Positions 1 through 64,000 of a DNA stretch of 64,000 nt are shown here, one piece after another. This stretch comes from Streptosporangium album (GTDB lineage: Bacteria; Actinomycetota; Actinomycetes; Streptosporangiales; Streptosporangiaceae): the NCBI RefSeq assembly GCF_014203795.1, contig NZ_JACHJU010000002.1, forward strand, positions 496,001-560,000. Reading direction: 5' to 3'. Under the pieces are notes generated by a model. That model had not been told where the DNA came from, searched no databases, and saw nothing but the letters and a program-made list of their open reading frames with translations. The number at the start of each line of letters is the position of its first letter. Positions within the stretch are counted from its first letter, which is position 1. Both the position numbers and the translations under genes were made by a program.

Positions 1-874
1 CGCCCAGGCCGCCGCGGGATACGTCTCCTATTCCCCTGAGGGGGGCGTCGACGAGAGCGGCACGTACACGCTGACCGAGGAGCAGGCGACGGTGTTCGCC
101 GACGGCTCCAGCCCGGTCTTCATGACAGGGCTCGCCGAATTGATCTCGTCGGTCTATCGCGACGAGGCCAAGCTCGTGGACGCGTACCGGGGCGGCAAGG
201 CCCTGGCCTGGGGCGACCACGACCCGGCGCTGTTCAACGGCACCGAACGGTTCTTCCGCCCCGGATACGCAGCCAACCTGCCGGGCGACTGGATCCCCGC
301 ACTCGACGGGGTGCGGGACAGGCTGGTCGCCGGAGCCCGGGTGGCCGACGTCGGCTGCGGGCACGGCGCCTCGACCCTGGTACTGGCCCAGGCCTATCCG
401 GCGGCGCGCCTCACCGGCATCGACTCCCACGGGCCCTCGATCGCGCGGGCCCGCGAGCTGGCCGTACAGGCCGGGGTGACGGACCGGGTGACCTTCGAGA
501 CGGCCTGCGCCGACGACTACCCCGGCACCGGCTACGACCTGGTCTGCCTGTTCGACTGCCTGCACGACATGGGAGATCCCGTCGGCGCCCTGCGGCACGT
601 CCACACGACCCTCGCCCCTGACGGCACCGTGCTGCTGGTCGAGCCGTTCGCGCACGGCCGGTTGCCGGACGACCTCACCCCGGTGGGCCGGCTCTTCTTC
701 AACGCCTCCGCCACGATCTGCGTGCCCGGCGCGCTCTCCCAGGGGGCGACCGGGGCGCTGGGTGCCCAGGCCGGGCGGGAGCGGTTGTTCGACGTGGCCC
801 GGGAGGCGGGTTTCACCCGGATGCGCCAGGCGACCGCCACCCCGTTCAACCTGGTGCTGGAGCTGAAACCCTAG
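1..874 (+). CDS. Class I SAM-dependent methyltransferase, Rv2258c-like (5' end outside window)
   Basis: The reading frame is open from the first bases of the window, so the true start lies upstream; about 290 residues are visible. The first visible residues (YVSYSP...YTLTEEQA) look like the end of the N-terminal winged-helix domain of Rv2258c-type methyltransferases. The Rossmann fold follows, with SAM motif I ADVGCGHGAST coded near position 347 and an acidic motif II (TGID) about 20 residues later. FDCLHDMGDP is typical of motif IV in this family. The family methylates small molecules or is uncharacterised; the substrate cannot be told from sequence. The gene ends 16 bases before a broken, opposite-strand MFS fragment, so there is no operon partner in view. 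Confidence 0.85.
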   Translation, partial: AQAAAGYVSYSPEGGVDESGTYTLTEEQATVFADGSSPVFMTGLAELISSVYRDEAKLVDAYRGGKALAWGDHDPALFNGTERFFRPGYAANLPGDWIPALDGVRDRLVAGARVADVGCGHGASTLVLAQAYPAARLTGIDSHGPSIARARELAVQAGVTDRVTFETACADDYPGTGYDLVCLFDCLHDMGDPVGALRHVHTTLAPDGTVLLVEPFAHGRLPDDLTPVGRLFFNASATICVPGALSQGATGALGAQAGRERLFDVAREAGFTRMRQATATPFNLVLELKP

Positions 875-880
875 CGGGCG

Positions 881-1135
881 GGCCGAGCTCGCCGTTCCAC
901 GTCGGTCGCCCGCCGAGCTGGGGCATGAGCAGGACCGGTACGCTGAACATCAGCATGGCCAGTCCCGTCCCCTGCGCAGCGGCGCCGTTGACGCCCTGGA
1001 GGTAGGTGGGCAGGTCACCATGCCGGCGGGCCCGGCCGCGACGGAGAGGCCGGCCAGGGCCCAGGCTCTGAAGACATTGCGTGAGACCGCGTCTGCTCCC
1101 TGGTCACTCGTGTCATGACCCAAGAGGACGCGCCG
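881..1135 (-). pseudogene. Remnant of a DHA2-type MFS exporter
   Basis: Read on the minus strand, one frame gives NVFRAWALAGLSVAAGPAG and a second frame continues directly as DLPTYLQGVNGAAAQGTGLA followed by MLMFSVPVLLMPQLGG. Together these match the run 'FRxxAxxxxF...LPxYLQxVxGxxxxxTGLAxLPFSxPV' found in the middle of 14-TM DHA2 multidrug exporters. The two pieces are in different frames, so at least one indel has occurred, and neither end of a 14-TM protein is present. No start codon with a ribosome binding site belongs to it. It is a decayed scrap. The intact MFS gene next door belongs to a different (EntS-like) subfamily, so this is not a duplicate of it. Confidence 0.6.
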
Positions 1136-1140
1136 CCGTC

Positions 1141-2358
1141 CTAGCCGTCCCGGCGCCCGTCCGTGCCGGAGAGGACGAACCGCCGGCCCAAGGGGCGCCA
1201 GGCCACGGCCGTGAGCACGGCCATCACCGCCGCCGACACCCAGAAGGGTCCGGCGATGCCGAGCCAGCGGGCGATGGGCCCGCCGACCAGGGCGCCCAGC
1301 GCCGAACCGCCGACGGCGAACATCATGTACACGCTCTGCACCCGGCCACGCAGCGCGTCGGGCACGGTCCGCTGGCGCAGCGTCACGCTGACCGCGCCGA
1401 AGACCGATCCGTGGACGCCGAAGGCGAGCAGGACGGGCCCGGCGACCCACACCGTGGTGGCGAGCGCCAGCCCGACGTGCGTCAGCGTCTCGATGACCAG
1501 GCCGGCCTGGAGCAGCAGCGAGCCGGAGAATCTTCTCTGGAGCCGAGGGGCGATCATCGCACCGGCGAGCGAGCCGGCCGCGGACGCGCTGATGAGGAGG
1601 CCGTAGCCGTACTCGTCGAGGCCGAGGCGCTCACGGCTGTAGAGGACGAGGATCGAGAAGCCGGCGATGAGCGTGACGTTCATCAGGCACAGGGCGAGCG
1701 TGAGCATCCGGAGCGCGGAGTGGTTCCAGAGCCAGCGCATGCCCTCGCCGATGTCGGCGCGCACGGACCGCCGCTCGGCCGGAGCGGCCTGCCGTACGCC
1801 GCGCAGGGTGGAGATCAGTACGGCGGCCAGCGCGAACGTCACGGCGTTGATCCCGAACGGCAGTGCCGCCGCCACCACGAACAGGGCGGCGCCCAGCGGC
1901 GGCGCGGCGAACTGGTTGACCGCGAAGAACACGGTGTGCATGCGCGCGTTGGCGCGGGGGAGATCCTCCGACTTCACGACCATCGGGACGAGCGTGCCCG
2001 AGGCGTTGTCGCCGAGGGTCTCGCACGTGCCGAGCAGGAACCCGGCGGCGTAGATGACCGGGATCGTCGCCACGTCCCGCCACACCGCCAGCGCCAGCAC
2101 ACCCACGATCAGACCGCGGAGCACGTTGACCACCACGATCAGCCGACGGCGGTCGAGGCGGTCCACGAAGACACCGCTGACCAACGAGAACAACACCCAG
2201 GGCAGTTGCTGGACGAACACGGCCAGGCCGACCAGCACCGGGTCGTCGGTGACCGAGGCGACGAGCAACGGCGCGGCGGCCGCCGCTATGCCGTCGCCGA
2301 CGTTGGAGACGGCGGTGGCCGCCCACAACGTGTTGAAGTTCCTGCCGAGTCCTGCCAC
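1141..2358 (-). CDS. MFS transporter, EntS/MefA-like exporter
   Basis: A 405-residue membrane protein with the regular hydrophobic spacing of a 12-TM major facilitator. It opens NFNTLWAATAVSNVGDGIAA, the TM1 pattern of the enterobactin-exporter/macrolide-efflux group (MFS_3). The conserved loop 2-3 motif is visible as GVFVDRLDRRR near residue 65. The GTG start at 2358 is preceded by GACAGGAG at good spacing. The likely role is proton-driven export of a small molecule such as a siderophore or antibiotic; the substrate is unknown. It is divergent from the Nudix gene, with a TACGCA-gatt-TGCGTA palindrome between them that may be a shared operator. Confidence 0.88.
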   Translation of the reverse strand: MAGLGRNFNTLWAATAVSNVGDGIAAAAAPLLVASVTDDPVLVGLAVFVQQLPWVLFSLVSGVFVDRLDRRRLIVVVNVLRGLIVGVLALAVWRDVATIPVIYAAGFLLGTCETLGDNASGTLVPMVVKSEDLPRANARMHTVFFAVNQFAAPPLGAALFVVAAALPFGINAVTFALAAVLISTLRGVRQAAPAERRSVRADIGEGMRWLWNHSALRMLTLALCLMNVTLIAGFSILVLYSRERLGLDEYGYGLLISASAAGSLAGAMIAPRLQRRFSGSLLLQAGLVIETLTHVGLALATTVWVAGPVLLAFGVHGSVFGAVSVTLRQRTVPDALRGRVQSVYMMFAVGGSALGALVGGPIARWLGIAGPFWVSAAVMAVLTAVAWRPLGRRFVLSGTDGRRDG

Positions 2359-2435
2359 CTTCTGCGCTCCTGTCGCCTGGATGCGTAGAAGTATGGCGTG
2401 CTGAGATGCGGTGAAGCAGGACAGGAAGAACGAAA

Positions 2436-2451
2436 TACGCAGATTTGCGTA
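2436..2451. promoter_or_regulatory. Candidate operator between MFS and Nudix genes
   Basis: A perfect 6+6 inverted repeat, TACGCA-GATT-TGCGTA, lies in the 239-bp gap between the divergent genes, in its only AT-richer stretch. It has the size and symmetry of a dimeric repressor site. No regulator gene lies next to it, so the binding protein is unknown. Confidence 0.35.
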
Positions 2452-2597
2452 GGCGATTCGCTCTCAGCCGAGTCCGGAAAACCTGTGGCCGCGCGCCGCG
2501 CCTCTTCCCGGCCTCGGTAGCGTGTGACGGCCCGGAGCCCGTCCGGGAACCGCGCCGCCGATCGGCCGGATCGCCGAATCCACGAGGAGTCTCGTCC

Positions 2598-3485
2598 ATG
2601 ACCGGGTTCACGCTTCCCGACGGTGATTACGGTGTCCCCGGTTCGCTGGCCCGGGTGCTGGCCGACGTCGCGGCCGAGCGGGTCGCTCAGGACGCCATGT
2701 GGGGGTGGCAGGAGCATCCGGACGGCACCGGGCCGGAGCGTACGGCGGCGGCGGACCGGGCCAAGCGTGATCTGGAGGAGGCGAAGGCCGGGGAAGGGGT
2801 GACCTGGCGGCACATCCTGCACGAGGAGGTGCTGGAGGCGTTCGCCGAGGACGACCCGGAGGCGTTGCGCGCGGAGCTGGTTCAGGCGGCGGCGGTCGCG
2901 GTCAAGTGGATCCAGGCCCTGGACCAGCGCGCCGATCCCGGGCCGGCCGCCATCGACCACTCCTCCCGTCCCGCTGATCCCGGCCCCATCGCCACCGGCC
3001 GTTCCCGTCCCGCCGAGGTGGCGCCTTCCCGTCCGGCGGCCGGAGATCGGTTCCGGGCCGTTGTCGACGTGCACGTGCTTCTCGTCCGCGACGGTGCGGT
3101 GCTGCTCGCCCGCCGGGCGAACACCGGGTACGGCGACGGCCGCTGGCATCTGCCCAGCGGACATCTGGAGGAGGGCGAGAACGTGACCGAGGCGGCGATC
3201 AGGGAGGCCCGCGAGGAGGTCGGCGTGACGATCGCCCCGGAGCGTCTTGTCTTCGCCCACGTGATGCACCGCGCGCCGGACCGGGTCGGGCTGTTCTTCA
3301 CCGTGGAGCGCTGGGACGGCGAGCCGTACAACGCCGAGCCGCACAAGTGCTCGGAGATCGGCTGGTGGCCGCTGGACGGGTTGCCGCCGGACACGATCGA
3401 CTACCCCGCGGCGGCTGTCCGGGCCATCGTCGCCGGCCGGGGCCTCGCGTTGCACGGCTGGCCGCAGAGCGGCTCTCTCCGGTGA
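2598..3485 (+). CDS. Nudix hydrolase with N-terminal helical domain
   Basis: A 295-residue protein read from the ATG at 2598, which follows GAGGAG; the frame is open further upstream but without a better start. Residues about 10-110 form a helical domain (RVAQDAMWGWQEHPDGTG ... WRHILHEEVLEAFAEDDPE ... AVAVKWIQALD) that recurs in actinobacterial and phage proteins. A Pro-rich linker leads to a Nudix domain from about residue 150. The Nudix box runs 188-210 as GHLEEGE, seven residues, then REAREEVGV, so it fits GX5EX7REUXEEXGU completely. It should hydrolyse a nucleoside diphosphate-linked substrate with Mg2+. The substrate is not predictable. The N-terminal domain may be a second, all-alpha pyrophosphohydrolase-like module; that is inference. 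Confidence 0.9.
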   Translation: MTGFTLPDGDYGVPGSLARVLADVAAERVAQDAMWGWQEHPDGTGPERTAAADRAKRDLEEAKAGEGVTWRHILHEEVLEAFAEDDPEALRAELVQAAAVAVKWIQALDQRADPGPAAIDHSSRPADPGPIATGRSRPAEVAPSRPAAGDRFRAVVDVHVLLVRDGAVLLARRANTGYGDGRWHLPSGHLEEGENVTEAAIREAREEVGVTIAPERLVFAHVMHRAPDRVGLFFTVERWDGEPYNAEPHKCSEIGWWPLDGLPPDTIDYPAAAVRAIVAGRGLALHGWPQSGSLR

Positions 3486-3527
3486 AGAAGGCCGGGCCGC
3501 GCACTGTCCTGTTTAAGCTTGGTGGCC

Positions 3528-3839
3528 GTGACGAAACTGAGCAAGGCGGAACTGGACGCGTTGGTCGAAGAGGCCACCGTCGACGCCTACGACGAAGACG
3601 AGCAGCTTGCCGGGTTCCACGTCATGATTGCCGACAACCTGGCGCTGCCGTTCCAGACGACCGTCCTGGGGGCGGAGGTCACCGTAAAGGAGATTGATCT
3701 GTTCTGCGGGAGCGGGATCGTCGCGATCTGCGCTCGCGGGTCACATCGGCAGGCGATCGGCATCCTCGACCTTCCGCTGCCGACTCCGCGCCCCGAAGGC
3801 TCGGAGTGGATCGACGCCTACCGGCACTGGGAGTCCTGA
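3528..3839 (+). CDS. Small conserved acidic protein of unknown function
   Basis: About 103 residues from the GTG at 3528; GTG 3522 and TTG 3519 are alternatives, none with a clear ribosome binding site. The acidic stretch EEATVDAYDEDEQLAGF and the motif DNLALPFQTTVLG recur in short actinobacterial proteins often labelled 'calcium-binding'. I see no EF-hand loop that would justify that label. The second half (EIDLFCGSGIVAICARG ... LDLPLP) looks like a compact beta-rich fold. It ends 2 bases before the next gene and is probably co-translated with it. Function unknown. Confidence 0.75.
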   Translation: MTKLSKAELDALVEEATVDAYDEDEQLAGFHVMIADNLALPFQTTVLGAEVTVKEIDLFCGSGIVAICARGSHRQAIGILDLPLPTPRPEGSEWIDAYRHWES

Positions 3840-3841
3840 CG

Positions 3842-5020
3842 ATGAGCGAATACCAGTACTACCAGTTTCTGGCGGTGGACCGTCCCCTGGACGCCCGTCA
3901 GCAGGCCGAGGTCCGTGCGCTGTCCACCCGGGCCCGGATCACCGCGACCAGCTTCACCAACGAATACCACTGGGGAGACTTCCGCGGTGATCCGCGCCGG
4001 ATGATGGAGCGCTACTACGACGCCCATCTGTATCTGGCCAACTGGGGCACTCATCGGGTGATGCTCCGGCTGCCGCGAACGCTCCTCGACATGGACGTCG
4101 CCGAGCAGTACTGCGCCGGAGACCAGGTGACGGCATGGGTTGCGGGCGAGCATCTCATCCTTGACCTGACCAGCGAAGACGAGTCGGGCGAATGGGATGA
4201 GTACGCGGAGGACTCCCTGTCGGCCATCATCGGTGTCCGGGCCGAACTCGGCGCCGGGGATCTGCGACCTCTCTACCTGGCCTGGCTGTCGGCCTTCGGT
4301 GCGTGGGAGCGTGATGAGGACGCCTTCGACTACGCCGATGAGGACGGACTCGAACCTCCGGTGCCGGCGGGGCTGGGGTCGTTGAGCGCGGGGCAGCAGG
4401 CCTTGGCCGATTTCCTCCGCATCGACGCTGATCTGCTCGCTGTCGCTGCCGAGGCGAGTCCGGCGCCGGCCGCCGTGCGAGACGATCCGCGCGAGCTGGC
4501 CACGTGGATCGCGGGCCTGACCGAGGCGGATAAGGCTGAACTGTTGCTGCGGGTCGTCGGGGACCAGGCGGCTCAGGTCCGGGCGGAACTGCTGCGCCGG
4601 TTCCGCGGCGAACCCAAGAACGACTACGGTGATCTTCCCCGGCGTAGCGTGGCCGAGCTGCTGGATGCCGCGGCGGAACGCCGCCAGGAGCGCGAACGCC
4701 GTGCCGCGGTCAGGCGGGCCGAGGAGGAGGCCCGTCGCGAACGGGAGCGGGCCCTGGCCCGGGAGAAGCGGCTGGAAGCGCTGGCCCGGGATGAGGACGG
4801 AGCGTGGCTGCGCGTCGAAACGATGATCGGCACCAAGAAGGCGGGCGAGTACGACGCGGCCGTCGAGCTGCTCAAGGACCTGCGGACCGTCGCCCAGCGT
4901 GCCGACCGTCTCGACGGGTTCACGCGGCGCTTCACGCTCCTGCGGCAGGAGCATCTGCGTAAGCCCAGCCTCATGGCGCGTTTCGACCACGCCGGGCTCG
5001 CCGATCCGCCTACCGGCTGA
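3842..5020 (+). CDS. Conserved uncharacterised protein with C-terminal coiled coil
   Basis: 392 residues from the ATG at 3842. The first about 200 residues hold a highly patterned domain (EYQYYQFLAVDRPL ... LSTRARIT ... TSFTNEYHWGDFRGDP ... LYLANWGTHRVMLRLP) that I recognise as widespread and unnamed in bacteria. Residues about 270-325 are an alternating Arg/Glu/Ala run, almost certainly a long charged coiled coil. The tail (IGTKKAGEYDAAVELLKDL ... LRKPSLMARFDHAGL) is also patterned. No catalytic motif or membrane segment is visible. It follows the small acidic protein by 2 bases, so the two form a pair that may act together. Function unknown. Confidence 0.85.
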   Translation: MSEYQYYQFLAVDRPLDARQQAEVRALSTRARITATSFTNEYHWGDFRGDPRRMMERYYDAHLYLANWGTHRVMLRLPRTLLDMDVAEQYCAGDQVTAWVAGEHLILDLTSEDESGEWDEYAEDSLSAIIGVRAELGAGDLRPLYLAWLSAFGAWERDEDAFDYADEDGLEPPVPAGLGSLSAGQQALADFLRIDADLLAVAAEASPAPAAVRDDPRELATWIAGLTEADKAELLLRVVGDQAAQVRAELLRRFRGEPKNDYGDLPRRSVAELLDAAAERRQERERRAAVRRAEEEARRERERALAREKRLEALARDEDGAWLRVETMIGTKKAGEYDAAVELLKDLRTVAQRADRLDGFTRRFTLLRQEHLRKPSLMARFDHAGLADPPTG

Positions 5021-5112
5021 CGAGGAGTCGGCGGCGTCGGCTGACGACGGCCGAGGTAGATCAACCGACGAGCGGCGGCGTCGATGCTCGCGGGCGGCTC
5101 GGCCCGGTTACC

Positions 5113-5496
5113 GTGGGAGAGGTGGATGAGAACCGGGCACGGCGGGTCGTCGACACGTTGCGCGAGCGCGGCATAGACGCTCACCTGGCGAGAGTCGGCG
5201 TATATCAGTTCGGGGTGCGCGTGTTGCTGCCCGGCGGGCGCGAGGCGGACTGGGACACCGACGGCACCGCGGGCCTCGAAGCCCAGGTGATGCGGAACGG
5301 GATGCTGGTCGGCTTCGTCCCCGTGGTCGAGGGGTCGGAGGACTTCGACGAGGAGCAGGTCGTCGACGCCATCGCGCGGACCGACTACGACCGGCCCATC
5401 GCCCGGCAGCGCGCGGTGGCGCCGCCGCCGGCCGAGCCCCTGCCCCGCCTGGGCGGGCTCTTCCGCCGCTTCCTCGACGGCTTCCGCTACCGGTGA
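5113..5496 (+). CDS. Hypothetical protein, 127 aa
   Basis: Begins at the GTG at 5113 (a second GTG at 5122 is possible) and encodes a soluble, acidic protein. The core pattern, RVVDTLRERGIDAHLARVGVYQFGVRV followed by EADWDTDGTAGLEAQVM and GFVPVVEGSEDFD, suggests an alpha/beta fold. The C-terminal 30 residues are Pro-rich and then basic (RLGGLFRRFLDGFRYR). I do not recognise a family. It precedes the small ORF at 5510 by 13 bases and may share its transcript. Confidence 0.6.
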   Translation: MGEVDENRARRVVDTLRERGIDAHLARVGVYQFGVRVLLPGGREADWDTDGTAGLEAQVMRNGMLVGFVPVVEGSEDFDEEQVVDAIARTDYDRPIARQRAVAPPPAEPLPRLGGLFRRFLDGFRYR

Positions 5497-5509
5497 CGGA
5501 GGAGGGGCC

Positions 5510-5668
5510 ATGTCGATGCGGCCGGTGGACATGCGTCTCCATCGCGCCTCGAGCGGAGACTCCGAGTGGCTTCAGGCGGTTCTCGACCGGGTCGGCCGTG
5601 GCTCCGGGTCACGGGCCGGCCTCGAGCCGGACGGCATGCTCGCTCTCCGGCGGGAGTGGGGGCGGTGA
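5510..5668 (+). CDS. Small ORF (52 aa) coupled to protein-isoaspartate methyltransferase
   Basis: ATG 5510 follows GGAGGAGGGG at ideal spacing, the strongest ribosome binding site in this part of the window. The product contains MRLHRASSGDSEWLQAVLDR and ends LEPDGMLALRREWGR. It resembles, from memory, the extreme C-terminus of CapA/PgsA-type poly-gamma-glutamate proteins of actinomycetes, so it may be a retained tail of such a gene. Its TGA stop (5666-5668) overlaps the GTG start of the next gene by 4 bp, so ribosomes ending here could begin the methyltransferase. It is either a real micro-protein or a coupling leader. Confidence 0.5.
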   Translation: MSMRPVDMRLHRASSGDSEWLQAVLDRVGRGSGSRAGLEPDGMLALRREWGR

Positions 5669-6312
5669 ATATGACCGGAGGCGCTTCTCCCGAAGATCTC
5701 GTCCGGGCCATCCGGGCGGCGGGCGCCCGCGATGAGCGTCTGCTCGAGGCCGTACGGGCGACGCCGCGAGCGGGATTCGTCCCCGCGGACCAGGTCGTGG
5801 TCGCCTACGAGGACGAGCCCATCCCCATCGGGCACGGGCAGGTGACCACGCAGCCTTCGCTGTCGGCAAGGATGATCGAAGGCCTCGGTGTCGCCGGGGG
5901 CGACCATGTGCTGGAGATCGGCACCGGCCTCGGCTTCCAGACCGCGCTGCTCGCTCGCCTGGCCGCCGATGTCGTGACCATCGAGCGGTGGCCGGATCTG
6001 GCCCGGCAGGCACGGTGGAATCTCGCCCGGCACGGGGTCGGCAATGTCGAGTTGCTCATCGGGGACGGCAGCCGCGGTGTGCCGGATCACGCTCCGTACG
6101 ACGGCATCCTCGTGTCGGCCGCGTTCCCCGAGGTCCCCCCGCCGCTGGTCGAACAGCTCCGGCTCGGCGGCCATCTCGTGCAGCCGATCGGATCGGGCGG
6201 GCAGGAGGAGGTCGTACTGTTCCAGCGCACCGTGACCGGGCTGGAGCGTCGGCAGGTCCTCACACTGGCCAGGTTCGTCCGCCTCCACGGACGGTACGGC
6301 TTCCCGGACTGA
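5665..6312 (+). CDS. pcm: Protein-L-isoaspartate O-methyltransferase
   Basis: 215 residues from GTG 5665 (ATG 5671 also possible); the GTGA overlap with the preceding small ORF favours 5665. PCMT hallmarks are present. PRAGFVPADQV ... AYEDEPIPIGHGQVTTQPS is the N-terminal substrate-binding region. VLEIGTGLGFQTALLARL is SAM motif I, and ERWPDLARQARWNL is motif II. The usual PCMT motif I is 'VLEIGTGSGY', here 'GTGLGF', a mild change. The enzyme methylates L-isoaspartyl residues so that aged proteins are repaired in the cytoplasm. The sequence is close to the usual 210-220 aa length. The activity is likely but some actinobacterial PCMT-like proteins act on peptides or antibiotics. Confidence 0.88.
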   Translation: MNMTGGASPEDLVRAIRAAGARDERLLEAVRATPRAGFVPADQVVVAYEDEPIPIGHGQVTTQPSLSARMIEGLGVAGGDHVLEIGTGLGFQTALLARLAADVVTIERWPDLARQARWNLARHGVGNVELLIGDGSRGVPDHAPYDGILVSAAFPEVPPPLVEQLRLGGHLVQPIGSGGQEEVVLFQRTVTGLERRQVLTLARFVRLHGRYGFPD

Positions 6313-6475
6313 GAGCGTCGGTCGACCGGGACCATGCGAGAGGCCAATGCCGGAGGGCGGCCTCCGTACCCCGGGCGTGATGCCGCAAGGCCGGGGCGCG
6401 GATGGAAGCGATCCCCGGCCCCGCGTGCGAGCGGCGCCGGACCGGCCGGTCAGAGCCAGAAGGTGTCGTGGCGGA

Positions 6476-6517
6476 ATTGAACTCCTCTCCGGCCCTCAGG
6501 CCGGGGAGGAGTTCAAT
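6476..6517. terminator. Strong stem-loop terminator between convergent genes
   Basis: A 19-bp stem (ATTGAACTCCTCTCCGGCC pairing with its complement, one G-T wobble) closes a 4-nt loop, CTCA. The right arm contains the TGA stop (6513-6515) of the minus-strand phosphotransferase-like gene. It lies downstream of both converging transcription units and can act for both. There is no long T-run, as is usual in high-GC actinobacteria. Confidence 0.75.
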
Positions 6518-9029
6518 CGGTCAGTACCTCCACCGTGCCGCGCTCGCCGTCCACCCGGATGCGGTCGCCGTCGCGTAGCCGCATGGTCGCGTTGCCGGTG
6601 CCGACCACGGCCGGGATGCCGAGCTCACGCGCGACGATCGAGGCATGGGAGAGGGGCGCGCCCATGTCGGTGACGACGGCGGCGGCGCGGGGGAACATCG
6701 GGGTCCAGCCGATGTTGGTCAGCGTCGTCACCAGGATCTCCCCGGGGGCGAGCCTGTCGCCGTCCTCGGGACCGGCGATGACGCGGGCGATGCCCTCGAC
6801 GACGCCGGGCGCGCCGGGGAAACCGGCCACCGTTTCGCTCACCGGGGCGCTGCCGCCCCGGGCGTCGAAGATGTCGCCGCGCCGGTCGGGATCGGCGGCC
6901 CAGCGGACCGGGTCGAAACGGCCGACGATCAGCGTGGGATAGGCGGGCAGGGCCGCGTAACGCTCGTGGGTGGCCCGTCGGACCGCCACCTGTGCGAGCG
7001 GGGTGCCGTCGCCGCGCAGGACGGCGAGGATCTCCTGGATCGACAGGAAGAACAGGTCGTCACCGTGCGCGGTGAGTTCCCCGGCCCGCTGGACGAAGGC
7101 GCGCAGCGCCCAGAAGGCCCGGATCACCTCCGAGCGGGTGTCCTCCCGGTCGCGGACGATCGCGTTCCACCGCCGCACCTGCTCGCGTGTCTTCGCCGCC
7201 TTGCCGGGATGACGCCGCTCGAACCGCTCCCAGGCCGCCTCGCCGGCCTTCCGCTGATGGGAGAGCAGCGCGTCCGCCTGGTGCAGGGGGTCGGTCATGG
7301 CCGCGAGCTGCGCGTCGATCCACTCCGGGTCCTCGCCGGGGCGGGGGAGGGAGACCTCGAACTCGTGCGCGCCGCGGTGCCCGTAGGTGCGGGCGAACGT
7401 CTCCCGGTCGATCTCACCCTTCGCGAGCTTCCCCAGGCCGACGATCGGCCCGAGGCTGGCCAGCTCCCCGTCGGCGTTGGCCCCGGTGAGCATGGCCTCG
7501 GCGTCGGTCTCGCCCGCCAGCTTGCGCAACCTGTCACGGGTCATGACCAGGGCGGCGCCGCCCTGCCGTCCGGCGGCCTCCAGCATCTGGCAGGCCTCGA
7601 CGAAGTGCGGCAGCAGCTCCCGCTCCCACAGCGTGGTCAGCTCGTCCGTCGTCGTGGCCGTGGCGGCCCGCTCGCGCAGCGTCGTGCACCGCCGCTGTGC
7701 GGTGGCGAGGAAGCCGGGCATCTTCGCGGCGTTGGCCGCCACCCGCCTGCGCAGGGTGAAGACGAGCGGCAGCACGCTCTTGACGATCTGCCAGCGTGAG
7801 GTGGGCAGCAGCGGCACGTCCAGGCCGGGCGGGAGCTTGCCGAAGACCTGCTCGATCGCGCCGAGCCTGCTCCCCATGCCCATCGCCCTGGCAATCGAGA
7901 ACGCGATGCTCAGGTTCATGTAGAAGCGGCCGCCGATGTTGCCGACCAGGCTGAAGCCGGGCATGGTGGAGGTGGACATGGCCTCACGGATGAAGATCTG
8001 GACGAGCGACCAGGTGCAGGGGGTCATCACGTCGGGGATGGCCTCGCCGAGGTTCGCGCCGGTCCACAGGCAGTCGCCGGTCAGGCTGTCGTTCCACTCC
8101 TCGACCTGCTGTCTGAGCCGGGTGATCGGGCGGGCCTGCACGATGGAGAAGGTCCCGTCGTGGACGGCCCACTCGACGTCCATGGCCGTGCCGTACAGTT
8201 CCTCGATCTCCATGCCGAGCCGCGCGAGCCGTACGGCCTGCGCCCGGTCGAGCACGGGACGGCGGCGCAGTTCCTCGGGCACCGGTTCCTCGTGCGTGCC
8301 GCCGGGCGTGCGGACCGTCATGACGGTCTTGTCGCCCACGTGCTCATCGACGACCTCGCCGCCGGCCTTGCCGATCACGACGGTGTCGGGCGTCACCTGC
8401 CCGCCGACGACGGCCTCGCCGAGGCCCCAGGAGGCGTTGATCACGACGCGGTCGCGCGCGCCGGTGACCGGGTCCGCGGTGAACAGGACGCCCGCCGCAT
8501 CGGCGGGCACCAGCTCCTGGACGACCACCGCCAGCGCCACCTCGTCGTGCGGCACGCCGTTCCCGGTCCGGTAGGCGATGGCGCGCGCGGTCCAGAGCGA
8601 GGCCCAGCAGCGCCTGACCGCGTCCAGCAGGGCGTCGCCGCGGATGTTGAGATAGGTGTCCTGCTGCCCGGCGAACGACATGTCGGGAAGGTCCTCGGCG
8701 GTGGCGGACGACCGCACGGCGACCGGCACGTCGTCGCCGAGCCTGGCGTAGGCGGCGAGGATCTCCTCGGCGGTCTCCTGTGGCATCTCGCGCCCGGCGA
8801 ACAGCGCCGCGATCCGCTGGGCGGCCTGCTCGGGGAGCGTGTCCGACACGGCCCGCATGATCTCGTCGTGCAGCCCGCCCGCGTGGACGAAGTCCCGGTA
8901 GGCGCCGGTGGTGACGTGGAAGCCGCCGGGGACCGGCAGGCCCGCGCGCGCCAGCCGGGCCAGCGAGGCGCCCTTTCCGCCTGCCAGGGCGAGATCGGCT
9001 GCCTCATCGGGGAGGGGGAGGACGTTCAC
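6513..9029 (-). CDS. ATP-grasp / phosphohistidine-domain dikinase, rifampicin phosphotransferase-like
   Basis: 838 residues from a GTG start at 9029 that overlaps the TetR stop (GTGA) and is preceded by GAGGAG. Residues 1-300 form the PEP-synthase-type ATP-grasp domain (GGKGASLARL; VRSSATAEDLPDMSFAGQQ; LFTADPVTG; DVEWAVHDG ... IVQARPITRL). Residues about 310-750 form a large substrate domain with YGHRGAHEFEVSLPR. The last 80 residues are the swivelling domain with catalytic His about 795 in TDMGAPLSHASIVARELG. There is no TIM-barrel PEP/pyruvate domain. The order ATP, substrate, His is that of rifampicin phosphotransferase rather than PEP synthase. Such enzymes move the beta-phosphate of ATP onto a substrate, giving AMP and Pi. 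The substrate is unknown; coupling to a TetR suggests inducible handling of a small molecule. Confidence 0.85.
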   Translation of the reverse strand: MNVLPLPDEAADLALAGGKGASLARLARAGLPVPGGFHVTTGAYRDFVHAGGLHDEIMRAVSDTLPEQAAQRIAALFAGREMPQETAEEILAAYARLGDDVPVAVRSSATAEDLPDMSFAGQQDTYLNIRGDALLDAVRRCWASLWTARAIAYRTGNGVPHDEVALAVVVQELVPADAAGVLFTADPVTGARDRVVINASWGLGEAVVGGQVTPDTVVIGKAGGEVVDEHVGDKTVMTVRTPGGTHEEPVPEELRRRPVLDRAQAVRLARLGMEIEELYGTAMDVEWAVHDGTFSIVQARPITRLRQQVEEWNDSLTGDCLWTGANLGEAIPDVMTPCTWSLVQIFIREAMSTSTMPGFSLVGNIGGRFYMNLSIAFSIARAMGMGSRLGAIEQVFGKLPPGLDVPLLPTSRWQIVKSVLPLVFTLRRRVAANAAKMPGFLATAQRRCTTLRERAATATTTDELTTLWERELLPHFVEACQMLEAAGRQGGAALVMTRDRLRKLAGETDAEAMLTGANADGELASLGPIVGLGKLAKGEIDRETFARTYGHRGAHEFEVSLPRPGEDPEWIDAQLAAMTDPLHQADALLSHQRKAGEAAWERFERRHPGKAAKTREQVRRWNAIVRDREDTRSEVIRAFWALRAFVQRAGELTAHGDDLFFLSIQEILAVLRGDGTPLAQVAVRRATHERYAALPAYPTLIVGRFDPVRWAADPDRRGDIFDARGGSAPVSETVAGFPGAPGVVEGIARVIAGPEDGDRLAPGEILVTTLTNIGWTPMFPRAAAVVTDMGAPLSHASIVARELGIPAVVGTGNATMRLRDGDRIRVDGERGTVEVLTD

Positions 9030-9775
9030 CGTGCATTCTCCTCAGAGCCGAGGGAGGCGCGCAGTTTTCGCTGCGCGGTCTCCACGGCGAAGTCAACGAA
9101 GTCCAGGGTCGCCCGCGCGATCGCGCGGGTGCTCTCCGCCGTCATCGGGCCGTCGGCCTCCATCGTGCGGCTTCCGGCGTCGGCGAGCAGCTCCGCCAGC
9201 CGCTCGTTGGACATGCGGTACTTCTCGGGCATCATCTGCGGCACGAGGAGGAATCCGTACAGGATGGAGACCAGCGCGGTCACATGCTCGGCGGGCGAGA
9301 GGTCGGTCCGCAGGGCGCCGTGTTCCAGCAGCGCGCCAAGGTAGGTCTCGAAGCCGGAACGCAGGCCGGCGCTGATCTCGCCGTCCCGTTTCATCCGCGT
9401 GAGCTTGCCCAGCACCTCCGAGTCGCCGAGCAGGACCGCCCTCATCAGGGGCCTGTTCATGACCTCGGAGGCCAGCAGCCTGAGCAGGTCGCGCAGCGTG
9501 CCGGGGCTGTCCTCGACGCGCCGCCGCACCTCGTTGAGCATCGCGACCCGCTCCCGGCGCAGCAGCGCGGCGAACAGCTCCTCGCGTGTCCTCCAGTGCA
9601 GGTAGATCGTGCCCTTGGCGACCCCGGCCCGCCGGGCGATGTCCTCGATGGTGGTCTTGTCGTAACCCCAGCGCAGGACCAGGTCCGTCGCGGCGTCCAG
9701 GATGCGGTGCGCCCGTTCCAGGTGGTGTGAGGCGTCCTTGGGTGGCCGCCCCACCCTTCTGGCCTGTGGCTTCAT
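9026..9775 (-). CDS. TetR-family transcriptional regulator
   Basis: 249 residues. The N-terminal HTH at about residues 40-72 is textbook TetR (TTIEDIARRAGVAKGTIYLHW, with RTREELFAALL following). The all-helical ligand domain after it is variable. The stop codon overlaps the start of the phosphotransferase-like gene (GTGA), so the two are co-translated and the regulator probably controls its own operon. Two interleaved inverted repeats lie just upstream (9804-9830) over a GATAAT -10-like element, which suits autorepression relieved by a ligand. The ligand is unknown, but it may be the substrate or inducer of the neighbouring enzyme. Confidence 0.93.
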   Translation of the reverse strand: MKPQARRVGRPPKDASHHLERAHRILDAATDLVLRWGYDKTTIEDIARRAGVAKGTIYLHWRTREELFAALLRRERVAMLNEVRRRVEDSPGTLRDLLRLLASEVMNRPLMRAVLLGDSEVLGKLTRMKRDGEISAGLRSGFETYLGALLEHGALRTDLSPAEHVTALVSILYGFLLVPQMMPEKYRMSNERLAELLADAGSRTMEADGPMTAESTRAIARATLDFVDFAVETAQRKLRASLGSEENAR

Positions 9776-9803
9776 CGTCCGTGCTCAATCATCCGCAGAA
9801 GTT

Positions 9804-9830
9804 TGACCAAATGACATTATCTGGTCATTT
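9804..9830. promoter_or_regulatory. Candidate TetR operator
   Basis: Two interleaved palindromes share this stretch: TGACCA (9804-9809) with TGGTCA (9822-9827), and AAATGAC (9809-9815) with GTCATTT (9824-9830). On the minus strand the centre contains GATAAT, which could be the -10 box of the tetR operon, so a bound dimer would block transcription. It starts 28 bp upstream of the tetR start. Confidence 0.6.
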
Positions 9831-9882
9831 AATTGATAGCACACTGTGGACGGGGACACCAGAGAGAGGGGCGGCGAAGGGC

Positions 9883-10875
9883 TCAGCGCAGGATGAGCAC
9901 GCTCCCGGCACGGGGGATGAGCTCGCCGATCACCGGGGCGCCCGGGATCTCCCCGGCGAGGAGCAGCCCGCCGGAGGTCTGCGCGTCGGCGAGCAGCAGG
10001 CGGGTCTCCTCGTCGGACTGCCCGAAGTCGGTGTGCGGCGCGACCCAGTCCAGGTTCCGGCGCGACCCACCGGGGACGTAGCCGTCCCGCACGGCCTCGC
10101 GCGCCCCCGCGAGGTACGGCACGGCCGCCGCGTCGACGACCGCCGTCACCCCGGAGGCCCGCGCCAGCTTGTAGAGGTGGCCGAGCAGTCCGAAGCCGGT
10201 CACGTCGGTGGCGCACGCGATGCCCGCCTCGACGGCGGCCTGGCCCGCGGCGGCGTTCAGCCGGGTCATCGTCTCGACCGCCTCGGGGAAGACCTCCCCG
10301 GTCGCCTTGTGCCGGTTGTTGAGCACGCCGAGACCGAGGGGCTTGGACAGGCTGAGCGGCAGGCCGGGACGGCCGGCGTCGTTGCGGAGCAGCCGGGCGG
10401 GATCGGCGACACCGGTCACCGCCATGCCGTACTTGGGCTCGGGATCGGTGATGCTGTGTCCCCCGGCGAGATGGCAGCCGGCCTCGGCGGCGACGGCCGC
10501 GCCGCCGCGGAGCACCTCGCGGGCGAGGTCGTAGGGGAGGGTGCCGGTGGGCCAGCAGAGCAGGTTGAGCGCGACCAGCGGCCGTCCGCCCATCGCGTAG
10601 ACGTCGGAGAGCGCGTTGGCGGCGGCGATCCTGCCCCAGTCGAAGGGGTCGTCGACGACGGGGGTGAAGAAGTCGACGGTGCTCACGATGGCCACACCGT
10701 CCCGGAGACGGACCACTGCGGCGTCGTCCCCGGTCTCCAGGCCGACGAGCAGCTCGCCGGGTGCGTCGCGGGGTGGGGCGACGCCGAGCCCGGCGAGCGT
10801 CTGCTCCAGCTCACCCGGTGGGATCTTGCACGCGCATCCGCCGCCCTGGGCGTACTGCGTCAGTCGTCGGTCCAT
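9883..10875 (-). CDS. selD: Selenide, water dikinase (selenophosphate synthetase)
   Basis: 330 residues, close to the usual 340-350. The N-terminus LTQYAQGGGCACKIPPGEL carries the catalytic pair: Cys14 and Lys17 align with Cys17 and Lys20 of E. coli SelD, so this is the cysteine form and no in-frame UGA is involved. Metal/ATP-binding motifs follow: VGLETGDDAAV, STVDFFTPVVDDP, RIAAANALSDVYAMGG and LAGGHSITDPEPKYG. The enzyme makes selenophosphate from selenide and ATP for selenocysteine tRNA or 2-selenouridine tRNA. ATG 10875 follows GAGGAG. No selA, selB, selU or selenocysteine tRNA is in the window, so the selenium use must be encoded elsewhere. Confidence 0.95.
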   Translation of the reverse strand: MDRRLTQYAQGGGCACKIPPGELEQTLAGLGVAPPRDAPGELLVGLETGDDAAVVRLRDGVAIVSTVDFFTPVVDDPFDWGRIAAANALSDVYAMGGRPLVALNLLCWPTGTLPYDLAREVLRGGAAVAAEAGCHLAGGHSITDPEPKYGMAVTGVADPARLLRNDAGRPGLPLSLSKPLGLGVLNNRHKATGEVFPEAVETMTRLNAAAGQAAVEAGIACATDVTGFGLLGHLYKLARASGVTAVVDAAAVPYLAGAREAVRDGYVPGGSRRNLDWVAPHTDFGQSDEETRLLLADAQTSGGLLLAGEIPGAPVIGELIPRAGSVLILR

Positions 10876-10968
10876 CGGTTCTCCTCGGAAAGGTCATGAG
10901 GGGTGTGCGACCGCGACGTCGCCGACCCGGCCGTCGTCCCGATCTTTCCCGACCCGCCCGTACGGCGT

Positions 10969-10986
10969 CACCCCGAATGCGGGGTG
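10969..10986. promoter_or_regulatory. Short hairpin in the selD / permease divergent gap
   Basis: A perfect inverted repeat CACCCCG-AATG-CGGGGTG lies in the 226-bp gap between selD (minus) and the APC permease (plus). It is 93 bp upstream of selD and 115 bp upstream of the permease start, so it would be in the 5' leader of one of them or be a DNA site. I see no known riboswitch core around it. No other element is recognisable in this gap. Confidence 0.3.
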
Positions 10987-11101
10987 TCCGCCCGGCCCGT
11001 TCGCCTGCCGCCGCGGCGCGAGGCCGTCCGCGCCGTGATCCGGAAGTGTGAAATCTCCGGATCGCCGTGTCGGAAGCCCTGGCAGGGGAATCGGATCATG
11101 C

Positions 11102-12454
11102 ATGGCATCTCCCACTCCTCATGCCGGACAGGTATCCCTCAAAAGGGCCATCGGCCCCAAGCTCCTCATCCTCTTCATCGTCGGCGACATCCTCGGCACC
11201 GGCGTCTACGCCCTCACCGGCAAGGTGGCCGGCAAGGTCGGCGGGGCCCTGTGGGCGCCGTTCCTGATCGGGTTCGTCATCGCCCTGCTGACGGCGATGT
11301 CCTATGTCGAGCTCGTGACGAAGTATCCGCGGGCGGCCGGCGCCGCCCTCTACACCCAGCGTGCCTTCCGGACGCCGTTCCTGACGTTCATGGTGGCGTT
11401 CGCGGTCATGTGCTCCGGGCTCACCTCGGCGAGCGCGGCGGCGCGCGCCATCGGGGGCGACTACCTGAAGGAGTTCCTCACGGTGCCCGCCGTCATCGTC
11501 GGGATCGTCTTCATCGTGGCGGTCGCGCTGCTGAACCACCGCGGCGTCTCGGAGTCGGTGAAGACCAACATCGTGTTCACGGTCATCGAGCTGACCGGGC
11601 TCGTGGTCATCATCGCCATCGGCGTGTACGCGATCGTCACCGGTGCCGGAGAGCCGTCCAGGCTGACCGAGTTCCGCACCGACCAGGATGGCGGCCTGTT
11701 CCTCGCGCTGCTCGGCAGCACGGCTCTGGCCTTCTTCGCGTTCGTCGGGTTCGAGGACTCGGTGAACATGGCCGAGGAGACCCAGGACCCCTCGCGCAAC
11801 TTCCCCCGGGCGATCTTCCTCGGAGTGGCGATCACCAGCGTGATCTACATCCTCGTCGCCATCACCTCCTCACTCCTGGTCGACTACCGGGTCCTGGAGA
11901 AGTCGTCGGGGCCGCTGCTGGAGGTGGTCAAGGCCGGTGGGATCAGCTTCCCGCCCAAGCTCTTCGCGCTGATCGCCATGTTCGCGGTGGCCAACTCCGC
12001 GCTGATCAACATGATGATGGCCTCCCGGCTGGTGTACGGCCTGGCCGGCGAAGGGGTCGTGCCGCGCGCGCTGGGCTGGGTCGATCCGCGCCGCCGCACA
12101 CCGGTGATCGGCATCGTCTTCACCACGGCGCTCGCCATCGCCCTGATCTCGACGGGAGAGATCGCCGGCCTCGGCGACACCACCGCCTTCCTGCTGCTGT
12201 GCGTCTTCGCGGTCGTGAACGTGGCCGTCCTCGTGCTCCGCGGGGACACCGTGGAACACGCGCACTACCAGGTGCCGACGGCCCTGCCCGTGCTCGGCGC
12301 CGTCCTGGCCGTCGTGCTGGCCAGCCCCCTGACGGGCCGCCCCGCCGAGGTCTACATCCGGGCGGGTGTCCTGATGGGTATCGGCCTCCTCCTGTGGGTG
12401 GTCAACTGGCTGGTGACCCGGGGCCGCCAGGGCACCCCCGCCGCCGAGGGGTAG
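11102..12454 (+). CDS. APC-family amino acid permease
   Basis: 450 residues from ATG 11102 (GTG 11048 would add 18 residues). The N-terminus is LKRAIGPKLLILFIVGDILG, with GTGVYALTGKVAG: TM1 with the unwound GDxxGTG segment that binds substrate in the APC superfamily. About 12 hydrophobic segments follow. FFAFVGFEDSVNMAEETQDPSRNFPRAI is the signature TM6/loop of this family. It should import amino acids or polyamines with a cation; the exact substrate is not predictable. It is divergent from selD. The downstream gap holds no clear terminator. Confidence 0.9.
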   Translation: MASPTPHAGQVSLKRAIGPKLLILFIVGDILGTGVYALTGKVAGKVGGALWAPFLIGFVIALLTAMSYVELVTKYPRAAGAALYTQRAFRTPFLTFMVAFAVMCSGLTSASAAARAIGGDYLKEFLTVPAVIVGIVFIVAVALLNHRGVSESVKTNIVFTVIELTGLVVIIAIGVYAIVTGAGEPSRLTEFRTDQDGGLFLALLGSTALAFFAFVGFEDSVNMAEETQDPSRNFPRAIFLGVAITSVIYILVAITSSLLVDYRVLEKSSGPLLEVVKAGGISFPPKLFALIAMFAVANSALINMMMASRLVYGLAGEGVVPRALGWVDPRRRTPVIGIVFTTALAIALISTGEIAGLGDTTAFLLLCVFAVVNVAVLVLRGDTVEHAHYQVPTALPVLGAVLAVVLASPLTGRPAEVYIRAGVLMGIGLLLWVVNWLVTRGRQGTPAAEG

Positions 12455-12940
12455 CGGCCCACGGGTCAGGCGGTGCTTCGGACGCGGGCGTCGGGTGTGA
12501 ACTCGACGTACTCGACGACCACCCCTCCCGCGTGCCGGAGAGGGCGGGGCACCTCGGGGCGACGGCGGAGTCCCGGACTCCTGAGCGGGCGGAGCGGTCC
12601 GGGCGCCGGGCGCTCCGCGCACCATGTCTGTCCTCGTAGAGGGCCGTGCGATCCGGCCGACCGGCGTGGGCTCCGGCGTTGAGTCGCCTGGCCGGCGCCC
12701 TTTTTGGGGCAGCCAATGTCATCTATTGGCCATTTAATGCGTGTCATCGGCTACATACAGGACATTTCACTAACAACTGGAAATTCTGTCTGGCATTCGA
12801 GGGCTCGGCAATCGCCGGCCGCGGGGCAGGCCACACGGTCCGCGGGCGCCGGAGCCGGCGGCCGGCCGGCCGGTGACCGATTCTCGCCTCCAGGGCGGTC
12901 CACAGAAAGGGCGAGCCGTACAGCTTCCGGAAGGGCGTAC
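12455..12940. other. 486-bp gap upstream of glpF
   Basis: The left two-thirds are GC-rich and contain no gene I can support. A minus-strand frame ends GGVVVEYVEFTPDARVRSTA near 12466 and has the look of a real protein C-terminus, but its upstream part is shadow-like, so at best it is a remnant. From about 12700 the base composition turns AT-rich, marking the glpF promoter region, with a GCCAAT...ATTGGC palindrome and two TGTCATC direct repeats (12717 and 12742). Confidence 0.4.
12712..12730. promoter_or_regulatory. Candidate operator for glpF
   Basis: A perfect inverted repeat, GCCAAT-gtcatct-ATTGGC, sits at the start of the AT-rich stretch about 210 bp before glpF. Glycerol operons of actinomycetes are controlled by an IclR-type repressor (GylR), which binds palindromes of this size; no such gene is in the window, so the assignment is inference. 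Confidence 0.35.
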
Positions 12941-13783
12941 ATGGCGAACCCCAGAAAACTTCCTGAAATCGTCGGTGAACTGGCCGCCGAGTTCGCGGGG
13001 ACCATGATCCTGATCCTGTTCGGGGTAGGGGTCGTCGCCCAGGTGGTCGCCGGCGGCATCGGCGACCACGACAGCATCGCGTGGGCGTGGGGACTGGGCG
13101 TCACCCTGGGCGTCTACACCGCCGGCCGGCTCAGCGGGGCGCATCTCAACCCGGCGGTCACGGTCGCCCTCGCGGCCTTCAAGGGCTTCTCCTGGCACAA
13201 GGTGCTGCCCTACTCCCTGGCCCAGATCGCCGGCGCGTTCGTGGCGGCCCTGATCGTGCGGTGGAACTACTCCGAGGTCCTCGCCAAAGTCGACCCCGGG
13301 TTCACGGTCAAGACCCAGGGCGTCTTCTCCACCCTGCCGGGCAACGGAGAACTGCCGGTCGGCACCTGGGGCGGGTTCCGCGACCAGATCATCGGCACCG
13401 CGATCCTGCTCTTCCTCATCCTCGCCGTCACCGACCTGGGCAACTCCCCGCCCGGGGTCAACCTCGCGCCCTTCGTCGTCGGCCTGATCGTGGTGGCGAT
13501 CGGCATGGCCTGGGGCACCGACGCCGGCTACGCCATCAACCCGGCGCGTGACTTCGGGCCCCGGCTCGCGTCGTTCCTCACCGGCTACGCGACGGCCTGG
13601 CGAGATCAGTACGGCCAGCTCTATTTCTGGGTGCCCATCGTGGCGCCACTGATCGGCGGCGTGCTGGGCGCCGCCCTGTACGAGCTGCTCATCGGCCGGT
13701 TCCTGCCGGGCGCCGAGGAGACCGAACGCGGCCGTTTCCCCAGCGAGCCCGAGCCCGGCCTTCTCCCCAGCGGGCCCGACTGA
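12941..13783 (+). CDS. glpF: Glycerol uptake facilitator (aquaglyceroporin)
   Basis: 280 residues from ATG 12941, after GGAAGGG. The MIP-family hourglass is complete. The first NPA box is SGAHLNPAVTVA (Asn70) and the second is GYAINPARDFGPRL (Asn200). The Asp straight after the second NPAR is the diagnostic residue of glycerol facilitators as opposed to water channels. Six membrane segments flank the two half-helices. It lets glycerol and small polyols cross the cytoplasmic membrane by diffusion. It is followed 61 bp later by glpD on the same strand, which supports a glycerol role. The usual glpK between them is missing. Confidence 0.93.
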   Translation: MANPRKLPEIVGELAAEFAGTMILILFGVGVVAQVVAGGIGDHDSIAWAWGLGVTLGVYTAGRLSGAHLNPAVTVALAAFKGFSWHKVLPYSLAQIAGAFVAALIVRWNYSEVLAKVDPGFTVKTQGVFSTLPGNGELPVGTWGGFRDQIIGTAILLFLILAVTDLGNSPPGVNLAPFVVGLIVVAIGMAWGTDAGYAINPARDFGPRLASFLTGYATAWRDQYGQLYFWVPIVAPLIGGVLGAALYELLIGRFLPGAEETERGRFPSEPEPGLLPSGPD

Positions 13784-13844
13784 ACCGCCGGGCCCCGCCT
13801 TCACAGGAAGACCGCGCTCGCCCTGAACGAGAGGAACTCCTACC

Positions 13845-15566
13845 GTGAAATCTGCAGCACTGGGACCGCGGAACCGTACGACGGCACTCCGGGAGATGAG
13901 CGAGAACACCTACGACGTGCTCGTCATCGGCGGCGGGATCGTCGGCGCCGGAGCAGCGCTCGACGCGGTGTCCCGCGGCCTGTCGGTCGCGCTGATCGAG
14001 GCCCGGGACTGGGCGTCCGGCAGTTCGAGCCGGTCCAGCAAACTGATCCACGGCGGCCTGCGCTATCTCGAACAGCTGGACTTCCGGCTCGTCCGGGAGG
14101 CGCTCAAGGAGCGCCACCTGTTGCTCACCCGGCTGGCCCCCCATCTCGTCCACCCCGTCCCGTTCCTCTTCCCGCTCACGCACCGGATCTGGGAACGGTT
14201 CTACATCGGGGCCGGCATGACTCTGTACGACGTCCTGGGCGGCCTGCGCTCCGTCGTCCCCCGCCACAGGTATCTCAACCGCCGCCGCGCCCTGCAGGAG
14301 GCGCCCGGTCTGCGCTCCGACGCGCTCATCGGGGCGTTGCAGTACTTCGACGGGCAGACCGACGACGCGCGGATGACCCTGGCGGTCGTGCGGACGGCCG
14401 CGGCATACGGTGCCGTCGTCGCCAGCCGGGCACGCGCGACCGAACTGCTCCGCGAGGGGGAGCGCGTCACCGGGGCACGCGTGCTGGATATGGAGAGCGG
14501 CCAGGAGATCACCGTGCGCGCCCGTCAGGTGATCAGCGCCACCGGCGTCTGGACCGACCAGGTCCTGGAGATGGCCGGCGTCGGGGGAACCCCCACCGTG
14601 AAGCCGTCGAAGGGCGTCCACATCGTCGTGCCGCGCGAGGCGATCGACCTCCGCGGCGCCATGATCCTCCGGACCGAGAACAGCGTGCTCTTCGTGATCC
14701 CGTGGGGACGGTACTGGGTCATCGGGACCACGGACACGCAGTGGAGCCTCGACCAGGACCACCCCGTGGCGAGCCGCGCCGACATCGACTACCTGCTCGA
14801 CCACATCAACACGGTGCTGCGCCGGCCGCTGACCCGCGACGACATCGAAGGCGTGTACGCGGGGCTCCGCCCCCTGATCTCCGGCAACGCCGCGAACACC
14901 GCGAAGCTCTCGCGCGAGCACCTGGTCGCGGCTCCTGTCCCGGGCCTCGTGATCGTCGCCGGCGGTAAGTACACCACCTACCGGGTGATGGCCAAGGACG
15001 CCGTCGACATGGCGGTGCGGGATCTCGGCGACGCCGTACCGGAGTCCGTCACCGAGCGGGTGCCGCTCCTCGGCGCGACCGGGTACGGAGCGCAGTGGAA
15101 CCGCCGGCGCCGCCTCGCGGCGCGCTCCGGGCTGAGCGTCCTCACCGTGGAGCGCCTCCTGCGCCGCTACGGCTCGGACGTCGACGAGGTGCTGGACCTC
15201 CTCGCCGCCGACCCCACCCTGGGGCAGCCGATCCACGGAGCCCCGAGCTACCTGAGGGCCGAGGTCGTCTACGCGGCGTCGCACGAGCAGGCGCTGCACC
15301 TGGAGGACGTGCTGGTCCGTCGCACCCACATCTCCATCGAGGAACGGGACCGGGGGCTGGCCGCCGTGTCCGAGGTGACCGCCCTCATGGCCCCGGTCCT
15401 GGACTGGGACGACCACACGCTGCGGCGTGAAACGGAGAACTACCGGCTGCACGTCGAGGCGGAGCTCGCCGCGGAGAGACAACCCGACGACGTCACGGCC
15501 GAGGTGATCCTGCACGACGTCCCGGAGCCGCCGGCCTTCTCCGGCGCCGCCGACACGAGCCTTTAG
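13845..15566 (+). CDS. glpD: Aerobic glycerol-3-phosphate dehydrogenase
   Basis: 573 residues from GTG 13845, after GAGAGGAA. The FAD-binding dinucleotide fold is plain at about residues 22-50 (YDVLVIGGGIVGAGAALDA, then a conserved acidic end). SSSRSSKLIHGGLRYLEQ is the GlpD signature. The C-terminal alpha-helical GlpD domain starts near residue 405. The enzyme oxidises glycerol-3-phosphate to dihydroxyacetone phosphate at the membrane and passes electrons to menaquinone. It probably shares a transcript with glpF. Glycerol kinase, needed between the two steps, must lie elsewhere. Confidence 0.95.
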   Translation: MKSAALGPRNRTTALREMSENTYDVLVIGGGIVGAGAALDAVSRGLSVALIEARDWASGSSSRSSKLIHGGLRYLEQLDFRLVREALKERHLLLTRLAPHLVHPVPFLFPLTHRIWERFYIGAGMTLYDVLGGLRSVVPRHRYLNRRRALQEAPGLRSDALIGALQYFDGQTDDARMTLAVVRTAAAYGAVVASRARATELLREGERVTGARVLDMESGQEITVRARQVISATGVWTDQVLEMAGVGGTPTVKPSKGVHIVVPREAIDLRGAMILRTENSVLFVIPWGRYWVIGTTDTQWSLDQDHPVASRADIDYLLDHINTVLRRPLTRDDIEGVYAGLRPLISGNAANTAKLSREHLVAAPVPGLVIVAGGKYTTYRVMAKDAVDMAVRDLGDAVPESVTERVPLLGATGYGAQWNRRRRLAARSGLSVLTVERLLRRYGSDVDEVLDLLAADPTLGQPIHGAPSYLRAEVVYAASHEQALHLEDVLVRRTHISIEERDRGLAAVSEVTALMAPVLDWDDHTLRRETENYRLHVEAELAAERQPDDVTAEVILHDVPEPPAFSGAADTSL

Positions 15567-15706
15567 CGTTCCGCCGCGCCGGAGCCCTTCCCCGCCGTCC
15601 CGACGCTCCGCTCGGCGGCCCGGACGCCGCCGTCATGATCGGTGTCCGTGAACACGACCCCGGCGGGCACCGTAAGGTGGGGTCCCAATTGCCGGGCTCG
15701 GAGTCG

Positions 15707-17209
15707 ATGGCGGGGATCGTGGGCGGTTGGGAACGGACGCCGGTCGTGCTGGCCGGCCGGTATCGGCTGGAGGAGCTGATCGGCCGGGGCGGGACGGGGG
15801 AGGTGTGGCGTGGTCATGACCTGCGACCGGGCTGGCCGGTAGCGGTCAAGATCCTGTCGCCGGAGGTGCGGGACATCTCGATGCGCGAGCGGTTCGCCCG
15901 GGAGGCGCGGACCGCCGCGCGCGTCGTCCACCTCAACGTGGTGACGGTGTTCGACGTGGGCGAGCACGAGGGCCGGCCGTTCCTGGTGATGGAGCTGCTG
16001 GCCGGTCGCGACCTCGCCACCGAGCTGGCCGAGAACGGGCCGCTGAGCATCTCCGCGATGTGCCGCCTGGCGGGGCAGGTCGCGGCCGGGCTGGATGCCG
16101 CGCACCGGGCCGGGGTTGTCCACCGCGACGTCAAACCGGCCAACCTGCATCAGAGCGCGGACGGCGTGCTCAAGGTGGTCGACTTCGGGACGGCCCGGGT
16201 CGCGACCGAGGCCGCGATGCGGATGACCTCCGTCGGAAGCGTCATCGGCACGGCCGCCTACCTGTCACCCGAGCAGATTCTCGGTGAGCCGGGGACCGCG
16301 GCCTCTGACCTGTACGCGCTTGGCTGCGTCTGTTACGAGCTGCTGTGCGGGCGTCCTCCGTTCACCGGTCCGGCGCCGCAACTGATCTCCCAGCACGTGC
16401 ACGACCTTCCCGACCCGCCGAGCCGGTATCGCCCGGACATCCCGGTGGAGCTGGAACGGCTGGTGCTGGCCCTGCTGGAGAAGGATCCCGCCGCGCGGCC
16501 GGCCAGCGGGGAGATCGTCCGCCGGGCACTGACCGAGATCGCCCACCGGGTGGCGTCACACGCCAGAGACCGTGCGAGAGACACCGCGGTGTTCCACCCG
16601 GCGGAGTCCGTCCCGGTGCCGTCGGCGTGGACGGCGAAGATTACGGCGGGCCGTCTCAGGGAGCGCCTGCCGGGGCGCAACGCCGGGATCGCACTGGGTG
16701 CGGCGGGCGTGGTCGCCGCGGTCATGGCGGCGGCCGTGTGGACATCCGCCCCCTCGGACCCGTCGGGGCGGGCCGCCGCCGCGATCCCCTCGGAAACGCC
16801 GTCCGCGGTGCCGTCCCCGGCCGCCTCGCGGACCGTGCCGGCGTCCCCGTCCCCGCCCCCCGGCCGGACCGCGCCGCCACGATCGGACCCGGGAGGATGG
16901 CGGGCGCGCCTGCTGGCCCTGAGCCGTGCCGTCAGCGACCAGGAGCGCCAGGGCGGCATCGACTCCAAGCTGGCCCGCAAGATCCGCGAGAAGATCTCCA
17001 AAGTCGGCAGGAAGATCGAGGAAGGCGACGGCAAGGGCGCCCGTGACGAGCTGCTCGGGATCGGCCGCGAGCTGGTCAAGGCGCGGGGCAAGGGGGAACT
17101 CGCCTCCGAGGGGCCGCTCACCGCCTTCCTGCGTGACTCCGGGCTCGACCTCGCATCGGGCGGCGACCACCGGCCCGGCAAGGGCGACAAGGACGATAGG
17201 GACGACTAG
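15707..17209 (+). CDS. Membrane-anchored Ser/Thr protein kinase
   Basis: About 500 residues from ATG 15707 (an upstream ATG at 15635 would add 24 residues). The kinase domain spans roughly residues 18-285: glycine loop LIGRGGTGEVWRG, Lys in VAVKIL, catalytic loop GVVHRDVKPAN, metal loop VVDFGTA, and YLSPEQ in place of APE. All catalytic residues are kept. A single TM helix (GIALGAAGVVAAVMAAAVW) at about 325-345 is followed by an extracellular Pro/Ser/Thr-rich linker and a roughly 85-residue Lys/Glu-rich helical domain. This is the PknB-type layout with a sensor domain that is not PASTA. The outer domain is unfamiliar; it may sense a wall or solute signal. Confidence 0.92.
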   Translation: MAGIVGGWERTPVVLAGRYRLEELIGRGGTGEVWRGHDLRPGWPVAVKILSPEVRDISMRERFAREARTAARVVHLNVVTVFDVGEHEGRPFLVMELLAGRDLATELAENGPLSISAMCRLAGQVAAGLDAAHRAGVVHRDVKPANLHQSADGVLKVVDFGTARVATEAAMRMTSVGSVIGTAAYLSPEQILGEPGTAASDLYALGCVCYELLCGRPPFTGPAPQLISQHVHDLPDPPSRYRPDIPVELERLVLALLEKDPAARPASGEIVRRALTEIAHRVASHARDRARDTAVFHPAESVPVPSAWTAKITAGRLRERLPGRNAGIALGAAGVVAAVMAAAVWTSAPSDPSGRAAAAIPSETPSAVPSPAASRTVPASPSPPPGRTAPPRSDPGGWRARLLALSRAVSDQERQGGIDSKLARKIREKISKVGRKIEEGDGKGARDELLGIGRELVKARGKGELASEGPLTAFLRDSGLDLASGGDHRPGKGDKDDRDD

Positions 17210-17279
17210 GACATTTCTCTGGAGGGAGGTCCCAGGGTGCCGGTGGCATGACCGGAGCTTCCTGGGTAACTCCTCATGT

Positions 17280-17996
17280 ATGACTTCACCGACAGAGAAT
17301 CCGCTGGCGGATTTCGACCCTTTCGACATCTTCGACACCGAGGCGGCCCGCCTGGACCGCCACTTCTCCGACCTCGGCGAGGAGGGCTGGAACCGCCCCT
17401 CCCGGTGCGCCGGCTGGTCGGTGCGGGACGTGCTGGCCCACCTGGCAGGGGAGGAGCTGTACAACCACGCCTGCCTGGACGGCGACCTCAAGGGGTTCTC
17501 CGCGACGCTCGAACGTGAGGGCGTCACCGGCGGTTACAACGGTTTCAACGACTGGTGCGTACGGCGTCGCCGTGACGTGCCCGTCGAGGAGGTGCTCTGG
17601 GAGTGGCGGCGCGCGAACGGGGAGACGCGTGAGCGCATGCGCGCGCTCGGCCGCGACGCGGAGCTGCAGACCATGGCCGGGCCGTACCCGGTGGGCCTGC
17701 AGGCCTTCCACTACGACTCCGAGTACGCCGCCCACGCCGACGACGTGGGAGCCCCCGTGCCGGACGGCGAGGCGGACGAGCGGGCCCGGTGGCGGGCCGA
17801 GGTGGCGACGTTCGTGCTGGGGGAGCAGGACTCCAAGGCGCAGGTCGAGATGACCGCCGAGCGGGTCTGGGTGCACGCGTTCGGCATGAGCGAGCAACTC
17901 CCCGTCTCCACCTTCGTCGAGGCAACGGTCGGCCGGCTGCCGGACGGCCACCCGCTCGACCGCAGGCTCAAGGCCGCGCTGCGCTGCCTGGCCTGA
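17280..17996 (+). CDS. Maleylpyruvate isomerase N-terminal domain (DinB/MDMPI) protein
   Basis: 238 residues from ATG 17280. The first 110 residues fit the mycothiol-dependent MDMPI/DinB-like four-helix fold, with WNRPSRCAGWSVRDVLAHLAGEELYNH holding the metal-binding His of the 'CxGWxVxDxxAHL' motif. The region after residue 130 (HYDSEYAAHADDVG) includes the second metal His seen in this superfamily. Members use a divalent metal and mycothiol in thiol transfer or isomerisation, though most are uncharacterised. No strong ribosome binding site precedes the start. It lies 70 bp after the kinase gene. Confidence 0.85.
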   Translation: MTSPTENPLADFDPFDIFDTEAARLDRHFSDLGEEGWNRPSRCAGWSVRDVLAHLAGEELYNHACLDGDLKGFSATLEREGVTGGYNGFNDWCVRRRRDVPVEEVLWEWRRANGETRERMRALGRDAELQTMAGPYPVGLQAFHYDSEYAAHADDVGAPVPDGEADERARWRAEVATFVLGEQDSKAQVEMTAERVWVHAFGMSEQLPVSTFVEATVGRLPDGHPLDRRLKAALRCLA

Positions 17997-18356
17997 GTCC
18001 CCCGGCCAACCCCAAGTGGATCGCCCTCATGATCGCGGGCACCGCCGGACCGTCGGTCATCCGCGAGGTGGTGGCCGACTCCACACGGATGGAGCGGACG
18101 GACAGGCGCGCCCGACCGGCGGCGTCGGCTGGAAAGCCATCCCGGCACCGCCGTCCACGGCAGCCGCCGAGTGCCACTGACATTTACCTTGGCGTTCGAC
18201 GCCTCCGTTCGCGAGGGCAGGGGTTACTTACTACTACCGTGAATGAAGCTAATTTTCTAGAGGTTATGACAGAAAGAAATTTTCTTCCCGTCCCTTATTG
18301 ACCGGAACGACTCTTCATCGGGAAGCTTTTGAGCACAGTCGAGGCGAAAGGACCCG
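17997..18356. other. 360-bp gap with AT-rich promoter region for the GNAT/PIG-L/ABC operon
   Basis: The first 180 bp are GC-rich and hold no gene I can support. From about 18180 the sequence becomes markedly AT-rich, the usual sign of a regulatory region in this genome. An imperfect palindrome of GAAAG and CTTCC halves around AAATTTT lies near 18270-18288. A TTGACC at 18298 has no convincing -10 partner. This region probably drives the eight-cistron run starting at 18357. Confidence 0.45.
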
Positions 18357-19331
18357 ATGGTGACGGTCACTGTGCGCGCTTTTGCCCGAGGAGACGAGTC
18401 CTCCTTGCTCGATGGGTGGAACCGGAGCCTCCCCGCCGATCCCACGACGGCCCGCTGGTTGCGGGACTGCGTGCTTCTCGATCCCAACTTCGACCCGGCC
18501 GGGTTGCGTGTCGCCGTCCTGGCCGGTGAGGTCGTGGGGGCCGCCTACGCCGTACGGCGGCTGACCCCGCTCGCCGGGACGGACCTCGATCCGGAGACCG
18601 GCTGGATCCCCTTCTTCTTCGTCGCCCCCGAGCACCGCGGCGGCGGCCTCGGCCGCAGACTGCTCCGGGAGGCGCTGGACTTCCTCCGCGAGGACGGCCG
18701 CAGCCAGGTCGACTTCGCCTCCTACACGCCGAATTACGTCCTGCCCGGAATCGATCCGCAGGCCTATCCCGACGGCCACCGGCTCCTGACGGACCTCGGT
18801 TTCACGACGCTCTACTCACCGGTGGCCATGGACCGCGGCCTGGTCGGCTACGTCACGCCGGACGAGGTCCACGAGCTCCGGGCCAGGCGGGCCGGTGAAG
18901 GTTACGACTTCCGCAGCCCGCAGGACGGGGAGCTGCCCGAGCTGATCCGGTTCGCCGCCGACGTCTTCAACCCCGACTGGGGCGAGGCGCTCAGGAACGC
19001 CGTCCTCGGCGGCATCCCCCGCGAGCGCATCCTGATCGCCCGCAGGGACGGGATCGTGGGGTTCGCGATGCATGGGGCCTACCGCGGCGTCCCCGAGCGG
19101 TTCGGCCCGTTCGGCGTCGACCCCGCCGAGCGCGGCACCGGGCTCGGCAAGATCCTGCTGCACGCCACGATGACCCGGATGCGCGCCGAGGGACTGCACT
19201 CGTCGTGGTTCCTGTGGACCGGCGAGGCCAGCCCCGCGGGCCACCTGTACACGAAGGCCGGTTACTCGGTCACCAGGAGATTCCACGTCATGAGGTGGCG
19301 GGCGGAGGAGCGCGGCGAGGTCACCGGCTGA
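18357..19331 (+). CDS. Tandem-GNAT acetyltransferase
   Basis: 324 residues from ATG 18357, after AAAGGA. Two GNAT folds are visible. The first has the acetyl-CoA loop FVAPEHRGGGLGRRLL at about 84-100. The second has FGVDPAERGTGLGKILLHA at about 244-262, then SSWFLWTG and a typical C-terminal beta-bulge strand. It should acetylate, or bind, an amine substrate with acetyl-CoA. Its place at the head of a transporter operon and 23 bp before a PIG-L protein suggests that the two act on the amino group of the imported compound. This is inference; the acceptor is not known. Confidence 0.88.
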   Translation: MVTVTVRAFARGDESSLLDGWNRSLPADPTTARWLRDCVLLDPNFDPAGLRVAVLAGEVVGAAYAVRRLTPLAGTDLDPETGWIPFFFVAPEHRGGGLGRRLLREALDFLREDGRSQVDFASYTPNYVLPGIDPQAYPDGHRLLTDLGFTTLYSPVAMDRGLVGYVTPDEVHELRARRAGEGYDFRSPQDGELPELIRFAADVFNPDWGEALRNAVLGGIPRERILIARRDGIVGFAMHGAYRGVPERFGPFGVDPAERGTGLGKILLHATMTRMRAEGLHSSWFLWTGEASPAGHLYTKAGYSVTRRFHVMRWRAEERGEVTG

Positions 19332-19354
19332 CAGGGCACGGCTTAGGAGGACGC

Positions 19355-20065
19355 ATGACCCATGTTCTGGCCATCGGCGCCCACGCGGGCGACATGGACC
19401 TGACGGCGGGCGCCGTACTCGCCCAGCACGTCCAGGCGGGAGACCAGGCCACCCTGCTGCACCTGACGCTCGGCGAACGGGGCCACCCCCGGATACCCGT
19501 CGCCGAGTACGCCGAGCAGAAACGGGACGAGGCGGAAGGTTTCGCGGCGGCGATCGGCGCGGGCGTCCGGTTCCTCGACTACGAGGACGGCCTGCTCCCC
19601 GAGGACGAGGACGTCAAGATGCGGGTCGGCGACCTGATCAGGGAGCTGCGGCCGGACGTCATCCTGACGCACTGGAGCGAGAGCATCCACAAGGACCACG
19701 CCCGCACCCACCGCATCGTGCTGGACGCCCGCTTCTACGGCGGGCTCCGGACCCTGGAACGCGAGCTGCCCGCGTACTGGGCGGGAGAGCTCTACTACGC
19801 CGACAACTGGGAGGACGCCGAGGGCTACCGGCCCGACGTCTCCGTCGAGCTGACCGAGGAGGCCTACGAGGTCTGGTCGCGGGCCATCACCGGTTACGCG
19901 TTCGCCCGCGGCGAGACCTACGGCTTCCCCTACGTCGACTACTACCGCGCCCTCACGATCGTGCGCGGGGCCCCCGCCGGGGTCCGGCGGGCGCAGGCGT
20001 TCGCGGCGCCCAAGGGCTCCCGCGACCTCCGGACACGCTTCTTCGGAAAGGGAACCGCCGCATGA
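19355..20065 (+). CDS. PIG-L/LmbE-family protein with altered metal motif
   Basis: 236 residues from ATG 19355, after a perfect TTAGGAGG. The fold is PIG-L (N-acetylglucosaminyl deacetylase family), but the usual AHPDDE is AHAGDM (His10 to Met14). By alignment with MshB, the zinc ligands His13 and Asp16 are kept as His10 and Asp13, while catalytic Asp15 is replaced by Gly12. A distal HKDH (112-115) matches the usual HPDH. Asp15 of MshB is the general base, so either another residue (for example Asp15 here) serves or the reaction differs. The gene overlaps the following lipoprotein by 4 bp (ATGA). It likely trims an N-acyl group from the imported molecule; this is inference. Confidence 0.85.
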   Translation: MTHVLAIGAHAGDMDLTAGAVLAQHVQAGDQATLLHLTLGERGHPRIPVAEYAEQKRDEAEGFAAAIGAGVRFLDYEDGLLPEDEDVKMRVGDLIRELRPDVILTHWSESIHKDHARTHRIVLDARFYGGLRTLERELPAYWAGELYYADNWEDAEGYRPDVSVELTEEAYEVWSRAITGYAFARGETYGFPYVDYYRALTIVRGAPAGVRRAQAFAAPKGSRDLRTRFFGKGTAA

Positions 20066-21711
20066 CCTCGCACCGCCGACAACGATCCCGCACCCCGATA
20101 CGCCTCCTGCCGGCCGCGCTCGTGGCCGCCCTGGTCCTGGCCGGCTGCTCCGGCGCGCCCCCGGAGAGGGGAGCCGCCGCCGGAGACGCCCCTCCGCTCG
20201 TGATCCACGCCATCGACGCCGGTTCCTTCCAGGAGGACTTCAACCCCTTTCACCTCGAAGGGGTGAACTTAGGCAGCACCGGGATGATCTACGAGACGCT
20301 GGAGTTCATCAACAAGCTCAAGCCCGGCGAGAGCACCCCCTGGCTGGCCACCGGGCACGAATGGTCCGACAAGGGCAAGACCCTGACCCTCACCCTGCGC
20401 CAGGGGGTGAAGTGGACCGACGGCACGCCGTTCACCGCCGACGATGTGGCCTTCACCTTCGACACGCTGAAGAAGCACCCCGAGCTCAACACGGCAGCCC
20501 TCGACCTGAAGGGCACCACGGTGCTCGCCCCCGACAAGGTCGAGATCGACTTCGGCTCGACGTCGTACGCCAAGTTGTACAACATCACCGGCAACCGGCC
20601 GATCGTGGCCAAGCACCTGTTCGAGAAGGAGAACCCGGTCACCTTCACCAATCCCAAGCCGGTCGGCACCGGGCCGTACATGCTCTCGTCGTTCTCCTCC
20701 CAGCTCTACGAGATGAAGAAGAATCCCGCCTACTGGCAGCCGGGCAAGCCCGTGGTGCCGACCCTGCGCTTCCCGGCCTACACCGCCAACGCCGTGCAGA
20801 CCGGGCTGCAGCAGGGGGAGATCGACTGGGCCGGCGCCTTCGTGCCCGACATCGACAAGATCTACGTCCAGGGACAGCCGGAGACCAACAAGTACTACTT
20901 CCCGCCCGAGGGGCTGGTCTCGCTCTATCTCAACCTGACCAAGCCGGCCTTCGCCAAGCCCGAGGTACGGCAGGCGATCAGCCTCGCGGTCGACCGGGAT
21001 CGGATCGTCAAGGTCGCCGAACGCGGCTACACCACCGTGGCGCACCCGAGCGGCGTGTCGATGCCGGGCGGTGACGCCTACCTGCCGCCCGAGCACAAGG
21101 ACGCCGCATACTCCGTCGACGTGGAGAAGGCCAAGCAGTTGCTCCAGCAGTCGGGCGTGGAGTCGTCCGAGCTGTCCTTCACGCTGCTGGTGCCCTCTCC
21201 CTTCACCGACTGGGTGAACGCCGCCCAGCTCATCCGGGAGGACCTGGCCAAGATCGGGATCAAGGTCGAGACGCGGGGCGTGGCCTTCCAGGACTGGGTC
21301 TCCAAGGTCGGCAAGGGCACCTACGACATGACGATCCGCGGCACGCCCGGTGGGCCCACCCCGTACCTCACGCTGCGCACGCTGCTCGACGGAGGCCTGG
21401 CCAAGCCGGTCGGGACCTCGACCTCGGGCAACTACGAGCGCTGGAAGGACGGGGAGACCGACAGGCTGATCGCCGACTACACCGCGACCGACGACCAGGC
21501 CGCGCAGGAGCGGGCCGTCCAGGGGCTCGGAAAGATCATGGTGGAGAAGGTCCCCGTCCTCCCGCTGTTCTACAGCCCCTCCTGGGCCCAGTACCGCACC
21601 GACAAGTACGTCGGCTGGCCCAGCGAGCAGGATCCGTACGCGATGCCCTCGCCGTACACCTCACCCGACGCGGCGGTGGTCCTGCTCCACCTCCGGCCGG
21701 CGGGCACGTGA
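20062..21711 (+). CDS. ABC importer substrate-binding lipoprotein (SBP family 5), system A
   Basis: 549 residues. A basic N-terminus leads to a lipobox VLAGC with Cys29, so it is a membrane-anchored lipoprotein outside the cell. The body is SBP_bac_5 (peptide/nickel/oligosaccharide): LTLRQGVKWTDGTPFTADDV is the family signature, with EVRQAISLAVDRDRIV later. The N-terminal FQEDFNPFHLEG and general layout recall the cellobiose/oligosaccharide branch rather than peptide binders, a weak impression from memory. Start ATG 20062 overlaps the PIG-L stop. It delivers ligand to the two permeases that follow. Confidence 0.92.
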   Translation: MTSHRRQRSRTPIRLLPAALVAALVLAGCSGAPPERGAAAGDAPPLVIHAIDAGSFQEDFNPFHLEGVNLGSTGMIYETLEFINKLKPGESTPWLATGHEWSDKGKTLTLTLRQGVKWTDGTPFTADDVAFTFDTLKKHPELNTAALDLKGTTVLAPDKVEIDFGSTSYAKLYNITGNRPIVAKHLFEKENPVTFTNPKPVGTGPYMLSSFSSQLYEMKKNPAYWQPGKPVVPTLRFPAYTANAVQTGLQQGEIDWAGAFVPDIDKIYVQGQPETNKYYFPPEGLVSLYLNLTKPAFAKPEVRQAISLAVDRDRIVKVAERGYTTVAHPSGVSMPGGDAYLPPEHKDAAYSVDVEKAKQLLQQSGVESSELSFTLLVPSPFTDWVNAAQLIREDLAKIGIKVETRGVAFQDWVSKVGKGTYDMTIRGTPGGPTPYLTLRTLLDGGLAKPVGTSTSGNYERWKDGETDRLIADYTATDDQAAQERAVQGLGKIMVEKVPVLPLFYSPSWAQYRTDKYVGWPSEQDPYAMPSPYTSPDAAVVLLHLRPAGT

Positions 21712-22685
21712 GGTTCCTCGCCAGGCGGCTCGGGTTCTACCTCCTGACGGCCTGGGCCGCCGTCACCCTCAACTTCCTCATCCCCCGGCTGATGCCGGGG
21801 GACCCGGTCGACCTGCTGGTGGCCCGGCTGAAGGGCAACGTCGACCCGGCCGCGATCGACGCGATGAAGCGCGCGTTCGGGATCAGCGACGCCGGCGTCT
21901 GGCAGCAGTACCTCGACTACCTGGGGAACCTGCTCCACGGCGAGCTGGGCCGGTCGATCACGTTCTTCCCCGCCGAGGTGTCCACGATCATCGCCGGCAG
22001 CCTGCCGTGGACGATCGGCCTGGTCGGGGTCGCCACCCTGCTCAGCTATCTGCTGGGCACCTTCCTCGGCGTGATCGTCGCGTGGAAGCGGGGGAGCTGG
22101 CTCGACGGGGTGCTGCCCGCCACCACGTTCATGCACGCCGTGCCGTACTTCTGGGTGGCCCTGGCGCTGGTGTTCGTCTTCGGCGTGACGCTGCGGTGGT
22201 TCCCGGTGAGCCGCGCCTACGGCCTGGACGTCATGCCCGCCTTCGACGGCCCGTTCGTGTCGAGCGTGCTCTACCACGCGGCGCTGCCGGCCATCACGAT
22301 CGTGATCGCCTCGATGGCCGACCGCATCCTCGGGATGCGCAACGTCATGGTCACCACGCTGGGTGAGGACTACGTGGTGATGGCCGAGGCCAAGGGGCTC
22401 ACCAGCCGCCGGGTCATGTGGGCCTACGCCGCCCGCAACGCGATCCTGCCCAACATCACCAGCTTCGCCCTGTCGCTCGGGTTCGTGGTCGGCGGCTCGG
22501 TGCTCACCGAGATCGTCTTCTCCTATCCGGGCATCGGCTCGATGCTGCTCAAGGGGGTGGAGAACGAGGACTTCCCGCTGATGCAGGGCATCTTCCTGGT
22601 CATCTCGCTGGCGGTGCTGGCCGCCAACCTCCTCGCGGACCTGGCCTACGTCGTGCTCGACCCCCGCACCCGGCAGGAGGCCTGA
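21708..22685 (+). CDS. ABC importer permease, DppB type, system A
   Basis: 325 residues from GTG 21708, overlapping the binding-protein stop by 4 bp. TM1 lies in FLARRLGFYLLTAWAAVTL with the DppB-family 'IPRLMPGDPVD' after it. Six membrane segments are expected. The EAA loop that docks with the ATPase is YVVMAEAKGLTSRRVMW. It forms the translocation pore together with the next gene product in the cytoplasmic membrane. Confidence 0.93.
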   Translation: MRFLARRLGFYLLTAWAAVTLNFLIPRLMPGDPVDLLVARLKGNVDPAAIDAMKRAFGISDAGVWQQYLDYLGNLLHGELGRSITFFPAEVSTIIAGSLPWTIGLVGVATLLSYLLGTFLGVIVAWKRGSWLDGVLPATTFMHAVPYFWVALALVFVFGVTLRWFPVSRAYGLDVMPAFDGPFVSSVLYHAALPAITIVIASMADRILGMRNVMVTTLGEDYVVMAEAKGLTSRRVMWAYAARNAILPNITSFALSLGFVVGGSVLTEIVFSYPGIGSMLLKGVENEDFPLMQGIFLVISLAVLAANLLADLAYVVLDPRTRQEA

Positions 22686-22686
22686 C

Positions 22687-23568
22687 ATGCGCTCGTGGAA
22701 GATCAGGATCGGCCTGCTGATCCTCGCCTTCTTCGCCCTGATGGCGATCTTCGGACCGCTGCTGCTCACCGGCGACCCGTCCGCCACCGGCGGCGAGGCG
22801 CTGGCGGGGCCGTCGGCCGAGCACTGGCTCGGCACCACGCAGACCGGCCAGGACATCCTCCTGCAGGTCGTGCACGGCTCCCGCGTCTCGCTGGGCGTGG
22901 GGGTGCTGTCGGCCGTGATCGCCACCGCCGTGTCGATCGCCGTCGGCCTCGTCGGCGGCTACTTCGGCGGCGTCGTCGACGAGGCGCTCTCGGTGCTCAC
23001 TAACATCTTCCTGGTGCTCCCGGCGCTGCCGCTGGTGATCGTGCTCGCGGGCTACCTGCCCCAGCGCGGTGTCACCTCGGTCGCGGTCGTCATCGCGGCG
23101 ACCGGCTGGGCCTGGGGCGCCCGCGTCCTGCGCGCGCAGACGCTGTCCATCCGCCGCCGCGACTTCGTCGAGGCGGCCAGGGCCGGCGGCGAGAGGCCGC
23201 TGAGGATCATCTTCTACGAGATCCTCCCGGTGGAGCTGCCGGTGATCGCCACCAGCTTCCTGGCCACCGTGGTGGCCGCGATCCTCGCCGAGGCGGGACT
23301 GTCCTTCCTCGGGCTGGCCGACCTGTCCACCGTCAGCTGGGGGAGCATGCTCTACTTCGCGCAGAACGGCCAGGCCCTGCTCGTCGGCGCGTGGTGGTGG
23401 TTCATCCCGCCGGGCCTGTGCATCGCGCTCGTCGGCGCCGGGCTCGGACTGATGAACTTCGGCATCGACGAGATCGCCAACCCCCGGCTGCGGACCGTAC
23501 GGGCGCCCCGGCGCCCCCGCCGCGAATCCGCCGCGGTGCTGGAGACCGCGGGAGAGGTGGGCCCGTGA
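22687..23568 (+). CDS. ABC importer permease, DppC type, system A
   Basis: 293 residues from ATG 22687, 1 base after the previous stop. It has the DppC features: a single TM near the N-terminus, then HWLGTTQTGQDILLQVVHGS, which is the family's 'GTDxxGRD' region, and an EAA loop at FVEAARAGGERPLRIIF. The C-terminus RRESAAVLETAGEVGP is encoded by the left copy of a 35-bp tandem duplication that includes the start of the following ATPase gene. Confidence 0.93.
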   Translation: MRSWKIRIGLLILAFFALMAIFGPLLLTGDPSATGGEALAGPSAEHWLGTTQTGQDILLQVVHGSRVSLGVGVLSAVIATAVSIAVGLVGGYFGGVVDEALSVLTNIFLVLPALPLVIVLAGYLPQRGVTSVAVVIAATGWAWGARVLRAQTLSIRRRDFVEAARAGGERPLRIIFYEILPVELPVIATSFLATVVAAILAEAGLSFLGLADLSTVSWGSMLYFAQNGQALLVGAWWWFIPPGLCIALVGAGLGLMNFGIDEIANPRLRTVRAPRRPRRESAAVLETAGEVGP

Positions 23569-23611
23569 ACATCCTTGAGACCGGGGGAGAGGTGAGCGCG
23601 TGAACATCCTT
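23542..23611 (+). repeat. 35-bp tandem duplication across the permease/ATPase junction, creating a 12-codon ORF
   Basis: Copies at 23542-23576 and 23577-23611 match at 32 of 35 positions. Each copy contains GGGAGAGGTG...GTGAACATCCTT, that is, a Shine-Dalgarno-like element and the GTG start of the ATPase gene. The first GTG (23565) overlaps the permease stop and opens a 12-codon [15 protein letters not shown], that stops at 23601-23603. That stop overlaps the second GTG (23600), the real ATPase start. Coupling is thus kept as a relay of two GTGA overlaps. Confidence 0.9.
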
Positions 23612-24612
23612 GAGATCCGCGGCCTCAGCGTGGACTACCTGTCGGCGGGTGGCACCGTGCACGCGGTCGACGACGTCTCGCTGGACCTGCGGCGCGGTGA
23701 GATCCTCGGGGTCGCGGGGGAGAGCGGCAGCGGCAAGTCGACGCTGGCGCACGCCCTCGGACGGCTGCTGCGGCCCCCGGCCGTGGTCACCGGCGGTTCC
23801 GTGCTCTACCACCGGGCCGGCGGCGGCCCCGTCGACGTCCTGGAGCTCGACCGTGCGGCGCTGCGGGCGTTCCGCTGGAAGGAGCTCGCGATCGTCTTCC
23901 AGAGCGCGATGAACTCCCTCAACCCGGTGAGCACCATCGGCGCCCAGATCGACGATGTGCTGCGCATCCACGAACGCGACCTGCCGCGCAAGGTCCGGAC
24001 CGAACGGGCGGCCGAGCTGCTGCGCCGGGTCGGCATCGGCGCCGACCGGCTGCGCAGCTACCCTCACGAGCTCTCCGGAGGCATGCGCCAGCGTGCCGTG
24101 ATCGCCATCGCGCTCGCCCTCAACCCGGAGATCATCATCATGGACGAGCCGACGACCGCCCTCGACGTGGTCGTCCAGCGTGACATCCTGCACGAGATCC
24201 GGGCACTGAAGGACGAGTACGGCTTCGCGGTCGTCTTCATCACACACGACCTGTCGCTGCTCATGGAGATCTCCGACCGCATCGCGGTCATGTACGCCGG
24301 CAGGGTGGTGGAGACCGGAGCGGCCGGGGAACTGCACCGGGCGCCCCGTCATCCGTACACGCTCGGCCTGCTGCGTTCCTTCCCCAAGCTGCACGGGCCC
24401 CGCCAGGAACTGCTCAGCATCCCCGGCACGCCGCCGGACCTGAGGGCGCTGCCGTCCGGCTGCGCCTTCCACCCCCGCTGCCGGTCCGCTCTCGACGAGT
24501 GCTCCTCGACGCCTCCGCTCCTGCGTCCCGGCCCCGGGGGCGAGGTCGCCTGCCTGCTGAACGACGGGACCGGAGTGCCCGTCCCCACCGGACCGACGTC
24601 GGAGGTCGACTC

Positions 24613-24616
<4 letters not shown>
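23600..24616 (+). CDS. ABC importer ATPase, DppD type, system A
   Basis: 338 residues from the second GTG (23600). Walker A is GESGSGKST (about 38-46), the Q-loop is in [11 protein letters not shown], the signature is LSGGMRQRA (about 159-167), Walker B is IIIMDEP, and the switch His is in FITHDLS. The C-terminal oligopeptide/dipeptide extension is present ([12 protein letters not shown] ... [11 protein letters not shown]), with the Cys cluster [14 protein letters not shown] that can bind an Fe-S cluster in DppD-type ATPases. It pairs with the next gene as the heteromeric motor. Confidence 0.94.
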
Positions 24617-25586
<970 letters not shown>

Positions 25587-25602
<16 letters not shown>

Positions 25603-26348
25603 GGCGGGGTGCTCGGGTGCGGCGGATCGCCCAGCCGCCGCAGCCTGCCCAGCCGGTTGCGGACGCCCTCGAAGTGGGCGTGCACCGCGGCGATGGCCGC
25701 CGCCTTGTCCCCGGCCGCGACGGCGGCGTGGATGTCGCGGTGCCGCCGCACGACGTCGGCCGGGGACTCGTCGGGGCTCCCCAGGTTGTCGCGTAGCTGG
25801 TGGTAGACGTCCCAGAAGGCGCCGAGAAGCTGCCCGACCAGGGGGTTGCCCAGGGGGCGGTAGAGCACGTCGTGGAAGAGCCGGTCGGTGTCCGGTGAGA
25901 CGTCTCCCACGAGGGCCTCGGCCTCCATCTGCTCCATCACGACGTCGACCGGGGACAGGTCGGCCTCCTGGTGCCGGTCGATCAGCCGCTGGACCAGGCC
26001 GGTCTCGAGGATCTCGCGGATCTCGATGAGGTGGCCGAGATCGTTCCGGCCGTCCTGCATCGTGATCCGGCCGTGGAAGGCCAGCTCGTCGACCAGGCCG
26101 CTCAGCGACATCCGGCCCACGAACATCCCGAAGCCGTGGCGGATGTCCACGATGCCGACGGCCTGCAGGGCCTTGAGCGCCTCCCGGACCGAGTTGCGGC
26201 TGATCCCGAGCTCCTCGATCAGCTCGGACTCGGTGGGCAGCGGGTCGCCGGCCGCGAGCCTGCGCCGCAGGATGATGTCCTTGACGGCCTCTTGGACCTC
26301 GACGGCGCGGCTGAGCCGGCCGCGGAACGGGCGGGGGGCTGTGGTCAC
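25587..26348 (-). CDS. GntR-family regulator, FadR subfamily
   Basis: 253 residues from GTG 26348, which follows AAGGGA; the frame is open further upstream but without a good start. The N-terminal winged helix is typical ([20 protein letters not shown], then [20 protein letters not shown] with [16 protein letters not shown]). The C-terminal FCD all-helical ligand domain holds the expected metal-binding Asp/His residues ([22 protein letters not shown]). It sits between the two transporter operons: convergent with A and divergent from B. It probably represses B, and perhaps A, until a sugar-acid or similar ligand appears; the ligand is unknown. Confidence 0.92.
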
Positions 26349-26646
26349 GGTGTTCCCTTGTGATCGGCGGCCGGTGGCGGTGCCCCGTGCCGGGTGGCAG
26401 TCGTCGGTGGTGCGAGACCAGGTCCCCGGCTTGCTTCCGACCCGACAGCATACGACGCGATTCTCCGGTCGATGGCGTGGCGGAGCCGCTGGAGAGTGAT
26501 CGCGACGAAACATTACGGAAACGTTCCCGCCAATTTCTGTTGACCAAATGGCGGCTAGCCCTTTACCGTCCACTCTAATACATAACGTAGGACGTAGGAC
26601 GTCCTAGGAATTTCTCTCCCTGACCCCGACGCCTGTAGGAGGCACC
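26349..26646. promoter_or_regulatory. Divergent control region of GntR gene and transporter B
   Basis: The 298-bp gap becomes AT-rich from about 26500. It contains GGAAACGTTCCC (26518-26529), a near-palindrome of the type bound by LacI proteins, then TTGACC (26541), and AT-rich TAATACATAACG. A perfect 12-bp palindrome, TAGGACGTCCTA (26595-26606), has an extra TAGGACG half-copy just before it. This last element, 41 bp upstream of the binding-protein start, is the best candidate for the local GntR operator. Confidence 0.5.
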
Positions 26647-28269
26647 GTGAGCGCCCCCCCATTCCGGCCCGCCCTCAGCCGCCGCGACTTCCTGCGCTAC
26701 AGCGGAGCGGCGGGCGCGGCGGCGGCCATCGCGGCCTCCCTCTCCGCTTGTTCGGGCGGACCCGCCTCGACCGGCTCGGTCGGTGCCGGATCGGACAAGG
26801 ACCTGGTCACCGCCGTCATCGGATACGGCAACGACCAGAGCTGGGACCCGACGCAGACCGCCTCCGCGTTCACGATGGCCGGCATCAGCCACATCTACGA
26901 GGGGCTGCTGGACACCGACCCGATCACGCGCGAGCCGTATCCCGCCCTGGCCACCGCCCTGCCGGCGGACCCGGCGGCCACCTCGTGGAAGTTCACCCTC
27001 CGCGAGGGCGCGAAGTGGCACGACGGCCGGCCGGTGACCGCCGACGACGTGGTCTTCACCTTCCAGCGGATCCTCGACCCGGCCGCGAACGTGCTCGTCG
27101 GCAACTTCTTCAAGGCATGGCTGCAGGAGGTCAAGAAGATCGACGACCGCAACGTCGAACTGGTCTTCAAGTTCCCGTTCCCCGACGCGGCGCCGCGGCT
27201 GACGATCGCCAAGATCATGCCCAAGCACGTCTTCGGCGCCCCCGGCGCCTGGGACGCGGCCAAGGGCGGCAAGACCTGCGGATCCGGCCCCTACAAGCAG
27301 ACCGCGCACAATCCCAAGTCGAACACGACCTTCGAGGCGTTCGCCGACTACAACGGCCCGCGGCCGGCCACCGTCAAGAAGATGAACTGGCTGTCCATCG
27401 TCGACGCCGCGGCGCGGGTCGCCAAGATCTCCGGAGCCGCGGCCGAGGCGCAGATCGCCGACAACGTCCCCTACGCCAACATCGACCAGCTCGCCGCGTC
27501 AGGGCTGACCGTCGAGGGCGGCAAGGGCATGAACCACATGTTCCTCATGTTCAACACCGGTGCCAAACCCTTCGACGACGTGCGGGTACGGCAGGCGCTG
27601 CACTACGCGATCGACAAGCAGAAGATGATCCAGGTGGCGCTCAAGGGGCACGGCACCGCGTCGAGCTCCTTCCTCAACGAGGGACACCCCGACCACGCCA
27701 AGGCGGCCACCGTCTACGACTACGACCCGGACAAGGCCAAGGCGCTGCTCAAGGAGGCCGGGGCCGAGAACCTGACGGTCAACCTGATGGCGGTCAACCT
27801 GAGCTGGATCGTCGACTGCCTGCCGACCATCGCCGCCTCCTGGGAGGCGATCGGCGTCAAGACCACACTGGAGCCGCAGGACACCGCCGCGCTGTTCGCC
27901 AAGATGGACCAGTTCCAGGACTACCAGGTGGTCGCCGCCGCGTCGAACCCCAACCAGTTCGGCATGGACGCCGATCTGATCATGCACTACAACTACGTCC
28001 GCGGCGGCCTGTGGATGAAGTACAGCCACTGGGAGAGCAGCAAGGCGGCCAAGGATCTCTTCGAGATGATGGACAAGGCCACCGAGGAGCCGGGCAGGAC
28101 GGAGAAGGCCGAGCTGATCCACAAGTACATCGACGTCATCGCCGAGCAGGCGGTGCTCTATCCGGTCGTGCACACCGAGTTGATGACCGCGTGGGATCCA
28201 CGGAAACTCTCCGGAATCCGCCCGCAGCCGTACCCGGGCATCAACCTGCTGCAGGCCAAGCGCACCTGA
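26647..28269 (+). CDS. ABC importer substrate-binding lipoprotein (SBP family 5), system B, Tat-type signal
   Basis: 540 residues from GTG 26647, after GGAGG. The signal peptide has a twin-arginine motif, SRRDFLRYSG (Arg12-Arg13), then a hydrophobic stretch and lipobox LSAC with Cys35, so export is probably by Tat followed by lipidation. The SBP_bac_5 body shows LREGAKWHDGRPVTADDVVF and RVRQALHYAIDKQKMI. It binds the solute for system B. It is only distantly similar to the system A binding protein, so the two systems probably take different ligands. Confidence 0.92.
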   Translation: MSAPPFRPALSRRDFLRYSGAAGAAAAIAASLSACSGGPASTGSVGAGSDKDLVTAVIGYGNDQSWDPTQTASAFTMAGISHIYEGLLDTDPITREPYPALATALPADPAATSWKFTLREGAKWHDGRPVTADDVVFTFQRILDPAANVLVGNFFKAWLQEVKKIDDRNVELVFKFPFPDAAPRLTIAKIMPKHVFGAPGAWDAAKGGKTCGSGPYKQTAHNPKSNTTFEAFADYNGPRPATVKKMNWLSIVDAAARVAKISGAAAEAQIADNVPYANIDQLAASGLTVEGGKGMNHMFLMFNTGAKPFDDVRVRQALHYAIDKQKMIQVALKGHGTASSSFLNEGHPDHAKAATVYDYDPDKAKALLKEAGAENLTVNLMAVNLSWIVDCLPTIAASWEAIGVKTTLEPQDTAALFAKMDQFQDYQVVAAASNPNQFGMDADLIMHYNYVRGGLWMKYSHWESSKAAKDLFEMMDKATEEPGRTEKAELIHKYIDVIAEQAVLYPVVHTELMTAWDPRKLSGIRPQPYPGINLLQAKRT

Positions 28270-28271
28270 CC

Positions 28272-29231
28272 ATGGCCGTCATCGCCAGGATGCTTCTCCG
28301 CCGCGTCCTCATCCTGATCCCGCTGCTGCTGGGCGTCGTCCTGTTCGTCTTCATCGTCATGCGGTTCTCGAACAGCAAGCCGGAGTACGCCTACTTCCAG
28401 GGTGCCAACCCGACCCCGGAACAGATCCACCGGTTCCAGGTCGAGAACGGCCTGCTGGACCCGCTGCCGCTGCGGTACGTGCACTTCGTCGGTGACCTGC
28501 TCCACGGTGACATGGGCACCAGCGTGCTCACCAAGGCCCCCGTGCTGGACTCGGTGCTCACCGCTCTGCCGCTGACCGTCCAGCTCACCTTCCTGGGGCT
28601 GGGGATCGCCGTGGTCGTCGCGCTGGTCCTCGGCGTCACCGCGGCGCTCTTCCGGGACCGCTGGCCCGACCAGGTGATCCGGGTGGTGTCGCTGGTCGGG
28701 GTGGCGGCCCCGGCCTTCTGGCTGGCGCTGCTGATGATCCAGTGGCTCGCGGTGGGTAAGGGGATCTTCCCGACCGGCGGGTACATCAACCCCGCCGACT
28801 CCCTCACCGGCTGGCTGAGGTCGATGACACTGCCCGCCCTGTCGCTGTCCCTCCCGGTGGCGGCCCAGCTCATCCGGATCATCCGCACCTCCATGGTCGA
28901 GGAACTGGACAGGGACTACGTCCGCACCGCGATCGGCAGTGGGCTCCCCCCGCTGGTGGTCGTCGGGCGCAACGTGCTGCGCAACGCCCTGATCAACCCG
29001 CTCACGGTGCTGGGCCTGCGGATCGGATACCTGCTCGGCGGCGCGGTGGTCATCGAGCAGATCTACTCCCTGCCAGGGATGGGACAACTCATGATCAACG
29101 CCGTACGTGACGGTGACCCGGCGGTGGTCCAGGGCGTGGTGCTGACCATCGCCGTCGGATTCATGGCCGTCAACCTGGCCGTCGACGTCCTCTACCTGCT
29201 GATCAACCCCCGGCTCAGGAGCGCCGCCTGA
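28272..29231 (+). CDS. ABC importer permease, DppB type, system B
   Basis: 319 residues from ATG 28272, 2 bases after the binding-protein stop. It has the DppB layout: TM1 in MLLRRVLILIPLLLGVVLFV, a long extracellular loop, and an EAA loop at YVRTAIGSGLPPLVVVGRNV. GGAVVIEQIYSLPGMGQLMI near the C-terminus is the conserved DppB signature. It partners with the permease half of the next, fused protein. The stop and the next start share one base (TGATG). Confidence 0.93.
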   Translation: MAVIARMLLRRVLILIPLLLGVVLFVFIVMRFSNSKPEYAYFQGANPTPEQIHRFQVENGLLDPLPLRYVHFVGDLLHGDMGTSVLTKAPVLDSVLTALPLTVQLTFLGLGIAVVVALVLGVTAALFRDRWPDQVIRVVSLVGVAAPAFWLALLMIQWLAVGKGIFPTGGYINPADSLTGWLRSMTLPALSLSLPVAAQLIRIIRTSMVEELDRDYVRTAIGSGLPPLVVVGRNVLRNALINPLTVLGLRIGYLLGGAVVIEQIYSLPGMGQLMINAVRDGDPAVVQGVVLTIAVGFMAVNLAVDVLYLLINPRLRSAA

Positions 29232-31198
29232 TGCGAAAAGGACTGACCGGCGCGCTGGCCCGGCCCGGAGTCACCTTCACGAGGCTGTCCCCGCTGTCGT
29301 GGATCGCCCTGGGCGTTCTGGCGGCGGTCATTCTCGCCGCCCTGCTCGCCCCCCTGACGGCCCCGCACTCCCCGTACTTCCAGCAGGCCGCCGGCGGCGG
29401 CCCCTCCGCCGACCACTGGATGGGACTGGACAGCGCCAACCGCGACATCCTGAGCCGGCTGATGTACGGGGCGCGCTGGTCGCTCCTCATCGGGCTGGGG
29501 GCGACCGGCCTGGCGCTGGTGGCCGGGGCCGTCATCGGCGCCGTCGCCGCCACCTCCCGCAGGTGGGTCGACGAGACGATCATGCGGGTCCTCGACGTCA
29601 TCATGGCCTTCCCCGGGATCGCGCTGGCCGCGGTGCTGGTGGCGGTCTTCGGCGGCGGGGTCTCGGTGCTGGTGATCGCGATCGGCTTCCTGTACATGCC
29701 GTCGGTGGCCCGGGTGGTCCGGGCCAACGTGCTGGCGCAGTACGGGGAGGACTACGTGGCGGCCGAGAGGATCATCGGCGCCCGGACCCCCCACATCCTG
29801 CTCAGGCACGTGGCCGTCAACTGCGCGGCGCCGGTGCTGGTGTTCTGCACGGTGATGGTCGCCGACGCCATCGTCTTCGAGGCGTCGCTGTCCTTCATCG
29901 GCGCCGGGGTCCGGCCACCCGACCCGTCCTGGGGCAGCGTCATCGCCGACGGCAGGAACATGGTGCTGCTCGGAGGCTGGTGGGCCACCGTGTTCCCCGG
30001 CCTGCTGATCCTGATCACGGTGCTCTCGCTGAACATCCTGTCCGAGGGGGTGTCCGACGCCTGGGCGGCGCCGGCGGCACGCCGGCCGGCCGACGCGGAG
30101 AAGCCCGCCGAGGTGGACGCGCTGGAGCAGGCCCGGCCGGGCACCGGGGAGGTCACCGAACTGCCGGGACTGGCAGAGGCGGCCCGCCGCCTGGCCGGAC
30201 GCGCCCGCCCGCTGCCCACCGGCGAGCCGGTCCTGCGGGTGACCGATCTGGCCATCGGCTTCGACGGCCGGCACGACGGCGTGGACATCGTCGACGGGAT
30301 CTCCTTCGACGTCCGTCCGGGAGAGGTGCTCGGGCTGGTCGGCGAATCCGGGTGCGGGAAGTCGCTCACCGCGCTGACCGTCATGGGCCTGCAGCCGCGC
30401 GGAGCCCGGATCCGCGGCGAGATCGGCTTCGACGGCAAGGACCTGCTGCGGCTCTCCCCGCCGGCCCGCCGCAGGCTGCTGGGACACGACATGGCGATGG
30501 TCTACCAGGACGCCCTCTCCTCGCTGAACCCCGCGATGACCATCAAGGCCCAGCTGAAACAGGTGACCAGACGTGGCGGCAGGCGGAGCGCGGCCGAGCT
30601 GCTGGAGCTGGTCGGACTGGATCCGGAGCGGACCCTTCCCTCCTACCCGCACGAGCTGTCCGGAGGCCAGCGCCAGCGGGTGCTCATCGCGATGGCCCTG
30701 TCCCGCAGCCCCAAGCTGATCATCGCCGACGAGCCCACCACCGCCCTGGACGTGACGGTCCAGGCTCAGGTGATCGAGCTGCTGCTGCGGCTCCGGTCCG
30801 AACTCGGCTTCGCGCTGGTCCTGGTCTCCCACGACCTCGCCCTGGTGGCCGACGTCACCGACCGGGTCGTGGTGATGTACGGCGGGCAGATCGTCGAGAC
30901 CGGCGTCACCGCGACCCTCGTCGGAGCCCCGGCCCACCACTACGCCCGGGGGCTGCTCGGCTCGGTGCTGTCACTGGAGTCCGGCGCACAGCGGCTCACC
31001 CAGATCCGCGGGGTGGTCCCGTCCCCCGCCGGCTTCCCCGCCGGCTGCCGGTTCGCCGACCGCTGCCCGATGGCCACGGACGTCTGCCGCACGGACGCCC
31101 CCCGGCTGGAGGGAGACGTCCACCGCCACTCGGTGGCCTGTCACCACCCGGCGGTCGAGATCACGACACCGGTGTTCGCCGGAAAGGAGACCCGATGA
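29231..31198 (+). CDS. Fused ABC permease (DppC) and ATPase (DppD), system B
   Basis: 655 residues in one frame. Residues about 1-285 are a DppC-type permease ([23 protein letters not shown] loop [21 protein letters not shown]-terminal [16 protein letters not shown]). A 55-residue Ala/Pro/Glu-rich linker follows. Residues about 335-655 are a full DppD ATPase: Walker A GESGCGKS, signature LSGGQRQRV, Walker B LIIADEP, switch His VSHDLA, and the Cys-rich C-terminal extension [14 protein letters not shown]. The fusion joins a pore subunit to its motor, fixing 1:1 stoichiometry; such fusions occur in actinobacteria. No sign of a sequencing frameshift: the linker is open and codon use is normal. 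Confidence 0.92.
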
Positions 31199-32238
31199 CG
31201 ACGGACCCCGGCACGGCGGAGACCCTGCTCGAACTCGCCGACGTCCATGTGGTGCACCGGGCGCGCTCCGGCGGACTGTTCTCCCGCGACCGGGTGCACG
31301 CCCTCACCGGGGCGGACCTGACCGTCGCCGCCGGCCAGACGGTCGGTGTCGTGGGGGAGTCCGGCTGCGGCAAGTCCACCCTGGCCAAGGTGCTGGTAGG
31401 GCTGCAACGGCCCACCTCCGGCACGGTGTCCTTCCGGGGCCGGGACCTCTGGTCGATGAAGGACGCCGAGCGCAGGACCCTCATCGGGTCGAGCACCGGA
31501 ATGATCTTTCAGGACCCGTCCACGGCGCTCAACCGCCGGCTGCCCGTCCGGCAGGTCCTGCGCGACCCGCTGAACGTGCACCGGCGCGGCACCGCGCAGT
31601 GGCGGGACGGGCGGGTGCGTGAGCTGCTCGACCTGGTCGGCCTGCCTCCGAGCGCCGCCGACCAGCTCCCGGGCCGGCTCTCCGGAGGCCAGCGCCAGCG
31701 CGTGGCCATCGCCAGGGCGCTGGCGCTCGAACCGGAGCTGCTGATCGCGGACGAGCCGACGAGCGCGCTGGACGTCTCGGTCCGTGCCCAGATCCTGAAC
31801 CTGCTGCTGGACCTGAAGGACCGGCTCGGACTGACGCTGGTCTTCGTCTCCCACGACATCCAGACGGTGCGGCGGATGAGCGACCAGGTCATCACGATGT
31901 ACCTGGGACGTGTCGTCGAACGGACCCCGTCGCAGGCCGTACCGGACCATGCCCGCCACCCCTACACCAGGGCACTGTTCTCCGCCACGCCCGGACTGCT
32001 CTCGCCGATCAATCCGATCCCGCTGGTGGGCTCGGTGCCGTCGGCGACGCGGCCGCCGAGCGGATGCCCCTTCCGCACCCGGTGCTGGAAGGCCGACGAC
32101 GTGTGCGCCACGGAGATGCCGGCGATGCGGGCCGGCGGCGCCGGCCCGTCCGGCGACCACCTGTTCCGCTGCCACCACCCGGTCCCCGCCGGGGCCACCG
32201 ACCTCGACCTGATCAGCCAAGCACAGGAGCGTCAATGA
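31195..32238 (+). CDS. ABC importer ATPase, DppF type, system B
   Basis: 347 residues from ATG 31195, overlapping the fused gene by 4 bp. Walker A is GESGCGKST, the Q-loop lies in IFQDPSTALN, the signature is LSGGQRQRV, Walker B is LLIADEP, and the switch His is in FVSHDIQ. The C-terminal DppF extension and Cys cluster (CPFRTRCWKADDVC) are present. It completes the system B motor with the ATPase half of the fusion. Its stop overlaps the start of the aldolase gene by 4 bp, so the transporter and the catabolic genes share one transcript. Confidence 0.94.
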   Translation: MTTDPGTAETLLELADVHVVHRARSGGLFSRDRVHALTGADLTVAAGQTVGVVGESGCGKSTLAKVLVGLQRPTSGTVSFRGRDLWSMKDAERRTLIGSSTGMIFQDPSTALNRRLPVRQVLRDPLNVHRRGTAQWRDGRVRELLDLVGLPPSAADQLPGRLSGGQRQRVAIARALALEPELLIADEPTSALDVSVRAQILNLLLDLKDRLGLTLVFVSHDIQTVRRMSDQVITMYLGRVVERTPSQAVPDHARHPYTRALFSATPGLLSPINPIPLVGSVPSATRPPSGCPFRTRCWKADDVCATEMPAMRAGGAGPSGDHLFRCHHPVPAGATDLDLISQAQERQ

Positions 32239-33167
32239 CAACCGCCACCGCACTGACCGGCGTCATCCCCCCGGTGTGCACCCCGTTGACCCCGGACTTC
32301 GAGGTCGACACCGGATCGCTGACCCGGCTGGTGGACCACCTGCTGGACGGCGGGGTGGACGGGCTGTTCGTCCTCGGCTCCTCCTCGGAGGTGGCGTTCC
32401 TGCCGGACGGACACCGGGCGATCGTGCTGGACACGGTGCTGGGCCACGTGGGCGGCCAGGTCCCGGTGCTGGCCGGTGTGATCGACATGACCACCCCGAG
32501 GGTGCTGGAGCACGTGCGGGCCGCCGTCAAGGCGGGCGTGGACGGGATCGTGGCGACCGCGCCGTTCTACACCCGTACCCATCCCGTGGAGATCGACGGG
32601 CACTTCCGGACCATCGCCGGCCAGGCCGGTCTGCCGCTGTACGCCTATGATCTGCCCGTCTCCGTGCACAGCAAGCTCGGTGCCGATCTCCTGCTCGGCC
32701 TGGCGGCCGACGGCGTGCTGGCCGGGGTGAAGGACTCCAGCGGCGACGAGGCCGGCCTGCGCGAGGTGATCCTCGGGCGGCGGGAGCGGAGCGACATCGG
32801 CTCCTTCAGCGTCCTGACCGGATCCGAGCTGACCGTCGACTCCGCCCTGTGGATGGGGGCCGACGGCGTGGTGCCCGGACTCGGCAACGTCGACCCCCAC
32901 GGGTACACCCGGCTGTTCCGCTCGGCGTCGGAGGGCGACTGGGAGGCCGCGCGCACCGAGCAGGAACGCCTGTTCCGCCTGTTCGGCCTGGTGAGAGCCG
33001 GTGGGGCGCGGATGGGAGCGGGGTCGTCGGCCATGGGCGCCTTCAAGGCGGCCCTGCACCTGCGCGGGATCATCGACCACCCGACCACCGCGCTGCCGCA
33101 GATCCCGCTGGACGGCGACGAGACCGGCCGGGTCGGCGCATACCTGGCAGCCGCCGGCCTGCTGTGA
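32235..33167 (+). CDS. Class I aldolase of the DapA/NanA superfamily, N-acetylneuraminate-lyase-like
   Basis: 310 residues, start ATG 32235 overlapping the ATPase stop. The TIM barrel has the carboxylate-binding GSSSE (48-52), where DapA has GTTGE and NanA has GSTGE. Catalytic Tyr138 (YDLP) and Schiff-base Lys166 (GVKDSSGD) are 28 residues apart, the same spacing as Tyr137/Lys165 of E. coli NanA. The biosynthetic dapA is not usually found in a sugar operon, so a catabolic aldolase (sialic acid, keto-deoxy sugar acid, or similar) is favoured. It would split the imported product to pyruvate plus an aldehyde in the cytoplasm. The exact substrate is uncertain. Confidence 0.85.
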   Translation: MTTATALTGVIPPVCTPLTPDFEVDTGSLTRLVDHLLDGGVDGLFVLGSSSEVAFLPDGHRAIVLDTVLGHVGGQVPVLAGVIDMTTPRVLEHVRAAVKAGVDGIVATAPFYTRTHPVEIDGHFRTIAGQAGLPLYAYDLPVSVHSKLGADLLLGLAADGVLAGVKDSSGDEAGLREVILGRRERSDIGSFSVLTGSELTVDSALWMGADGVVPGLGNVDPHGYTRLFRSASEGDWEAARTEQERLFRLFGLVRAGGARMGAGSSAMGAFKAALHLRGIIDHPTTALPQIPLDGDETGRVGAYLAAAGLL

Positions 33168-33172
33168 CGGAC

Positions 33173-33196
33173 CGGCCCGGCCGCCGAGCCGGGCCG
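33173..33196 (+). terminator. Intra-operon hairpin between aldolase and beta-galactosidase genes
   Basis: CGGCCCGGC-CGCCGA-GCCGGGCCG forms a perfect 9-bp all-GC stem just after the aldolase stop and before the ribosome binding site of the beta-galactosidase. There is no T-run, so it may be a partial terminator or an RNA-stability element that lowers expression of the downstream genes. Confidence 0.5.
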
Positions 33197-33216
33197 CCAG
33201 AAGGGAGCGTCAAGAG

Positions 33217-35238
33217 TTGAACCGGATGGATCGGCTGTACCGGCGTCTGGGGGGCATCGCCTACGGCGGTGACTACAACCCCGAGCAGTGGCCGGAGGAG
33301 GTGCACGCCGAGGACGTCAGGCTGATGCGGGAGGCCGGGGTCAACCTGGTCAGCCTGGGCATCTTCTCCTGGGCTTTCGTGCAGCCGGAGCCGGATCGGA
33401 TGGAGTTCGGCCGGTTCGACCGGATCATGGACCGGCTGGCGGACGGCGGTGTCGGCGTCTGCCTGGCCACCATGACCGCCTCCCCGCCTCCGTGGCTGAG
33501 CGCCCGCCACCCCGAGGTGCTGCCGGAACGGGCGGACGGGACCCGGCTCTGGCCGGGTGCGCGCCAGCACTACTGCCCCTCCAGCCCGGTCTACCGGGAG
33601 CACGCGGCACGTCTGGTCTCCGCCGTGGCCGAGCGCTACGGCGACCACCCGGCGCTGGCCATGTGGCACATCGGCAACGAGTACGGCTGCCACGTGCGGG
33701 CGTGCTACTGCGACGTCTCCGCCGGATCCTTCCGCGAATGGCTGCGCGAGCGCTACGGCGACGTCGAGGCGCTCAACGACGCCTGGTCGACGGCTTTCTG
33801 GTCGCAGCGGTACGCCTCCTTCGAGGAGGTGCTGCCGCCCCGCACCGCACCGACCTTCCCCAACCCCGCCCAGCAGATCGACTTCGCCCGGTTCGGCTCC
33901 GACGAGCTGCTCGCCTGCTATCTCACCGAGAAGCGGATCCTCGACCGGATCGCCCCCGAGGTGCCCGCCACGACCAACTTCGTCCCGCTGGCCAAGACCC
34001 TCGACCTGTTCGAGTGGGCCTCCCACCTGGATGTCGTCAGCTACGACTCCTACCCCGATCCGCACGACGAGCACGCCGCGCCCAGGGCCGCCCTCTCCTA
34101 CGACGTGATGCGCTCGCTGCGGGGCGGTCAGCCGTACCTGCTCATGGAGCAGGCGCCGAGCGCCGTCAACTGGCGGGCCCGCAACGCGCCCAAGCCACCC
34201 GGCGTCATGCGGCTGTGGAGCTGGCAGGCCGTCGCGCACGGCGCCGACGCGGTGATGTTCTTCCAGTGGCGGCAGTCGCGCGGCGGGGCCGAGAAGTACC
34301 ACTCGGCGATGGTCCCGCACGGTGGCACGGACACCCGGGCTTTCCGGGAGGTGCGGGAGCTCGGCCAGGAGCTCGCGAGCGTGCCGGAGCTGTTCGGCGC
34401 GCGGTCGCCCCGTGCCGACGTGGCCGTCGTCCTGGACTGGCAGAGCTGGTGGGGGCTCGAACAGGCCGCCCGCCCCAACGCCGACCTCCGTCTCGACGAC
34501 CTCGTGTTCGCCCACTATCTGCCCCTCTACCAGGAAAACGTGGCGTGTGACATCGTCCGGCCGGGCGGTGACCTGTCCGGCTACCGGCTGGTCGTCGTGC
34601 CCAACCTCTACATGGCCGGCGAGGAGGAGGCGGCCAACCTCGAACGGTACGTCGAGGGCGGTGGGACGCTGCTGATGTCCTTCTTCTCCGGGATCGTCGA
34701 CCCGTGCGACCGGGTCCACCTCGGCGGCTACCCGGCCCCCTTCCGGCGGATGCTCGGTCTGCGCGTGGAGGAGTTCTGGCCGCTTGACGACGGCGTCGGC
34801 GTGGAGCTGTCCCGGGGGAGGGGGAGCCTGTGGTCGGAGGAGATCACGCTGGAGGGGGCCGAGGCCGTCGCGTCCTTCTCCGGCGGAGAGCTCACCGGCC
34901 TGCCGGCGGTCACCCGGCACCGTTTCGGGCTGGGCGCCGCCTGGTATCTCGGCACGCTCCCCGACCCCGCCACGATGCGCGAACTGCTGCGGCGCGCCGG
35001 CGAGGAGGCGGGCGTCCGGCCCGTCCTTCCCGGCCTGCCCGCCGGTGTGCAGGCGCGGGTACGGCAGGCGGCCGACGGAACCCTCCGCTACGTGTTGCTC
35101 AACCACTCCGCGGAAGCCGTCACCGTACCCCTGCCGGCGCCGATGTGCGACGACCTCGCCGGCGCCGGCCCGTCGGACCACGTACGGCTCGCGTCCCGAG
35201 GGGCGGCCCTGCTCCGCCCGGCGGCCACACCCGTCTGA
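33217..35238 (+). CDS. GH42 beta-galactosidase
   Basis: 673 residues from TTG 33217, placed by AGGGAG 9 bases upstream (ATG 33226 is the alternative). The GH42 barrel covers residues about 10-390. The acid/base Glu155 is in HIGNEYGCH and the nucleophile Glu311 in LLMEQAPSAVNW, nearly the spacing of Thermus A4 beta-Gal (Glu141/Glu312). Zinc-site cysteines are present as Cys120 and Cys158/163/165 (CHVRACYC). The trimerisation domain (about 395-600) and C-terminal beta domain follow. There is no signal peptide, so it acts on imported beta-galactosides, releasing galactose. Confidence 0.95.
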   Translation: MNRMDRLYRRLGGIAYGGDYNPEQWPEEVHAEDVRLMREAGVNLVSLGIFSWAFVQPEPDRMEFGRFDRIMDRLADGGVGVCLATMTASPPPWLSARHPEVLPERADGTRLWPGARQHYCPSSPVYREHAARLVSAVAERYGDHPALAMWHIGNEYGCHVRACYCDVSAGSFREWLRERYGDVEALNDAWSTAFWSQRYASFEEVLPPRTAPTFPNPAQQIDFARFGSDELLACYLTEKRILDRIAPEVPATTNFVPLAKTLDLFEWASHLDVVSYDSYPDPHDEHAAPRAALSYDVMRSLRGGQPYLLMEQAPSAVNWRARNAPKPPGVMRLWSWQAVAHGADAVMFFQWRQSRGGAEKYHSAMVPHGGTDTRAFREVRELGQELASVPELFGARSPRADVAVVLDWQSWWGLEQAARPNADLRLDDLVFAHYLPLYQENVACDIVRPGGDLSGYRLVVVPNLYMAGEEEAANLERYVEGGGTLLMSFFSGIVDPCDRVHLGGYPAPFRRMLGLRVEEFWPLDDGVGVELSRGRGSLWSEEITLEGAEAVASFSGGELTGLPAVTRHRFGLGAAWYLGTLPDPATMRELLRRAGEEAGVRPVLPGLPAGVQARVRQAADGTLRYVLLNHSAEAVTVPLPAPMCDDLAGAGPSDHVRLASRGAALLRPAATPV

Positions 35239-35323
35239 CGGAGTTCTCGCCGGCCGCGGGAACTCCCTTCCCGGTCCGTCCGTCAGTACTGGTGCGACTC
35301 CTCCGACGCTGAAAGGCACTCCT

Positions 35324-35992
35324 GTGCGCAGTCCGTTCTTCGGCAACATGGACCAGGGCCAGGTGCCCGGCCACTTCGTCCTGCAGAACCCCAAGATGCT
35401 GCGGGTGCAGCTGAACGGGGAGGTGCTGGCACGGCAGGGATCGATGGTCGCCTTCCAGGGGCAGATGGACTTCGACTACGAGGGGTCCGGAGGCGTCGGC
35501 CGCTTCCTGAAGAAGATGGTGACGGGGGAGGGCGCGCCGCTGATGCGGGTACGCGGGCAGGGCCCGCTCTTCCTGGCGAACAATGCCGACGACGTGCACC
35601 TGTTCTACCTGGAGAACGAGGCGATCACCGTCAACGGGGCCAACCTGCTGGCCTTCGATCCCCAGCTCGCCTGGGACATCCAGCGGCTGCAGGGCGCCGG
35701 CATCGTCACCGGCGGCCTGTTCAACACCACCGTCCAGGGCACCGGCTGGGTGGCGGTCACCGCGCACGGCGCGCCGGTGCTGCTCGACACCTCCCTGGCG
35801 CCGACCTTCGCCGACAGCCAGTCCGCGGTGTGCTGGAGCGCCGGGCTGCGCGTGGGCGTCAACCGCACCTTCAAGGCGGGGGCGCTCATCGGGCGGGGGA
35901 GCGGCGAGGCCGCGCAGCTCGCGTTCCAGGGGCAGGGCTTCGTCCTGGTCCAGGCCAGCGAGGGCCCGATCGTTCCGCAGACCGGCGGCTGA
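35324..35992 (+). CDS. AIM24-family protein
   Basis: 222 residues from GTG 35324, after GAAAGG. It is built of short beta-strands around repeated Gly positions (VQLNGEVLARQGSMVAFQG; GPLFLANNADDVHLFYLEN; GTGWVAVTAHG), the beta-helix-like double-stranded repeat of the AIM24 family. No catalytic residues are known for this family, and bacterial members are uncharacterised. It is the last plus-strand gene of the locus; the 85-bp gap before it leaves open whether it belongs to the same transcript. Confidence 0.88.
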   Translation: MRSPFFGNMDQGQVPGHFVLQNPKMLRVQLNGEVLARQGSMVAFQGQMDFDYEGSGGVGRFLKKMVTGEGAPLMRVRGQGPLFLANNADDVHLFYLENEAITVNGANLLAFDPQLAWDIQRLQGAGIVTGGLFNTTVQGTGWVAVTAHGAPVLLDTSLAPTFADSQSAVCWSAGLRVGVNRTFKAGALIGRGSGEAAQLAFQGQGFVLVQASEGPIVPQTGG

Positions 35993-36010
35993 CCACCGCA
36001 CCGCGCGGCC

Positions 36011-36048
36011 GGCCGGCCTTTCTCCGTACGGCCGGCCTTTCTCCGTAC
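36011..36048. repeat. Exact 19-bp tandem duplication at a convergent gene end
   Basis: GGCCGGCCTTTCTCCGTAC occurs twice without a gap (36011-36029 and 36030-36048). It lies between the 3' ends of the AIM24 gene and the opposite-strand glycosyltransferase. Each copy starts with the self-complementary GGCCGGCC followed by a TTTCT run, so each could give a short terminator-like fold. Confidence 0.85.
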
Positions 36049-36084
36049 AGAGGGTCACCCGGGGTACGGCGCCCGGCCGGCGGC

Positions 36085-37044
36085 TCAGCGTCCGGCGGTC
36101 CGGTCGAGCACGCCGTCCCAGTCGGACAGGAAGCGGCCGAGGCCGTAGCGGGCGAGCGCGGAGGCTCGGGCGGCCTTCCCGCACTGCCGGGCCCGCGCCG
36201 GGTCGGTGACGAAGCCCCGCAGCGCGTCGGTGAGGGTGGCGACGCGGGTCGAGATCACTCCCGCGTCCGGTGGCACCGCCTCCACGGCCTCGGTGGTGGC
36301 CAGCGCCACGACGGGCATGCCGAGCAGCATGGCCTCGATCAGGGAGGGCCCGAGCGAGGTCCACCGGTAGGGATGCAGGTAGACGCGCCGCCGGGCGAGT
36401 TCGGCATGCATCGCCTGCTGCGGCAGGTCCTCGAAGGTTCCGAACGGGAAGCGGAGCCGGTGCGGCAGGCCGGTGACCTTCGTGCCGAAGACGTCGAGCG
36501 GCGTCGTGGCGGCGAACCTCGGCAGCAGGTCCGTTCCGGCGGCCCGCTCGCGCCGGATCGGTTCGTTGACGACGACACCGGCGCGCGGGAGTTCACCCGT
36601 GTAGCGGTGGCCGGGGTCGACGACGCCGTGCTCGACCACCTCGGTGGGCGCCCTGCCGGAGTCCCAGAACAGCTCGTTGAAGTGGGTCACGTGGATCAGC
36701 GGGATGTCGTCGCGGCCGGCCAGCGGGTGCCGGGTGCCGGGCGCGTTCCCCTCCGGCGCGTCGTGCTCGACGTAGACGGCAGGCACGTCCCGGCCCGGGC
36801 GGCGGCGTAGCCAGCTCTGGGCGAGGTCGAGCTCATGCGGGCGCTGCAGGACGATCAGGTCGACGTGCTCGCCGTAGAGCCGGTTCCACGGCACCTCGCG
36901 CACGGTGGCGGGCCAGGAGGAGGTCCGTGCCCGGCCACGCCCGTCGGGGCCGCGGTCGGGGAGGAGCGGTACGAGGTAGTCGTGCGTGCCCTGGACGAAC
37001 GCCGTCGTCCACGACTCGTGCACGTGCCAGAGCAGGATCCTCAT
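36085..37044 (-). CDS. Glycosyltransferase, GT-B fold (GT4-like)
   Basis: 319 residues. The N-terminus MRILLWHVHESWTTAFVQGTHDYLVP is the first strand of a GT-B N-terminal domain. The C-terminal part has YLHPYRWTSLGPSLIEAMLLGMPVVA, the sugar-nucleotide-binding 'E(x7)E'-type region of GT4 enzymes in modified form, and TEAVEAVPPDAGVIS after it. It should transfer a sugar from a nucleotide donor to an unknown acceptor in the cytoplasm. It is divergent from the decayed carbamoyltransferase/GT9/epimerase unit and likely belonged to the same surface-glycan or natural-product pathway. Confidence 0.88.
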   Translation of the reverse strand: MRILLWHVHESWTTAFVQGTHDYLVPLLPDRGPDGRGRARTSSWPATVREVPWNRLYGEHVDLIVLQRPHELDLAQSWLRRRPGRDVPAVYVEHDAPEGNAPGTRHPLAGRDDIPLIHVTHFNELFWDSGRAPTEVVEHGVVDPGHRYTGELPRAGVVVNEPIRRERAAGTDLLPRFAATTPLDVFGTKVTGLPHRLRFPFGTFEDLPQQAMHAELARRRVYLHPYRWTSLGPSLIEAMLLGMPVVALATTEAVEAVPPDAGVISTRVATLTDALRGFVTDPARARQCGKAARASALARYGLGRFLSDWDGVLDRTAGR

Positions 37045-37357
37045 CGACGGGCCCCGGGGGCCGCACGGAATCCGGCCCTGGGCTCCTCCCCGCGGGAACC
37101 GGGACTGCGGGGGGCATCCGTGACCGGCGTTCCGTGGCGGTCGGACAGGACGGCGGATGGGTGTTCGCGGCTGGGCACAGGCATCTCCGGCGTGGTCTCG
37201 TCATCGGACTCGGCGGGCCGATGAACAAACCCCCCAAAAAGCCACAGGTAGTGACATGTAGTTATATGCAGGTCTCTTACCGTGACTTTTCCCCGTTCTT
37301 TCGTTTTGGGAATCGCTGCGCTCGGTAGTTAACCAGTTACAGCAGAGAGGCGAATCC
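37045..37357. promoter_or_regulatory. Divergent gap with an AT-rich promoter region
   Basis: Bases 37045-37220 are GC-rich with no gene I can support. From about 37225 to 37345 the sequence is AT-rich (for example GTAGTTATATGCAGG and TAGTTAACCAGTTAC), marking a promoter for the plus-strand unit that begins at 37358. A GTTAAC palindrome lies 26 bp before that start. Confidence 0.45.
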
Positions 37358-37531
37358 ATGAGATTTCTCGGGATAAACGCGATCTTCCATGACCCGGCGG
37401 CACCTGTGACGGGCGTGAAGGCGGCGGCCCCGGAGAAGAGGGGGCGGCTCAGCCGCCGCGAGTACGGCCGGCGCCCCTTCCCCCTCCCCGCGTGTGAGGT
37501 GGCCGTCTGCCCGCCCGCGGAGCCGTCATGA
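37358..37531 (+). pseudogene. Truncated carbamoyltransferase (NodU/TobZ-type) N-terminus
   Basis: A 57-codon ORF with an intact ATG and a good ribosome binding site (GAGAGG). The product starts MRFLGINAIFHDPAAPV, nearly identical to the start of NodU/TobZ carbamoyltransferases (M-R-x-LGINAxFHDPAAALV). The rest (RGRLSRREYGRRPFPLPACE) still tracks the family's 'EERFSRRKHGKRPxPFSAWE' run but with changed residues, and stops at 37529. The normal protein has more than 500 residues. The catalytic parts are gone, so only the expression signals and the head remain. The 3' end leads straight into the GT9 gene. Confidence 0.75.
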
Positions 37532-37553
37532 CCGTGACGGTCCGGGAGCTGTC

Positions 37554-38561
37554 ATGATCTCCGGCAGGCAGGCGGCCGAGGATGCGCCGGTCATGGTGGT
37601 GCTGCGCGGGCTCGGTCTCGGCGGCCTCCTCGCCGCGGTTCCCGCCCTGCGCGCTCTGCGGCGGGCCCACCCCGGCCACCGGATCGTGCTGGCCGCGTCC
37701 GCCTCGCTGGCCGATCTGGTGCCGCTGATCGGTGCGGTGGACGAGCTGCTCGACGTGCCGGGGCCGGGGCCGCTCCGGCTGGGCTCGCCCCCCGACCTCG
37801 CGGTCAACCTGTACGGCAGGGGCCCGTGGAGCATCGGCGCGCTGCGCCGTACCGATCCGGGGCTGCTGCTCACCCACGCCCATCCCGGCTTCCCGGACGT
37901 GCGAGGGCCCTCGTGGCGGGGCGACGCGCACGTGGTCCGGCGCTGGTGCGAGCTCCTCGGCTGGCACGGCATCGCGGCCGACCCGGTGGACCTGGGGCTG
38001 AAGGCCCCGCCGGCATGGGGGGTCGCGCCGACCGCCGCCCTCCGGGGAACGGCCGGCCCGGACCTCTCGTCCGAGCGGTCCGCGCCGGTGGTCGTCCATC
38101 CGGGAGCGGCCGCTCCCGCCAGGCGGTGGCCGCCGGAGCGGTTCGCGCTGCTGGCCGTCGCGCTGCGGCAGGCCGGTCACGAGGTGGTGATCACGGGGAG
38201 CGCCGGGGAGCGGGCGCTCGCCGAGCGGGTGGCCTCCCTCGCCTGTCTGCCGGAGGCGTCCGTGCTCGCCGGCCGCACCGGCCTGGGCGAGCTGGCCGCG
38301 CTGGTCGCGCGGGCCCGGCTGGTCGTCTGCGGCGACACCGGCGTGGCCCGCCTGGCCACCGCGTTCGCCACCCCCTCCGTGGTGCTGTTCGGTCCCGTCT
38401 CGCCCGCTCTGTGGGGGCCGTCCCACGGGCCGCATGTGGCCCTGTGGGCGGGACGTTCCGGCGACCCCCGGGGGAACCTGCCCGATGAGGGCCTGCTGGA
38501 AATCGGCGTCCGGGAGGTCCTCGGCGCCGTCGTCGATCTACTGGAGGTGGACGTCCGATGA
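37554..38561 (+). CDS. Glycosyltransferase family 9 (heptosyltransferase-like)
   Basis: 335 residues from ATG 37554, after GGGAGC. The N-terminus [28 protein letters not shown] matches GT9, where 'LGDxxxxxPALRALR' is usual; here the Gly-Asp is Gly-Leu. The C-terminal domain has [20 protein letters not shown], the donor-binding motif, and [20 protein letters not shown], with the D(T/S)G...H/R pattern seen in WaaC/WaaF. Gram-positive members add heptose or other sugars to glycans or antibiotics. The stop overlaps the next start by 4 bp, so both are made together. Confidence 0.9.
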
Positions 38562-39523
38562 ACGCGCGACGGGTGGTGGTGACCGGCGGAGCCGGTCTCC
38601 TGGGGTCGTATCTGTGTGAACGCCTGCTCGCGGAGGGGGCGGCGGTGATCTGCATGGACAACTTCCTGACCGGCTCACCCCGCAACGTCGAGCATCTGCT
38701 GGGCCGGGCCGCGTTCCGCCTGGTGGAGTGCGACCTCACGGGATTCGTCCACGTCCCCGGCGACGTCGACCTGGTGCTCCACTTCGCCTCGGCGGCCTCC
38801 CCGGTCGACTACCTGCGCTACCCGATAGAGACGCTCAAGGTGGGCAGCCTCGGCACGCTGCACGCCCTCGGGCTGGCCAGGGAGAAGGGCGCCCGCTTCG
38901 TCCTGGCCTCCACCAGCGAGGTGTACGGCGACCCGCTGGAGCACCCGCAGCGGGAGAGCTACTGGGGCAACGTCAACCCGGTGGGGCCGCGGAGCGTGTA
39001 CGACGAGGCCAAGCGGTTCGCCGAGTCGCTGACCACGGCCTACCGCAACTCCCACGGGACCGACACCGCGATCGTACGGATCTTCAACACCTACGGGCCG
39101 AGGATGCGGCCCCACGACGGCAGGGCCATCCCCACCTTCATCCGCCAGGCCCTGCGCGGTGAGCCGATCACCGTGACCGGCGACGGCGGCCAGACCCGGT
39201 CCGTCTGCTACGTGGACGACACGGTCGAGGGCATCCTCGCCCTGGCGGACAGTGACTTCGAGGGCCCGGTCAACATCGGCGGCCCGGCGGAGCTGACCGT
39301 GCTCGCCCTCGCGGAGACGGTCCGCGAGCTGACCGGCTCGGACTCGCCGATCCACTTCGTCGACCGTCCCGTCGACGACCCGGAGGTCCGGCGTCCGGAC
39401 ACCTCTCTGGCGGCCTTCCGGCTGGGGTGGGCGCCGAAGGTGGACATCGCCGACGGGCTGAGCCGTACCATCTCCTGGTTCACCGAGGAGCTGCGCGAGC
39501 CGGAGGAGCTTCTCCGGCGCTAG
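38558..39523 (+). CDS. NAD-dependent epimerase/dehydratase, UDP-glucuronate decarboxylase-like
   Basis: 321 residues, start ATG 38558. An extended SDR: the NAD motif GGAGLLGS is at 10-17, and the catalytic set Thr119-Ser120-Glu121 and Tyr148-x3-Lys152 is in [11 protein letters not shown] and SVYDEAKR. The Glu after Ser/Thr and the order of motifs ([28 protein letters not shown]) match UDP-xylose synthases, which oxidise and decarboxylate UDP-glucuronate. It would supply UDP-pentose to the neighbouring glycosyltransferases. Another 4,6-type epimerase/decarboxylase specificity is possible. The TAG stop is the first base triplet of a long palindrome. Confidence 0.9.
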
Positions 39524-39572
39524 GACGTGTCCGTGGATCCTCTCCGTAGCGAGGATCCACGGACACGTCCTA
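39521..39572. terminator. Perfect 22-bp palindrome carrying both stop codons of convergent genes
   Basis: Left arm 39521-39542 and right arm 39551-39572 are exact reverse complements over 22 bp, with an 8-nt loop TCCGTAGC. The outermost triplets are TAG on each strand: the stop of the epimerase gene (39521-39523) and the stop of the opposite MDMPI-like gene (39570-39572). It is a symmetric bidirectional terminator that begins at the very stop codon from either side. Confidence 0.9.
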
Positions 39573-40151
39573 TGCGGGGGAGCGGCCGAGCATGGCGAGG
39601 AGACGGTCGAAGCGGGCCGCGCCCTCGGGGGCGGCCGAACTCGGCTGGAACGCGGCGCCCGGCCTGAGGCGTCGCTCGTCGTCCGGGACCGCCTGGGCGA
39701 TCGGCCAGGCGGCCTCCACCAGCTCCGGCTCCGCCGTGAACGCGACACCGAGAGACTGGGCGACGTCCCAGCCGTGCACCAGGTAGTCGATGAAATGAAA
39801 GCCGATGGCCTGTGGCGCGGGGAACGTCAGGCCCTTGCCGAACTCGGGCAGCGCGAACGTGCGATCCAGCACACCGTCTTCCGCGAACGCCGTCATCACG
39901 CGCTCGGCGGACCTGACATAGGCCGGGACGGCATCGCCGCCGAGCGGCTGAACCCGCCACACCGTCAGGTCGGCTCCGGTTCCCCGCGCCGCGGCGGCGA
40001 AGCCGTGGTGCTGGGCGGTCATGTGGGCGAGCAGGTCGGCCAGCGTCCAGCCGGCGCATGGCGTCGGACGGCCGAGGTCCTCGGCCGTCGCCTTGGCGAC
40101 CACATCCATGCTCGCGCGCACCGCACGCCTGTCCAGTTCCCGGATATCCAT
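39570..40151 (-). CDS. TIGR03086-family metal-binding (DinB/MDMPI-like) protein
   Basis: 193 residues from ATG 40151. It shows the family pattern: LGRPTPCAGWTLADLLAHMTAQHHGFA at about 27-53, with metal His residues in AHMTAQHHG, and FHFIDYLVHGWDVAQSLG at about 117-134, which supplies the distal His. These proteins bind a divalent metal and probably act in mycothiol chemistry; few have known substrates. It is divergent from the marR gene, with which it shares a short AT-rich control region, so it is the likely target of that repressor. Confidence 0.88.
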   Translation of the reverse strand: MDIRELDRRAVRASMDVVAKATAEDLGRPTPCAGWTLADLLAHMTAQHHGFAAAARGTGADLTVWRVQPLGGDAVPAYVRSAERVMTAFAEDGVLDRTFALPEFGKGLTFPAPQAIGFHFIDYLVHGWDVAQSLGVAFTAEPELVEAAWPIAQAVPDDERRLRPGAAFQPSSAAPEGAARFDRLLAMLGRSPA

Positions 40152-40177
40152 GAGCGCCCCCTCTTTTTAGTAAGCTC

Positions 40178-40219
40178 ATGCATATCATCAACGTATGTAT
40201 ATCATCTGTCAATGCGTAT
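40178..40219. promoter_or_regulatory. AT-rich direct repeats in the MarR divergent gap
   Basis: The 79-bp gap contains ATATCATC twice (40182-40189 and 40199-40206) and ATGCATAT/ATGCGTAT at either edge (40178 and 40212). The base composition contrasts sharply with the flanking genes. These repeats are the likely binding region of the MarR protein and overlap both promoters. Confidence 0.45.
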
Positions 40220-40230
40220 AGTGTGATGGC

Positions 40231-40668
40231 GTGACCGACCGTCCCGACCTGGCCGCGATGATCAGCCCGCTGAGCCGGGCGTTGATCGACGCCGAGTTGC
40301 CCGTGCTGCACGAGCACGGCCTGTCGATGTGGGCCTACTCGGTCCTGCTCGCACTGGACGAACGGCCGCTGCGGACCCAGGCCGCGCTCGCGGAGTCCAT
40401 CGGCGCGGACAAGACCCGCATCATCGGGTTCCTCGACGACCTGCAGCGGAGAGGCCTCATCGAGCGGGCCCCCGACCCCGCCGACCGGCGCGCTCGCGTC
40501 CTGTCGCTGACCGCCGAGGGCCGCCGCGTGCGCGACTCCGCTCAGGCGGCCATCCGGCGGAAGGAGGAACGCCTGCTGGCGCGCCTCCCCTCAGAAGACC
40601 GGCAGGGTTTCCTGCGTGCCCTGCGGGCGCTCGCCGCCCTGCCTCCCGAAGAGATCACGGGCGCTTGA
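40231..40668 (+). CDS. MarR-family transcriptional regulator
   Basis: 145 residues from GTG 40231. The winged helix is typical of MarR: SMWAYSVLLALDERPLRTQAALAESIGADKTRIIGFLDDLQRRGLIERAPDPADRR (about 33-90), with the Asp-Arg-Arg wing tip DPADRRARVL. Long N- and C-terminal helices make the dimer. It probably controls itself and the divergent metal-binding protein in response to a phenolic or similar ligand. A 109-bp GC-rich stretch without a recognisable element separates it from the opposite-strand permease. Confidence 0.9.
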   Translation: MTDRPDLAAMISPLSRALIDAELPVLHEHGLSMWAYSVLLALDERPLRTQAALAESIGADKTRIIGFLDDLQRRGLIERAPDPADRRARVLSLTAEGRRVRDSAQAAIRRKEERLLARLPSEDRQGFLRALRALAALPPEEITGA

Positions 40669-40777
40669 CCGCCGGGACGGCATGGCACGCGCACCGCCTG
40701 CGGGCCAGCTGGTCCAGGACGGGCTGCAGCTCGATCTCCTGATCGATCTTCCGGAAGGCGTGCCTCCTCTCCAGCGG

Positions 40778-41653
40778 CTACAGCGCTTCGACCGGCTGGG
40801 GCTCGGCGGTCGCGGGCGTGGCCTCGCCTCCCGGACGGACTCGCCTGCCGCTGTTGTCGTGCAGCCAGTGGGCGAGCTTGTCGAGTGTGACGTTGATGGC
40901 GATGAAGATGGCGGCGATGACGATGGCGGCGGGGATGACATTGGAGAAGTTCGCGGCGATGCCGTTGAGACCCCGGTCCACCAGTTCGTCGTAGCCGACG
41001 ATGAACCCGAGCGCGGAGTCCTTGAGCAGCACCACGCACTGGCTGACGATCGCGGGCATCATGGTGCGGATGGCCTGGGGGAGCAGGACGAGCCGCATGA
41101 CCTGACCCTTGCGCATGCCCATCGCGTAGGCGGCCTCCGCCTGGCCCTTGGGCAGGCTCTGGACGCCGGCCCTGACGATCTCGGCGATCACCGAGCCGTT
41201 GTAGAGCGTGAGCCCGAAGACGACGGCGGTGAACGCGGAGATGCTCGTCCCGATGAGCACGAACGAGCCGAAGAACGCGAAGAAGATGAGCAGCAGGAGC
41301 GGGACGGCCCGGAAGAACTCCACGACCACGGCCGCGGGCACCCTGAGCCAGCGGTGCTCGGACATCCGGGCGGCCGCGAACACGAACCCGAAGACGGTGG
41401 CGAGGAAGATCCCCGCGACGGCGGCCTTCAGCGTCCCGAACAGGCCGGGCAGGATGAACGTGACCCACACGTCGGGACGGAGCAGCGGCAACCACTTCTC
41501 GGCCGACCACTGCTGGTTCGCGTCGAACCTGACGTAGACGAGCACGGCGACGGCGAGCATGACCACGGTCACGGCCACGGTCAGTACCCGATTGCGGCGG
41601 ACCCCGCGCGGACCCGGGGCCTCGTAGAGGTTGCCGAAGGGCGCCGTGCTCAT
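40778..41653 (-). CDS. Glutamate-type ABC importer permease (GluD-like)
   Basis: 291 residues from ATG 41653, overlapping the stop of the first permease by 4 bp (ATGA). The polar amino acid permease pattern is clear: VEFFRAVPLLLLIFFAFFG, LYNGSVIAEIVRAGVQSLPKGQAEAA and the EAA loop AYAMGMRKGQVMRLVLLPQA. One extra TM sits near the N-terminus before a long outside loop, as in GluD of Corynebacterium. It forms the pore with the next upstream gene product. The C-terminal 35 residues are charged and cytoplasmic. Confidence 0.92.
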   Translation of the reverse strand: MSTAPFGNLYEAPGPRGVRRNRVLTVAVTVVMLAVAVLVYVRFDANQQWSAEKWLPLLRPDVWVTFILPGLFGTLKAAVAGIFLATVFGFVFAAARMSEHRWLRVPAAVVVEFFRAVPLLLLIFFAFFGSFVLIGTSISAFTAVVFGLTLYNGSVIAEIVRAGVQSLPKGQAEAAYAMGMRKGQVMRLVLLPQAIRTMMPAIVSQCVVLLKDSALGFIVGYDELVDRGLNGIAANFSNVIPAAIVIAAIFIAINVTLDKLAHWLHDNSGRRVRPGGEATPATAEPQPVEAL

Positions 41654-42318
41654 CGGACCACCGCCAGGCGGCGCGACAGCCAGCCGAAGAACAGCCCGGT
41701 GGGCAGGCAGAGGATGACGAACCCGACGGCGAACCCGAAGAAGACCTGGATCACCTGGTCTCCGTACACCTCGATCATCTCCCGCATCCGCACGGACGCC
41801 TCGGCCACGCCGACCACGAGGGCGATGGTGGTGTTCTTGGTCAGCGCGATCAGGATGCTGCCCAGCGGCACGACCACGGCCCGGAACGCCTGGGGCAGGA
41901 TGATCAGGCGCAGGGTCTGCTGGAAGCTGAGCCCGATCGAGCGGGCGGCCTCGGCCTGGCCGACCGGCACGGTGTTGATGCCGGAGCGCAGCGCCTCGCA
42001 CACGAAGGCGGAGGTGTAGGCGGTCAGCCCGAGTATGGCGAGCCAGAAGTTGTTCACGCTGATGTCGTCGGAGAACTCGACACCAAGGTTCGCGCCCACC
42101 CCCAGGCCGGTGAACAGGAGCACGAGCGTGAGCGGGGTGTTGCGGGCCACGGTGACGTACCCGCTGGCGACGGTGCGCAGGATCGGTAGCGGCGAGACGC
42201 GCATCGCGGTCAGCAGGGTGCCGAGAACGAGCGAGCCGACGGTGCTGACCGCGGTGAGCCGCACGGTCATCCAGAAGGCCAGGATGACGGTGTCTCGCTC
42301 AAGGATCAGTGCGTTCAT
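41650..42318 (-). CDS. Glutamate-type ABC importer permease (GluC-like)
   Basis: 222 residues from ATG 42318. Hydrophobic segments and the sequences VARNTPLTLVLLFTGLGVG, YTSAFVCEALRSGINTVPVG and QAEAARSIGLSFQQTLRLIILPQAF define a polar amino acid (HisM/GlnP type) permease with its EAA loop. It follows the binding-protein gene by 73 bp and overlaps the second permease gene. Together they import glutamate or a related amino acid. Confidence 0.92.
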   Translation of the reverse strand: MNALILERDTVILAFWMTVRLTAVSTVGSLVLGTLLTAMRVSPLPILRTVASGYVTVARNTPLTLVLLFTGLGVGANLGVEFSDDISVNNFWLAILGLTAYTSAFVCEALRSGINTVPVGQAEAARSIGLSFQQTLRLIILPQAFRAVVVPLGSILIALTKNTTIALVVGVAEASVRMREMIEVYGDQVIQVFFGFAVGFVILCLPTGLFFGWLSRRLAVVR

Positions 42319-42391
42319 GGGTACCTCAAGTCCGGTCGGGGTACGGCGGGCGCCGGACAGGATGCGACGCCCGCCGTACCGGCAAGGGGGG

Positions 42392-43222
42392 TCAGTACCT
42401 TTCGAGCTTCGGCGCCTCGGGGGCGGCGAAGCCGGCGGCGCCGAAGTTGGCCTCGATCGCGGCCTTCCAGCTCCCGTCGGAGAACATCTTGGTCAGCGCC
42501 TCGTTGACGGCGTCCCGGCCCTGCTTGTCGTCCTTCTTGAGGCCGATGCCGTACTTCTCGGTGCTGAACGTCTTGCCGGCCACCTTGAGCTTGCCGACGT
42601 GCTGGGCGGCGTAGCCGGCGAGGATCACGTTGTCGGTGGTGATGGCGTCGAGCTGGCCGCCGAGCACCCGGTCCACGCACGCGGAGTAGGCCCGCTCCTC
42701 CTGGAGCTGGACCTCCTTGGCGTAGGTGTCCTTGACCTTCTGCGCGGAGGTCGAGCCGGCGACGGAGCACAGCTTCTTGCCGTTGAGCGCCTCGGGCCCG
42801 GTCAGCGCGCTGTCGTCGGCGCGGACGAGCAGGTCCTGCCCGGCGACGAAGTACGGCCCGGCGAAGGAGACCTTCTGCTTGCGGGCGTCGGTGATGGAGT
42901 ACGTCGCCACCACCATGTCGACCTGGCCCTGCTGGAGGAACGCCTCGCGGTTGGCCGAGACGGTCTCCTTGAAAGTGATGTTGGCGGGGTCGACGCCGAG
43001 GGCCTTGGCGACATACTTGGCGACCTCGATGTCGAAACCGGCGAAGGTGCCGTCCGGCGTGCGCAGGCCGAGACCGGGCTGGTCGGCCTTGACGCCGATG
43101 ACGAGCTTCTTCTCGTCCTTCGCCTTGTCCACGATGGAGCCGGAACCGCCGTCGCCGCCACACGCGGAGGTCAGGGTGACAAGGGTGAGGGCGAACGCCG
43201 TGACGATGGATCGTCTGAACAT
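42392..43222 (-). CDS. Glutamate-type ABC importer binding lipoprotein (GluB-like), SBP family 3
   Basis: 276 residues. ATG 43222 is chosen over ATG 43228 because AAGGA lies 5 bases before it. The signal peptide ends in lipobox TSAC with Cys21. SBP_bac_3 signatures follow: LVIGVKADQPGLGLRTPDGTFAGFDIEVA and VDMVVATYSITDARKQKVSFAGPYF. The ligand-site Arg and Asp positions typical of glutamate/glutamine binders are present (Arg in TYSITDAR, Asp in LDAITTDN). It hands the amino acid to the two permeases downstream. Confidence 0.92.
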   Translation of the reverse strand: MFRRSIVTAFALTLVTLTSACGGDGGSGSIVDKAKDEKKLVIGVKADQPGLGLRTPDGTFAGFDIEVAKYVAKALGVDPANITFKETVSANREAFLQQGQVDMVVATYSITDARKQKVSFAGPYFVAGQDLLVRADDSALTGPEALNGKKLCSVAGSTSAQKVKDTYAKEVQLQEERAYSACVDRVLGGQLDAITTDNVILAGYAAQHVGKLKVAGKTFSTEKYGIGLKKDDKQGRDAVNEALTKMFSDGSWKAAIEANFGAAGFAAPEAPKLERY

Positions 43223-43240
43223 GATCATCCTTATGGGGGG

Positions 43241-44020
43241 TCAGTGACTGAGGATCTTGGCGAGGAATGACTTGGCGCGCTCGCTGCGCGGAGCGCCGAA
43301 GAAGTCGTCGGGGGTGTTCTCCTCGACGATCTGGCCGTCGGCCATGAACACGACCCGGTCGGCGGCGCGGCGGGCGAAGCCCATCTCGTGGGTGACCACG
43401 AGCATCGTCATGCCGTCGCGGGCGAGCGCCGTCATCACGTCGAGCACCTCGTTGACCATCTCGGGGTCGAGTGCGGAGGTGGGTTCGTCGAAGAGGATCA
43501 CTTTGGGGTCCATGGCCAGCGAGCGGGCGATCGCGACACGTTGCTGCTGGCCGCCGGAGAGCTGCGCCGGATACTTGTCGGCCTGGTTGCCGATGCCCAC
43601 CCGGTCGAGCAGTTCGCGGCCCCGCCGCTCGGCCGCGTCCTTGCTCTTCCCGAGCACGGTGACCGGTCCGAGCGTGACGTTCTCCAGGACCGTCTTGTGG
43701 GCGAAGAGGTTGAAGTTCTGGAACACCATGCCGACGTCGGCGCGTAGCCGGGCGAGCTGCCGCCCCTCGGCGGGCAGCGGGGTGCCGTCAATGGCGATGA
43801 CGCCGGAGTCGATGCTCTCAAGCCGGTTGATCGCGCGGCACAGGGTGGACTTGCCCGACCCGGACGGCCCGATGATCACGATCACCTCGCCGCGCTGGAC
43901 GCTCAGGTCGATGTCCCGGAGCACGTGCAGCTCGCCGTAATGCTTGTTGACCTTGTCCAGCACCACCAACGGCGCCTCCGCGGCGGCAGGCTCCTCGGTC
44001 GCCACCCCGTGTACGGTCAT
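43241..44020 (-). CDS. Glutamate-type ABC importer ATPase (GluA-like)
   Basis: 259 residues from ATG 44020, 7 bases after GGAG (GTG 44026 is closer than ideal). Walker A is GPSGSGKST, the Q-loop is in [12 protein letters not shown], the signature is LSGGQQQRV, Walker B is [13 protein letters not shown], and the switch His is in VVTHEMGFA. The EMGFA/NFNLF forms are typical of polar amino acid importers. It is the first gene of the transport operon proper and lies 18 bp before the binding-protein gene. Confidence 0.94.
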
Positions 44021-44170
44021 CGTCACGCTCCTTCAGTCCGGGCGGTCCACTGTCCGCAGGCCGCGCCGTACATGGATGATCATCGGATCATCGGGTGATG
44101 GGCGCGTCGGGCGGCGTTGGCGTAACGGTAGAAGCCGCGTGTGTCGCGAAAAGCGTTGTGCGCGTTTTGC

Positions 44171-45022
44171 TCAGCGCGGGATGGGCGAGGGCTTGGCCTG
44201 TTCGGCGACTGCGCCCACGACGCCGATGGTGTCCCTGAAGGCGCGGTCCCACCGGCCGTCGCGCAGGTAGCCCGCGATCAGCGTGTTGAGGTAGTCGCGG
44301 AAGGCCGTGTCCTCGTGGCGGATGCCCATGCCGTACGGCTCCCTGCCGAACGGCCTGCGCAGGAGCCGTACCTGTTCCGGGTGCTGGATCATCAGACCGA
44401 GCAGGATCGTGTCGTCGGTGCTGATCGCGTCGATCCGCCCGGTGATCAGGGCGGTCACGCACTCCGTATAGGTGTCGACGAGCACGATTTCGGCGCGGGG
44501 GACTTCGGATCGCAGCCGGTCCACGGAGGTGGAGCCCCTGGCCGTGCAGACCTTCTTTCCGCCCATGTCCGCCGCGTCCTGGACGGCGGTGTCACCGGCG
44601 CGGACCAGCACGTCCTGCCCGGCGTAGTAGTAGGGGTCGGTGAAGCCGACCAGCCTGCGCCGCGCGGGCGTGATCGAGTATGTCGCGAGGACGACGTCGA
44701 CCACGCCGCGCCGCAGGAAGTCCTCGCGGTTGCGGGGTATGGTCTCGATGAAGCGGATGTTGCTCTCACTGCCGGTGAGGTCTCTGGCGACGAGCCGGGC
44801 GATCTCCGCGTCGAATCCGGTGATCCGCCCGGTGGCCGGGTCCTTGTAGCCGAACAGCGGATGGTCGAACTTGATGCCCACGGTGAGGACGCCGCGCTGC
44901 TGGACGTGGGCCATGGTGGAGCCCTCGGGGAACGCCGAGTGCCGCGAGGGCGAGCCGGACACGCCGCAGCCGGCGAGTGCCAGCCAGACCAGCGCGGCGA
45001 GCGTCGCCCTGAAGGCGGTCAC
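44171..45022 (-). CDS. Second SBP family 3 lipoprotein, coupled to a response regulator
   Basis: 283 residues from GTG 45022, overlapping the stop of the response regulator gene (GTGA). The lipobox is LAGC with Cys19. The body is a GluB paralogue: VLTVGIKFDHPLFGYKDPATGR, VDVVLATYSITPARRRLVGF and IDAISTDDTILLGL line up with the first binding protein. It is separated from the ATPase gene by 150 bp, so it may be a separate transcript with the regulator. Its tight linkage to a response regulator suggests that it presents ligand to the sensor kinase rather than, or as well as, to the transporter. This is inference. Confidence 0.88.
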   Translation of the reverse strand: MTAFRATLAALVWLALAGCGVSGSPSRHSAFPEGSTMAHVQQRGVLTVGIKFDHPLFGYKDPATGRITGFDAEIARLVARDLTGSESNIRFIETIPRNREDFLRRGVVDVVLATYSITPARRRLVGFTDPYYYAGQDVLVRAGDTAVQDAADMGGKKVCTARGSTSVDRLRSEVPRAEIVLVDTYTECVTALITGRIDAISTDDTILLGLMIQHPEQVRLLRRPFGREPYGMGIRHEDTAFRDYLNTLIAGYLRDGRWDRAFRDTIGVVGAVAEQAKPSPIPR

Positions 45023-45702
45023 GGCATCCGCATCCGGTACCTGTGCTGCGGGCGGCCCGTCGGCCCGTAACGCAGGCCCGACTCGACCTGCCCCAGCTCG
45101 GCGAGATACTCCAGATAGCGCCGGGCGGTCGCCCTGCTGACGCCGATCGCCTGCGCCATCTCGTGCGCGGACAGATCGGCCTCGGCCGCGGCCAGCGCGT
45201 CGAGCACCGACTGCTCCGTGGCCGCGGAGATGCTCTTCGGCCGGGCCGTCTGGTCCAGGTGCAGCGAACGGAAGATCCGGTCGATCTCCTGCTGCTCGAC
45301 GCTTCCGGCCTCCGCCAGTTGCGCGATGGTCGCGGCGTACCTCTGCAGCGTCTGTTCCAGGGTGTCCACCCGGGTGGGCTTGACCAGGTAGTAGAGGGCG
45401 CCGCGCTGCATCGCCGCCCTGACGGCGGTCGAGTCCTTCTGGCCGGAGACCACGATGACGTCCATGGGCGGCTGGTTGGGCCGCCGGAGCTGGTGGGCGA
45501 CCTCCAGGCCAGGCAGGTCGGGCAGGTGCAGGTCGAGCAGGACGAGCCGCGGCGCGAAGTGGTGCGCGGCGGCCAGGGCCGCCTGTCCGGTATGCGCGAT
45601 GCCCACCACCTTGAAGCCGAAGATCCGATTCACCTGCGCGCGCAGCGCGGTGGTGACGACCGGGTCGTCATCCACGATGAGGACGGTGATGTCCGTCGTC
45701 AC
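45019..45702 (-). CDS. Response regulator, CitB/DcuR-like
   Basis: 227 residues from GTG 45702, after AGGAG (ATG 45741 is the alternative). The receiver is intact: acidic pair in LIVDDDPVV, phosphoacceptor Asp in LLDLHLPDLPG, Thr/Ser site VSGQKD and Lys in LVKPTRVD. A linker leads to a C-terminal HTH (LSAHEMAQAIGVSRATARRYLEYLAELGQV), as in CitB/DcuR/DpiA regulators of organic-acid uptake. It is coupled to a binding protein gene and is divergent from a hybrid kinase, which is the likely partner. Its probable targets are the glutamate-type transporter genes. Confidence 0.92.
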   Translation of the reverse strand: MTTDITVLIVDDDPVVTTALRAQVNRIFGFKVVGIAHTGQAALAAAHHFAPRLVLLDLHLPDLPGLEVAHQLRRPNQPPMDVIVVSGQKDSTAVRAAMQRGALYYLVKPTRVDTLEQTLQRYAATIAQLAEAGSVEQQEIDRIFRSLHLDQTARPKSISAATEQSVLDALAAAEADLSAHEMAQAIGVSRATARRYLEYLAELGQVESGLRYGPTGRPQHRYRMRMP

Positions 45703-45868
45703 GCTGCTCCTATGTCCGTGATCTTCTGACGCTGGCGTCATCTTAAAGGCGTTTTGTTACAGCCAGGAATCTTCTGTTCCTTCTGCTCACGGGGATCCAC
45801 TTCGCGGATCCGAGGCCCTTACTATCGGGGCCTGACACGGTGACTGGGCGGCGTCAGCCGCAGGCGGG

Positions 45869-48751
45869 GTGACGAGATTGAAAGGGCTGTTCGCCGTCAC
45901 GGCGCTGTGGATCCTTCTTGGCATGCTGCCGCTGGCGCTGTTGACCTCCTCCAGCATCACCCTGTCCGATCAGGCCGTCCGCAGTGAGGTGCGCGACCGG
46001 GTGGAGACCACCGCCTCGGTGAGCCGAGTCGTGGTCGAGCAGCAGATGGGTTCGCTCAAGCAGTTGGTCAGCGCCTTCGCCCAGCGGCCGGAGGTACGGC
46101 GGACGGTGATCTCCGGCGAGTCGGCGACCCGTTCCGCGCTGGCCGGATACCTGAAGGAACTGGCCCACATGCGCAGCGGGATCAGCGGCGTGATCGTCAT
46201 CGGGGCGGACGGCGACATGATCGGCGCCGAGCCGCGGAGCGGGCTGCCGCAGGACGTGAGCACCACCGACTGGTACCTCGCGGTGCGCAGTCGCGGCCAG
46301 GCACACGTGTCGCAGGCGTACACACCCACCATGCGGGGCGTGTCCAGGGCCGTCGCGGTGGCGGTGCCCATCCCGGCCGCCGACGGCGGAGAGCTGCTCG
46401 GCATCCTCGCGGCGGTCTACAGCCTGGACGCCATACAGGACTTCGCCTCGCAGGCGGCCGAGGCACAGGGGATCCGGCTGCTCATCACCGACCAGTCGGG
46501 CGTGCTCGTCGCCGACCCCGGACGGAAGGTCTACGCGCTCACCTCTATGCGGGAGGACCCGAGGGTGGACGCCGCGCTGGCCGGCCGTTCGCTGTTCACC
46601 GGATTCGACGGCACGGTGCTGTCGGCCTCGGAGCCCATCCCCGACATCGGCTGGACGGTGACCGCCGAGGTGCCCACCGCCGAGGCGCTGGCCTCGGCGG
46701 AGACCCTCCGGATGCGGGTGCTGTCCGTGGCCGCGCTGCTGGCGGTTCTCATCGTCGCAGGGCTGGCGGTGCAGATCCGCACCACCAGGGGTCGCCGCCG
46801 GACGCAGGCCACCCTGGCCAGGTACGCCGAGGCGCTTGCGGCGGCACGGGACGAGGCGGTCAGCGCCTCGGTGGCCAAGACCGAGTTCCTGGCCAAGGTC
46901 AGCCACGAGATACGCACCCCGATCAACGGCGTGCTCGGCATGAACGGCCTGTTGCTCGGCACCCGGATGGACGACGAGCAGCGCCACTACGCGGGCACCG
47001 TGCAGGCGTCGGCACAGAACCTGCTGCGTCTGCTCGACGACTTCCTCGACCTGTCGAAGATCGAGGCCGGCCGGCTCGAGGCCGAAGCCGTGCCGTTCGA
47101 CCTGCCCCGGTTGTGCGACGAGGTCGTGGCGCCGCTGGCCCCGCACGCCTATCGGCAGGGGCTCTGGCTCACCCTCCGCCTGGATGACGACGTGCCCCAG
47201 CACGTCGTCGGTGACCCGGTACGGCTGCGCCAGGTGCTCAGCAACCTGATCGGCAACGCGCTGAAGTTCACCGTTCAGGGCGGAGTCGACCTGGAGGTCG
47301 CGCTGGAGACGGCAGGGGGGGAGGAGGCGATCGGCGACGATCACGTCACGCTGCGGTTCGCCGTCACCGACACCGGGGTGGGAGTGGGGCCCGACGACAG
47401 GGGCCGGGTCTTCGAGGTCTTCCGCCAGGTGGACTCGCCCATCACCCGCCGCACCGGCGGCAGCGGGCTCGGCCTGGCCATCAGCAGGCAGCTCACCGAA
47501 CTGATGGGTGGCCGGATCGGGCTGGACAGCATGGAGGGGATCGGCAGCAGGTTCCACCTCACCTTGCCGGTGGACGTCCTGACCTGGTCCGCCCCCGCCT
47601 CTGCGGAGTTGCGCGACCGGCGGGTCCTCGTCGCCGACGCGCGGCAGGAGGACCGCGCGCTGGCCGGGCGGATTCTGGCCGGTGCGGGGCTCGTCGCCGA
47701 GCAGGCGCAGGACGCGGCGGCCGCGCTCGCGATGCTGCGGACCGCCGCCGGTGACGGGCACCCCTTCGACCTGGCCGTCGTCGATCTCGACATGAGTGCC
47801 GTTCCCGAGGCGGACGAGCCGGTCTCGCTCGCCGACGCGATCCTGTCCGACTCCCTGCTCCATGCCACGAACGTGGTCGTACTGGTCACCCCGGGCCGGA
47901 CCGGATCCGCCTGGCCGGACGTGTCCGTCGCCCCCGACCGGATCGTGCAGTCGATGACCCGTCCGCTCAGCCGCCGCCGCCTGCTCGCCGCCATCGAGAA
48001 CACCCTGTCCACGGCCGACAAGGACGACGAGTCCGGCAACTTCGAAGTGGAGTCCAGGTCGGAACCGGTACGGATCCTCGTCGCCGAGGACGACGAGGTC
48101 AGCCGCGAGGTCGCCAGGCTCGTCCTGCGTAAGGCCGGGCACCGGGTCGACGTGGTCGACGACGGAGAGCAGGCGGTGCGGGCGGTGCTCGGTGGCGACT
48201 ACGACCTGGTCTTCATGGACTGTCAGCTCCCCGTGCTCGACGGTCTGGCGGCGACGGTGGACATCAGACGGCGGCAGGAGAGGCCCGGCCGTACCCCGAT
48301 CATCGCGATGACCGCCGCCGCGATGCCGGACGACCGCGTCCGCTGCCTGGAGGCGGGCATGAACGCCCACCTCACCAAGCCGGTGGACTGGCAGCACGTG
48401 CTCGGCCAGATCCCGGCCTGGGTGAGCCCGGAGGTTCCGGCCGAGTTGGAAGGTCTGTCACCGGAGGACGTGGCGGACATCGCACAGGCGTTCCTGTCCA
48501 GTGTGCCCGGTGTCCTCCATGAGCTGCGGGAGGCGGTGGAAGCGGGGCATCCCAAGCAGGCCGGATCGCTCGCGCACCGTCTCAGGGGCAGCTGCGCGGC
48601 CGTCGGCGCCGCGAGGGCCGCCGAGCTGTGCCGCCGTGTCGAGGAGCTGCCCGCGACGGGCACCGTGTCGGAGCTGGCGAAGGAACTGGAGCGGGTGTTC
48701 GGCGAGATGACCCGCCTGACGCAGGGACGAGAACTGATTAACAGGACATAG
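45869..48751 (+). CDS. Hybrid sensor histidine kinase: dCache, HisKA, HATPase, two receivers, HPt
   Basis: 960 residues from GTG 45869. TM1 is at about 8-28, an extracellular double-Cache-like sensor at 35-275 ([30 protein letters not shown]), and TM2 at about 285-303. HisKA has the phosphoacceptor His near 346 in [15 protein letters not shown]. The ATPase has [21 protein letters not shown] and [10 protein letters not shown]. Receiver 1 (about 585-700) is degenerate: the acidic pair is VADAR and the conserved Lys is Arg in MTRPLS. Receiver 2 (about 735-850) is complete (AEDDE; FMDCQLP; LTKPVD). A C-terminal HPt has [15 protein letters not shown], with His near 902. It likely senses an amino or organic acid and signals to the divergent regulator through the HPt. 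Confidence 0.92.
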
Positions 48752-48843
48752 CGTCACATTAAACACATTTGTAACACCGGCTATCTAACATTTCTCTGTC
48801 ATCAATTGTGGCATTTTGTGGTATTTAGCAAAAGGAAATGACG

Positions 48844-49491
48844 ATGACGGCTTCCGGCGAGCCCAGCCCTACAGCGACCAGCAGTCCCAGCCCCACCAGC
48901 ACGGCCAGTCCGTCTCCTACGGGCAGTCCGTCTCCTACGGGCAGTCCGTCTCCCACGGACAGCCCTTCTCCCACGGACAGCCCCTCTCCCACGGTCAGTC
49001 CGTCGCCGGGCACCTCGCCCGGCCCCGGTGCGCCCTGGACGTCCGGCCCCTCGCCGGTCCCGACGCCAAGCCCCACCCGCAGCCCGTATGCGCCGCCCCT
49101 CCCTCCGGCGCCCTCGGAGGGAAACGCCCCGTCCGACCAGGTCAGCATCGACTGGGCGTCCATACGCGCCCTGGCCAGGATGTTCGATGAGACGGGCGAC
49201 GACGTCGCGCTCAAGAACACCACCGCCAGGGACCTGGCGAGCACGGGGGGTCTCGTCGGCGACGACGAGGACGGCGTGGCGTTCGCCAAGTGGTACAGCG
49301 AGGGCTTCCACGCCCTGTCGGCCGCCATCCTCAACATGGCGGATGTGAGTTTCTCGGTGGCCGGCGGCCTGCGTGACTTCAACACGCTCTGGGACATGCT
49401 CGAAGGGAACATCATCACATCGCTCCCGACGGTCGCCGATCTCTCCGAACCCCCGATTCCCCAACTTCCCCCCGCCAAGACGGGGGCGTGA
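48844..49491 (+). CDS. WXG-like protein with N-terminal Ser/Pro/Thr repeat
   Basis: 215 residues; ATG 48844 has AAGGA at 7 bases, better than ATG 48838. The first 85 residues are almost only Ser, Pro, Thr and Gly, built from six 18-bp units coding GSPSPT-like hexapeptides. From residue 95 to the end is a helical domain (SIRALARMFDETGDDVALKN; GVAFAKWYSEGFHALSAAIL) with the AFAxxYxxG pattern of actinobacterial WXG100/ESX-like proteins. There is no Sec signal peptide, which fits type VII export. It is followed 23 bp later by a second protein of this type. Function is unknown; a wall-spanning or secreted partner protein is plausible. Confidence 0.75.
   Translation: MTASGEPSPTATSSPSPTSTASPSPTGSPSPTGSPSPTDSPSPTDSPSPTVSPSPGTSPGPGAPWTSGPSPVPTPSPTRSPYAPPLPPAPSEGNAPSDQVSIDWASIRALARMFDETGDDVALKNTTARDLASTGGLVGDDEDGVAFAKWYSEGFHALSAAILNMADVSFSVAGGLRDFNTLWDMLEGNIITSLPTVADLSEPPIPQLPPAKTGA
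48903..49010 (+). repeat. Six 18-bp tandem repeats coding Ser-Pro hexapeptides
   Basis: Six in-phase 18-bp units of the form GGNCAGTCCGTCTCCTAC encode (G/A/D/V)-S-P-S-P-T. The first three are nearly identical at DNA level, so this array is recent and likely to vary in copy number between strains. It lies wholly inside the reading frame of the WXG-like gene. Confidence 0.85.
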
Positions 49492-49514
49492 TCCGCGATG
49501 GGTGATGTCCGTAC

Positions 49515-50390
49515 ATGATGGATCCATTCCAGGCGCTCTCCTGGTTCGCGGGCGTGCACGTGCCCGAGGCCGACACGTCCAACCTCCGTGCCCGCGCCCA
49601 GAGCCTGCGGGCCTTCGCGGACTCGATCGAGGAGATCGCCGGCCGCGCCGAGGCGGGCGTCGGCACGGTGCGCAGGCACAACGACAGCCGTACGGTCGAC
49701 CGTTTCGCCGATCTCTGGCCGAACGAGCTCGCTCCTCGCTATGCCGCCATGGCGGCGAACCTGCGGGAACTCGCCGACGGTTGCGACGAGTACGCCGAAA
49801 CGGTGGACGAGCACCGCGAACAGCTCTGGATCATCGGCACCCAGATCGCCGCCATGGCGTTCACCATGATGTTCGGCTACCTTTACCCCTCCGCGAGGTT
49901 CATGGCAGAGGCGGCCATGAAATGGCTGGTGGCCAGGGCGCGGCTGGAGAAGACCATCTTTCAGAAGATCATCAAGATGGTCCTCGCCAAGCGGATCGGC
50001 AAGTACAACGTGGGCACCTACCTCGTTCGCGAAGGGCTCGACGCGGTGTCCGACGCCCTCGTCTGGACCGTGGTGAAGACGGGTGTGCACGTGGCGTCCT
50101 CGGCCGCCACGGGCCAGCCCATCGGCTCGATCCCGGACTACATGGCCAAGCACTTCGCCGCCGAGCTGGCCTACAACGGCGGCATCAAGGCGATGCGCGA
50201 CGTGCGCAGGTTCATCCCGGCGACAAAGGTCACCGAGACGCTTCTCGGCACAGGTCCGGCGGGCAACTTCTTCCGGCGCACGGTGTCGGCCTCGCTGGTC
50301 TACAACGGCGTCACCGGATCGATATCCGACGAGGCGACGCTGCGGTCCGCTCTCGCACACGCCCCGCGGGCCTTCATCCTCAAGCGGTGA
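49515..50390 (+). CDS. CpnT-N/WXG-like protein with central hydrophobic region
   Basis: 291 residues from ATG 49515 (or ATG 49518). Residues 1-110 are helical, with SLRAFADSIEEIAGRAEAGVGTV and FADLWPNELAPRYAAMAANLRELADGCDEYAETVDEHREQ, as in the N-terminal domain of CpnT and other type VII substrates. A hydrophobic stretch at 113-130 (IGTQIAAMAFTMMFGYLYP) follows. The rest (to residue 291) is basic and helical and lacks a toxin motif I recognise. It may be a toxin-less carrier, or a membrane-acting effector whose toxin domain is new. It is downstream of the repeat protein and converges on a YbaB gene 4 bp away. Confidence 0.75.
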   Translation: MMDPFQALSWFAGVHVPEADTSNLRARAQSLRAFADSIEEIAGRAEAGVGTVRRHNDSRTVDRFADLWPNELAPRYAAMAANLRELADGCDEYAETVDEHREQLWIIGTQIAAMAFTMMFGYLYPSARFMAEAAMKWLVARARLEKTIFQKIIKMVLAKRIGKYNVGTYLVREGLDAVSDALVWTVVKTGVHVASSAATGQPIGSIPDYMAKHFAAELAYNGGIKAMRDVRRFIPATKVTETLLGTGPAGNFFRRTVSASLVYNGVTGSISDEATLRSALAHAPRAFILKR

Positions 50391-50394
50391 GTGA

Positions 50395-50739
50395 TCAGCG
50401 GCGGCCGTTCTCCCATGACGGGTCCACGAGAGGCTGGGTCAGCGCGGTCATCCGGCTTGAGGCGTCCTCCTCGGCCTGCCTGACCGCCTCCAGGATCGCC
50501 TCGGCCAGCGCCTCGGAGCCGAGCCGCATCGCGCGCGGATCGATCCGCAGCGTCCGGAGCGAGCCGGTGGCCAGGACCTCGACGGTGATCTGGCCGTTCG
50601 CCCCCTCGCCCCGCCCCTTTGTCTCCTCGACCTGGCGCCTGACCTCTTCGAACCCAGCCGTCTCCGCCATGAGCCGGGACAGCGCGCGGTCGATCTCCGG
50701 ATCGCCGGTCTGCCGGAGAGGGTCCCCCGGTGTCGTCAT
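50395..50739 (-). CDS. YbaB/EbfC-family protein
   Basis: 114 residues. The central part (ANGQITVEVLATGSLRTLRIDPRAMRLGSEALAEAILEAVRQAEEDAS) has the beta-beta-beta-helix pattern of YbaB, including the family's 'G.v.v.v...G.l..i.idp.a' core. Copies of this family often sit beside WXG100 genes in actinobacteria and are not the nucleoid protein encoded near recR. It converges on the CpnT-N-like gene with a 4-bp gap. Its role with the secretion-type proteins is unproven. Confidence 0.85.
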   Translation of the reverse strand: MTTPGDPLRQTGDPEIDRALSRLMAETAGFEEVRRQVEETKGRGEGANGQITVEVLATGSLRTLRIDPRAMRLGSEALAEAILEAVRQAEEDASSRMTALTQPLVDPSWENGRR

Positions 50740-50863
50740 TCGATTCCTTCTCTCGCTCTACGCCCTCATATGCCATATGCGTTGTGCCGAGCCTAACGGT
50801 CGACGATCGTGAGCGGTTGTCCCAGCACGTGGAACCGGATGGTGCTCCACGGCGCGGTGAACC

Positions 50864-51919
50864 ATGATTGCCGTCATGGCGGACGCATCACGGCACGTGG
50901 CCTTGAACATGACGGGGCGTGGTCACAGGGCGCGTGACCTCGGGATCGTGATCGGCGAGTATGGGCCGGGCGAGCACAACGCCATCACCGACGTGCCCGG
51001 TGTACGTGTCGGACACTGCACCGTCCTTCGGGAACCCGACATCCGCACCGGCGTGACCGCGATCGTCCCTGACGGCGTCGGCCCGCACGCGCCGTTGCCG
51101 GCGGGCCTGTTCGCCGGTAACGGCCACGGCAAGCTGATCGGCGCCACCCAGCTGGCCGAGCTCGGGCTGATCGAGGCACCCGTCATGCTCACGGCGACGT
51201 TGTCGGCGTTTCGCGTGGCCGACGCGGTGGTGAGTTGGATGCTGGCGCGGCCGGACTGCGCGGACGTGCGGACCTTCAACCCGGTCGTGGGAGAGTGCAA
51301 CGACGGATACCTGTCGGACATCCGCGCCCGTCCGGTCGGTGAGGCGCAGGTGCTGGAGGCCATCGACGGCGCGGCGCCGGGGCCGGTGGCGGAAGGATGC
51401 GTCGGGGCGGGCACCGGCACCGGCGCGCTGGGATTCAAGGCGGGCATCGGCACCGCTTCCCGGGTGCTCGACCTGGCGGACGGGCCGGTCACCCTCGGTG
51501 CCCTGGTGCAGGCGAACTTCGGCGGCACGCTCCGCGTCCTCGGCTCCACGGTCACGCCGGCCTCCCTGGGGCTGGCCGAGCCCGCCGCCCCGGATGTGGG
51601 GTCATGCATGGTCGTCGTCGCGACCGACGCGCCCCTTGACGCCCGCCAGCTCACCCGCCTGGCGCGGCGCGCGGTGTTCGCACTGGGACGGGTCGGCGCC
51701 TCCTACAGCCATGGCAGTGGGGACTACGGCATCGCCTTCTCGGTCCAGCCGGAGGGTGCGCCTCCCCGGGACGCGGCGTTGAGCCCGCTGTTCGGGGCGG
51801 CGCTCGACGTCGTGGAGGAGGCCGTGCTGAACTCGCTGTTCACCGCGACGACCATGACGGGCGTGGGCGGGCGCACCCTGTACGCGATACCGCTCCCGCG
51901 CCTCATGGGGTCCCGGTAG
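50864..51919 (+). CDS. P1-family (S58, DmpA-like) aminopeptidase
   Basis: 351 residues from ATG 50864 (ATG 50876 and 50909 are possible). ARDLGIVIGEYGPGEHNAITDVPGVRVGH is the N-terminal signature of the DmpA/BapA family. The self-cleavage site is Gly246-Ser247 in PDVGSCMVVVATDAPL, close to Gly249-Ser250 of DmpA; after cleavage Ser247 becomes the catalytic N-terminal residue. The substrate-site GAGTGTGALGFKAGIGT is conserved. Members release N-terminal D- or beta-amino acids from peptides or amides. It acts in the cytoplasm, as no signal is seen. It is divergent from the YbaB gene. Confidence 0.93.
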   Translation: MIAVMADASRHVALNMTGRGHRARDLGIVIGEYGPGEHNAITDVPGVRVGHCTVLREPDIRTGVTAIVPDGVGPHAPLPAGLFAGNGHGKLIGATQLAELGLIEAPVMLTATLSAFRVADAVVSWMLARPDCADVRTFNPVVGECNDGYLSDIRARPVGEAQVLEAIDGAAPGPVAEGCVGAGTGTGALGFKAGIGTASRVLDLADGPVTLGALVQANFGGTLRVLGSTVTPASLGLAEPAAPDVGSCMVVVATDAPLDARQLTRLARRAVFALGRVGASYSHGSGDYGIAFSVQPEGAPPRDAALSPLFGAALDVVEEAVLNSLFTATTMTGVGGRTLYAIPLPRLMGSR

Positions 51920-52056
51920 TTTCGGCGAAATTTCCAACGGAGATGCAGATCAGGGCCTCTGTGAAAATCTTCGGGCACAGCTTGAAAGGGGGCTGCGGAC
52001 CTGCATTGACGTTGTTTCCTGAGGATCGCCGCCGTCGTCGTGAAGTGAGCCACGTG

Positions 52057-52098
52057 CCCGGCCGGCTCCACCTCGCGCTGCGGGTGGGGCCGGCCGGG
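52057..52098. terminator. Strong GC hairpin between convergent genes
   Basis: A 16-bp stem (CCCGGCCGGCTCCACC with its complement, one T-G wobble) encloses a 10-nt loop. It is downstream of the P1 peptidase gene and 14 bp beyond the stop of the opposite-strand lipoprotein gene, so it can stop transcription from both sides. Confidence 0.75.
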
Positions 52099-52111
52099 TG
52101 CCGGCGAGGTG

Positions 52112-53143
52112 TCAGGAACCGCTCCCCGAGACGGCCGCCCAGTAGGAGCCCAGCACCGTGAATTGCTGAAGCCGGGCGTTCCTGGGCGGGATGTGGGCCA
52201 CCACCTCGATCAGGTCATTCACGATCATGAAACGGTGGTGCCGGCCGGCCAGCGAGGCGAGATGCTCGTTGTAGACGTAGTTGCCCGGCCGTACGTCGTA
52301 GCGCGAGGTGCGGGCCAGCGTGGTGAACACCAGGGCGCCCCCGTCGGCGACACGTAGCGCGAGCGAGGGGTATTCGGGTGCCGGCCGGACCTTCTCGGTG
52401 ACACGGGCGTAGCGGTTCATGTTTCTGCGGCTGCTCGCCGCCCGGTTGGCCAGATCGTCGTCCACGGCGAACCGGGCCTTGGCCTCCGGCGTCCCCCCGC
52501 CGGTCAGCTGCCTGGCGTAGAGCTTGGCGAAGTTCCCCGGAGAGGTCATCAGCCCGGTTGAGGCGGTGAGGGGAAGTTCCTTGACCGTACCCGCGGCGGT
52601 CACGTCGATCTTCGGCCGGGCCGTGTCCCCCGCCGCGCCGTCGGGGGCGTAGATCTGCCGCCACCCGTCAGGAGTCTTGGAGAACAGCAGGTAGGTGAGG
52701 CGGTCGCTCTTCTTGCCGCCGTTGACGTCCCGGCGGACCGTGGTCAGGACCCACTCCTCGCCCCCCTTGGCCGAAACATAGAAGACGGGGTCGACGTAGG
52801 TGAAGGCGCCGCCGGGCTTGGCCTTCAGTTCGCGTGCCGAGACGTAGCCGGCGCTGTCGATCGCGAAGCTCGCCCCGCCCTCGTAGCTCCGCAGGAGACC
52901 GACGTCGAAGGTCTTGTTGGCCTTGTTGTTCAGCTGAACGTAGCGGGCCAGCAGGCTTCTGGCCTCCTCAGCCGTGACGGCCGGCTGCACGGTGCCGGCA
53001 CCCTGTCCGGGCGACGCGGCCGCGGAGGAGGGCGAGGTGGCAGGAGACTGCGGGGCCGTGGGTTCTCCGGCCGAGCATCCCGACGACACCGCCGTGGACG
53101 CGATCGCCACACACATCACTGTCCAGCCGAACCGAGACACCAC
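52112..53143 (-). CDS. Secreted lipoprotein of unknown function
   Basis: 343 residues from GTG 53143 (or 53140); an upstream ATG at 53200 would spoil the signal peptide. VSRFGWTVMCVAIASTAVSSGC is a clear lipoprotein signal with the lipid-bearing Cys in SSGC, followed by a Ser/Pro/Ala spacer. Residues about 55-340 look like two NTF2-like or related alpha/beta halves (SLLARYVQLNNKANKTFD ... LLRSYEGGASFAID; FAKLYARQLTGGGTPEA ... RFAVDDDLANRAASS). Proteins of this type occur in many copies in Streptomyces and Nonomuraea, with no assigned role. No operon partner is visible. Confidence 0.85.
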   Translation of the reverse strand: MVSRFGWTVMCVAIASTAVSSGCSAGEPTAPQSPATSPSSAAASPGQGAGTVQPAVTAEEARSLLARYVQLNNKANKTFDVGLLRSYEGGASFAIDSAGYVSARELKAKPGGAFTYVDPVFYVSAKGGEEWVLTTVRRDVNGGKKSDRLTYLLFSKTPDGWRQIYAPDGAAGDTARPKIDVTAAGTVKELPLTASTGLMTSPGNFAKLYARQLTGGGTPEAKARFAVDDDLANRAASSRRNMNRYARVTEKVRPAPEYPSLALRVADGGALVFTTLARTSRYDVRPGNYVYNEHLASLAGRHHRFMIVNDLIEVVAHIPPRNARLQQFTVLGSYWAAVSGSGS

Positions 53144-53242
53144 AACCCCCAGAAATTTGAAGATGAATGTCCCTATCTTCCCAGAAGTCCCAATGGTCAC
53201 TTTTGTCAGGTGGGTGTGGCGAGCCTTGTTTCTAAAGCTCAG

Positions 53243-53515
53243 TCAGTACCCGGCTGGGCGCACCAGCCCCGTCTCGTATGCGTAGACCGCGGCCTGGGTC
53301 CGATCGCGCAGGCCGAGCCTGACCAGGATCCGGCTCACACGGGTCTTGACGGTCTGTTCCGCCACCACCAGCCGTTCGGCGACCTTGGTGACGGCGTCGA
53401 GGCCGTTGACGGCCTGGCCGACGACCTCGATGCCGGGTTCGGCGTTGAGTAGCACCGTGAAGCCCTGGCGGACCATCATCTGGTCGTCGGCGATCACCAC
53501 GCGGATGGGTGTCAT
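53243..53515 (-). pseudogene. NarL-family response regulator with large internal deletion
   Basis: Only 90 codons. The first 42 match the start of a NarL-type receiver (IRVVIADDQMMVRQGFTVLL; VVGQAVNGLDAV). The rest is the C-terminal half of a LuxR HTH (AERLVVAEQTVKTRVSRILV, then RLGLRDRTQAAVYAYETGLV). About 130 residues are missing, including the phosphoacceptor Asp, the conserved Lys and the first HTH helices. The join is in frame, at about codon 43-46, so a short protein could be made, but it cannot receive phosphate. It overlaps the remnant kinase gene by 4 bp, the normal arrangement for such pairs. Confidence 0.85.
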
Positions 53516-54445
53516 GGGGTGTCCTCAACAGACTCGGCGGGCAGCTTCGGGGCGGTGGCTGGCAGGAGCGCGGTCACTTCGTAGCCGCCGTCCGGGGTGG
53601 AGCCGGTGGCCAGATCACCGCCCAGCATGGCCGTGCGTTCGCGCATGCCCAGCAGGCCGTGCCCGGCGCCCGGTGACGGTGGGGCGGGCCGGTCCGGCGC
53701 GGTGTTGGCGACCCGGACGGTCGGAGCGCCGGGGTGGTACCCGATCTCCACCCGTACCGCGGCTCCGGGCGCGTGCCGCATCGCGTTGCTGAGCGCCTCC
53801 TGGACGATACGGAACGCCGACAGCTCGACGCCCGGCGACAGCGGGCGCGGCTCACCGATGATCTCGGCGGTGAGCGTGACCCCGGCGCCGCGTACGTTGG
53901 CGACCAGTTCCTCCAGCCGGTCGAGGGTGGGCTGCGGGGTGTGGCGCACCCCGTCCGCCTGGGCGTCCTGTGAGCGCAGCACACCCAGGATCCGCCGCAG
54001 TTCGGTCAGCGCCTCGACGGCGTTCTCGCGGATGCCCGCCAGGTTCTCCGTCAGCTCCTCGGGAGGGTCTTCGACCAGATGCGGGGCGACCTGCGCCTGG
54101 ATGGAGATCACCGACATGTGGTGGGCGACCACGTCGTGCGGCTCGCGGGCGATCCGGTTGCGTTCCTCCAGCAGGGTGCGCCGGGCCCGCTCCTCGGCGG
54201 TGAGTTCCTCCTGTTCGACCAGCTGGGTCCGGGCCACGCGGAGACCGCGCAGCACGGCGCCGATCACCGTCGAGGTCACGAGGACCGGGAGGGCCGGCAC
54301 GACATCGCCGAAGTGGCCCCGGTTGACGAACGTCACGCAGACCAGGCTCACCAGGGTGGTGATCGCCAGCGTCTCGGCCGCGACCTGGGGACGGACCCAT
54401 AGCGGACCGCGGTGTGTGGCGATGCGCACCAAGATCACTAGAGTG
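53512..54445 (-). pseudogene. N-terminally truncated HisKA_3 histidine kinase
   Basis: The kinase sequence can be followed from HTLVILVRIATHRGP (about 54445) through a TM region (LAITTLVSLVCVTFV), the dimerisation helix, and the ATPase (LSAFRIVQEALSNAMRHAP; GHGLLGMRERTAMLGG) to the stop at 53512. The first membrane helices are missing: beyond 54445 the frame is antisense to the beta-propeller gene and has no kinase character. The phosphoacceptor motif reads RIAREPHDVVAHH, with Pro where the family has Leu next to the catalytic His. Its partner regulator is also deleted, so the pair is decaying. Confidence 0.8.
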
Positions 54446-54501
54446 TGTAGAAAATACGGATGACTGCCGTTTTCTACGGGACACCTGGAAGGCGAAGCAC
54501 T

Positions 54502-55812
54502 GTGATCGAGCGCTGGGCGGCCATGGCGGGCGATGGCCGTGAGTTCGAGGCGTGGGACGGTGTCACCCGGATGGCCGAAGGGCTGCCGGAGGAGCACCTC
54601 GGCGCGCTGATGGAGGAGTCGGTCACCTGGCCAGGGCGTCGTCCCATGCCCTACCGCTGGTGGGAGCAGTGGCGGCGCGGGGACGGCCGCCCGTGGCACG
54701 CCGCGGCCGACCATCGGGTGTTGTACATCAGCCATCACCCGTCGTACGACGCCGAAGAGTACGAGGCGTTCGACGGTGGGCCGCCCGCCGATCCGGACGA
54801 GGGCCCGGACCTCGGGGCGGTCGAGGCGGTCGCTGTGAGCCCGGACCTGCGATGGCTCGCGCTCACCCTGTGCTCCGATGGCAACACCGCGTGCGGTGGC
54901 CTGTACCTGCTCGACATGGAATCAGGCACATGGCACCAGCGCGCTCTGGACGACGACGACGCCCTCATCGGATGGGGACGCGACGTGGCGTTCGCCCCCG
55001 ACGGTTCGCTGCTCGCGGTCGCGACCTCAACGGACCTGCAGATGCTTGTCTGGCGCACCCACGACATGACCTGTCTGTGGTCCGCAGGGCCGGAGGCCGT
55101 CACGGCGGGGACCGCGGACGCGTGGGGGTTTCGCGGCTTGTCAGAGTCGGCGGATGACGATGACGAGTCGGCGTTGTTCTTCCACACCGGTTTCAGCGGC
55201 GACGGGCGGCTGGTCGTCGCGGCCGATGACGGCAGGCCGTACTACCCGAGCGCCAGGGAGGGACGCATCGTGGTGGCCGTGGCAGACAGCGGCGAGGTCG
55301 TGTTCGCCACGACCGTCCCGGCCCGAGGCGAGGCGGTACTGGACCACTCCGGGCGGCGACTGGCCCACATCGCGGCAGACGGCGAAGTGGTGATTTACGA
55401 CGTGTCCTCTGGCGAGGTCGTGGCCCGGCATCGCACCGGCCTGCCCGGCGCCCGCGCGCTCGCGTGCTCTCCCGACGGCGACGCGATCGCCGTCGGGGGA
55501 GACGGCGCCATCGAGGTGCTGCGCCCAGGACATGGGCGTCCGGAACGCGTCCGGATCGATGGGACGTGCCGATCGGTGGTCTGGTCCTCGGACGGCCCGC
55601 GCGCCCTGGTCATCGGAGACCGGCATGCGACCGTGACCGATGGCGCGGGCCGCGAGCTGTGGACCCGGCGTATCGAGCATCCGAACTCTTTGGTCGCAGC
55701 CTTCGCCGCCGATGCGCGCGTGCTGGTGACCATCGATGACACAGATGAGGTCGTCGCCTGGTTCCTCTACGACGGACGCCCGCCGCCGTCCCCGATCACA
55801 GCGAAGAACTGA
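54502..55812 (+). CDS. Beta-propeller (WD40-like) repeat protein
   Basis: 436 residues from GTG 54502, after GGAAGG; ATG 54460 is an alternative but reaches into the truncation border of the kinase. After a roughly 90-residue N-terminal part (WDGVTRMAEGLPEEHLGALM; PMPYRWWEQWRRGDGRPWHAAADHRVLYIS) come at least six blade-like units (AVAVSPDLRWLALTL; DVAFAPDGSLLAVAT; TGFSGDGRLVVAADD; ALACSPDGDAIAVGG; SVVWSSDGPRALVIG). No signal peptide or enzyme motif is visible. It is a predicted cytoplasmic scaffold or sensor of unknown role. Confidence 0.8.
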   Translation: MIERWAAMAGDGREFEAWDGVTRMAEGLPEEHLGALMEESVTWPGRRPMPYRWWEQWRRGDGRPWHAAADHRVLYISHHPSYDAEEYEAFDGGPPADPDEGPDLGAVEAVAVSPDLRWLALTLCSDGNTACGGLYLLDMESGTWHQRALDDDDALIGWGRDVAFAPDGSLLAVATSTDLQMLVWRTHDMTCLWSAGPEAVTAGTADAWGFRGLSESADDDDESALFFHTGFSGDGRLVVAADDGRPYYPSAREGRIVVAVADSGEVVFATTVPARGEAVLDHSGRRLAHIAADGEVVIYDVSSGEVVARHRTGLPGARALACSPDGDAIAVGGDGAIEVLRPGHGRPERVRIDGTCRSVVWSSDGPRALVIGDRHATVTDGAGRELWTRRIEHPNSLVAAFAADARVLVTIDDTDEVVAWFLYDGRPPPSPITAKN

Positions 55813-55880
55813 CAGCGGCCGTGCTCGCCGGCTACGCCGCGGCACTCGACCGGGCCCCGCTGTCGTCCGAGTCGGCCCGG
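55806..55880 (+). pseudogene. Possible scrap of a tyrosine recombinase N-terminus
   Basis: Read in the frame starting at GAA 55806, the sequence gives ELTAAVLAGYAAALDRAPLS then SESAR, which resembles the start of the SAM-like (core-binding) domain of actinobacterial integrases ('AxLAGYAAALxxAPLSxxTxRxY'). Similarity ends after about 25 residues and no other part of a recombinase follows. The rest of the gap to 56000 shows no gene. The match is from memory and short, so confidence is low. Confidence 0.3.
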
Positions 55881-56000
55881 TGCTCGGGTTCGTGTCACCA
55901 AGTGAAAGGTAGAGCTGTCTCCCCAGAGCAGGACGCTGATCAGATAGCTGTCGGATTCCAGCCGGGCTACCCCGTAGCAGCGTGAGCGTGTGGTGGCGGC

Positions 56001-56552
56001 TCAACCGGCCTCGGGGCCGGCGGACGGTTCCTCGGTCGGGAACAGGATCGGGCTGAGCAGGTATTGCGCGCGGTCGGGTGTGGATTGGTTCGCCAGCCGG
56101 GGCGCGATCGCGCTGCGCAGTTCGCTGATCATCTCGAGGAGCTCGTCTCGGCTGAGCCAGACAGCATGCTGTCGATAGCCGACGAGGTCTGCCGTCGGGT
56201 CGGCGTGATCTCGGTCGAGGTAGGTGTTGAACTCGGCGAGCAGGGTGGCCGTCGCCGTGGCGAATCCGCGCCGATGATCGTCGAGCGACAGCGACTCGAT
56301 CGTGTCGGCGTCGATCGCCGCCCGGTCCTGACGCAGTCGGTATCGGCGCTCCACCGCGCCGCGTACTCGCTGCTCGTCGGCCACCTCCAGGATTCCCCCG
56401 GTCACGAGCAGGTCGACGTGCCGGTAAACGGTGGCCTTCGAGACATCGGGGATCCGAGCGCACAGCTGGGAAGTCGTCAGCATCCGCCCTCCGCGCATCG
56501 CGTGCACGACTCGCAGCCGCACCGGGTGCGCAAGAAGCTCTAACGTGTCCAC
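56001..56552 (-). CDS. ArsR-like HTH repressor
   Basis: 183 residues from GTG 56552. The winged helix is at residues 5-60 (LLAHPVRLRVVHAM; TTSQLCARIPDVSKATVYRHVDLLVTGGILEV), in the HTH_20/ArsR-like class with the VSKATVYRH recognition helix. A helical effector domain follows (FATATATLLAEFNTYLDRDH). It is divergent from the alpha/beta hydrolase gene, and a perfect CCTTTCTCA...TGAGAAAGG palindrome lies between them. It therefore most likely represses both genes and releases DNA on binding a hydrolase substrate or product. Confidence 0.9.
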   Translation of the reverse strand: MDTLELLAHPVRLRVVHAMRGGRMLTTSQLCARIPDVSKATVYRHVDLLVTGGILEVADEQRVRGAVERRYRLRQDRAAIDADTIESLSLDDHRRGFATATATLLAEFNTYLDRDHADPTADLVGYRQHAVWLSRDELLEMISELRSAIAPRLANQSTPDRAQYLLSPILFPTEEPSAGPEAG

Positions 56553-56576
56553 CCCCCTATGATCTCACATGTGCTA

Positions 56577-56599
56577 CCTTTCTCAAAAAATGAGAAAGG
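56577..56599. promoter_or_regulatory. Operator palindrome between ArsR-like gene and hydrolase
   Basis: CCTTTCTCA-AAAAA-TGAGAAAGG is a perfect 9+9 inverted repeat with a 5-nt A-rich centre. It starts 25 bp before the regulator start and ends 13 bp before the hydrolase ATG, so its right arm reaches the hydrolase ribosome binding site. A repressor bound here would block transcription in both directions. Confidence 0.75.
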
Positions 56600-56611
56600 A
56601 AAGGGTTGGAG

Positions 56612-57889
56612 ATGACGATGGGAGCCGACCCGGCAGCGACCGCCGTTGCGGTCGTCGAGATGGCATGTAAGGGACGCTTCGCCGAGATCGAACGGCTCTT
56701 CGCGCCGCCGCTGCGAGCGGTGGTCAACGCTGAGGCGCTGCAGGTCGCCTGGGCGGCCGAGATGGGCAAGAGCGGACAGGTTTCCACCATCGGGGAGCCG
56801 GTGAGCGAGCGGATCGAGGCAGGGCTGGTCCGCGTGAGTGTCCCGGTGGCCTGCGAGCGCGGGGGACTCACCGTGGTCATGGCGGTCGACCACGACGGCA
56901 TGCTGAACGGTCTGCGGCTTGCCGCGGCCACCGGGCCTTGGACGCCGCCGCCGTACGCCGACCCGACGAGGTTCGCTGAGCACCACGTCACGGTTGGCGA
57001 CGGACCTCTCGCCGTGTCCGGCACGGTGAGCATGCCGCATGGGCCCGGCCCGCGACCGGGCGTCGTGTTGCTCAGCGGGGGAGGGCCCTTCGACCGCGAC
57101 GCCACCAGCGGAGCCAACAAACCGCTCAAAGATCTGGCCTGGGGGCTGGCCGGCCGCGGTGTTGCGGTGTTGCGGTTCGACAAGGTGACCCACACCCACA
57201 GCGGCCAGGTGGCGAACGCACCCGGCTTCACGATGGCCGACGAGTACGTGCCGCACGCGGTCGCCGCCGTCCAACTGCTCCAGCAGCAGTCGAGCGTGGA
57301 CCCTGCCCGCGTCTTCGTTCTCGGCCACAGTATGGGCGGCAAGGTCGCCCCGCGTGTCGCGACCGCCGAGGCGTCCGTCGCCGGTTTGGTGATCATGGCC
57401 GGCGATACGCAGCCGATGCATCAGGCCGCCGTCCGCGTCGTCCGTTACCTCGCTTCGCTGGATCCCGGCCCGGCGGTGGAGGCCGCCGTCGAGGCGATTG
57501 TGCGGCAGGCTGCGATGGTCGCCAGCCCCGACCTGTCACCGTCGACGCCGACCGAAGCGCTGCTGTTCGGCCGACCGGCAGCGTACTGGCTGGATCTGCG
57601 CGGCTACGACCCGGTCGCGACCGCGGCGGCGCTGGACAAGCCGATGTTCATCCTCCAGGGCGGCCGCGACTATCAAGTGACCGTCGCGGACGATCTCTCA
57701 CAGTGGAAGGCCGGCCTCGCTCACCGGCCGGATGTCACGATCCGCGTCTACGATGCCGACAACCACCTGTTTTTTCCCGGCGCAGGTCCGTCCACGCCTG
57801 CGGAATACGAACCTGCGCAACACGTGGACCCGGCCGTCGTCGCCGACATCGTCGAGTGGCTGACGCCGGACCGTGGGAAGATCGGTTGA
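56612..57889 (+). CDS. Alpha/beta hydrolase with N-terminal DUF3887-like domain
   Basis: 425 residues from ATG 56612, 6 bases after GGAAAGGG. Residues 1-110 look like an NTF2-like DUF3887 domain (FAEIERLFAPPLRAVVNAEALQVAW). The hydrolase domain has the oxyanion region VVLLSGGGPFDRDAT, the nucleophile elbow VLGHSMGGK (Ser near 240), the acid in LQGGRDYQV and the His in YDADNHLFFPG. It belongs to the S9-like/dienelactone hydrolase group and should cut an ester, lactone or peptide. No signal peptide. It is probably controlled by the divergent ArsR-like protein. Confidence 0.92.
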   Translation: MTMGADPAATAVAVVEMACKGRFAEIERLFAPPLRAVVNAEALQVAWAAEMGKSGQVSTIGEPVSERIEAGLVRVSVPVACERGGLTVVMAVDHDGMLNGLRLAAATGPWTPPPYADPTRFAEHHVTVGDGPLAVSGTVSMPHGPGPRPGVVLLSGGGPFDRDATSGANKPLKDLAWGLAGRGVAVLRFDKVTHTHSGQVANAPGFTMADEYVPHAVAAVQLLQQQSSVDPARVFVLGHSMGGKVAPRVATAEASVAGLVIMAGDTQPMHQAAVRVVRYLASLDPGPAVEAAVEAIVRQAAMVASPDLSPSTPTEALLFGRPAAYWLDLRGYDPVATAAALDKPMFILQGGRDYQVTVADDLSQWKAGLAHRPDVTIRVYDADNHLFFPGAGPSTPAEYEPAQHVDPAVVADIVEWLTPDRGKIG

Positions 57890-57985
57890 CCGGCCTCCGG
57901 AGCCAAGACCCGACTCAGGGCGTCAGCCCCGGTTCCCGAAGCTGTGCAGGCCGCAGCGGCCTCCACCCTGCGGTGTCGAGTTTGG

Positions 57986-58477
57986 CTACTCGGACCGCCA
58001 GACGACCTCCCCGTCCACCCGGCCGTCGGTCGGGACGAGACCGATACGGCGGGCCACTGCCGAGGAGGCCGCGTGGTCGGGGTGGACCGTCGCGACGAGG
58101 GCGTGCACGCCGTGTTCCCCGAGCCAGCCGGTGAGTGCGAGCGCGGCCTCGCCGGCGATGCCCCGGCCCTGCCACGGGGTGCCGACCACCCAGGCCACCG
58201 ACGCCCGGCCGGAGGTCACGGTGGCCTGGACGTAGCCGACCAGGCAGTCCGGGCCGTCCAGGCGGATCACCCAGTTGAGCCAGGCGTCGTCACCGCCGGC
58301 CGGCGGCCCGGCGACCATGCGGGTGTAGCGGTCACGGAGCTGCCCGGCGGTCGCGGGGGAGCCTCCGATGAACGTGTGGAGGGCGGGATCGTCGAGTGCC
58401 TCGGCCATCTCTGGAGCGTGTTCCACGGCCAGCGGTTCGAGCGTGAGCCGTGGGGTCCTGATCGGTTCGGCGTCCAT
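57986..58477 (-). CDS. GNAT acetyltransferase (RimJ-like)
   Basis: 163 residues from ATG 58477. It starts with IRTPRLTLEPLAVEHAPEMAEAL, the usual opening of the RimJ/RimL branch. The acetyl-CoA loop is VVGTPWQGRGIAGEAALA at about 92-109. VHPDHAASSAVARRIGLVPT is the typical C-terminal helix and strand. It should acetylate an amine, with unknown acceptor. It lies 20 bp downstream of the ROK gene stop on the same strand and may be read through from it. Confidence 0.9.
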   Translation of the reverse strand: MDAEPIRTPRLTLEPLAVEHAPEMAEALDDPALHTFIGGSPATAGQLRDRYTRMVAGPPAGGDDAWLNWVIRLDGPDCLVGYVQATVTSGRASVAWVVGTPWQGRGIAGEAALALTGWLGEHGVHALVATVHPDHAASSAVARRIGLVPTDGRVDGEVVWRSE

Positions 58478-58497
58478 GGTGGGTCAGCATGCCACGA

Positions 58498-59685
58498 TCA
58501 GGCGCGGGTGACGGACTGGTCGACGGTGCCCGGGGCCAGGACGTGTTCGATGACCATGACGGCGGCGCCGATCACGCCCGCGCGGTCGCCGAGTTCGCTG
58601 GCGGTGATCGTCAGGTGCTGGGTGGCGAGGGGGAGGGACCGGCTGTAGATGACCTCGCGGAGGCCGGCGAGGATCTGCTCGCCCGCCTCGGCGATGTCGC
58701 CGCCGACCACGATCACCGAGGGGTTGAAGAAGTTCACGATCGACGCGAGGACGTCGCCGACCTCGCGGCCGGCCTGGCGGATGAGCTGGACGGCCTGGGT
58801 GTTGCCGCTGCGCACCAGACGGACCACGTCGCGGCTGTCGGAGGCCTCCACGCCGCTGGAGGAGAGGCGGGCGGACATGGCGGCGCCACTGGCGACGGCC
58901 TCCAGGCAACCGAGGTTGCCGCAGCGGCAGACGGTGTCGGAGGCCGAGACCACCTGGATGTGGCCGATGTCGCCGGCCGCGCCCTGGGCGCCGCGGTGCA
59001 GGTGGCGGTCGCTGATGATGCCGCACCCGATGCCGGTGCCGATCTTGACGAAGATGAGGTGGTCGGCCTCGGGCCGGGCGGCCCAGTGCTCGCCGAGGGC
59101 CATGATGTTCACGTCGTTGTCGACGAGCACGGGGGCACCGAAGCGCTCGCCGAGCCACTCGGGGACGGGGAAGCCGTCCCAGCCCGGCATTATCGGCGGA
59201 TTGACCGGCCGGCCCGAACTGTGCTCGACCGGGCCGGGCAGGCCGACGCCGATGCCGCAGATCTCCTCCGGGGTGTGCCCGGTCTCGGCGAGCATGTCTT
59301 CGAAGATGTGCTGGAGCCAGGTGAGCGTCTCCACCGGACCACGGTCTATCGGCACCTCGTCCGCCCGTTCGGCCAGGACCTCGGTGCCCAGGTCGGTGAT
59401 CGCCACCCGGGCGTGGGTGGCGCCGAGATCGGCGGCCAGGACGATGCGCGCGGCGCGGTTGAAGGTGAAGGCGACGGCGGGACGGCCTCCCGAGGAGATG
59501 GCCTCCTCGGTCGGGACGATCCACTGCTGGCTCAGCAGCACGTCGAGTCGCTGCCCGAGGGTGGACCGTGCCAGCCCTGTCAGCTGCACCAACTCGGCCC
59601 GGGTCCGGGCCTGACCGTCACGCAGGATTGTCAGAAGCGCCCCCGCGCCGGCGATTGAACCGTTCGCTTCGCTCAGCATGCGCAC
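58498..59685 (-). CDS. ROK-family transcriptional regulator
   Basis: 395 residues from GTG 59685, 8 bases after GAGGAG (upstream in-frame starts have no such site). An N-terminal MarR-like HTH (TRAELVQLTGLARSTLGQRLDVLLSQQWI) is joined to the sugar-kinase-like ROK fold. The zinc site is VCRCGNLGCLEA and the sugar site includes LVDNDVNIMALGEHW and GTGIGCGI. The ATP motif LAADLGATHARVAI is intact, so weak kinase activity is not ruled out. It is divergent from a ribose-type ABC operon and most likely represses it until its sugar is bound. Confidence 0.93.
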   Translation of the reverse strand: MRMLSEANGSIAGAGALLTILRDGQARTRAELVQLTGLARSTLGQRLDVLLSQQWIVPTEEAISSGGRPAVAFTFNRAARIVLAADLGATHARVAITDLGTEVLAERADEVPIDRGPVETLTWLQHIFEDMLAETGHTPEEICGIGVGLPGPVEHSSGRPVNPPIMPGWDGFPVPEWLGERFGAPVLVDNDVNIMALGEHWAARPEADHLIFVKIGTGIGCGIISDRHLHRGAQGAAGDIGHIQVVSASDTVCRCGNLGCLEAVASGAAMSARLSSSGVEASDSRDVVRLVRSGNTQAVQLIRQAGREVGDVLASIVNFFNPSVIVVGGDIAEAGEQILAGLREVIYSRSLPLATQHLTITASELGDRAGVIGAAVMVIEHVLAPGTVDQSVTRA

Positions 59686-59769
59686 AGTCAACACTCCTCG
59701 TTTACACCGCGTCAAAGCAGCTTACGCTTACCCATGTCACCATTATGCCTAAATGACGCTGACTTTTGC

Positions 59770-59799
59770 TTGACCATCGCCATAAGCTCCCTTTAGCAT
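59770..59799 (+). promoter_or_regulatory. Candidate promoter of the ribose-type sugar ABC operon
   Basis: TTGACC (59770-59775) and TAGCAT (59794-59799) are 18 bp apart in the AT-rich middle of the 205-bp divergent gap, pointing toward the ATPase gene. A GTCAAAGCA near 59730 and TGCTTGAC at 59767 are near-inverted copies, with the second overlapping the -35 box; they could be the ROK repressor site. Confidence 0.45.
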
Positions 59800-59890
59800 C
59801 CCGCAATATGGAGGAAATCCGACGGTTACCGGCGGATGCCGTCCATGCGGGTGTCACCGGAACCGGATGATGGCGGGAGGTGGACGCGTC

Positions 59891-61339
59891 GTGATCCTGA
59901 AGATGCGCGGCATCGCCAAGAGCTTCCTCGGCGTGCGCGTGCTGAGCGGGGTCGGACTGGAGGTGGCCGCGGGCGAGGTGCACGCGGTCGTCGGGGAGAA
60001 CGGTGCCGGCAAGTCCACGCTGATGAAGATCCTCGCCGGTGTCCACCTGCCGGACGAGGGCGTCGTCGAGATCGACGGCTCCCCGGTCTCCTTCTCCCAT
60101 CCCCTTGACGCCCAGCGCGCCGGGGTGGCGATCATCTACCAGGAGTTCAACCTGCTGCCCGAGCGCGGTGTCGCGGAGAACGTCTTCCTCGGCCGCGAGC
60201 CCGTCAGGCGGGGCCTGGTCGACCGGGCCGCGATGGAGACCGCCACCGCGCGGCTGCTGGAGCAGCTGGGCGAGACCTCCTTCGGCCCCCGCGACCTGGT
60301 CCGTCACCTGTCCATCGCCCAGCAGCAGGTGGTGGAGATCGTCAAGGCGCTCTCCCAGAACGCCCGGATCATCGTGATGGACGAGCCGACGGCCGCGCTC
60401 GCCGACCACGAGGTGGAGCTGCTCTACCGGCTCGTCTCGCGGCTGCGGGAGCGAGGGATCGCCGTCCTCTACATCTCCCACCGGCTGCGCGAGGTGTTCG
60501 ACCTGGCGGACCGGGTGACCGTCCTGAAGGACGGCACGCTGGTCACGACCGCGGAGACCGCACAGATCACCTCCGACGAGCTGGTCCGGCTGATGGTCGG
60601 CCGCGACCTGCGCGCCTACTTCCCGCCCCGGGAAGCAGGCGCGGCGGGCGAGGTACGGCTCGGCGTGCGCGGCGGCGGCAACACCGTACTCGACGGGATC
60701 GACCTCGACCTGCGCGCGGGGGAGATCCTCGGGGTGGCCGGGCTGCAGGGTTCGGGCCGGACGGAGCTGGCCAAGGCCCTCTTCGGCGCCGAGCCGTTCA
60801 CCCGCGGCGAGATGACCCCGCTGCGGCCCGCGTCGGTACGGCAGGCCGTGGCGGCCGGGATCGGGCTGGTGACCGAGGACCGGAAGGCCGAGGGGCTCGC
60901 GCTGCGCCAGTCGGTCCGCGACAACGCCCTGCTGGTCTCCCGCTCCGTACGGCGGGGCGGCCGCGGCGACGTCAGGGCACTGCTGGAGGCCGTACGGCTC
61001 CAGCCTCCCCGCCCCGAGCAGGAGGTCCGCTACCTGTCCGGCGGCAACCAGCAGAAGGTCGTGCTGGCGAAGTGGATGACCGTGGCACCGGAGGTTCTCG
61101 TGTTCGACGAGCCCACGCGCGGAGTCGACGTGGGAGCCAAGGCCGCGATCTACGACCTGATGCGCGGCCTGGCGAAGGACGGCATGGCCATCATGATGAT
61201 CTCTTCCGAACTCCCCGAACTCGTCGGCATGAGCGATCGCATCGTCGTGATGCGCGACGGCCGCATCGCCGGAGAGCTCCCCTCCGGTCCCTCGGAGGAG
61301 GCGGTCATGCGTCTGGCAGCCGGCGAGGTGTCACCGTGA
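59891..61339 (+). CDS. Sugar ABC importer ATPase, RbsA/XylG type
   Basis: 482 residues from GTG 59891, after GGGAGG (upstream ATG 59867 lacks a site). Two ATPase halves, as usual for this class. Half 1 has Walker A GENGAGKST, a Q-loop in IIYQEFNLLPE, the signature LSIAQQQVVEI and Walker B IIVMDEPTAAL. Half 2 has the degenerate P-loop GLQGSGRTELAK typical of RbsA, signature LSGGNQQKVVLAKW and VLVFDEPTRGVDVGAK. It drives import of a monosaccharide such as ribose, xylose or galactose through the two permeases that follow. Confidence 0.95.
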   Translation: MILKMRGIAKSFLGVRVLSGVGLEVAAGEVHAVVGENGAGKSTLMKILAGVHLPDEGVVEIDGSPVSFSHPLDAQRAGVAIIYQEFNLLPERGVAENVFLGREPVRRGLVDRAAMETATARLLEQLGETSFGPRDLVRHLSIAQQQVVEIVKALSQNARIIVMDEPTAALADHEVELLYRLVSRLRERGIAVLYISHRLREVFDLADRVTVLKDGTLVTTAETAQITSDELVRLMVGRDLRAYFPPREAGAAGEVRLGVRGGGNTVLDGIDLDLRAGEILGVAGLQGSGRTELAKALFGAEPFTRGEMTPLRPASVRQAVAAGIGLVTEDRKAEGLALRQSVRDNALLVSRSVRRGGRGDVRALLEAVRLQPPRPEQEVRYLSGGNQQKVVLAKWMTVAPEVLVFDEPTRGVDVGAKAAIYDLMRGLAKDGMAIMMISSELPELVGMSDRIVVMRDGRIAGELPSGPSEEAVMRLAAGEVSP

Positions 61340-62382
61340 CCGCACGAGAGAGGCTCCGCCTCGCCCGGCCCCCGGCGGCGTCCGTCCCCGCCGAGCCGGC
61401 CGCCGCCGCACGCCGTGGAGGGGTGCTGTCGGGTCGTATCGGCTCGACACAGGTCATCTACCTGGCCCTGGCCGGGGTCATGCTCGTCGGATGGGCGCTG
61501 GTGGCCCTCGACGGGGGCGACTTCCTCACCCTGGAGACCATCGTCGGCATCCAGCAGCGGTCGGCCGCGCTGGGCATCGTCGCGGTGGGGCAGACCCTGG
61601 CGATCCTGGCCGGGTCGCTGGACCTGTCGGTGGCGTACCTGATCAGCCTCACCTCGCTCGTCGCGGCGGAGATCATGGCGGGCCAGGACAGCGGGATCGT
61701 GCCGGCCGTCGCGGCGGTGCTCGCGGTGAGCGCGCTGGTCGGCCTGGTCAACGGCCTCGTCATCACCCGGCTCCATGTGCACGCCTTCATCGCGACGCTC
61801 GGCACGGCGCTGATCATCCGGGGGGTCGTGGACCATCTCTACGACGGTCCGGCGGGCAGCGTTCCGGAGTCCTTCCAGCGGCTCGGCTACGACAGACTCG
61901 GGCCGGTCCCGGTCTCGGCGCTGCTCTGGGCCGCCGTCGCGGTCGCCGCCTGGTTCCTGCTGCGCCGTACCCGGCTCGGATACCGGATCTACGCGGTCGG
62001 CGGGGACGAGGAGGTGGCCCGGCTGTCCGGGGTGCGGACCGGCCGGGTCATCGTCGCCACGCACGTCCTGTGCTCGGTCTGCGCGGGGATCGCCGGCCTG
62101 CTGCTGGCCGGCAGGCTCGGCGCGGGGGCACCCACGGTCGGCACCGACGGCGGCTACGACCTGGAGTCGATCGCCGCGGTGGTCCTCGGCGGCACCGCCC
62201 TGGCCGGGGGCCGGGGCGGGGTCCCCGGGACGGTCGGCGGGGTGCTGCTGCTGGCCGTGCTCGACAGCGTCTTCAACCAGCTCGAGGTCAACGCGTTCTT
62301 CAAGGACGTGGTGCGCGGCGTGGTCATCGTCGTCGCGGTGGCCGGCTACGCACGCCGTACCGTCAGGAGGCGATCCCGGTGA
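61336..62382 (+). CDS. Sugar ABC importer permease 1 (RbsC family)
   Basis: 348 residues from GTG 61336, overlapping the ATPase stop by 4 bp. A 35-residue Ala/Arg-rich cytoplasmic N-terminus precedes about 8-10 TM helices. The BPD_transp_2 signatures are LGIVAVGQTLAILAGSLDLSVAYL, LIIRGVVDHLYDG, and GYDLESIAAVVLGGTALAGGRGGVPG. It forms one half of the pore. Together with the next gene this is a hetero-permease, unlike RbsC, which is one gene. Confidence 0.93.
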   Translation: MTARERLRLARPPAASVPAEPAAAARRGGVLSGRIGSTQVIYLALAGVMLVGWALVALDGGDFLTLETIVGIQQRSAALGIVAVGQTLAILAGSLDLSVAYLISLTSLVAAEIMAGQDSGIVPAVAAVLAVSALVGLVNGLVITRLHVHAFIATLGTALIIRGVVDHLYDGPAGSVPESFQRLGYDRLGPVPVSALLWAAVAVAAWFLLRRTRLGYRIYAVGGDEEVARLSGVRTGRVIVATHVLCSVCAGIAGLLLAGRLGAGAPTVGTDGGYDLESIAAVVLGGTALAGGRGGVPGTVGGVLLLAVLDSVFNQLEVNAFFKDVVRGVVIVVAVAGYARRTVRRRSR

Positions 62383-63317
62383 GAGCCCTCAGGTCCGCAG
62401 GGCCGATCTTCCTCGTGCTGGCCGTGCTGCTGGTGCTGATCGCCGTGGCCAACCCGTTCTTCCTGGAGCCCGCCGGGTTCCTGGCGTTCGTGAAACGGGC
62501 CGCGCCGCTGGTCATCCTGGCGGCCGGGCAGTACTTCGTGATCGTCTCGGGGGAGTTCGACCTGTCGGTCGGGTCGCTGGTCACCGTTCAGGTGGTGGTG
62601 GCGGCCCGGTTGATCGAGGGCGACGAGGCGGCGACCTGGCCGGTGCTGGCCCTGCTGCTCGCGCTGGGGCTGCTGGTCGGGCTGGTCAACGGGGTGATCA
62701 CCACCGGGCTGCGGGTGCCGTCGTTCATCACCACGCTGGGCATGATGCTGGTGCTGTCCGGCGCGGTGTTCCTGTGGACCGGCGGCGCCCCGCGGGGTGC
62801 GCTGTCGGAGACGTTCCGGATGTTCGGCCGCAAAGACCTCGGGCCGGTGCCCTGGTCGGTGCTCATCCTCCTGGTCGTGGGCACGGCGGCGATCCTGCTC
62901 ATGCGCTCCGACTTCGGCAAGCGGCTCATCGCCACCGGCGACAACGAGCGCGCGGCGGCCCTGTCGGGCGTCCGGGTCGGCCGGACCCGGGTCCTCGCCT
63001 TCGTCGTCTCCGGCCTGGCCGCGGCCGTGGCGGGCATCCTGCTCGGCGGCTTCGCGGGAGTCTCCGCCCAGGTCGGCCAGGGGCTGGAGTTCCAGGCCAT
63101 CACCGCCGTCGTGCTCGGTGGCGTCGTGCTCGGCGGCGGGCGCGGCTCGGTGGTGGCGGCCATGGCCGGGGCGTTCACACTGGAGGCCCTGTTCACCCTG
63201 CTCAACCTGCACGGTATCTCGGGGGCCCTGGAGTATGCCGTCCAAGGCGTGATCATCATCGCCGCGGTCGCCGCGGGGGCCGTACGGCTCCCGCTCCGAC
63301 GGGCGGCACGCGTCTGA
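62379..63317 (+). CDS. Sugar ABC importer permease 2 (RbsC family)
   Basis: 312 residues from GTG 62379, overlapping permease 1 by 4 bp. It has the same family signatures, LVILAAGQYFVIVSGEFDLSVGSL, VPSFITTLGMMLVLSG and GLEFQAITAVVLGGVVLGGGRGSV, but is clearly a different paralogue with a short N-terminus. It makes the second half of the pore. The gap after it contains a weak GAACAC...GTGTTC hairpin that may lower read-through to the binding-protein gene. Confidence 0.93.
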   Translation: MRALRSAGPIFLVLAVLLVLIAVANPFFLEPAGFLAFVKRAAPLVILAAGQYFVIVSGEFDLSVGSLVTVQVVVAARLIEGDEAATWPVLALLLALGLLVGLVNGVITTGLRVPSFITTLGMMLVLSGAVFLWTGGAPRGALSETFRMFGRKDLGPVPWSVLILLVVGTAAILLMRSDFGKRLIATGDNERAAALSGVRVGRTRVLAFVVSGLAAAVAGILLGGFAGVSAQVGQGLEFQAITAVVLGGVVLGGGRGSVVAAMAGAFTLEALFTLLNLHGISGALEYAVQGVIIIAAVAAGAVRLPLRRAARV

Positions 63318-63386
63318 ACACACCTCTTTTCGAACGTGTTCCCCCATGAAGAGGCACCCCCCAAAAGAAAAGAAGGAGACCTTGAG

Positions 63387-64000
63387 TTGAACAGGTCTAT
63401 CGTGGCTCTCGTCGCGGGCGTCTCCGCGATGTTGCTCGCCGCCGGATGCGCCAGCGACAAGCCGGCCGCCACCGGCGCGACCTCCGCGGCCTCGACGGCC
63501 GCCTCGGCGTCGGCTCCGGTCGCGACCACGTCCTCCGGGACCGGCGAGCAGTCGAAGTTCTTCGTCCAGGCCGACTTCGACGCCCAGCTCGGCATGCGCG
63601 CCCAGACCCCCGAGGGCCCGGAGGGCAAGCCGTGGGAGCAGGCCATCGCGCCGGGTGAGAAGGCGGACACCGCCAAGTACAAGAAGGACGGCCCCTACCA
63701 CCTCTGCTTCTCCAACGCCGCGGTCAACAACCCCTGGCGGCAGGTGGGCTGGAAGACCATGCAGGCCGAGGTGGCCCTGCACAAGGAGATCGCCAAGTTC
63801 ACCGCGCTCGACGCGGAGGGCAAGGACGACAAGCAGATCTCCGACATCGCCGAACTGGTCGGCAAGGGCTGTGACGCGCTGATCGTCTCGCCCAACACGA
63901 CCGCGACGCTGACCCCCGCGGTGACGGGCGCCTGCCCGAAGGTCCCCGTGATCGTCTTCGACCGCGGGGTGGACACCGACTGCCCGGTGACGTTCATCAA
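63387..64000 (+). CDS. Sugar-binding lipoprotein, RbsB-like (3' end outside window)
   Basis: About 204 residues visible. TTG 63387 is chosen because AAGGAG lies 8 bases before it, and because translation gives a proper lipoprotein signal: LNRSIVALVAGVSAMLLAAGC with the lipid-bearing Cys at position 21. A Ser/Ala/Thr-rich spacer and a roughly 50-residue extra segment lead into the periplasmic-binding fold, with HLCFSNAAVNNPWRQVGWK, then ISDIAELVGKGCDALIVSPN and VPVIVFDRGVD, as in RbsB/XylF-type proteins. The Asn-Pro-W and FDR motifs contact sugar in this family. It completes the ROK-controlled importer. Confidence 0.9.
   Translation, partial: MNRSIVALVAGVSAMLLAAGCASDKPAATGATSAASTAASASAPVATTSSGTGEQSKFFVQADFDAQLGMRAQTPEGPEGKPWEQAIAPGEKADTAKYKKDGPYHLCFSNAAVNNPWRQVGWKTMQAEVALHKEIAKFTALDAEGKDDKQISDIAELVGKGCDALIVSPNTTATLTPAVTGACPKVPVIVFDRGVDTDCPVTFI

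Follow-up and report, generated by a model that had tools for sequence, protein, structure and literature searches.

A SatA-like importer and NanA-type lyase locus of Streptosporangium album belongs to a separate, actinobacterial lineage of nan-like systems

Two ABC importer systems in the window

The window is a 64,000-nucleotide stretch of the Streptosporangium album genome (NCBI RefSeq assembly GCF_014203795.1, contig NZ_JACHJU010000002.1, positions 496,001 to 560,000). It contains two ABC importer systems, A and B, with a regulator gene between them. All genes named by an earlier, sequence-only reading of this DNA were found at about the positions it gave. Below, type 1 denotes loci that fit the canonical nan cluster with an ST3/SatABCD importer, and type 2 denotes the System B lineage.

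18357..25602, plus strand: System A as a whole (GNAT, PIG-L, SBP, DppB, DppC, DppD, DppF), a separate cassette outside the type 2 regulon
18357-19331, plus strand: double GNAT (System A), gene confirmed in the window
19355-20065, plus strand: PIG-L protein (System A)
20062-21711, plus strand: SBP_bac_5 binding protein (System A)
21708-22685, plus strand: DppB (System A)
22687-23568, plus strand: DppC (System A)
23600-24616, plus strand: DppD (System A)
24613-25602, plus strand: DppF (System A)
25587..26348, minus strand: NanR-like regulator of the GntR/FCD type, oriented divergently to System B (Pfam FCD and GntR; start set by comparison with relatives)
26540..26545, plus strand: TTGACC, which may be the -35 element of a System B promoter (read by eye)
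26588..26606, plus strand: putative operator TAGGACGTAGGACGTCCTA, matching TRGGAYRTRGGAYRTCCYA exactly and lying 40 nt upstream of the SBP start
26647..28269, plus strand: type 2 SatA-like substrate-binding protein (SBP) with a Tat signal
28272..29231, plus strand: DppB-type permease (conserved in relatives by tblastn; name given by position in the earlier reading)
29231..31198, plus strand: DppC permease-DppD ATPase fusion
31195..32238, plus strand: DppF-type ATPase
32235..33167, plus strand: NanA-type class I lyase of the DHDPS/NanA family, Lys166 and Tyr138 conserved
33226..35238, plus strand: GH42 beta-galactosidase family enzyme (Pfam PF02449/PF08532; PDB relatives; link to type 2)
35324..35992, plus strand: AIM24-family protein (Pfam PF01987; start chosen by the analyst)

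The 4-bp overlaps that had been described for System B are present at the DppCD/DppF and DppF/lyase junctions only. The SBP and DppB genes are separated by 2 nt, DppB and DppCD overlap by 1 nt, and gaps of 58 and 85 nt precede GH42 and AIM24, respectively.

The sequence-only reading had joined Systems A and B into one locus that would dismantle an acylated or sialylated galactoside. The two are adjacent and syntenic in S. album (G000) and a sister genome (G003), and the type 2 lyase occurs in 17 of 20 genomes with the System A PIG-L protein (at least 84% identity), but Nonomuraea, in which nearly every genome has type 2, accounts for 14 of these 17. Among the 17 genomes with both systems, only these 2 have them side by side, and in the remaining 15 they are separated by hundreds of kb or fall on separate contigs. 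System A stands alone at all six loci fetched from other genomes, two of which (G001 and G006) lack type 2, and the operator scan found no site at System A. The joint locus thus fails by the measure that the earlier reading itself had set, namely that relatives should keep the two operons side by side. We therefore rejected it, and joint action on a single substrate appears very improbable. System A is an independent cassette, and its GNAT and PIG-L proteins, previously read as N-acyl handling for the substrate, show no tie to the lyase.

The importer and lyase form a separate lineage

The gene order GntR-SBP-DppB-DppCD-DppF-lyase is found again in many genera and is therefore more than a chance arrangement. 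Type 2 carriers comprise Nonomuraea, Streptomyces, Micromonospora, Kribbella, and other actinobacteria, with 13 genera that could be named. A neighborhood comparison in relatives had been suggested for the lyase and GH42; the importer-lyase order is kept, whereas GH42 adjoins type 2 in only 8 of 32 loci in one set and 17 of 76 in another, from genomes that are related to one another.

The best PDB matches of the System B SBP are 5za4, 5z99, and 5yyb at ~371 bits, compared with 123.4 bits for the next protein. This places the SBP_bac_5 protein closest to SatA, as in ST3/SatABCD systems, and in the sialic acid lineage rather than with the peptide or metal importers that had been considered. The SBP family is common to System B and the SatABCD importer of Haemophilus ducreyi, as described in the accessible parts of PMC10017367 and PMC11364026. 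SatA from this organism (PDB 5z99) is 58% identical to type 1 SBPs and on average 40% identical to type 2. Of the 67 type-fixed positions, SatA has the type 1 residue at 54 and the type 2 residue at 3, so that the residues common to SatA and the type 1 SBPs are largely absent from type 2, which by sequence is a separate, diverged clade. The type 2 SBP shows, among others, a PGDPSV-to-ASNPNQ change at 432-437. Transfer of the His, Ser, and Arg ligands of SatA onto the type 2 SBP was unreliable and was dropped.

The aldolase had been called NanA-like, and this is borne out by its best PDB match, 5c54, with 305.7 bits versus 117.9 bits for the next different protein. We take 5c54 to be CgNal from Corynebacterium glutamicum. 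With this closest solved lyase (available text of PMC5380162), the System B lyase has the stretches TAPFYTRTH and GADGVVPGLGNVDP in common without change, but it reads GSSSE and YDLP where CgNal has GSSGE and YNIP; type 1 lyases also carry YD. The serine that replaces glycine in the GXXGE motif occurs in 32/32 type 2 and 7/18 type 1 lyases. Catalytic Lys166 and Tyr138 of the class I fold are conserved in all 50 aligned lyases of both types, and only 4 columns are fixed differently between the types, so that the core matches that of canonical clusters. Curated nanA models match the System B lyase far below their cut-off. Because the pocket is that of Neu5Ac-type clusters, the lyase alone does not point to Kdn.

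Judged by sequence, System B thus pairs a SatABCD-type importer and a NanA-type lyase, the combination known from nan clusters, while standing in a lineage apart. The canonical actinobacterial nan cluster with ST3/SatABCD described by Li and Huang (PMC8754123, as far as its available text goes), to which our type 1 loci conform, has GntR, the gene order of the SBP_bac_5 importer, and the NanA-type lyase in common with System B. Type 2 differs in the diverged SBP, in the lack of adjacent NanK/NanE, and in GH33 and GH42 partners that share an operator. NanK/NanE are adjacent in 17 of 18 type 1 and none of 32 type 2 loci; among named loci with enough sequence, the counts are 4/4 and 0/67. Beside System B there is no nanA-nanK-nanE group within 10 ORFs, nor the alternative of nanA with nanE-II (GlcNAc 2-epimerase) and rokA. 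The S. album genome contains no NanE above cut-off and no PF07221 epimerase, and it is one of 32 type 2 genomes out of 58 that lack NanE by this measure. The other 26 have NanE somewhere, a higher share than among the 280 further genomes of the family that were searched (41 with NanE); within Nonomuraea, it occurs in 22/45 type 2 genomes versus 5/9 nameable genomes without type 2. In two genomes (G068 and G200), type 2 coexists with a complete type 1 cluster.

A shared putative operator and linked glycosidases

The divergent position of the GntR/FCD regulator is conserved across type 2 loci, and among NCBIfam models it matches NanR (NF003011) best, although the score of 98.7 bits falls short of the curated cut-off of 260. 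It is presumed from sequence to be the repressor of the type 2 regulon. The putative operator upstream of the SBP gene is the only site in the window and, at up to 1 mismatch, the only site in the genome. It is present in 24 of 26 type 2 genomes but in only 1 of 14 hand-picked controls, and across type 2 relatives it precedes SBP, GntR, GH33, and GH42 genes, including two GH33 genes that lie far from the importer. TTGACC occurs at a similar place in most of the other type 2 upstream regions printed. Escherichia coli NanR, which binds a (GGTATA)3 repeat operator according to the available portion of PMC8012715, is likewise of the GntR type and controls a nan-type operon through short half-sites that are repeated, but the type 2 half-site, TRGGAYRT, is different, and the regulator scores below the NanR cut-off.

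GH33, a secreted sialidase, is found in 54 of 58 type 2 genomes and in none of 22 controls, which were chosen by hand. None of 7 type 1 genomes tested has the type 2-linked GH33. A search for GH33 found none in S. album, which is one of the four type 2 genomes without it; a PF13088 match was rejected as the missing sialidase, because by eye it is a BNR protein next to another DHDPS-family gene. The type 2-linked GH33 scores nearly equally against PDB 2xcy and 1eur (98.0 and 97.7 bits, and 143.7 and 146.5 bits in a second comparison), which we take to be the Aspergillus fumigatus Kdnase and the Micromonospora viridifaciens sialidase, so the closest solved structure does not decide between a Kdnase and a Neu5Ac sialidase. 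Kdnases such as that of A. fumigatus (PMC5778107 and PMC11727334, in the parts available) have the GH33 fold family in common with the type 2 partner; the S. album genome is without such a GH33.

System B GH42 has full catalytic and trimerization domains (PF02449, 518 bits; PF08532, 190 bits) and, read by eye, no signal peptide. Enzymes at least 62% identical to it occur in 12 of 13 type 2 genomes outside Nonomuraea, and the matches listed include none from the 22 controls, which upholds the proposed link of galactose handling to System B. The AIM24 protein, which had been counted with the locus, is probably unrelated to the regulon; just 2 of 80 named loci have one next to type 2 (~40% identity). 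PfkB kinase was dropped as a pathway step, since 23 of the 25 loci with it are Nonomuraea and it may reflect plain synteny. The distribution of NeuB (PF03102) gave no clue to nonulosonic acid makers, with matches in 333 of 338 genomes.

Proposed substrate and alternatives

The operator, the co-occurrence of GH33 and GH42, and the SatA/NanA lineage lead us to propose System B as the importer and lyase core of a regulon for a sialic acid-like sugar that carries galactose, and tentatively to name Kdn or galactosyl-Kdn as the substrate. System B probably feeds on a sugar other than the usual sialic acid, because the two usual follow-up enzymes are missing and a galactose-cutting enzyme is tied in; perhaps this is the Kdn of bacterial cell walls. 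The NanR-like repressor would sit on the TRGGAYRTRGGAYRTCCYA operator until released by substrate or product. The SatA-type SBP and ABC importer would take up the nonulosonic acid, free or with beta-galactose, GH42 would strip the galactose in the cytosol, and the lyase would cleave the acid to give a C6 sugar and pyruvate. Most relatives would liberate the substrate outside the cell by means of a secreted GH33, in many of them under the same operator, and S. album would live on substrate released by others. The Streptomyces teichulosonic acid is built from galactose and Kdn (PMC11481543 and PMC7831098, in the text available), and the accessible part of PMC7845648 involves Haemophilus influenzae NanA in Kdn breakdown. 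Kdn from such actinobacterial wall polymers would be cleaved to mannose and pyruvate, so that NanK/NanE would not be needed. The missing NanK/NanE, the SBP divergence, and the GH42 link are consistent with this pathway; NanE in nearly half of the type 2 genomes, the Neu5Ac-type lyase pocket, the adjacency of GH42 at a minority of type 2 loci, the even GH33 scores for Kdnase and Neu5Ac sialidase, and, in S. album, the missing GH33 and single operator site are points against it.

A Neu5Ac or sialyl-galactoside system, with ManNAc handled by a distant NanK/NanE or an unrecognized enzyme and with the SBP shifted to glycosylated or modified Neu5Ac, is the less likely but a serious alternative. It would account for the lyase core common to both types, the GH33 partner, and the genomes with NanE elsewhere, and GH42 would suit sialyl-lactose-like glycans. 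However, most type 2 genomes lack NanE above cut-off, S. album lacks the PF07221 epimerase as well, two genomes keep a full type 1 cluster in addition, the SBP differs from SatA at almost every type-fixed position, and the 7 type 1 genomes tested lack the linked GH33. Substrates vary among DHDPS-family lyases, the GH33 family includes enzymes acting on other ulosonic acids, and type 2 hosts include soil and plant-associated genera, all of which would allow for another 3-deoxy-2-keto sugar acid (Kdo or Dha from RG-II, a plant pectin, or a pseudaminic or legionaminic type) with a matching lyase. We regard this as quite unlikely: the closest solved lyase and SBP are Neu5Ac-type by a wide margin, and, beyond the partners described above, no further enzyme for the products of such sugar acids recurs beside type 2 in at least 3 loci of at least 2 genera.

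The substrate class first suggested, an acylated or sialylated galactoside, was a good guess in its sialylated part, given the NanA-type lyase, the SatA-lineage importer, and the linked GH42. The statement that no such system had been described is only partly right, because the core varies a known ST3/SatABCD-NanA arrangement. In open-literature titles and abstracts, a scope mostly outside subscription papers, the matches listed contained neither a Sat-NanA-GH33-GH42 system without NanK/NanE nor actinobacterial Kdn catabolism. The available text of PMC8754123 defines sialic acid catabolism by nanA/K/E clustering; System B falls outside this definition, and surveys that use it pass over the type 2 lineage.

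More broadly, and with somewhat greater reserve, it is possible that actinobacteria of the 13 named genera have a regulon specialized in consuming the teichulosonic acids, wall polymers of Kdn and galactose, that other actinobacteria make, in which a secreted GH33 Kdnase, the type 2 Sat importer, GH42, and a Kdn lyase would act under one GntR operator, while species without the secreted enzyme, S. album included, would be scavengers. A major wall glycopolymer would then have an assigned breakdown pathway. If the substrate is Kdn, the regulon would offer a gene-level handle on the bacterial recycling of teichulosonic acids and would supply candidates for Kdn importers, for bacterial Kdnases, and for a regulator that responds to Kdn. 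Were the substrate Neu5Ac instead, a sialidase-importer-lyase regulon without NanK/NanE would still call for explanation.

Separate neighbourhoods of Systems A and B

The window (contig positions 496001–560000) has a G+C content of about 70%; the genome of Streptosporangium album comprises 9.02 Mb on 14 contigs. All the genes described in the sequence-only reading are present in the window, where the following features were located:

18357–25602, System A (GNAT, PIG-L, substrate-binding protein (SBP), DppB, DppC, DppD, DppF)
25587–26348, minus strand, GntR/FCD regulator
26588–26606, predicted operator, an exact match to TRGGAYRTRGGAYRTCCYA 40 nt before the SBP start, the single site in the window
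26647–33167, System B (SBP, DppB, DppC-DppD fusion, DppF, lyase)
33226–35238, GH42
35324–35992, AIM24

The 4-bp overlaps described for System B occur between DppCD and DppF and between DppF and the lyase; the remaining joints differ. Glycerol genes at 12704–15566 (aquaporin-like and GlpD-like, named by eye from translations) have no relation to the finding.

The NanA-like assignment of the System B aldolase is upheld by its best solved relative, 5c54, which we take to be the C. glutamicum NAL (305.7 bits, against 117.9 for the next different protein). For this enzyme, CgNal, activity on both NAL and DHDPS substrates is reported (PMC5380162). The best solved relatives of the SBP are 5za4, 5z99, and 5yyb, at about 371 bits, followed by the next at 123.4; 5z99 is described as SatA of H. 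ducreyi (PMC10017367, PMC11364026). Judged by these relationships, System B is a predicted Sat-Nan core.

System A (18357–25602) is a conserved GNAT-PIG-L-importer cassette. Of 338 family genomes, 20 (S. album counted) have a match to its PIG-L at ≥84% identity, and two more matches are at 48–49%. In all six loci fetched from other genomes the order GNAT, PIG-L, SBP, DppB, DppC, DppD, DppF is kept and System B is absent within about 20 kb; among the six genomes, G001 and G006 lack the lyase of the System B lineage, here called type 2. Both the PIG-L and a type 2 lyase occur in 17 genomes. They adjoin only in S. album and G003, and the remaining 15 genomes have them on separate contigs or hundreds of kb apart. 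The proposal of one joint glycan-use locus is thus not sustained: System A is a cassette in its own right, and the locus consists of two systems.

Type 1 and type 2 lineages

NanA-like lyases were found at E ≤ 1e-80 in 91 of 341 family genomes. Fifty neighbourhoods were sorted into 18 canonical nan-like loci (type 1) and 32 of type 2, the window's own among the latter. Locus L035 of G021 (lyase 53%, without an adjoining Sat importer) was kept out of the sorting, and L036–L039 and L041, fetched for NanE rather than the lyase, lie outside the 50. Downstream of the lyase, NanK and NanE are present in every type 1 locus but L108 (17 of 18) and in no type 2 locus (0 of 32). Among the type 2 loci, L026 extends just 1.7 kb beyond the lyase, and the contig of L081 is short. 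SBPs share a mean identity of 67% among type 1 loci, 81% among type 2 loci, and 42% across the two types; for the lyase the values are 67, 80, and 60%. Both types occur together in G068 and G200. The non-type-2 lyase loci without adjoining NanK/NanE, L108 (G264) and L035, are in genomes with NanE elsewhere, and the place of the Sat importer in L035 is taken by an MFS-like gene (by eye).

A scan of named genomes covered the best 80 of at least 527 relatives, many of these genomes being common to the 50 sorted neighbourhoods. The type 2 SBP is visible in 71 loci, and neither NanK nor NanE was found in the 67 type 2 loci with at least 2 kb beyond the lyase. Four loci are type 1, all with NanK and NanE; five without a visible SBP were left out. 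Loci without NanK/NanE among these best 80 come from at least 13 genera by title: Nonomuraea, Streptomyces, Micromonospora, Actinomadura, Actinoallomurus, Kribbella, Hamadaea, Sphaerisporangium, Streptosporangium, Virgisporangium, Dactylosporangium, Phytohabitans, and Allorhizocola. In 23 Nonomuraea loci a PfkB kinase lies near type 2 (e.g. L027:13696–15269), as do IclR regulators, which may be synteny only; the best NCBIfam model for the kinase, KDG/KDGal kinase, is below cut-off.

With the threshold set at 85%, four columns of the lyase are type-fixed (39, 66, 231, and 255), none in the catalytic stretches inspected, and Lys-166 and Tyr-138 are invariant in all 50 lyases. For the SBP, 67 ungapped columns are type-fixed; SatA agrees with type 1 at 54 of them, with type 2 at 3, and with neither at 10, and its mean identity is 58% with type 1 SBPs and 40% with those of type 2. 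Type 2 forms one clade (SH-aLRT 94) in a quick tree built from 51 SBPs. SatA falls among type 1, a tentative placement because SatA and the single outgroup are on long branches, for which the tree program warned of false joins. It seems from these alignments that the taste of the importer changed while the core of the lyase stayed.

Glycosidase partners and predicted operator

Of the 76 named loci that lack NanK/NanE, 27 encode a GH33 family with an [FY]RIP motif, full-length members having a signal peptide (by eye); these loci come from eight genera and a MAG. GH42 at ≥50% identity is found in 17 of the 76, spread over seven genera; it may lie upstream or downstream, in either orientation, and 13 loci contain both. 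Genome-wide, 54 of the 58 type 2 genomes have GH33 (E ≤ 1e-40), against none of 22 controls of our choosing (seven type 1, nine congeneric ones with neither, and six Nonomuraea that lack type 2; Fisher p = 5.5e-16, a guide only because the genomes are related). Within Nonomuraea the counts are 43/45 with type 2 versus 0/6 without. The four type 2 genomes in which GH33 is missing at this threshold are G255, G184, G217, and that of S. album, so the source genome of the window itself departs from the pattern. The best matches in G071, G072, G189, G196, G214, and G236 contain one or two internal stop codons. The sole PF13088 match over cut-off in S. album (G000:C9:42682; L109:1–3320) is a BNR protein adjoining another DHDPS-family gene, and is not the type 2 GH33. 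Could this pair be a second keto-acid locus?

Because GH42 as a whole family occurs in 76 of 80 genomes, only the close clade is informative. Outside Nonomuraea, 12 of the 13 type 2 genomes have it at ≥62% identity (G340 excepted), within about 11 kb of the lyase in 11 of the 12, and among the matches listed it is absent from all 22 controls. Full-length Nonomuraea matches among those listed reach 60%, and a partial one in G204 65%.

The TRGGAYRTRGGAYRTCCYA sequence is common to regions upstream of type 2 SBPs, with no clear site in a few (e.g. L149 and L160). No site was found at System A in the window, and the S. album genome has one in all at ≤1 mismatch. Relaxed sites in the 76 named loci were assigned to SBP (82), GntR (78), GH33 (36), GH42 (7), and unlabelled ORFs (15), and 4 are near no gene; a single site may count for two genes. 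Of the 26 type 2 genomes tested at ≤1 mismatch, 24 contain the operator (the exceptions are G079 and G283), as does 1 of 14 controls (G195, one mismatch); the reversed pattern occurs in 1 of 40 genomes (G079). Two GH33 genes located well away from the importer also have a match, 31 and 41 nt ahead of start codons of our choice (G018:C437 and G066:C1). In G202:C54 (L262), away from the importer, an operator-like site is found beside a GntR paralogue (42% to the regulator in the window) that adjoins a long GH33 gene. A one-mismatch site 45 nt before a secreted SGNH/GDSL-like esterase (by eye; G075:C16, L261:1889–3218) may mark another member of the regulon, for instance an O-acylesterase. The E. 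coli NanR site is likewise described as a short repeat, (GGTATA)3 (PMC8012715).

Proposed substrate and relation to nan systems

We propose that type 2 would be a regulon under GntR control, serving the use of a galactose-linked nonulosonic acid. No signal peptide was seen (by eye) in GH42, so galactose removal by this enzyme would be cytosolic. A nonulosonic-acid regulon separate from System A is, in our judgement, highly probable; that reading with Kdn as the substrate, our committed guess, we place slightly below an even chance. The lyase products of Kdn would be mannose and pyruvate, and NanK/NanE would therefore not be needed. The galactose in teichulosonic acid is presumably beta. Teichulosonic acid of galactose and Kdn is described as the major wall glycopolymer of Streptomyces (PMC11481543, PMC7831098), and a Promicromonospora Kdn polymer as having glucose instead of galactose (PMC6801904). 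Kdn is described as differing from Neu5Ac at C5 (PMC5778107), and H. influenzae NanA is reported to have a part in Kdn breakdown (PMC7845648).

The distribution of NanE (PF04131), over cut-off in 67 of 338 family genomes, bears on this proposal. It is commoner in type 2 genomes (26/58, partial matches among them; the 58 were called by lyase identity, with loci inspected for 32) than in the rest (41/280), which counts against the proposed reading, and those 26 could use a distant NanE. Within Nonomuraea, 22 of 45 type 2 genomes have NanE versus 5 of 9 nameable non-type-2 ones, and the excess is largely a Nonomuraea effect. In S. album, searches found neither NanE over cut-off nor a PF07221 epimerase.

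Li and Huang describe actinobacterial sialic-acid catabolism as clustered nanA/K/E, or nanA and nanE-II plus rokA, and ST3 importers as Neu5Ac transporters (PMC8754123). Type 2 fails this definition as given there, and the terms Kdn and galactosidase are absent from the main text of that paper. As its genes suggest, type 2 is nan-like in its predicted working and built from nan parts, yet a separate lineage with its own partners.
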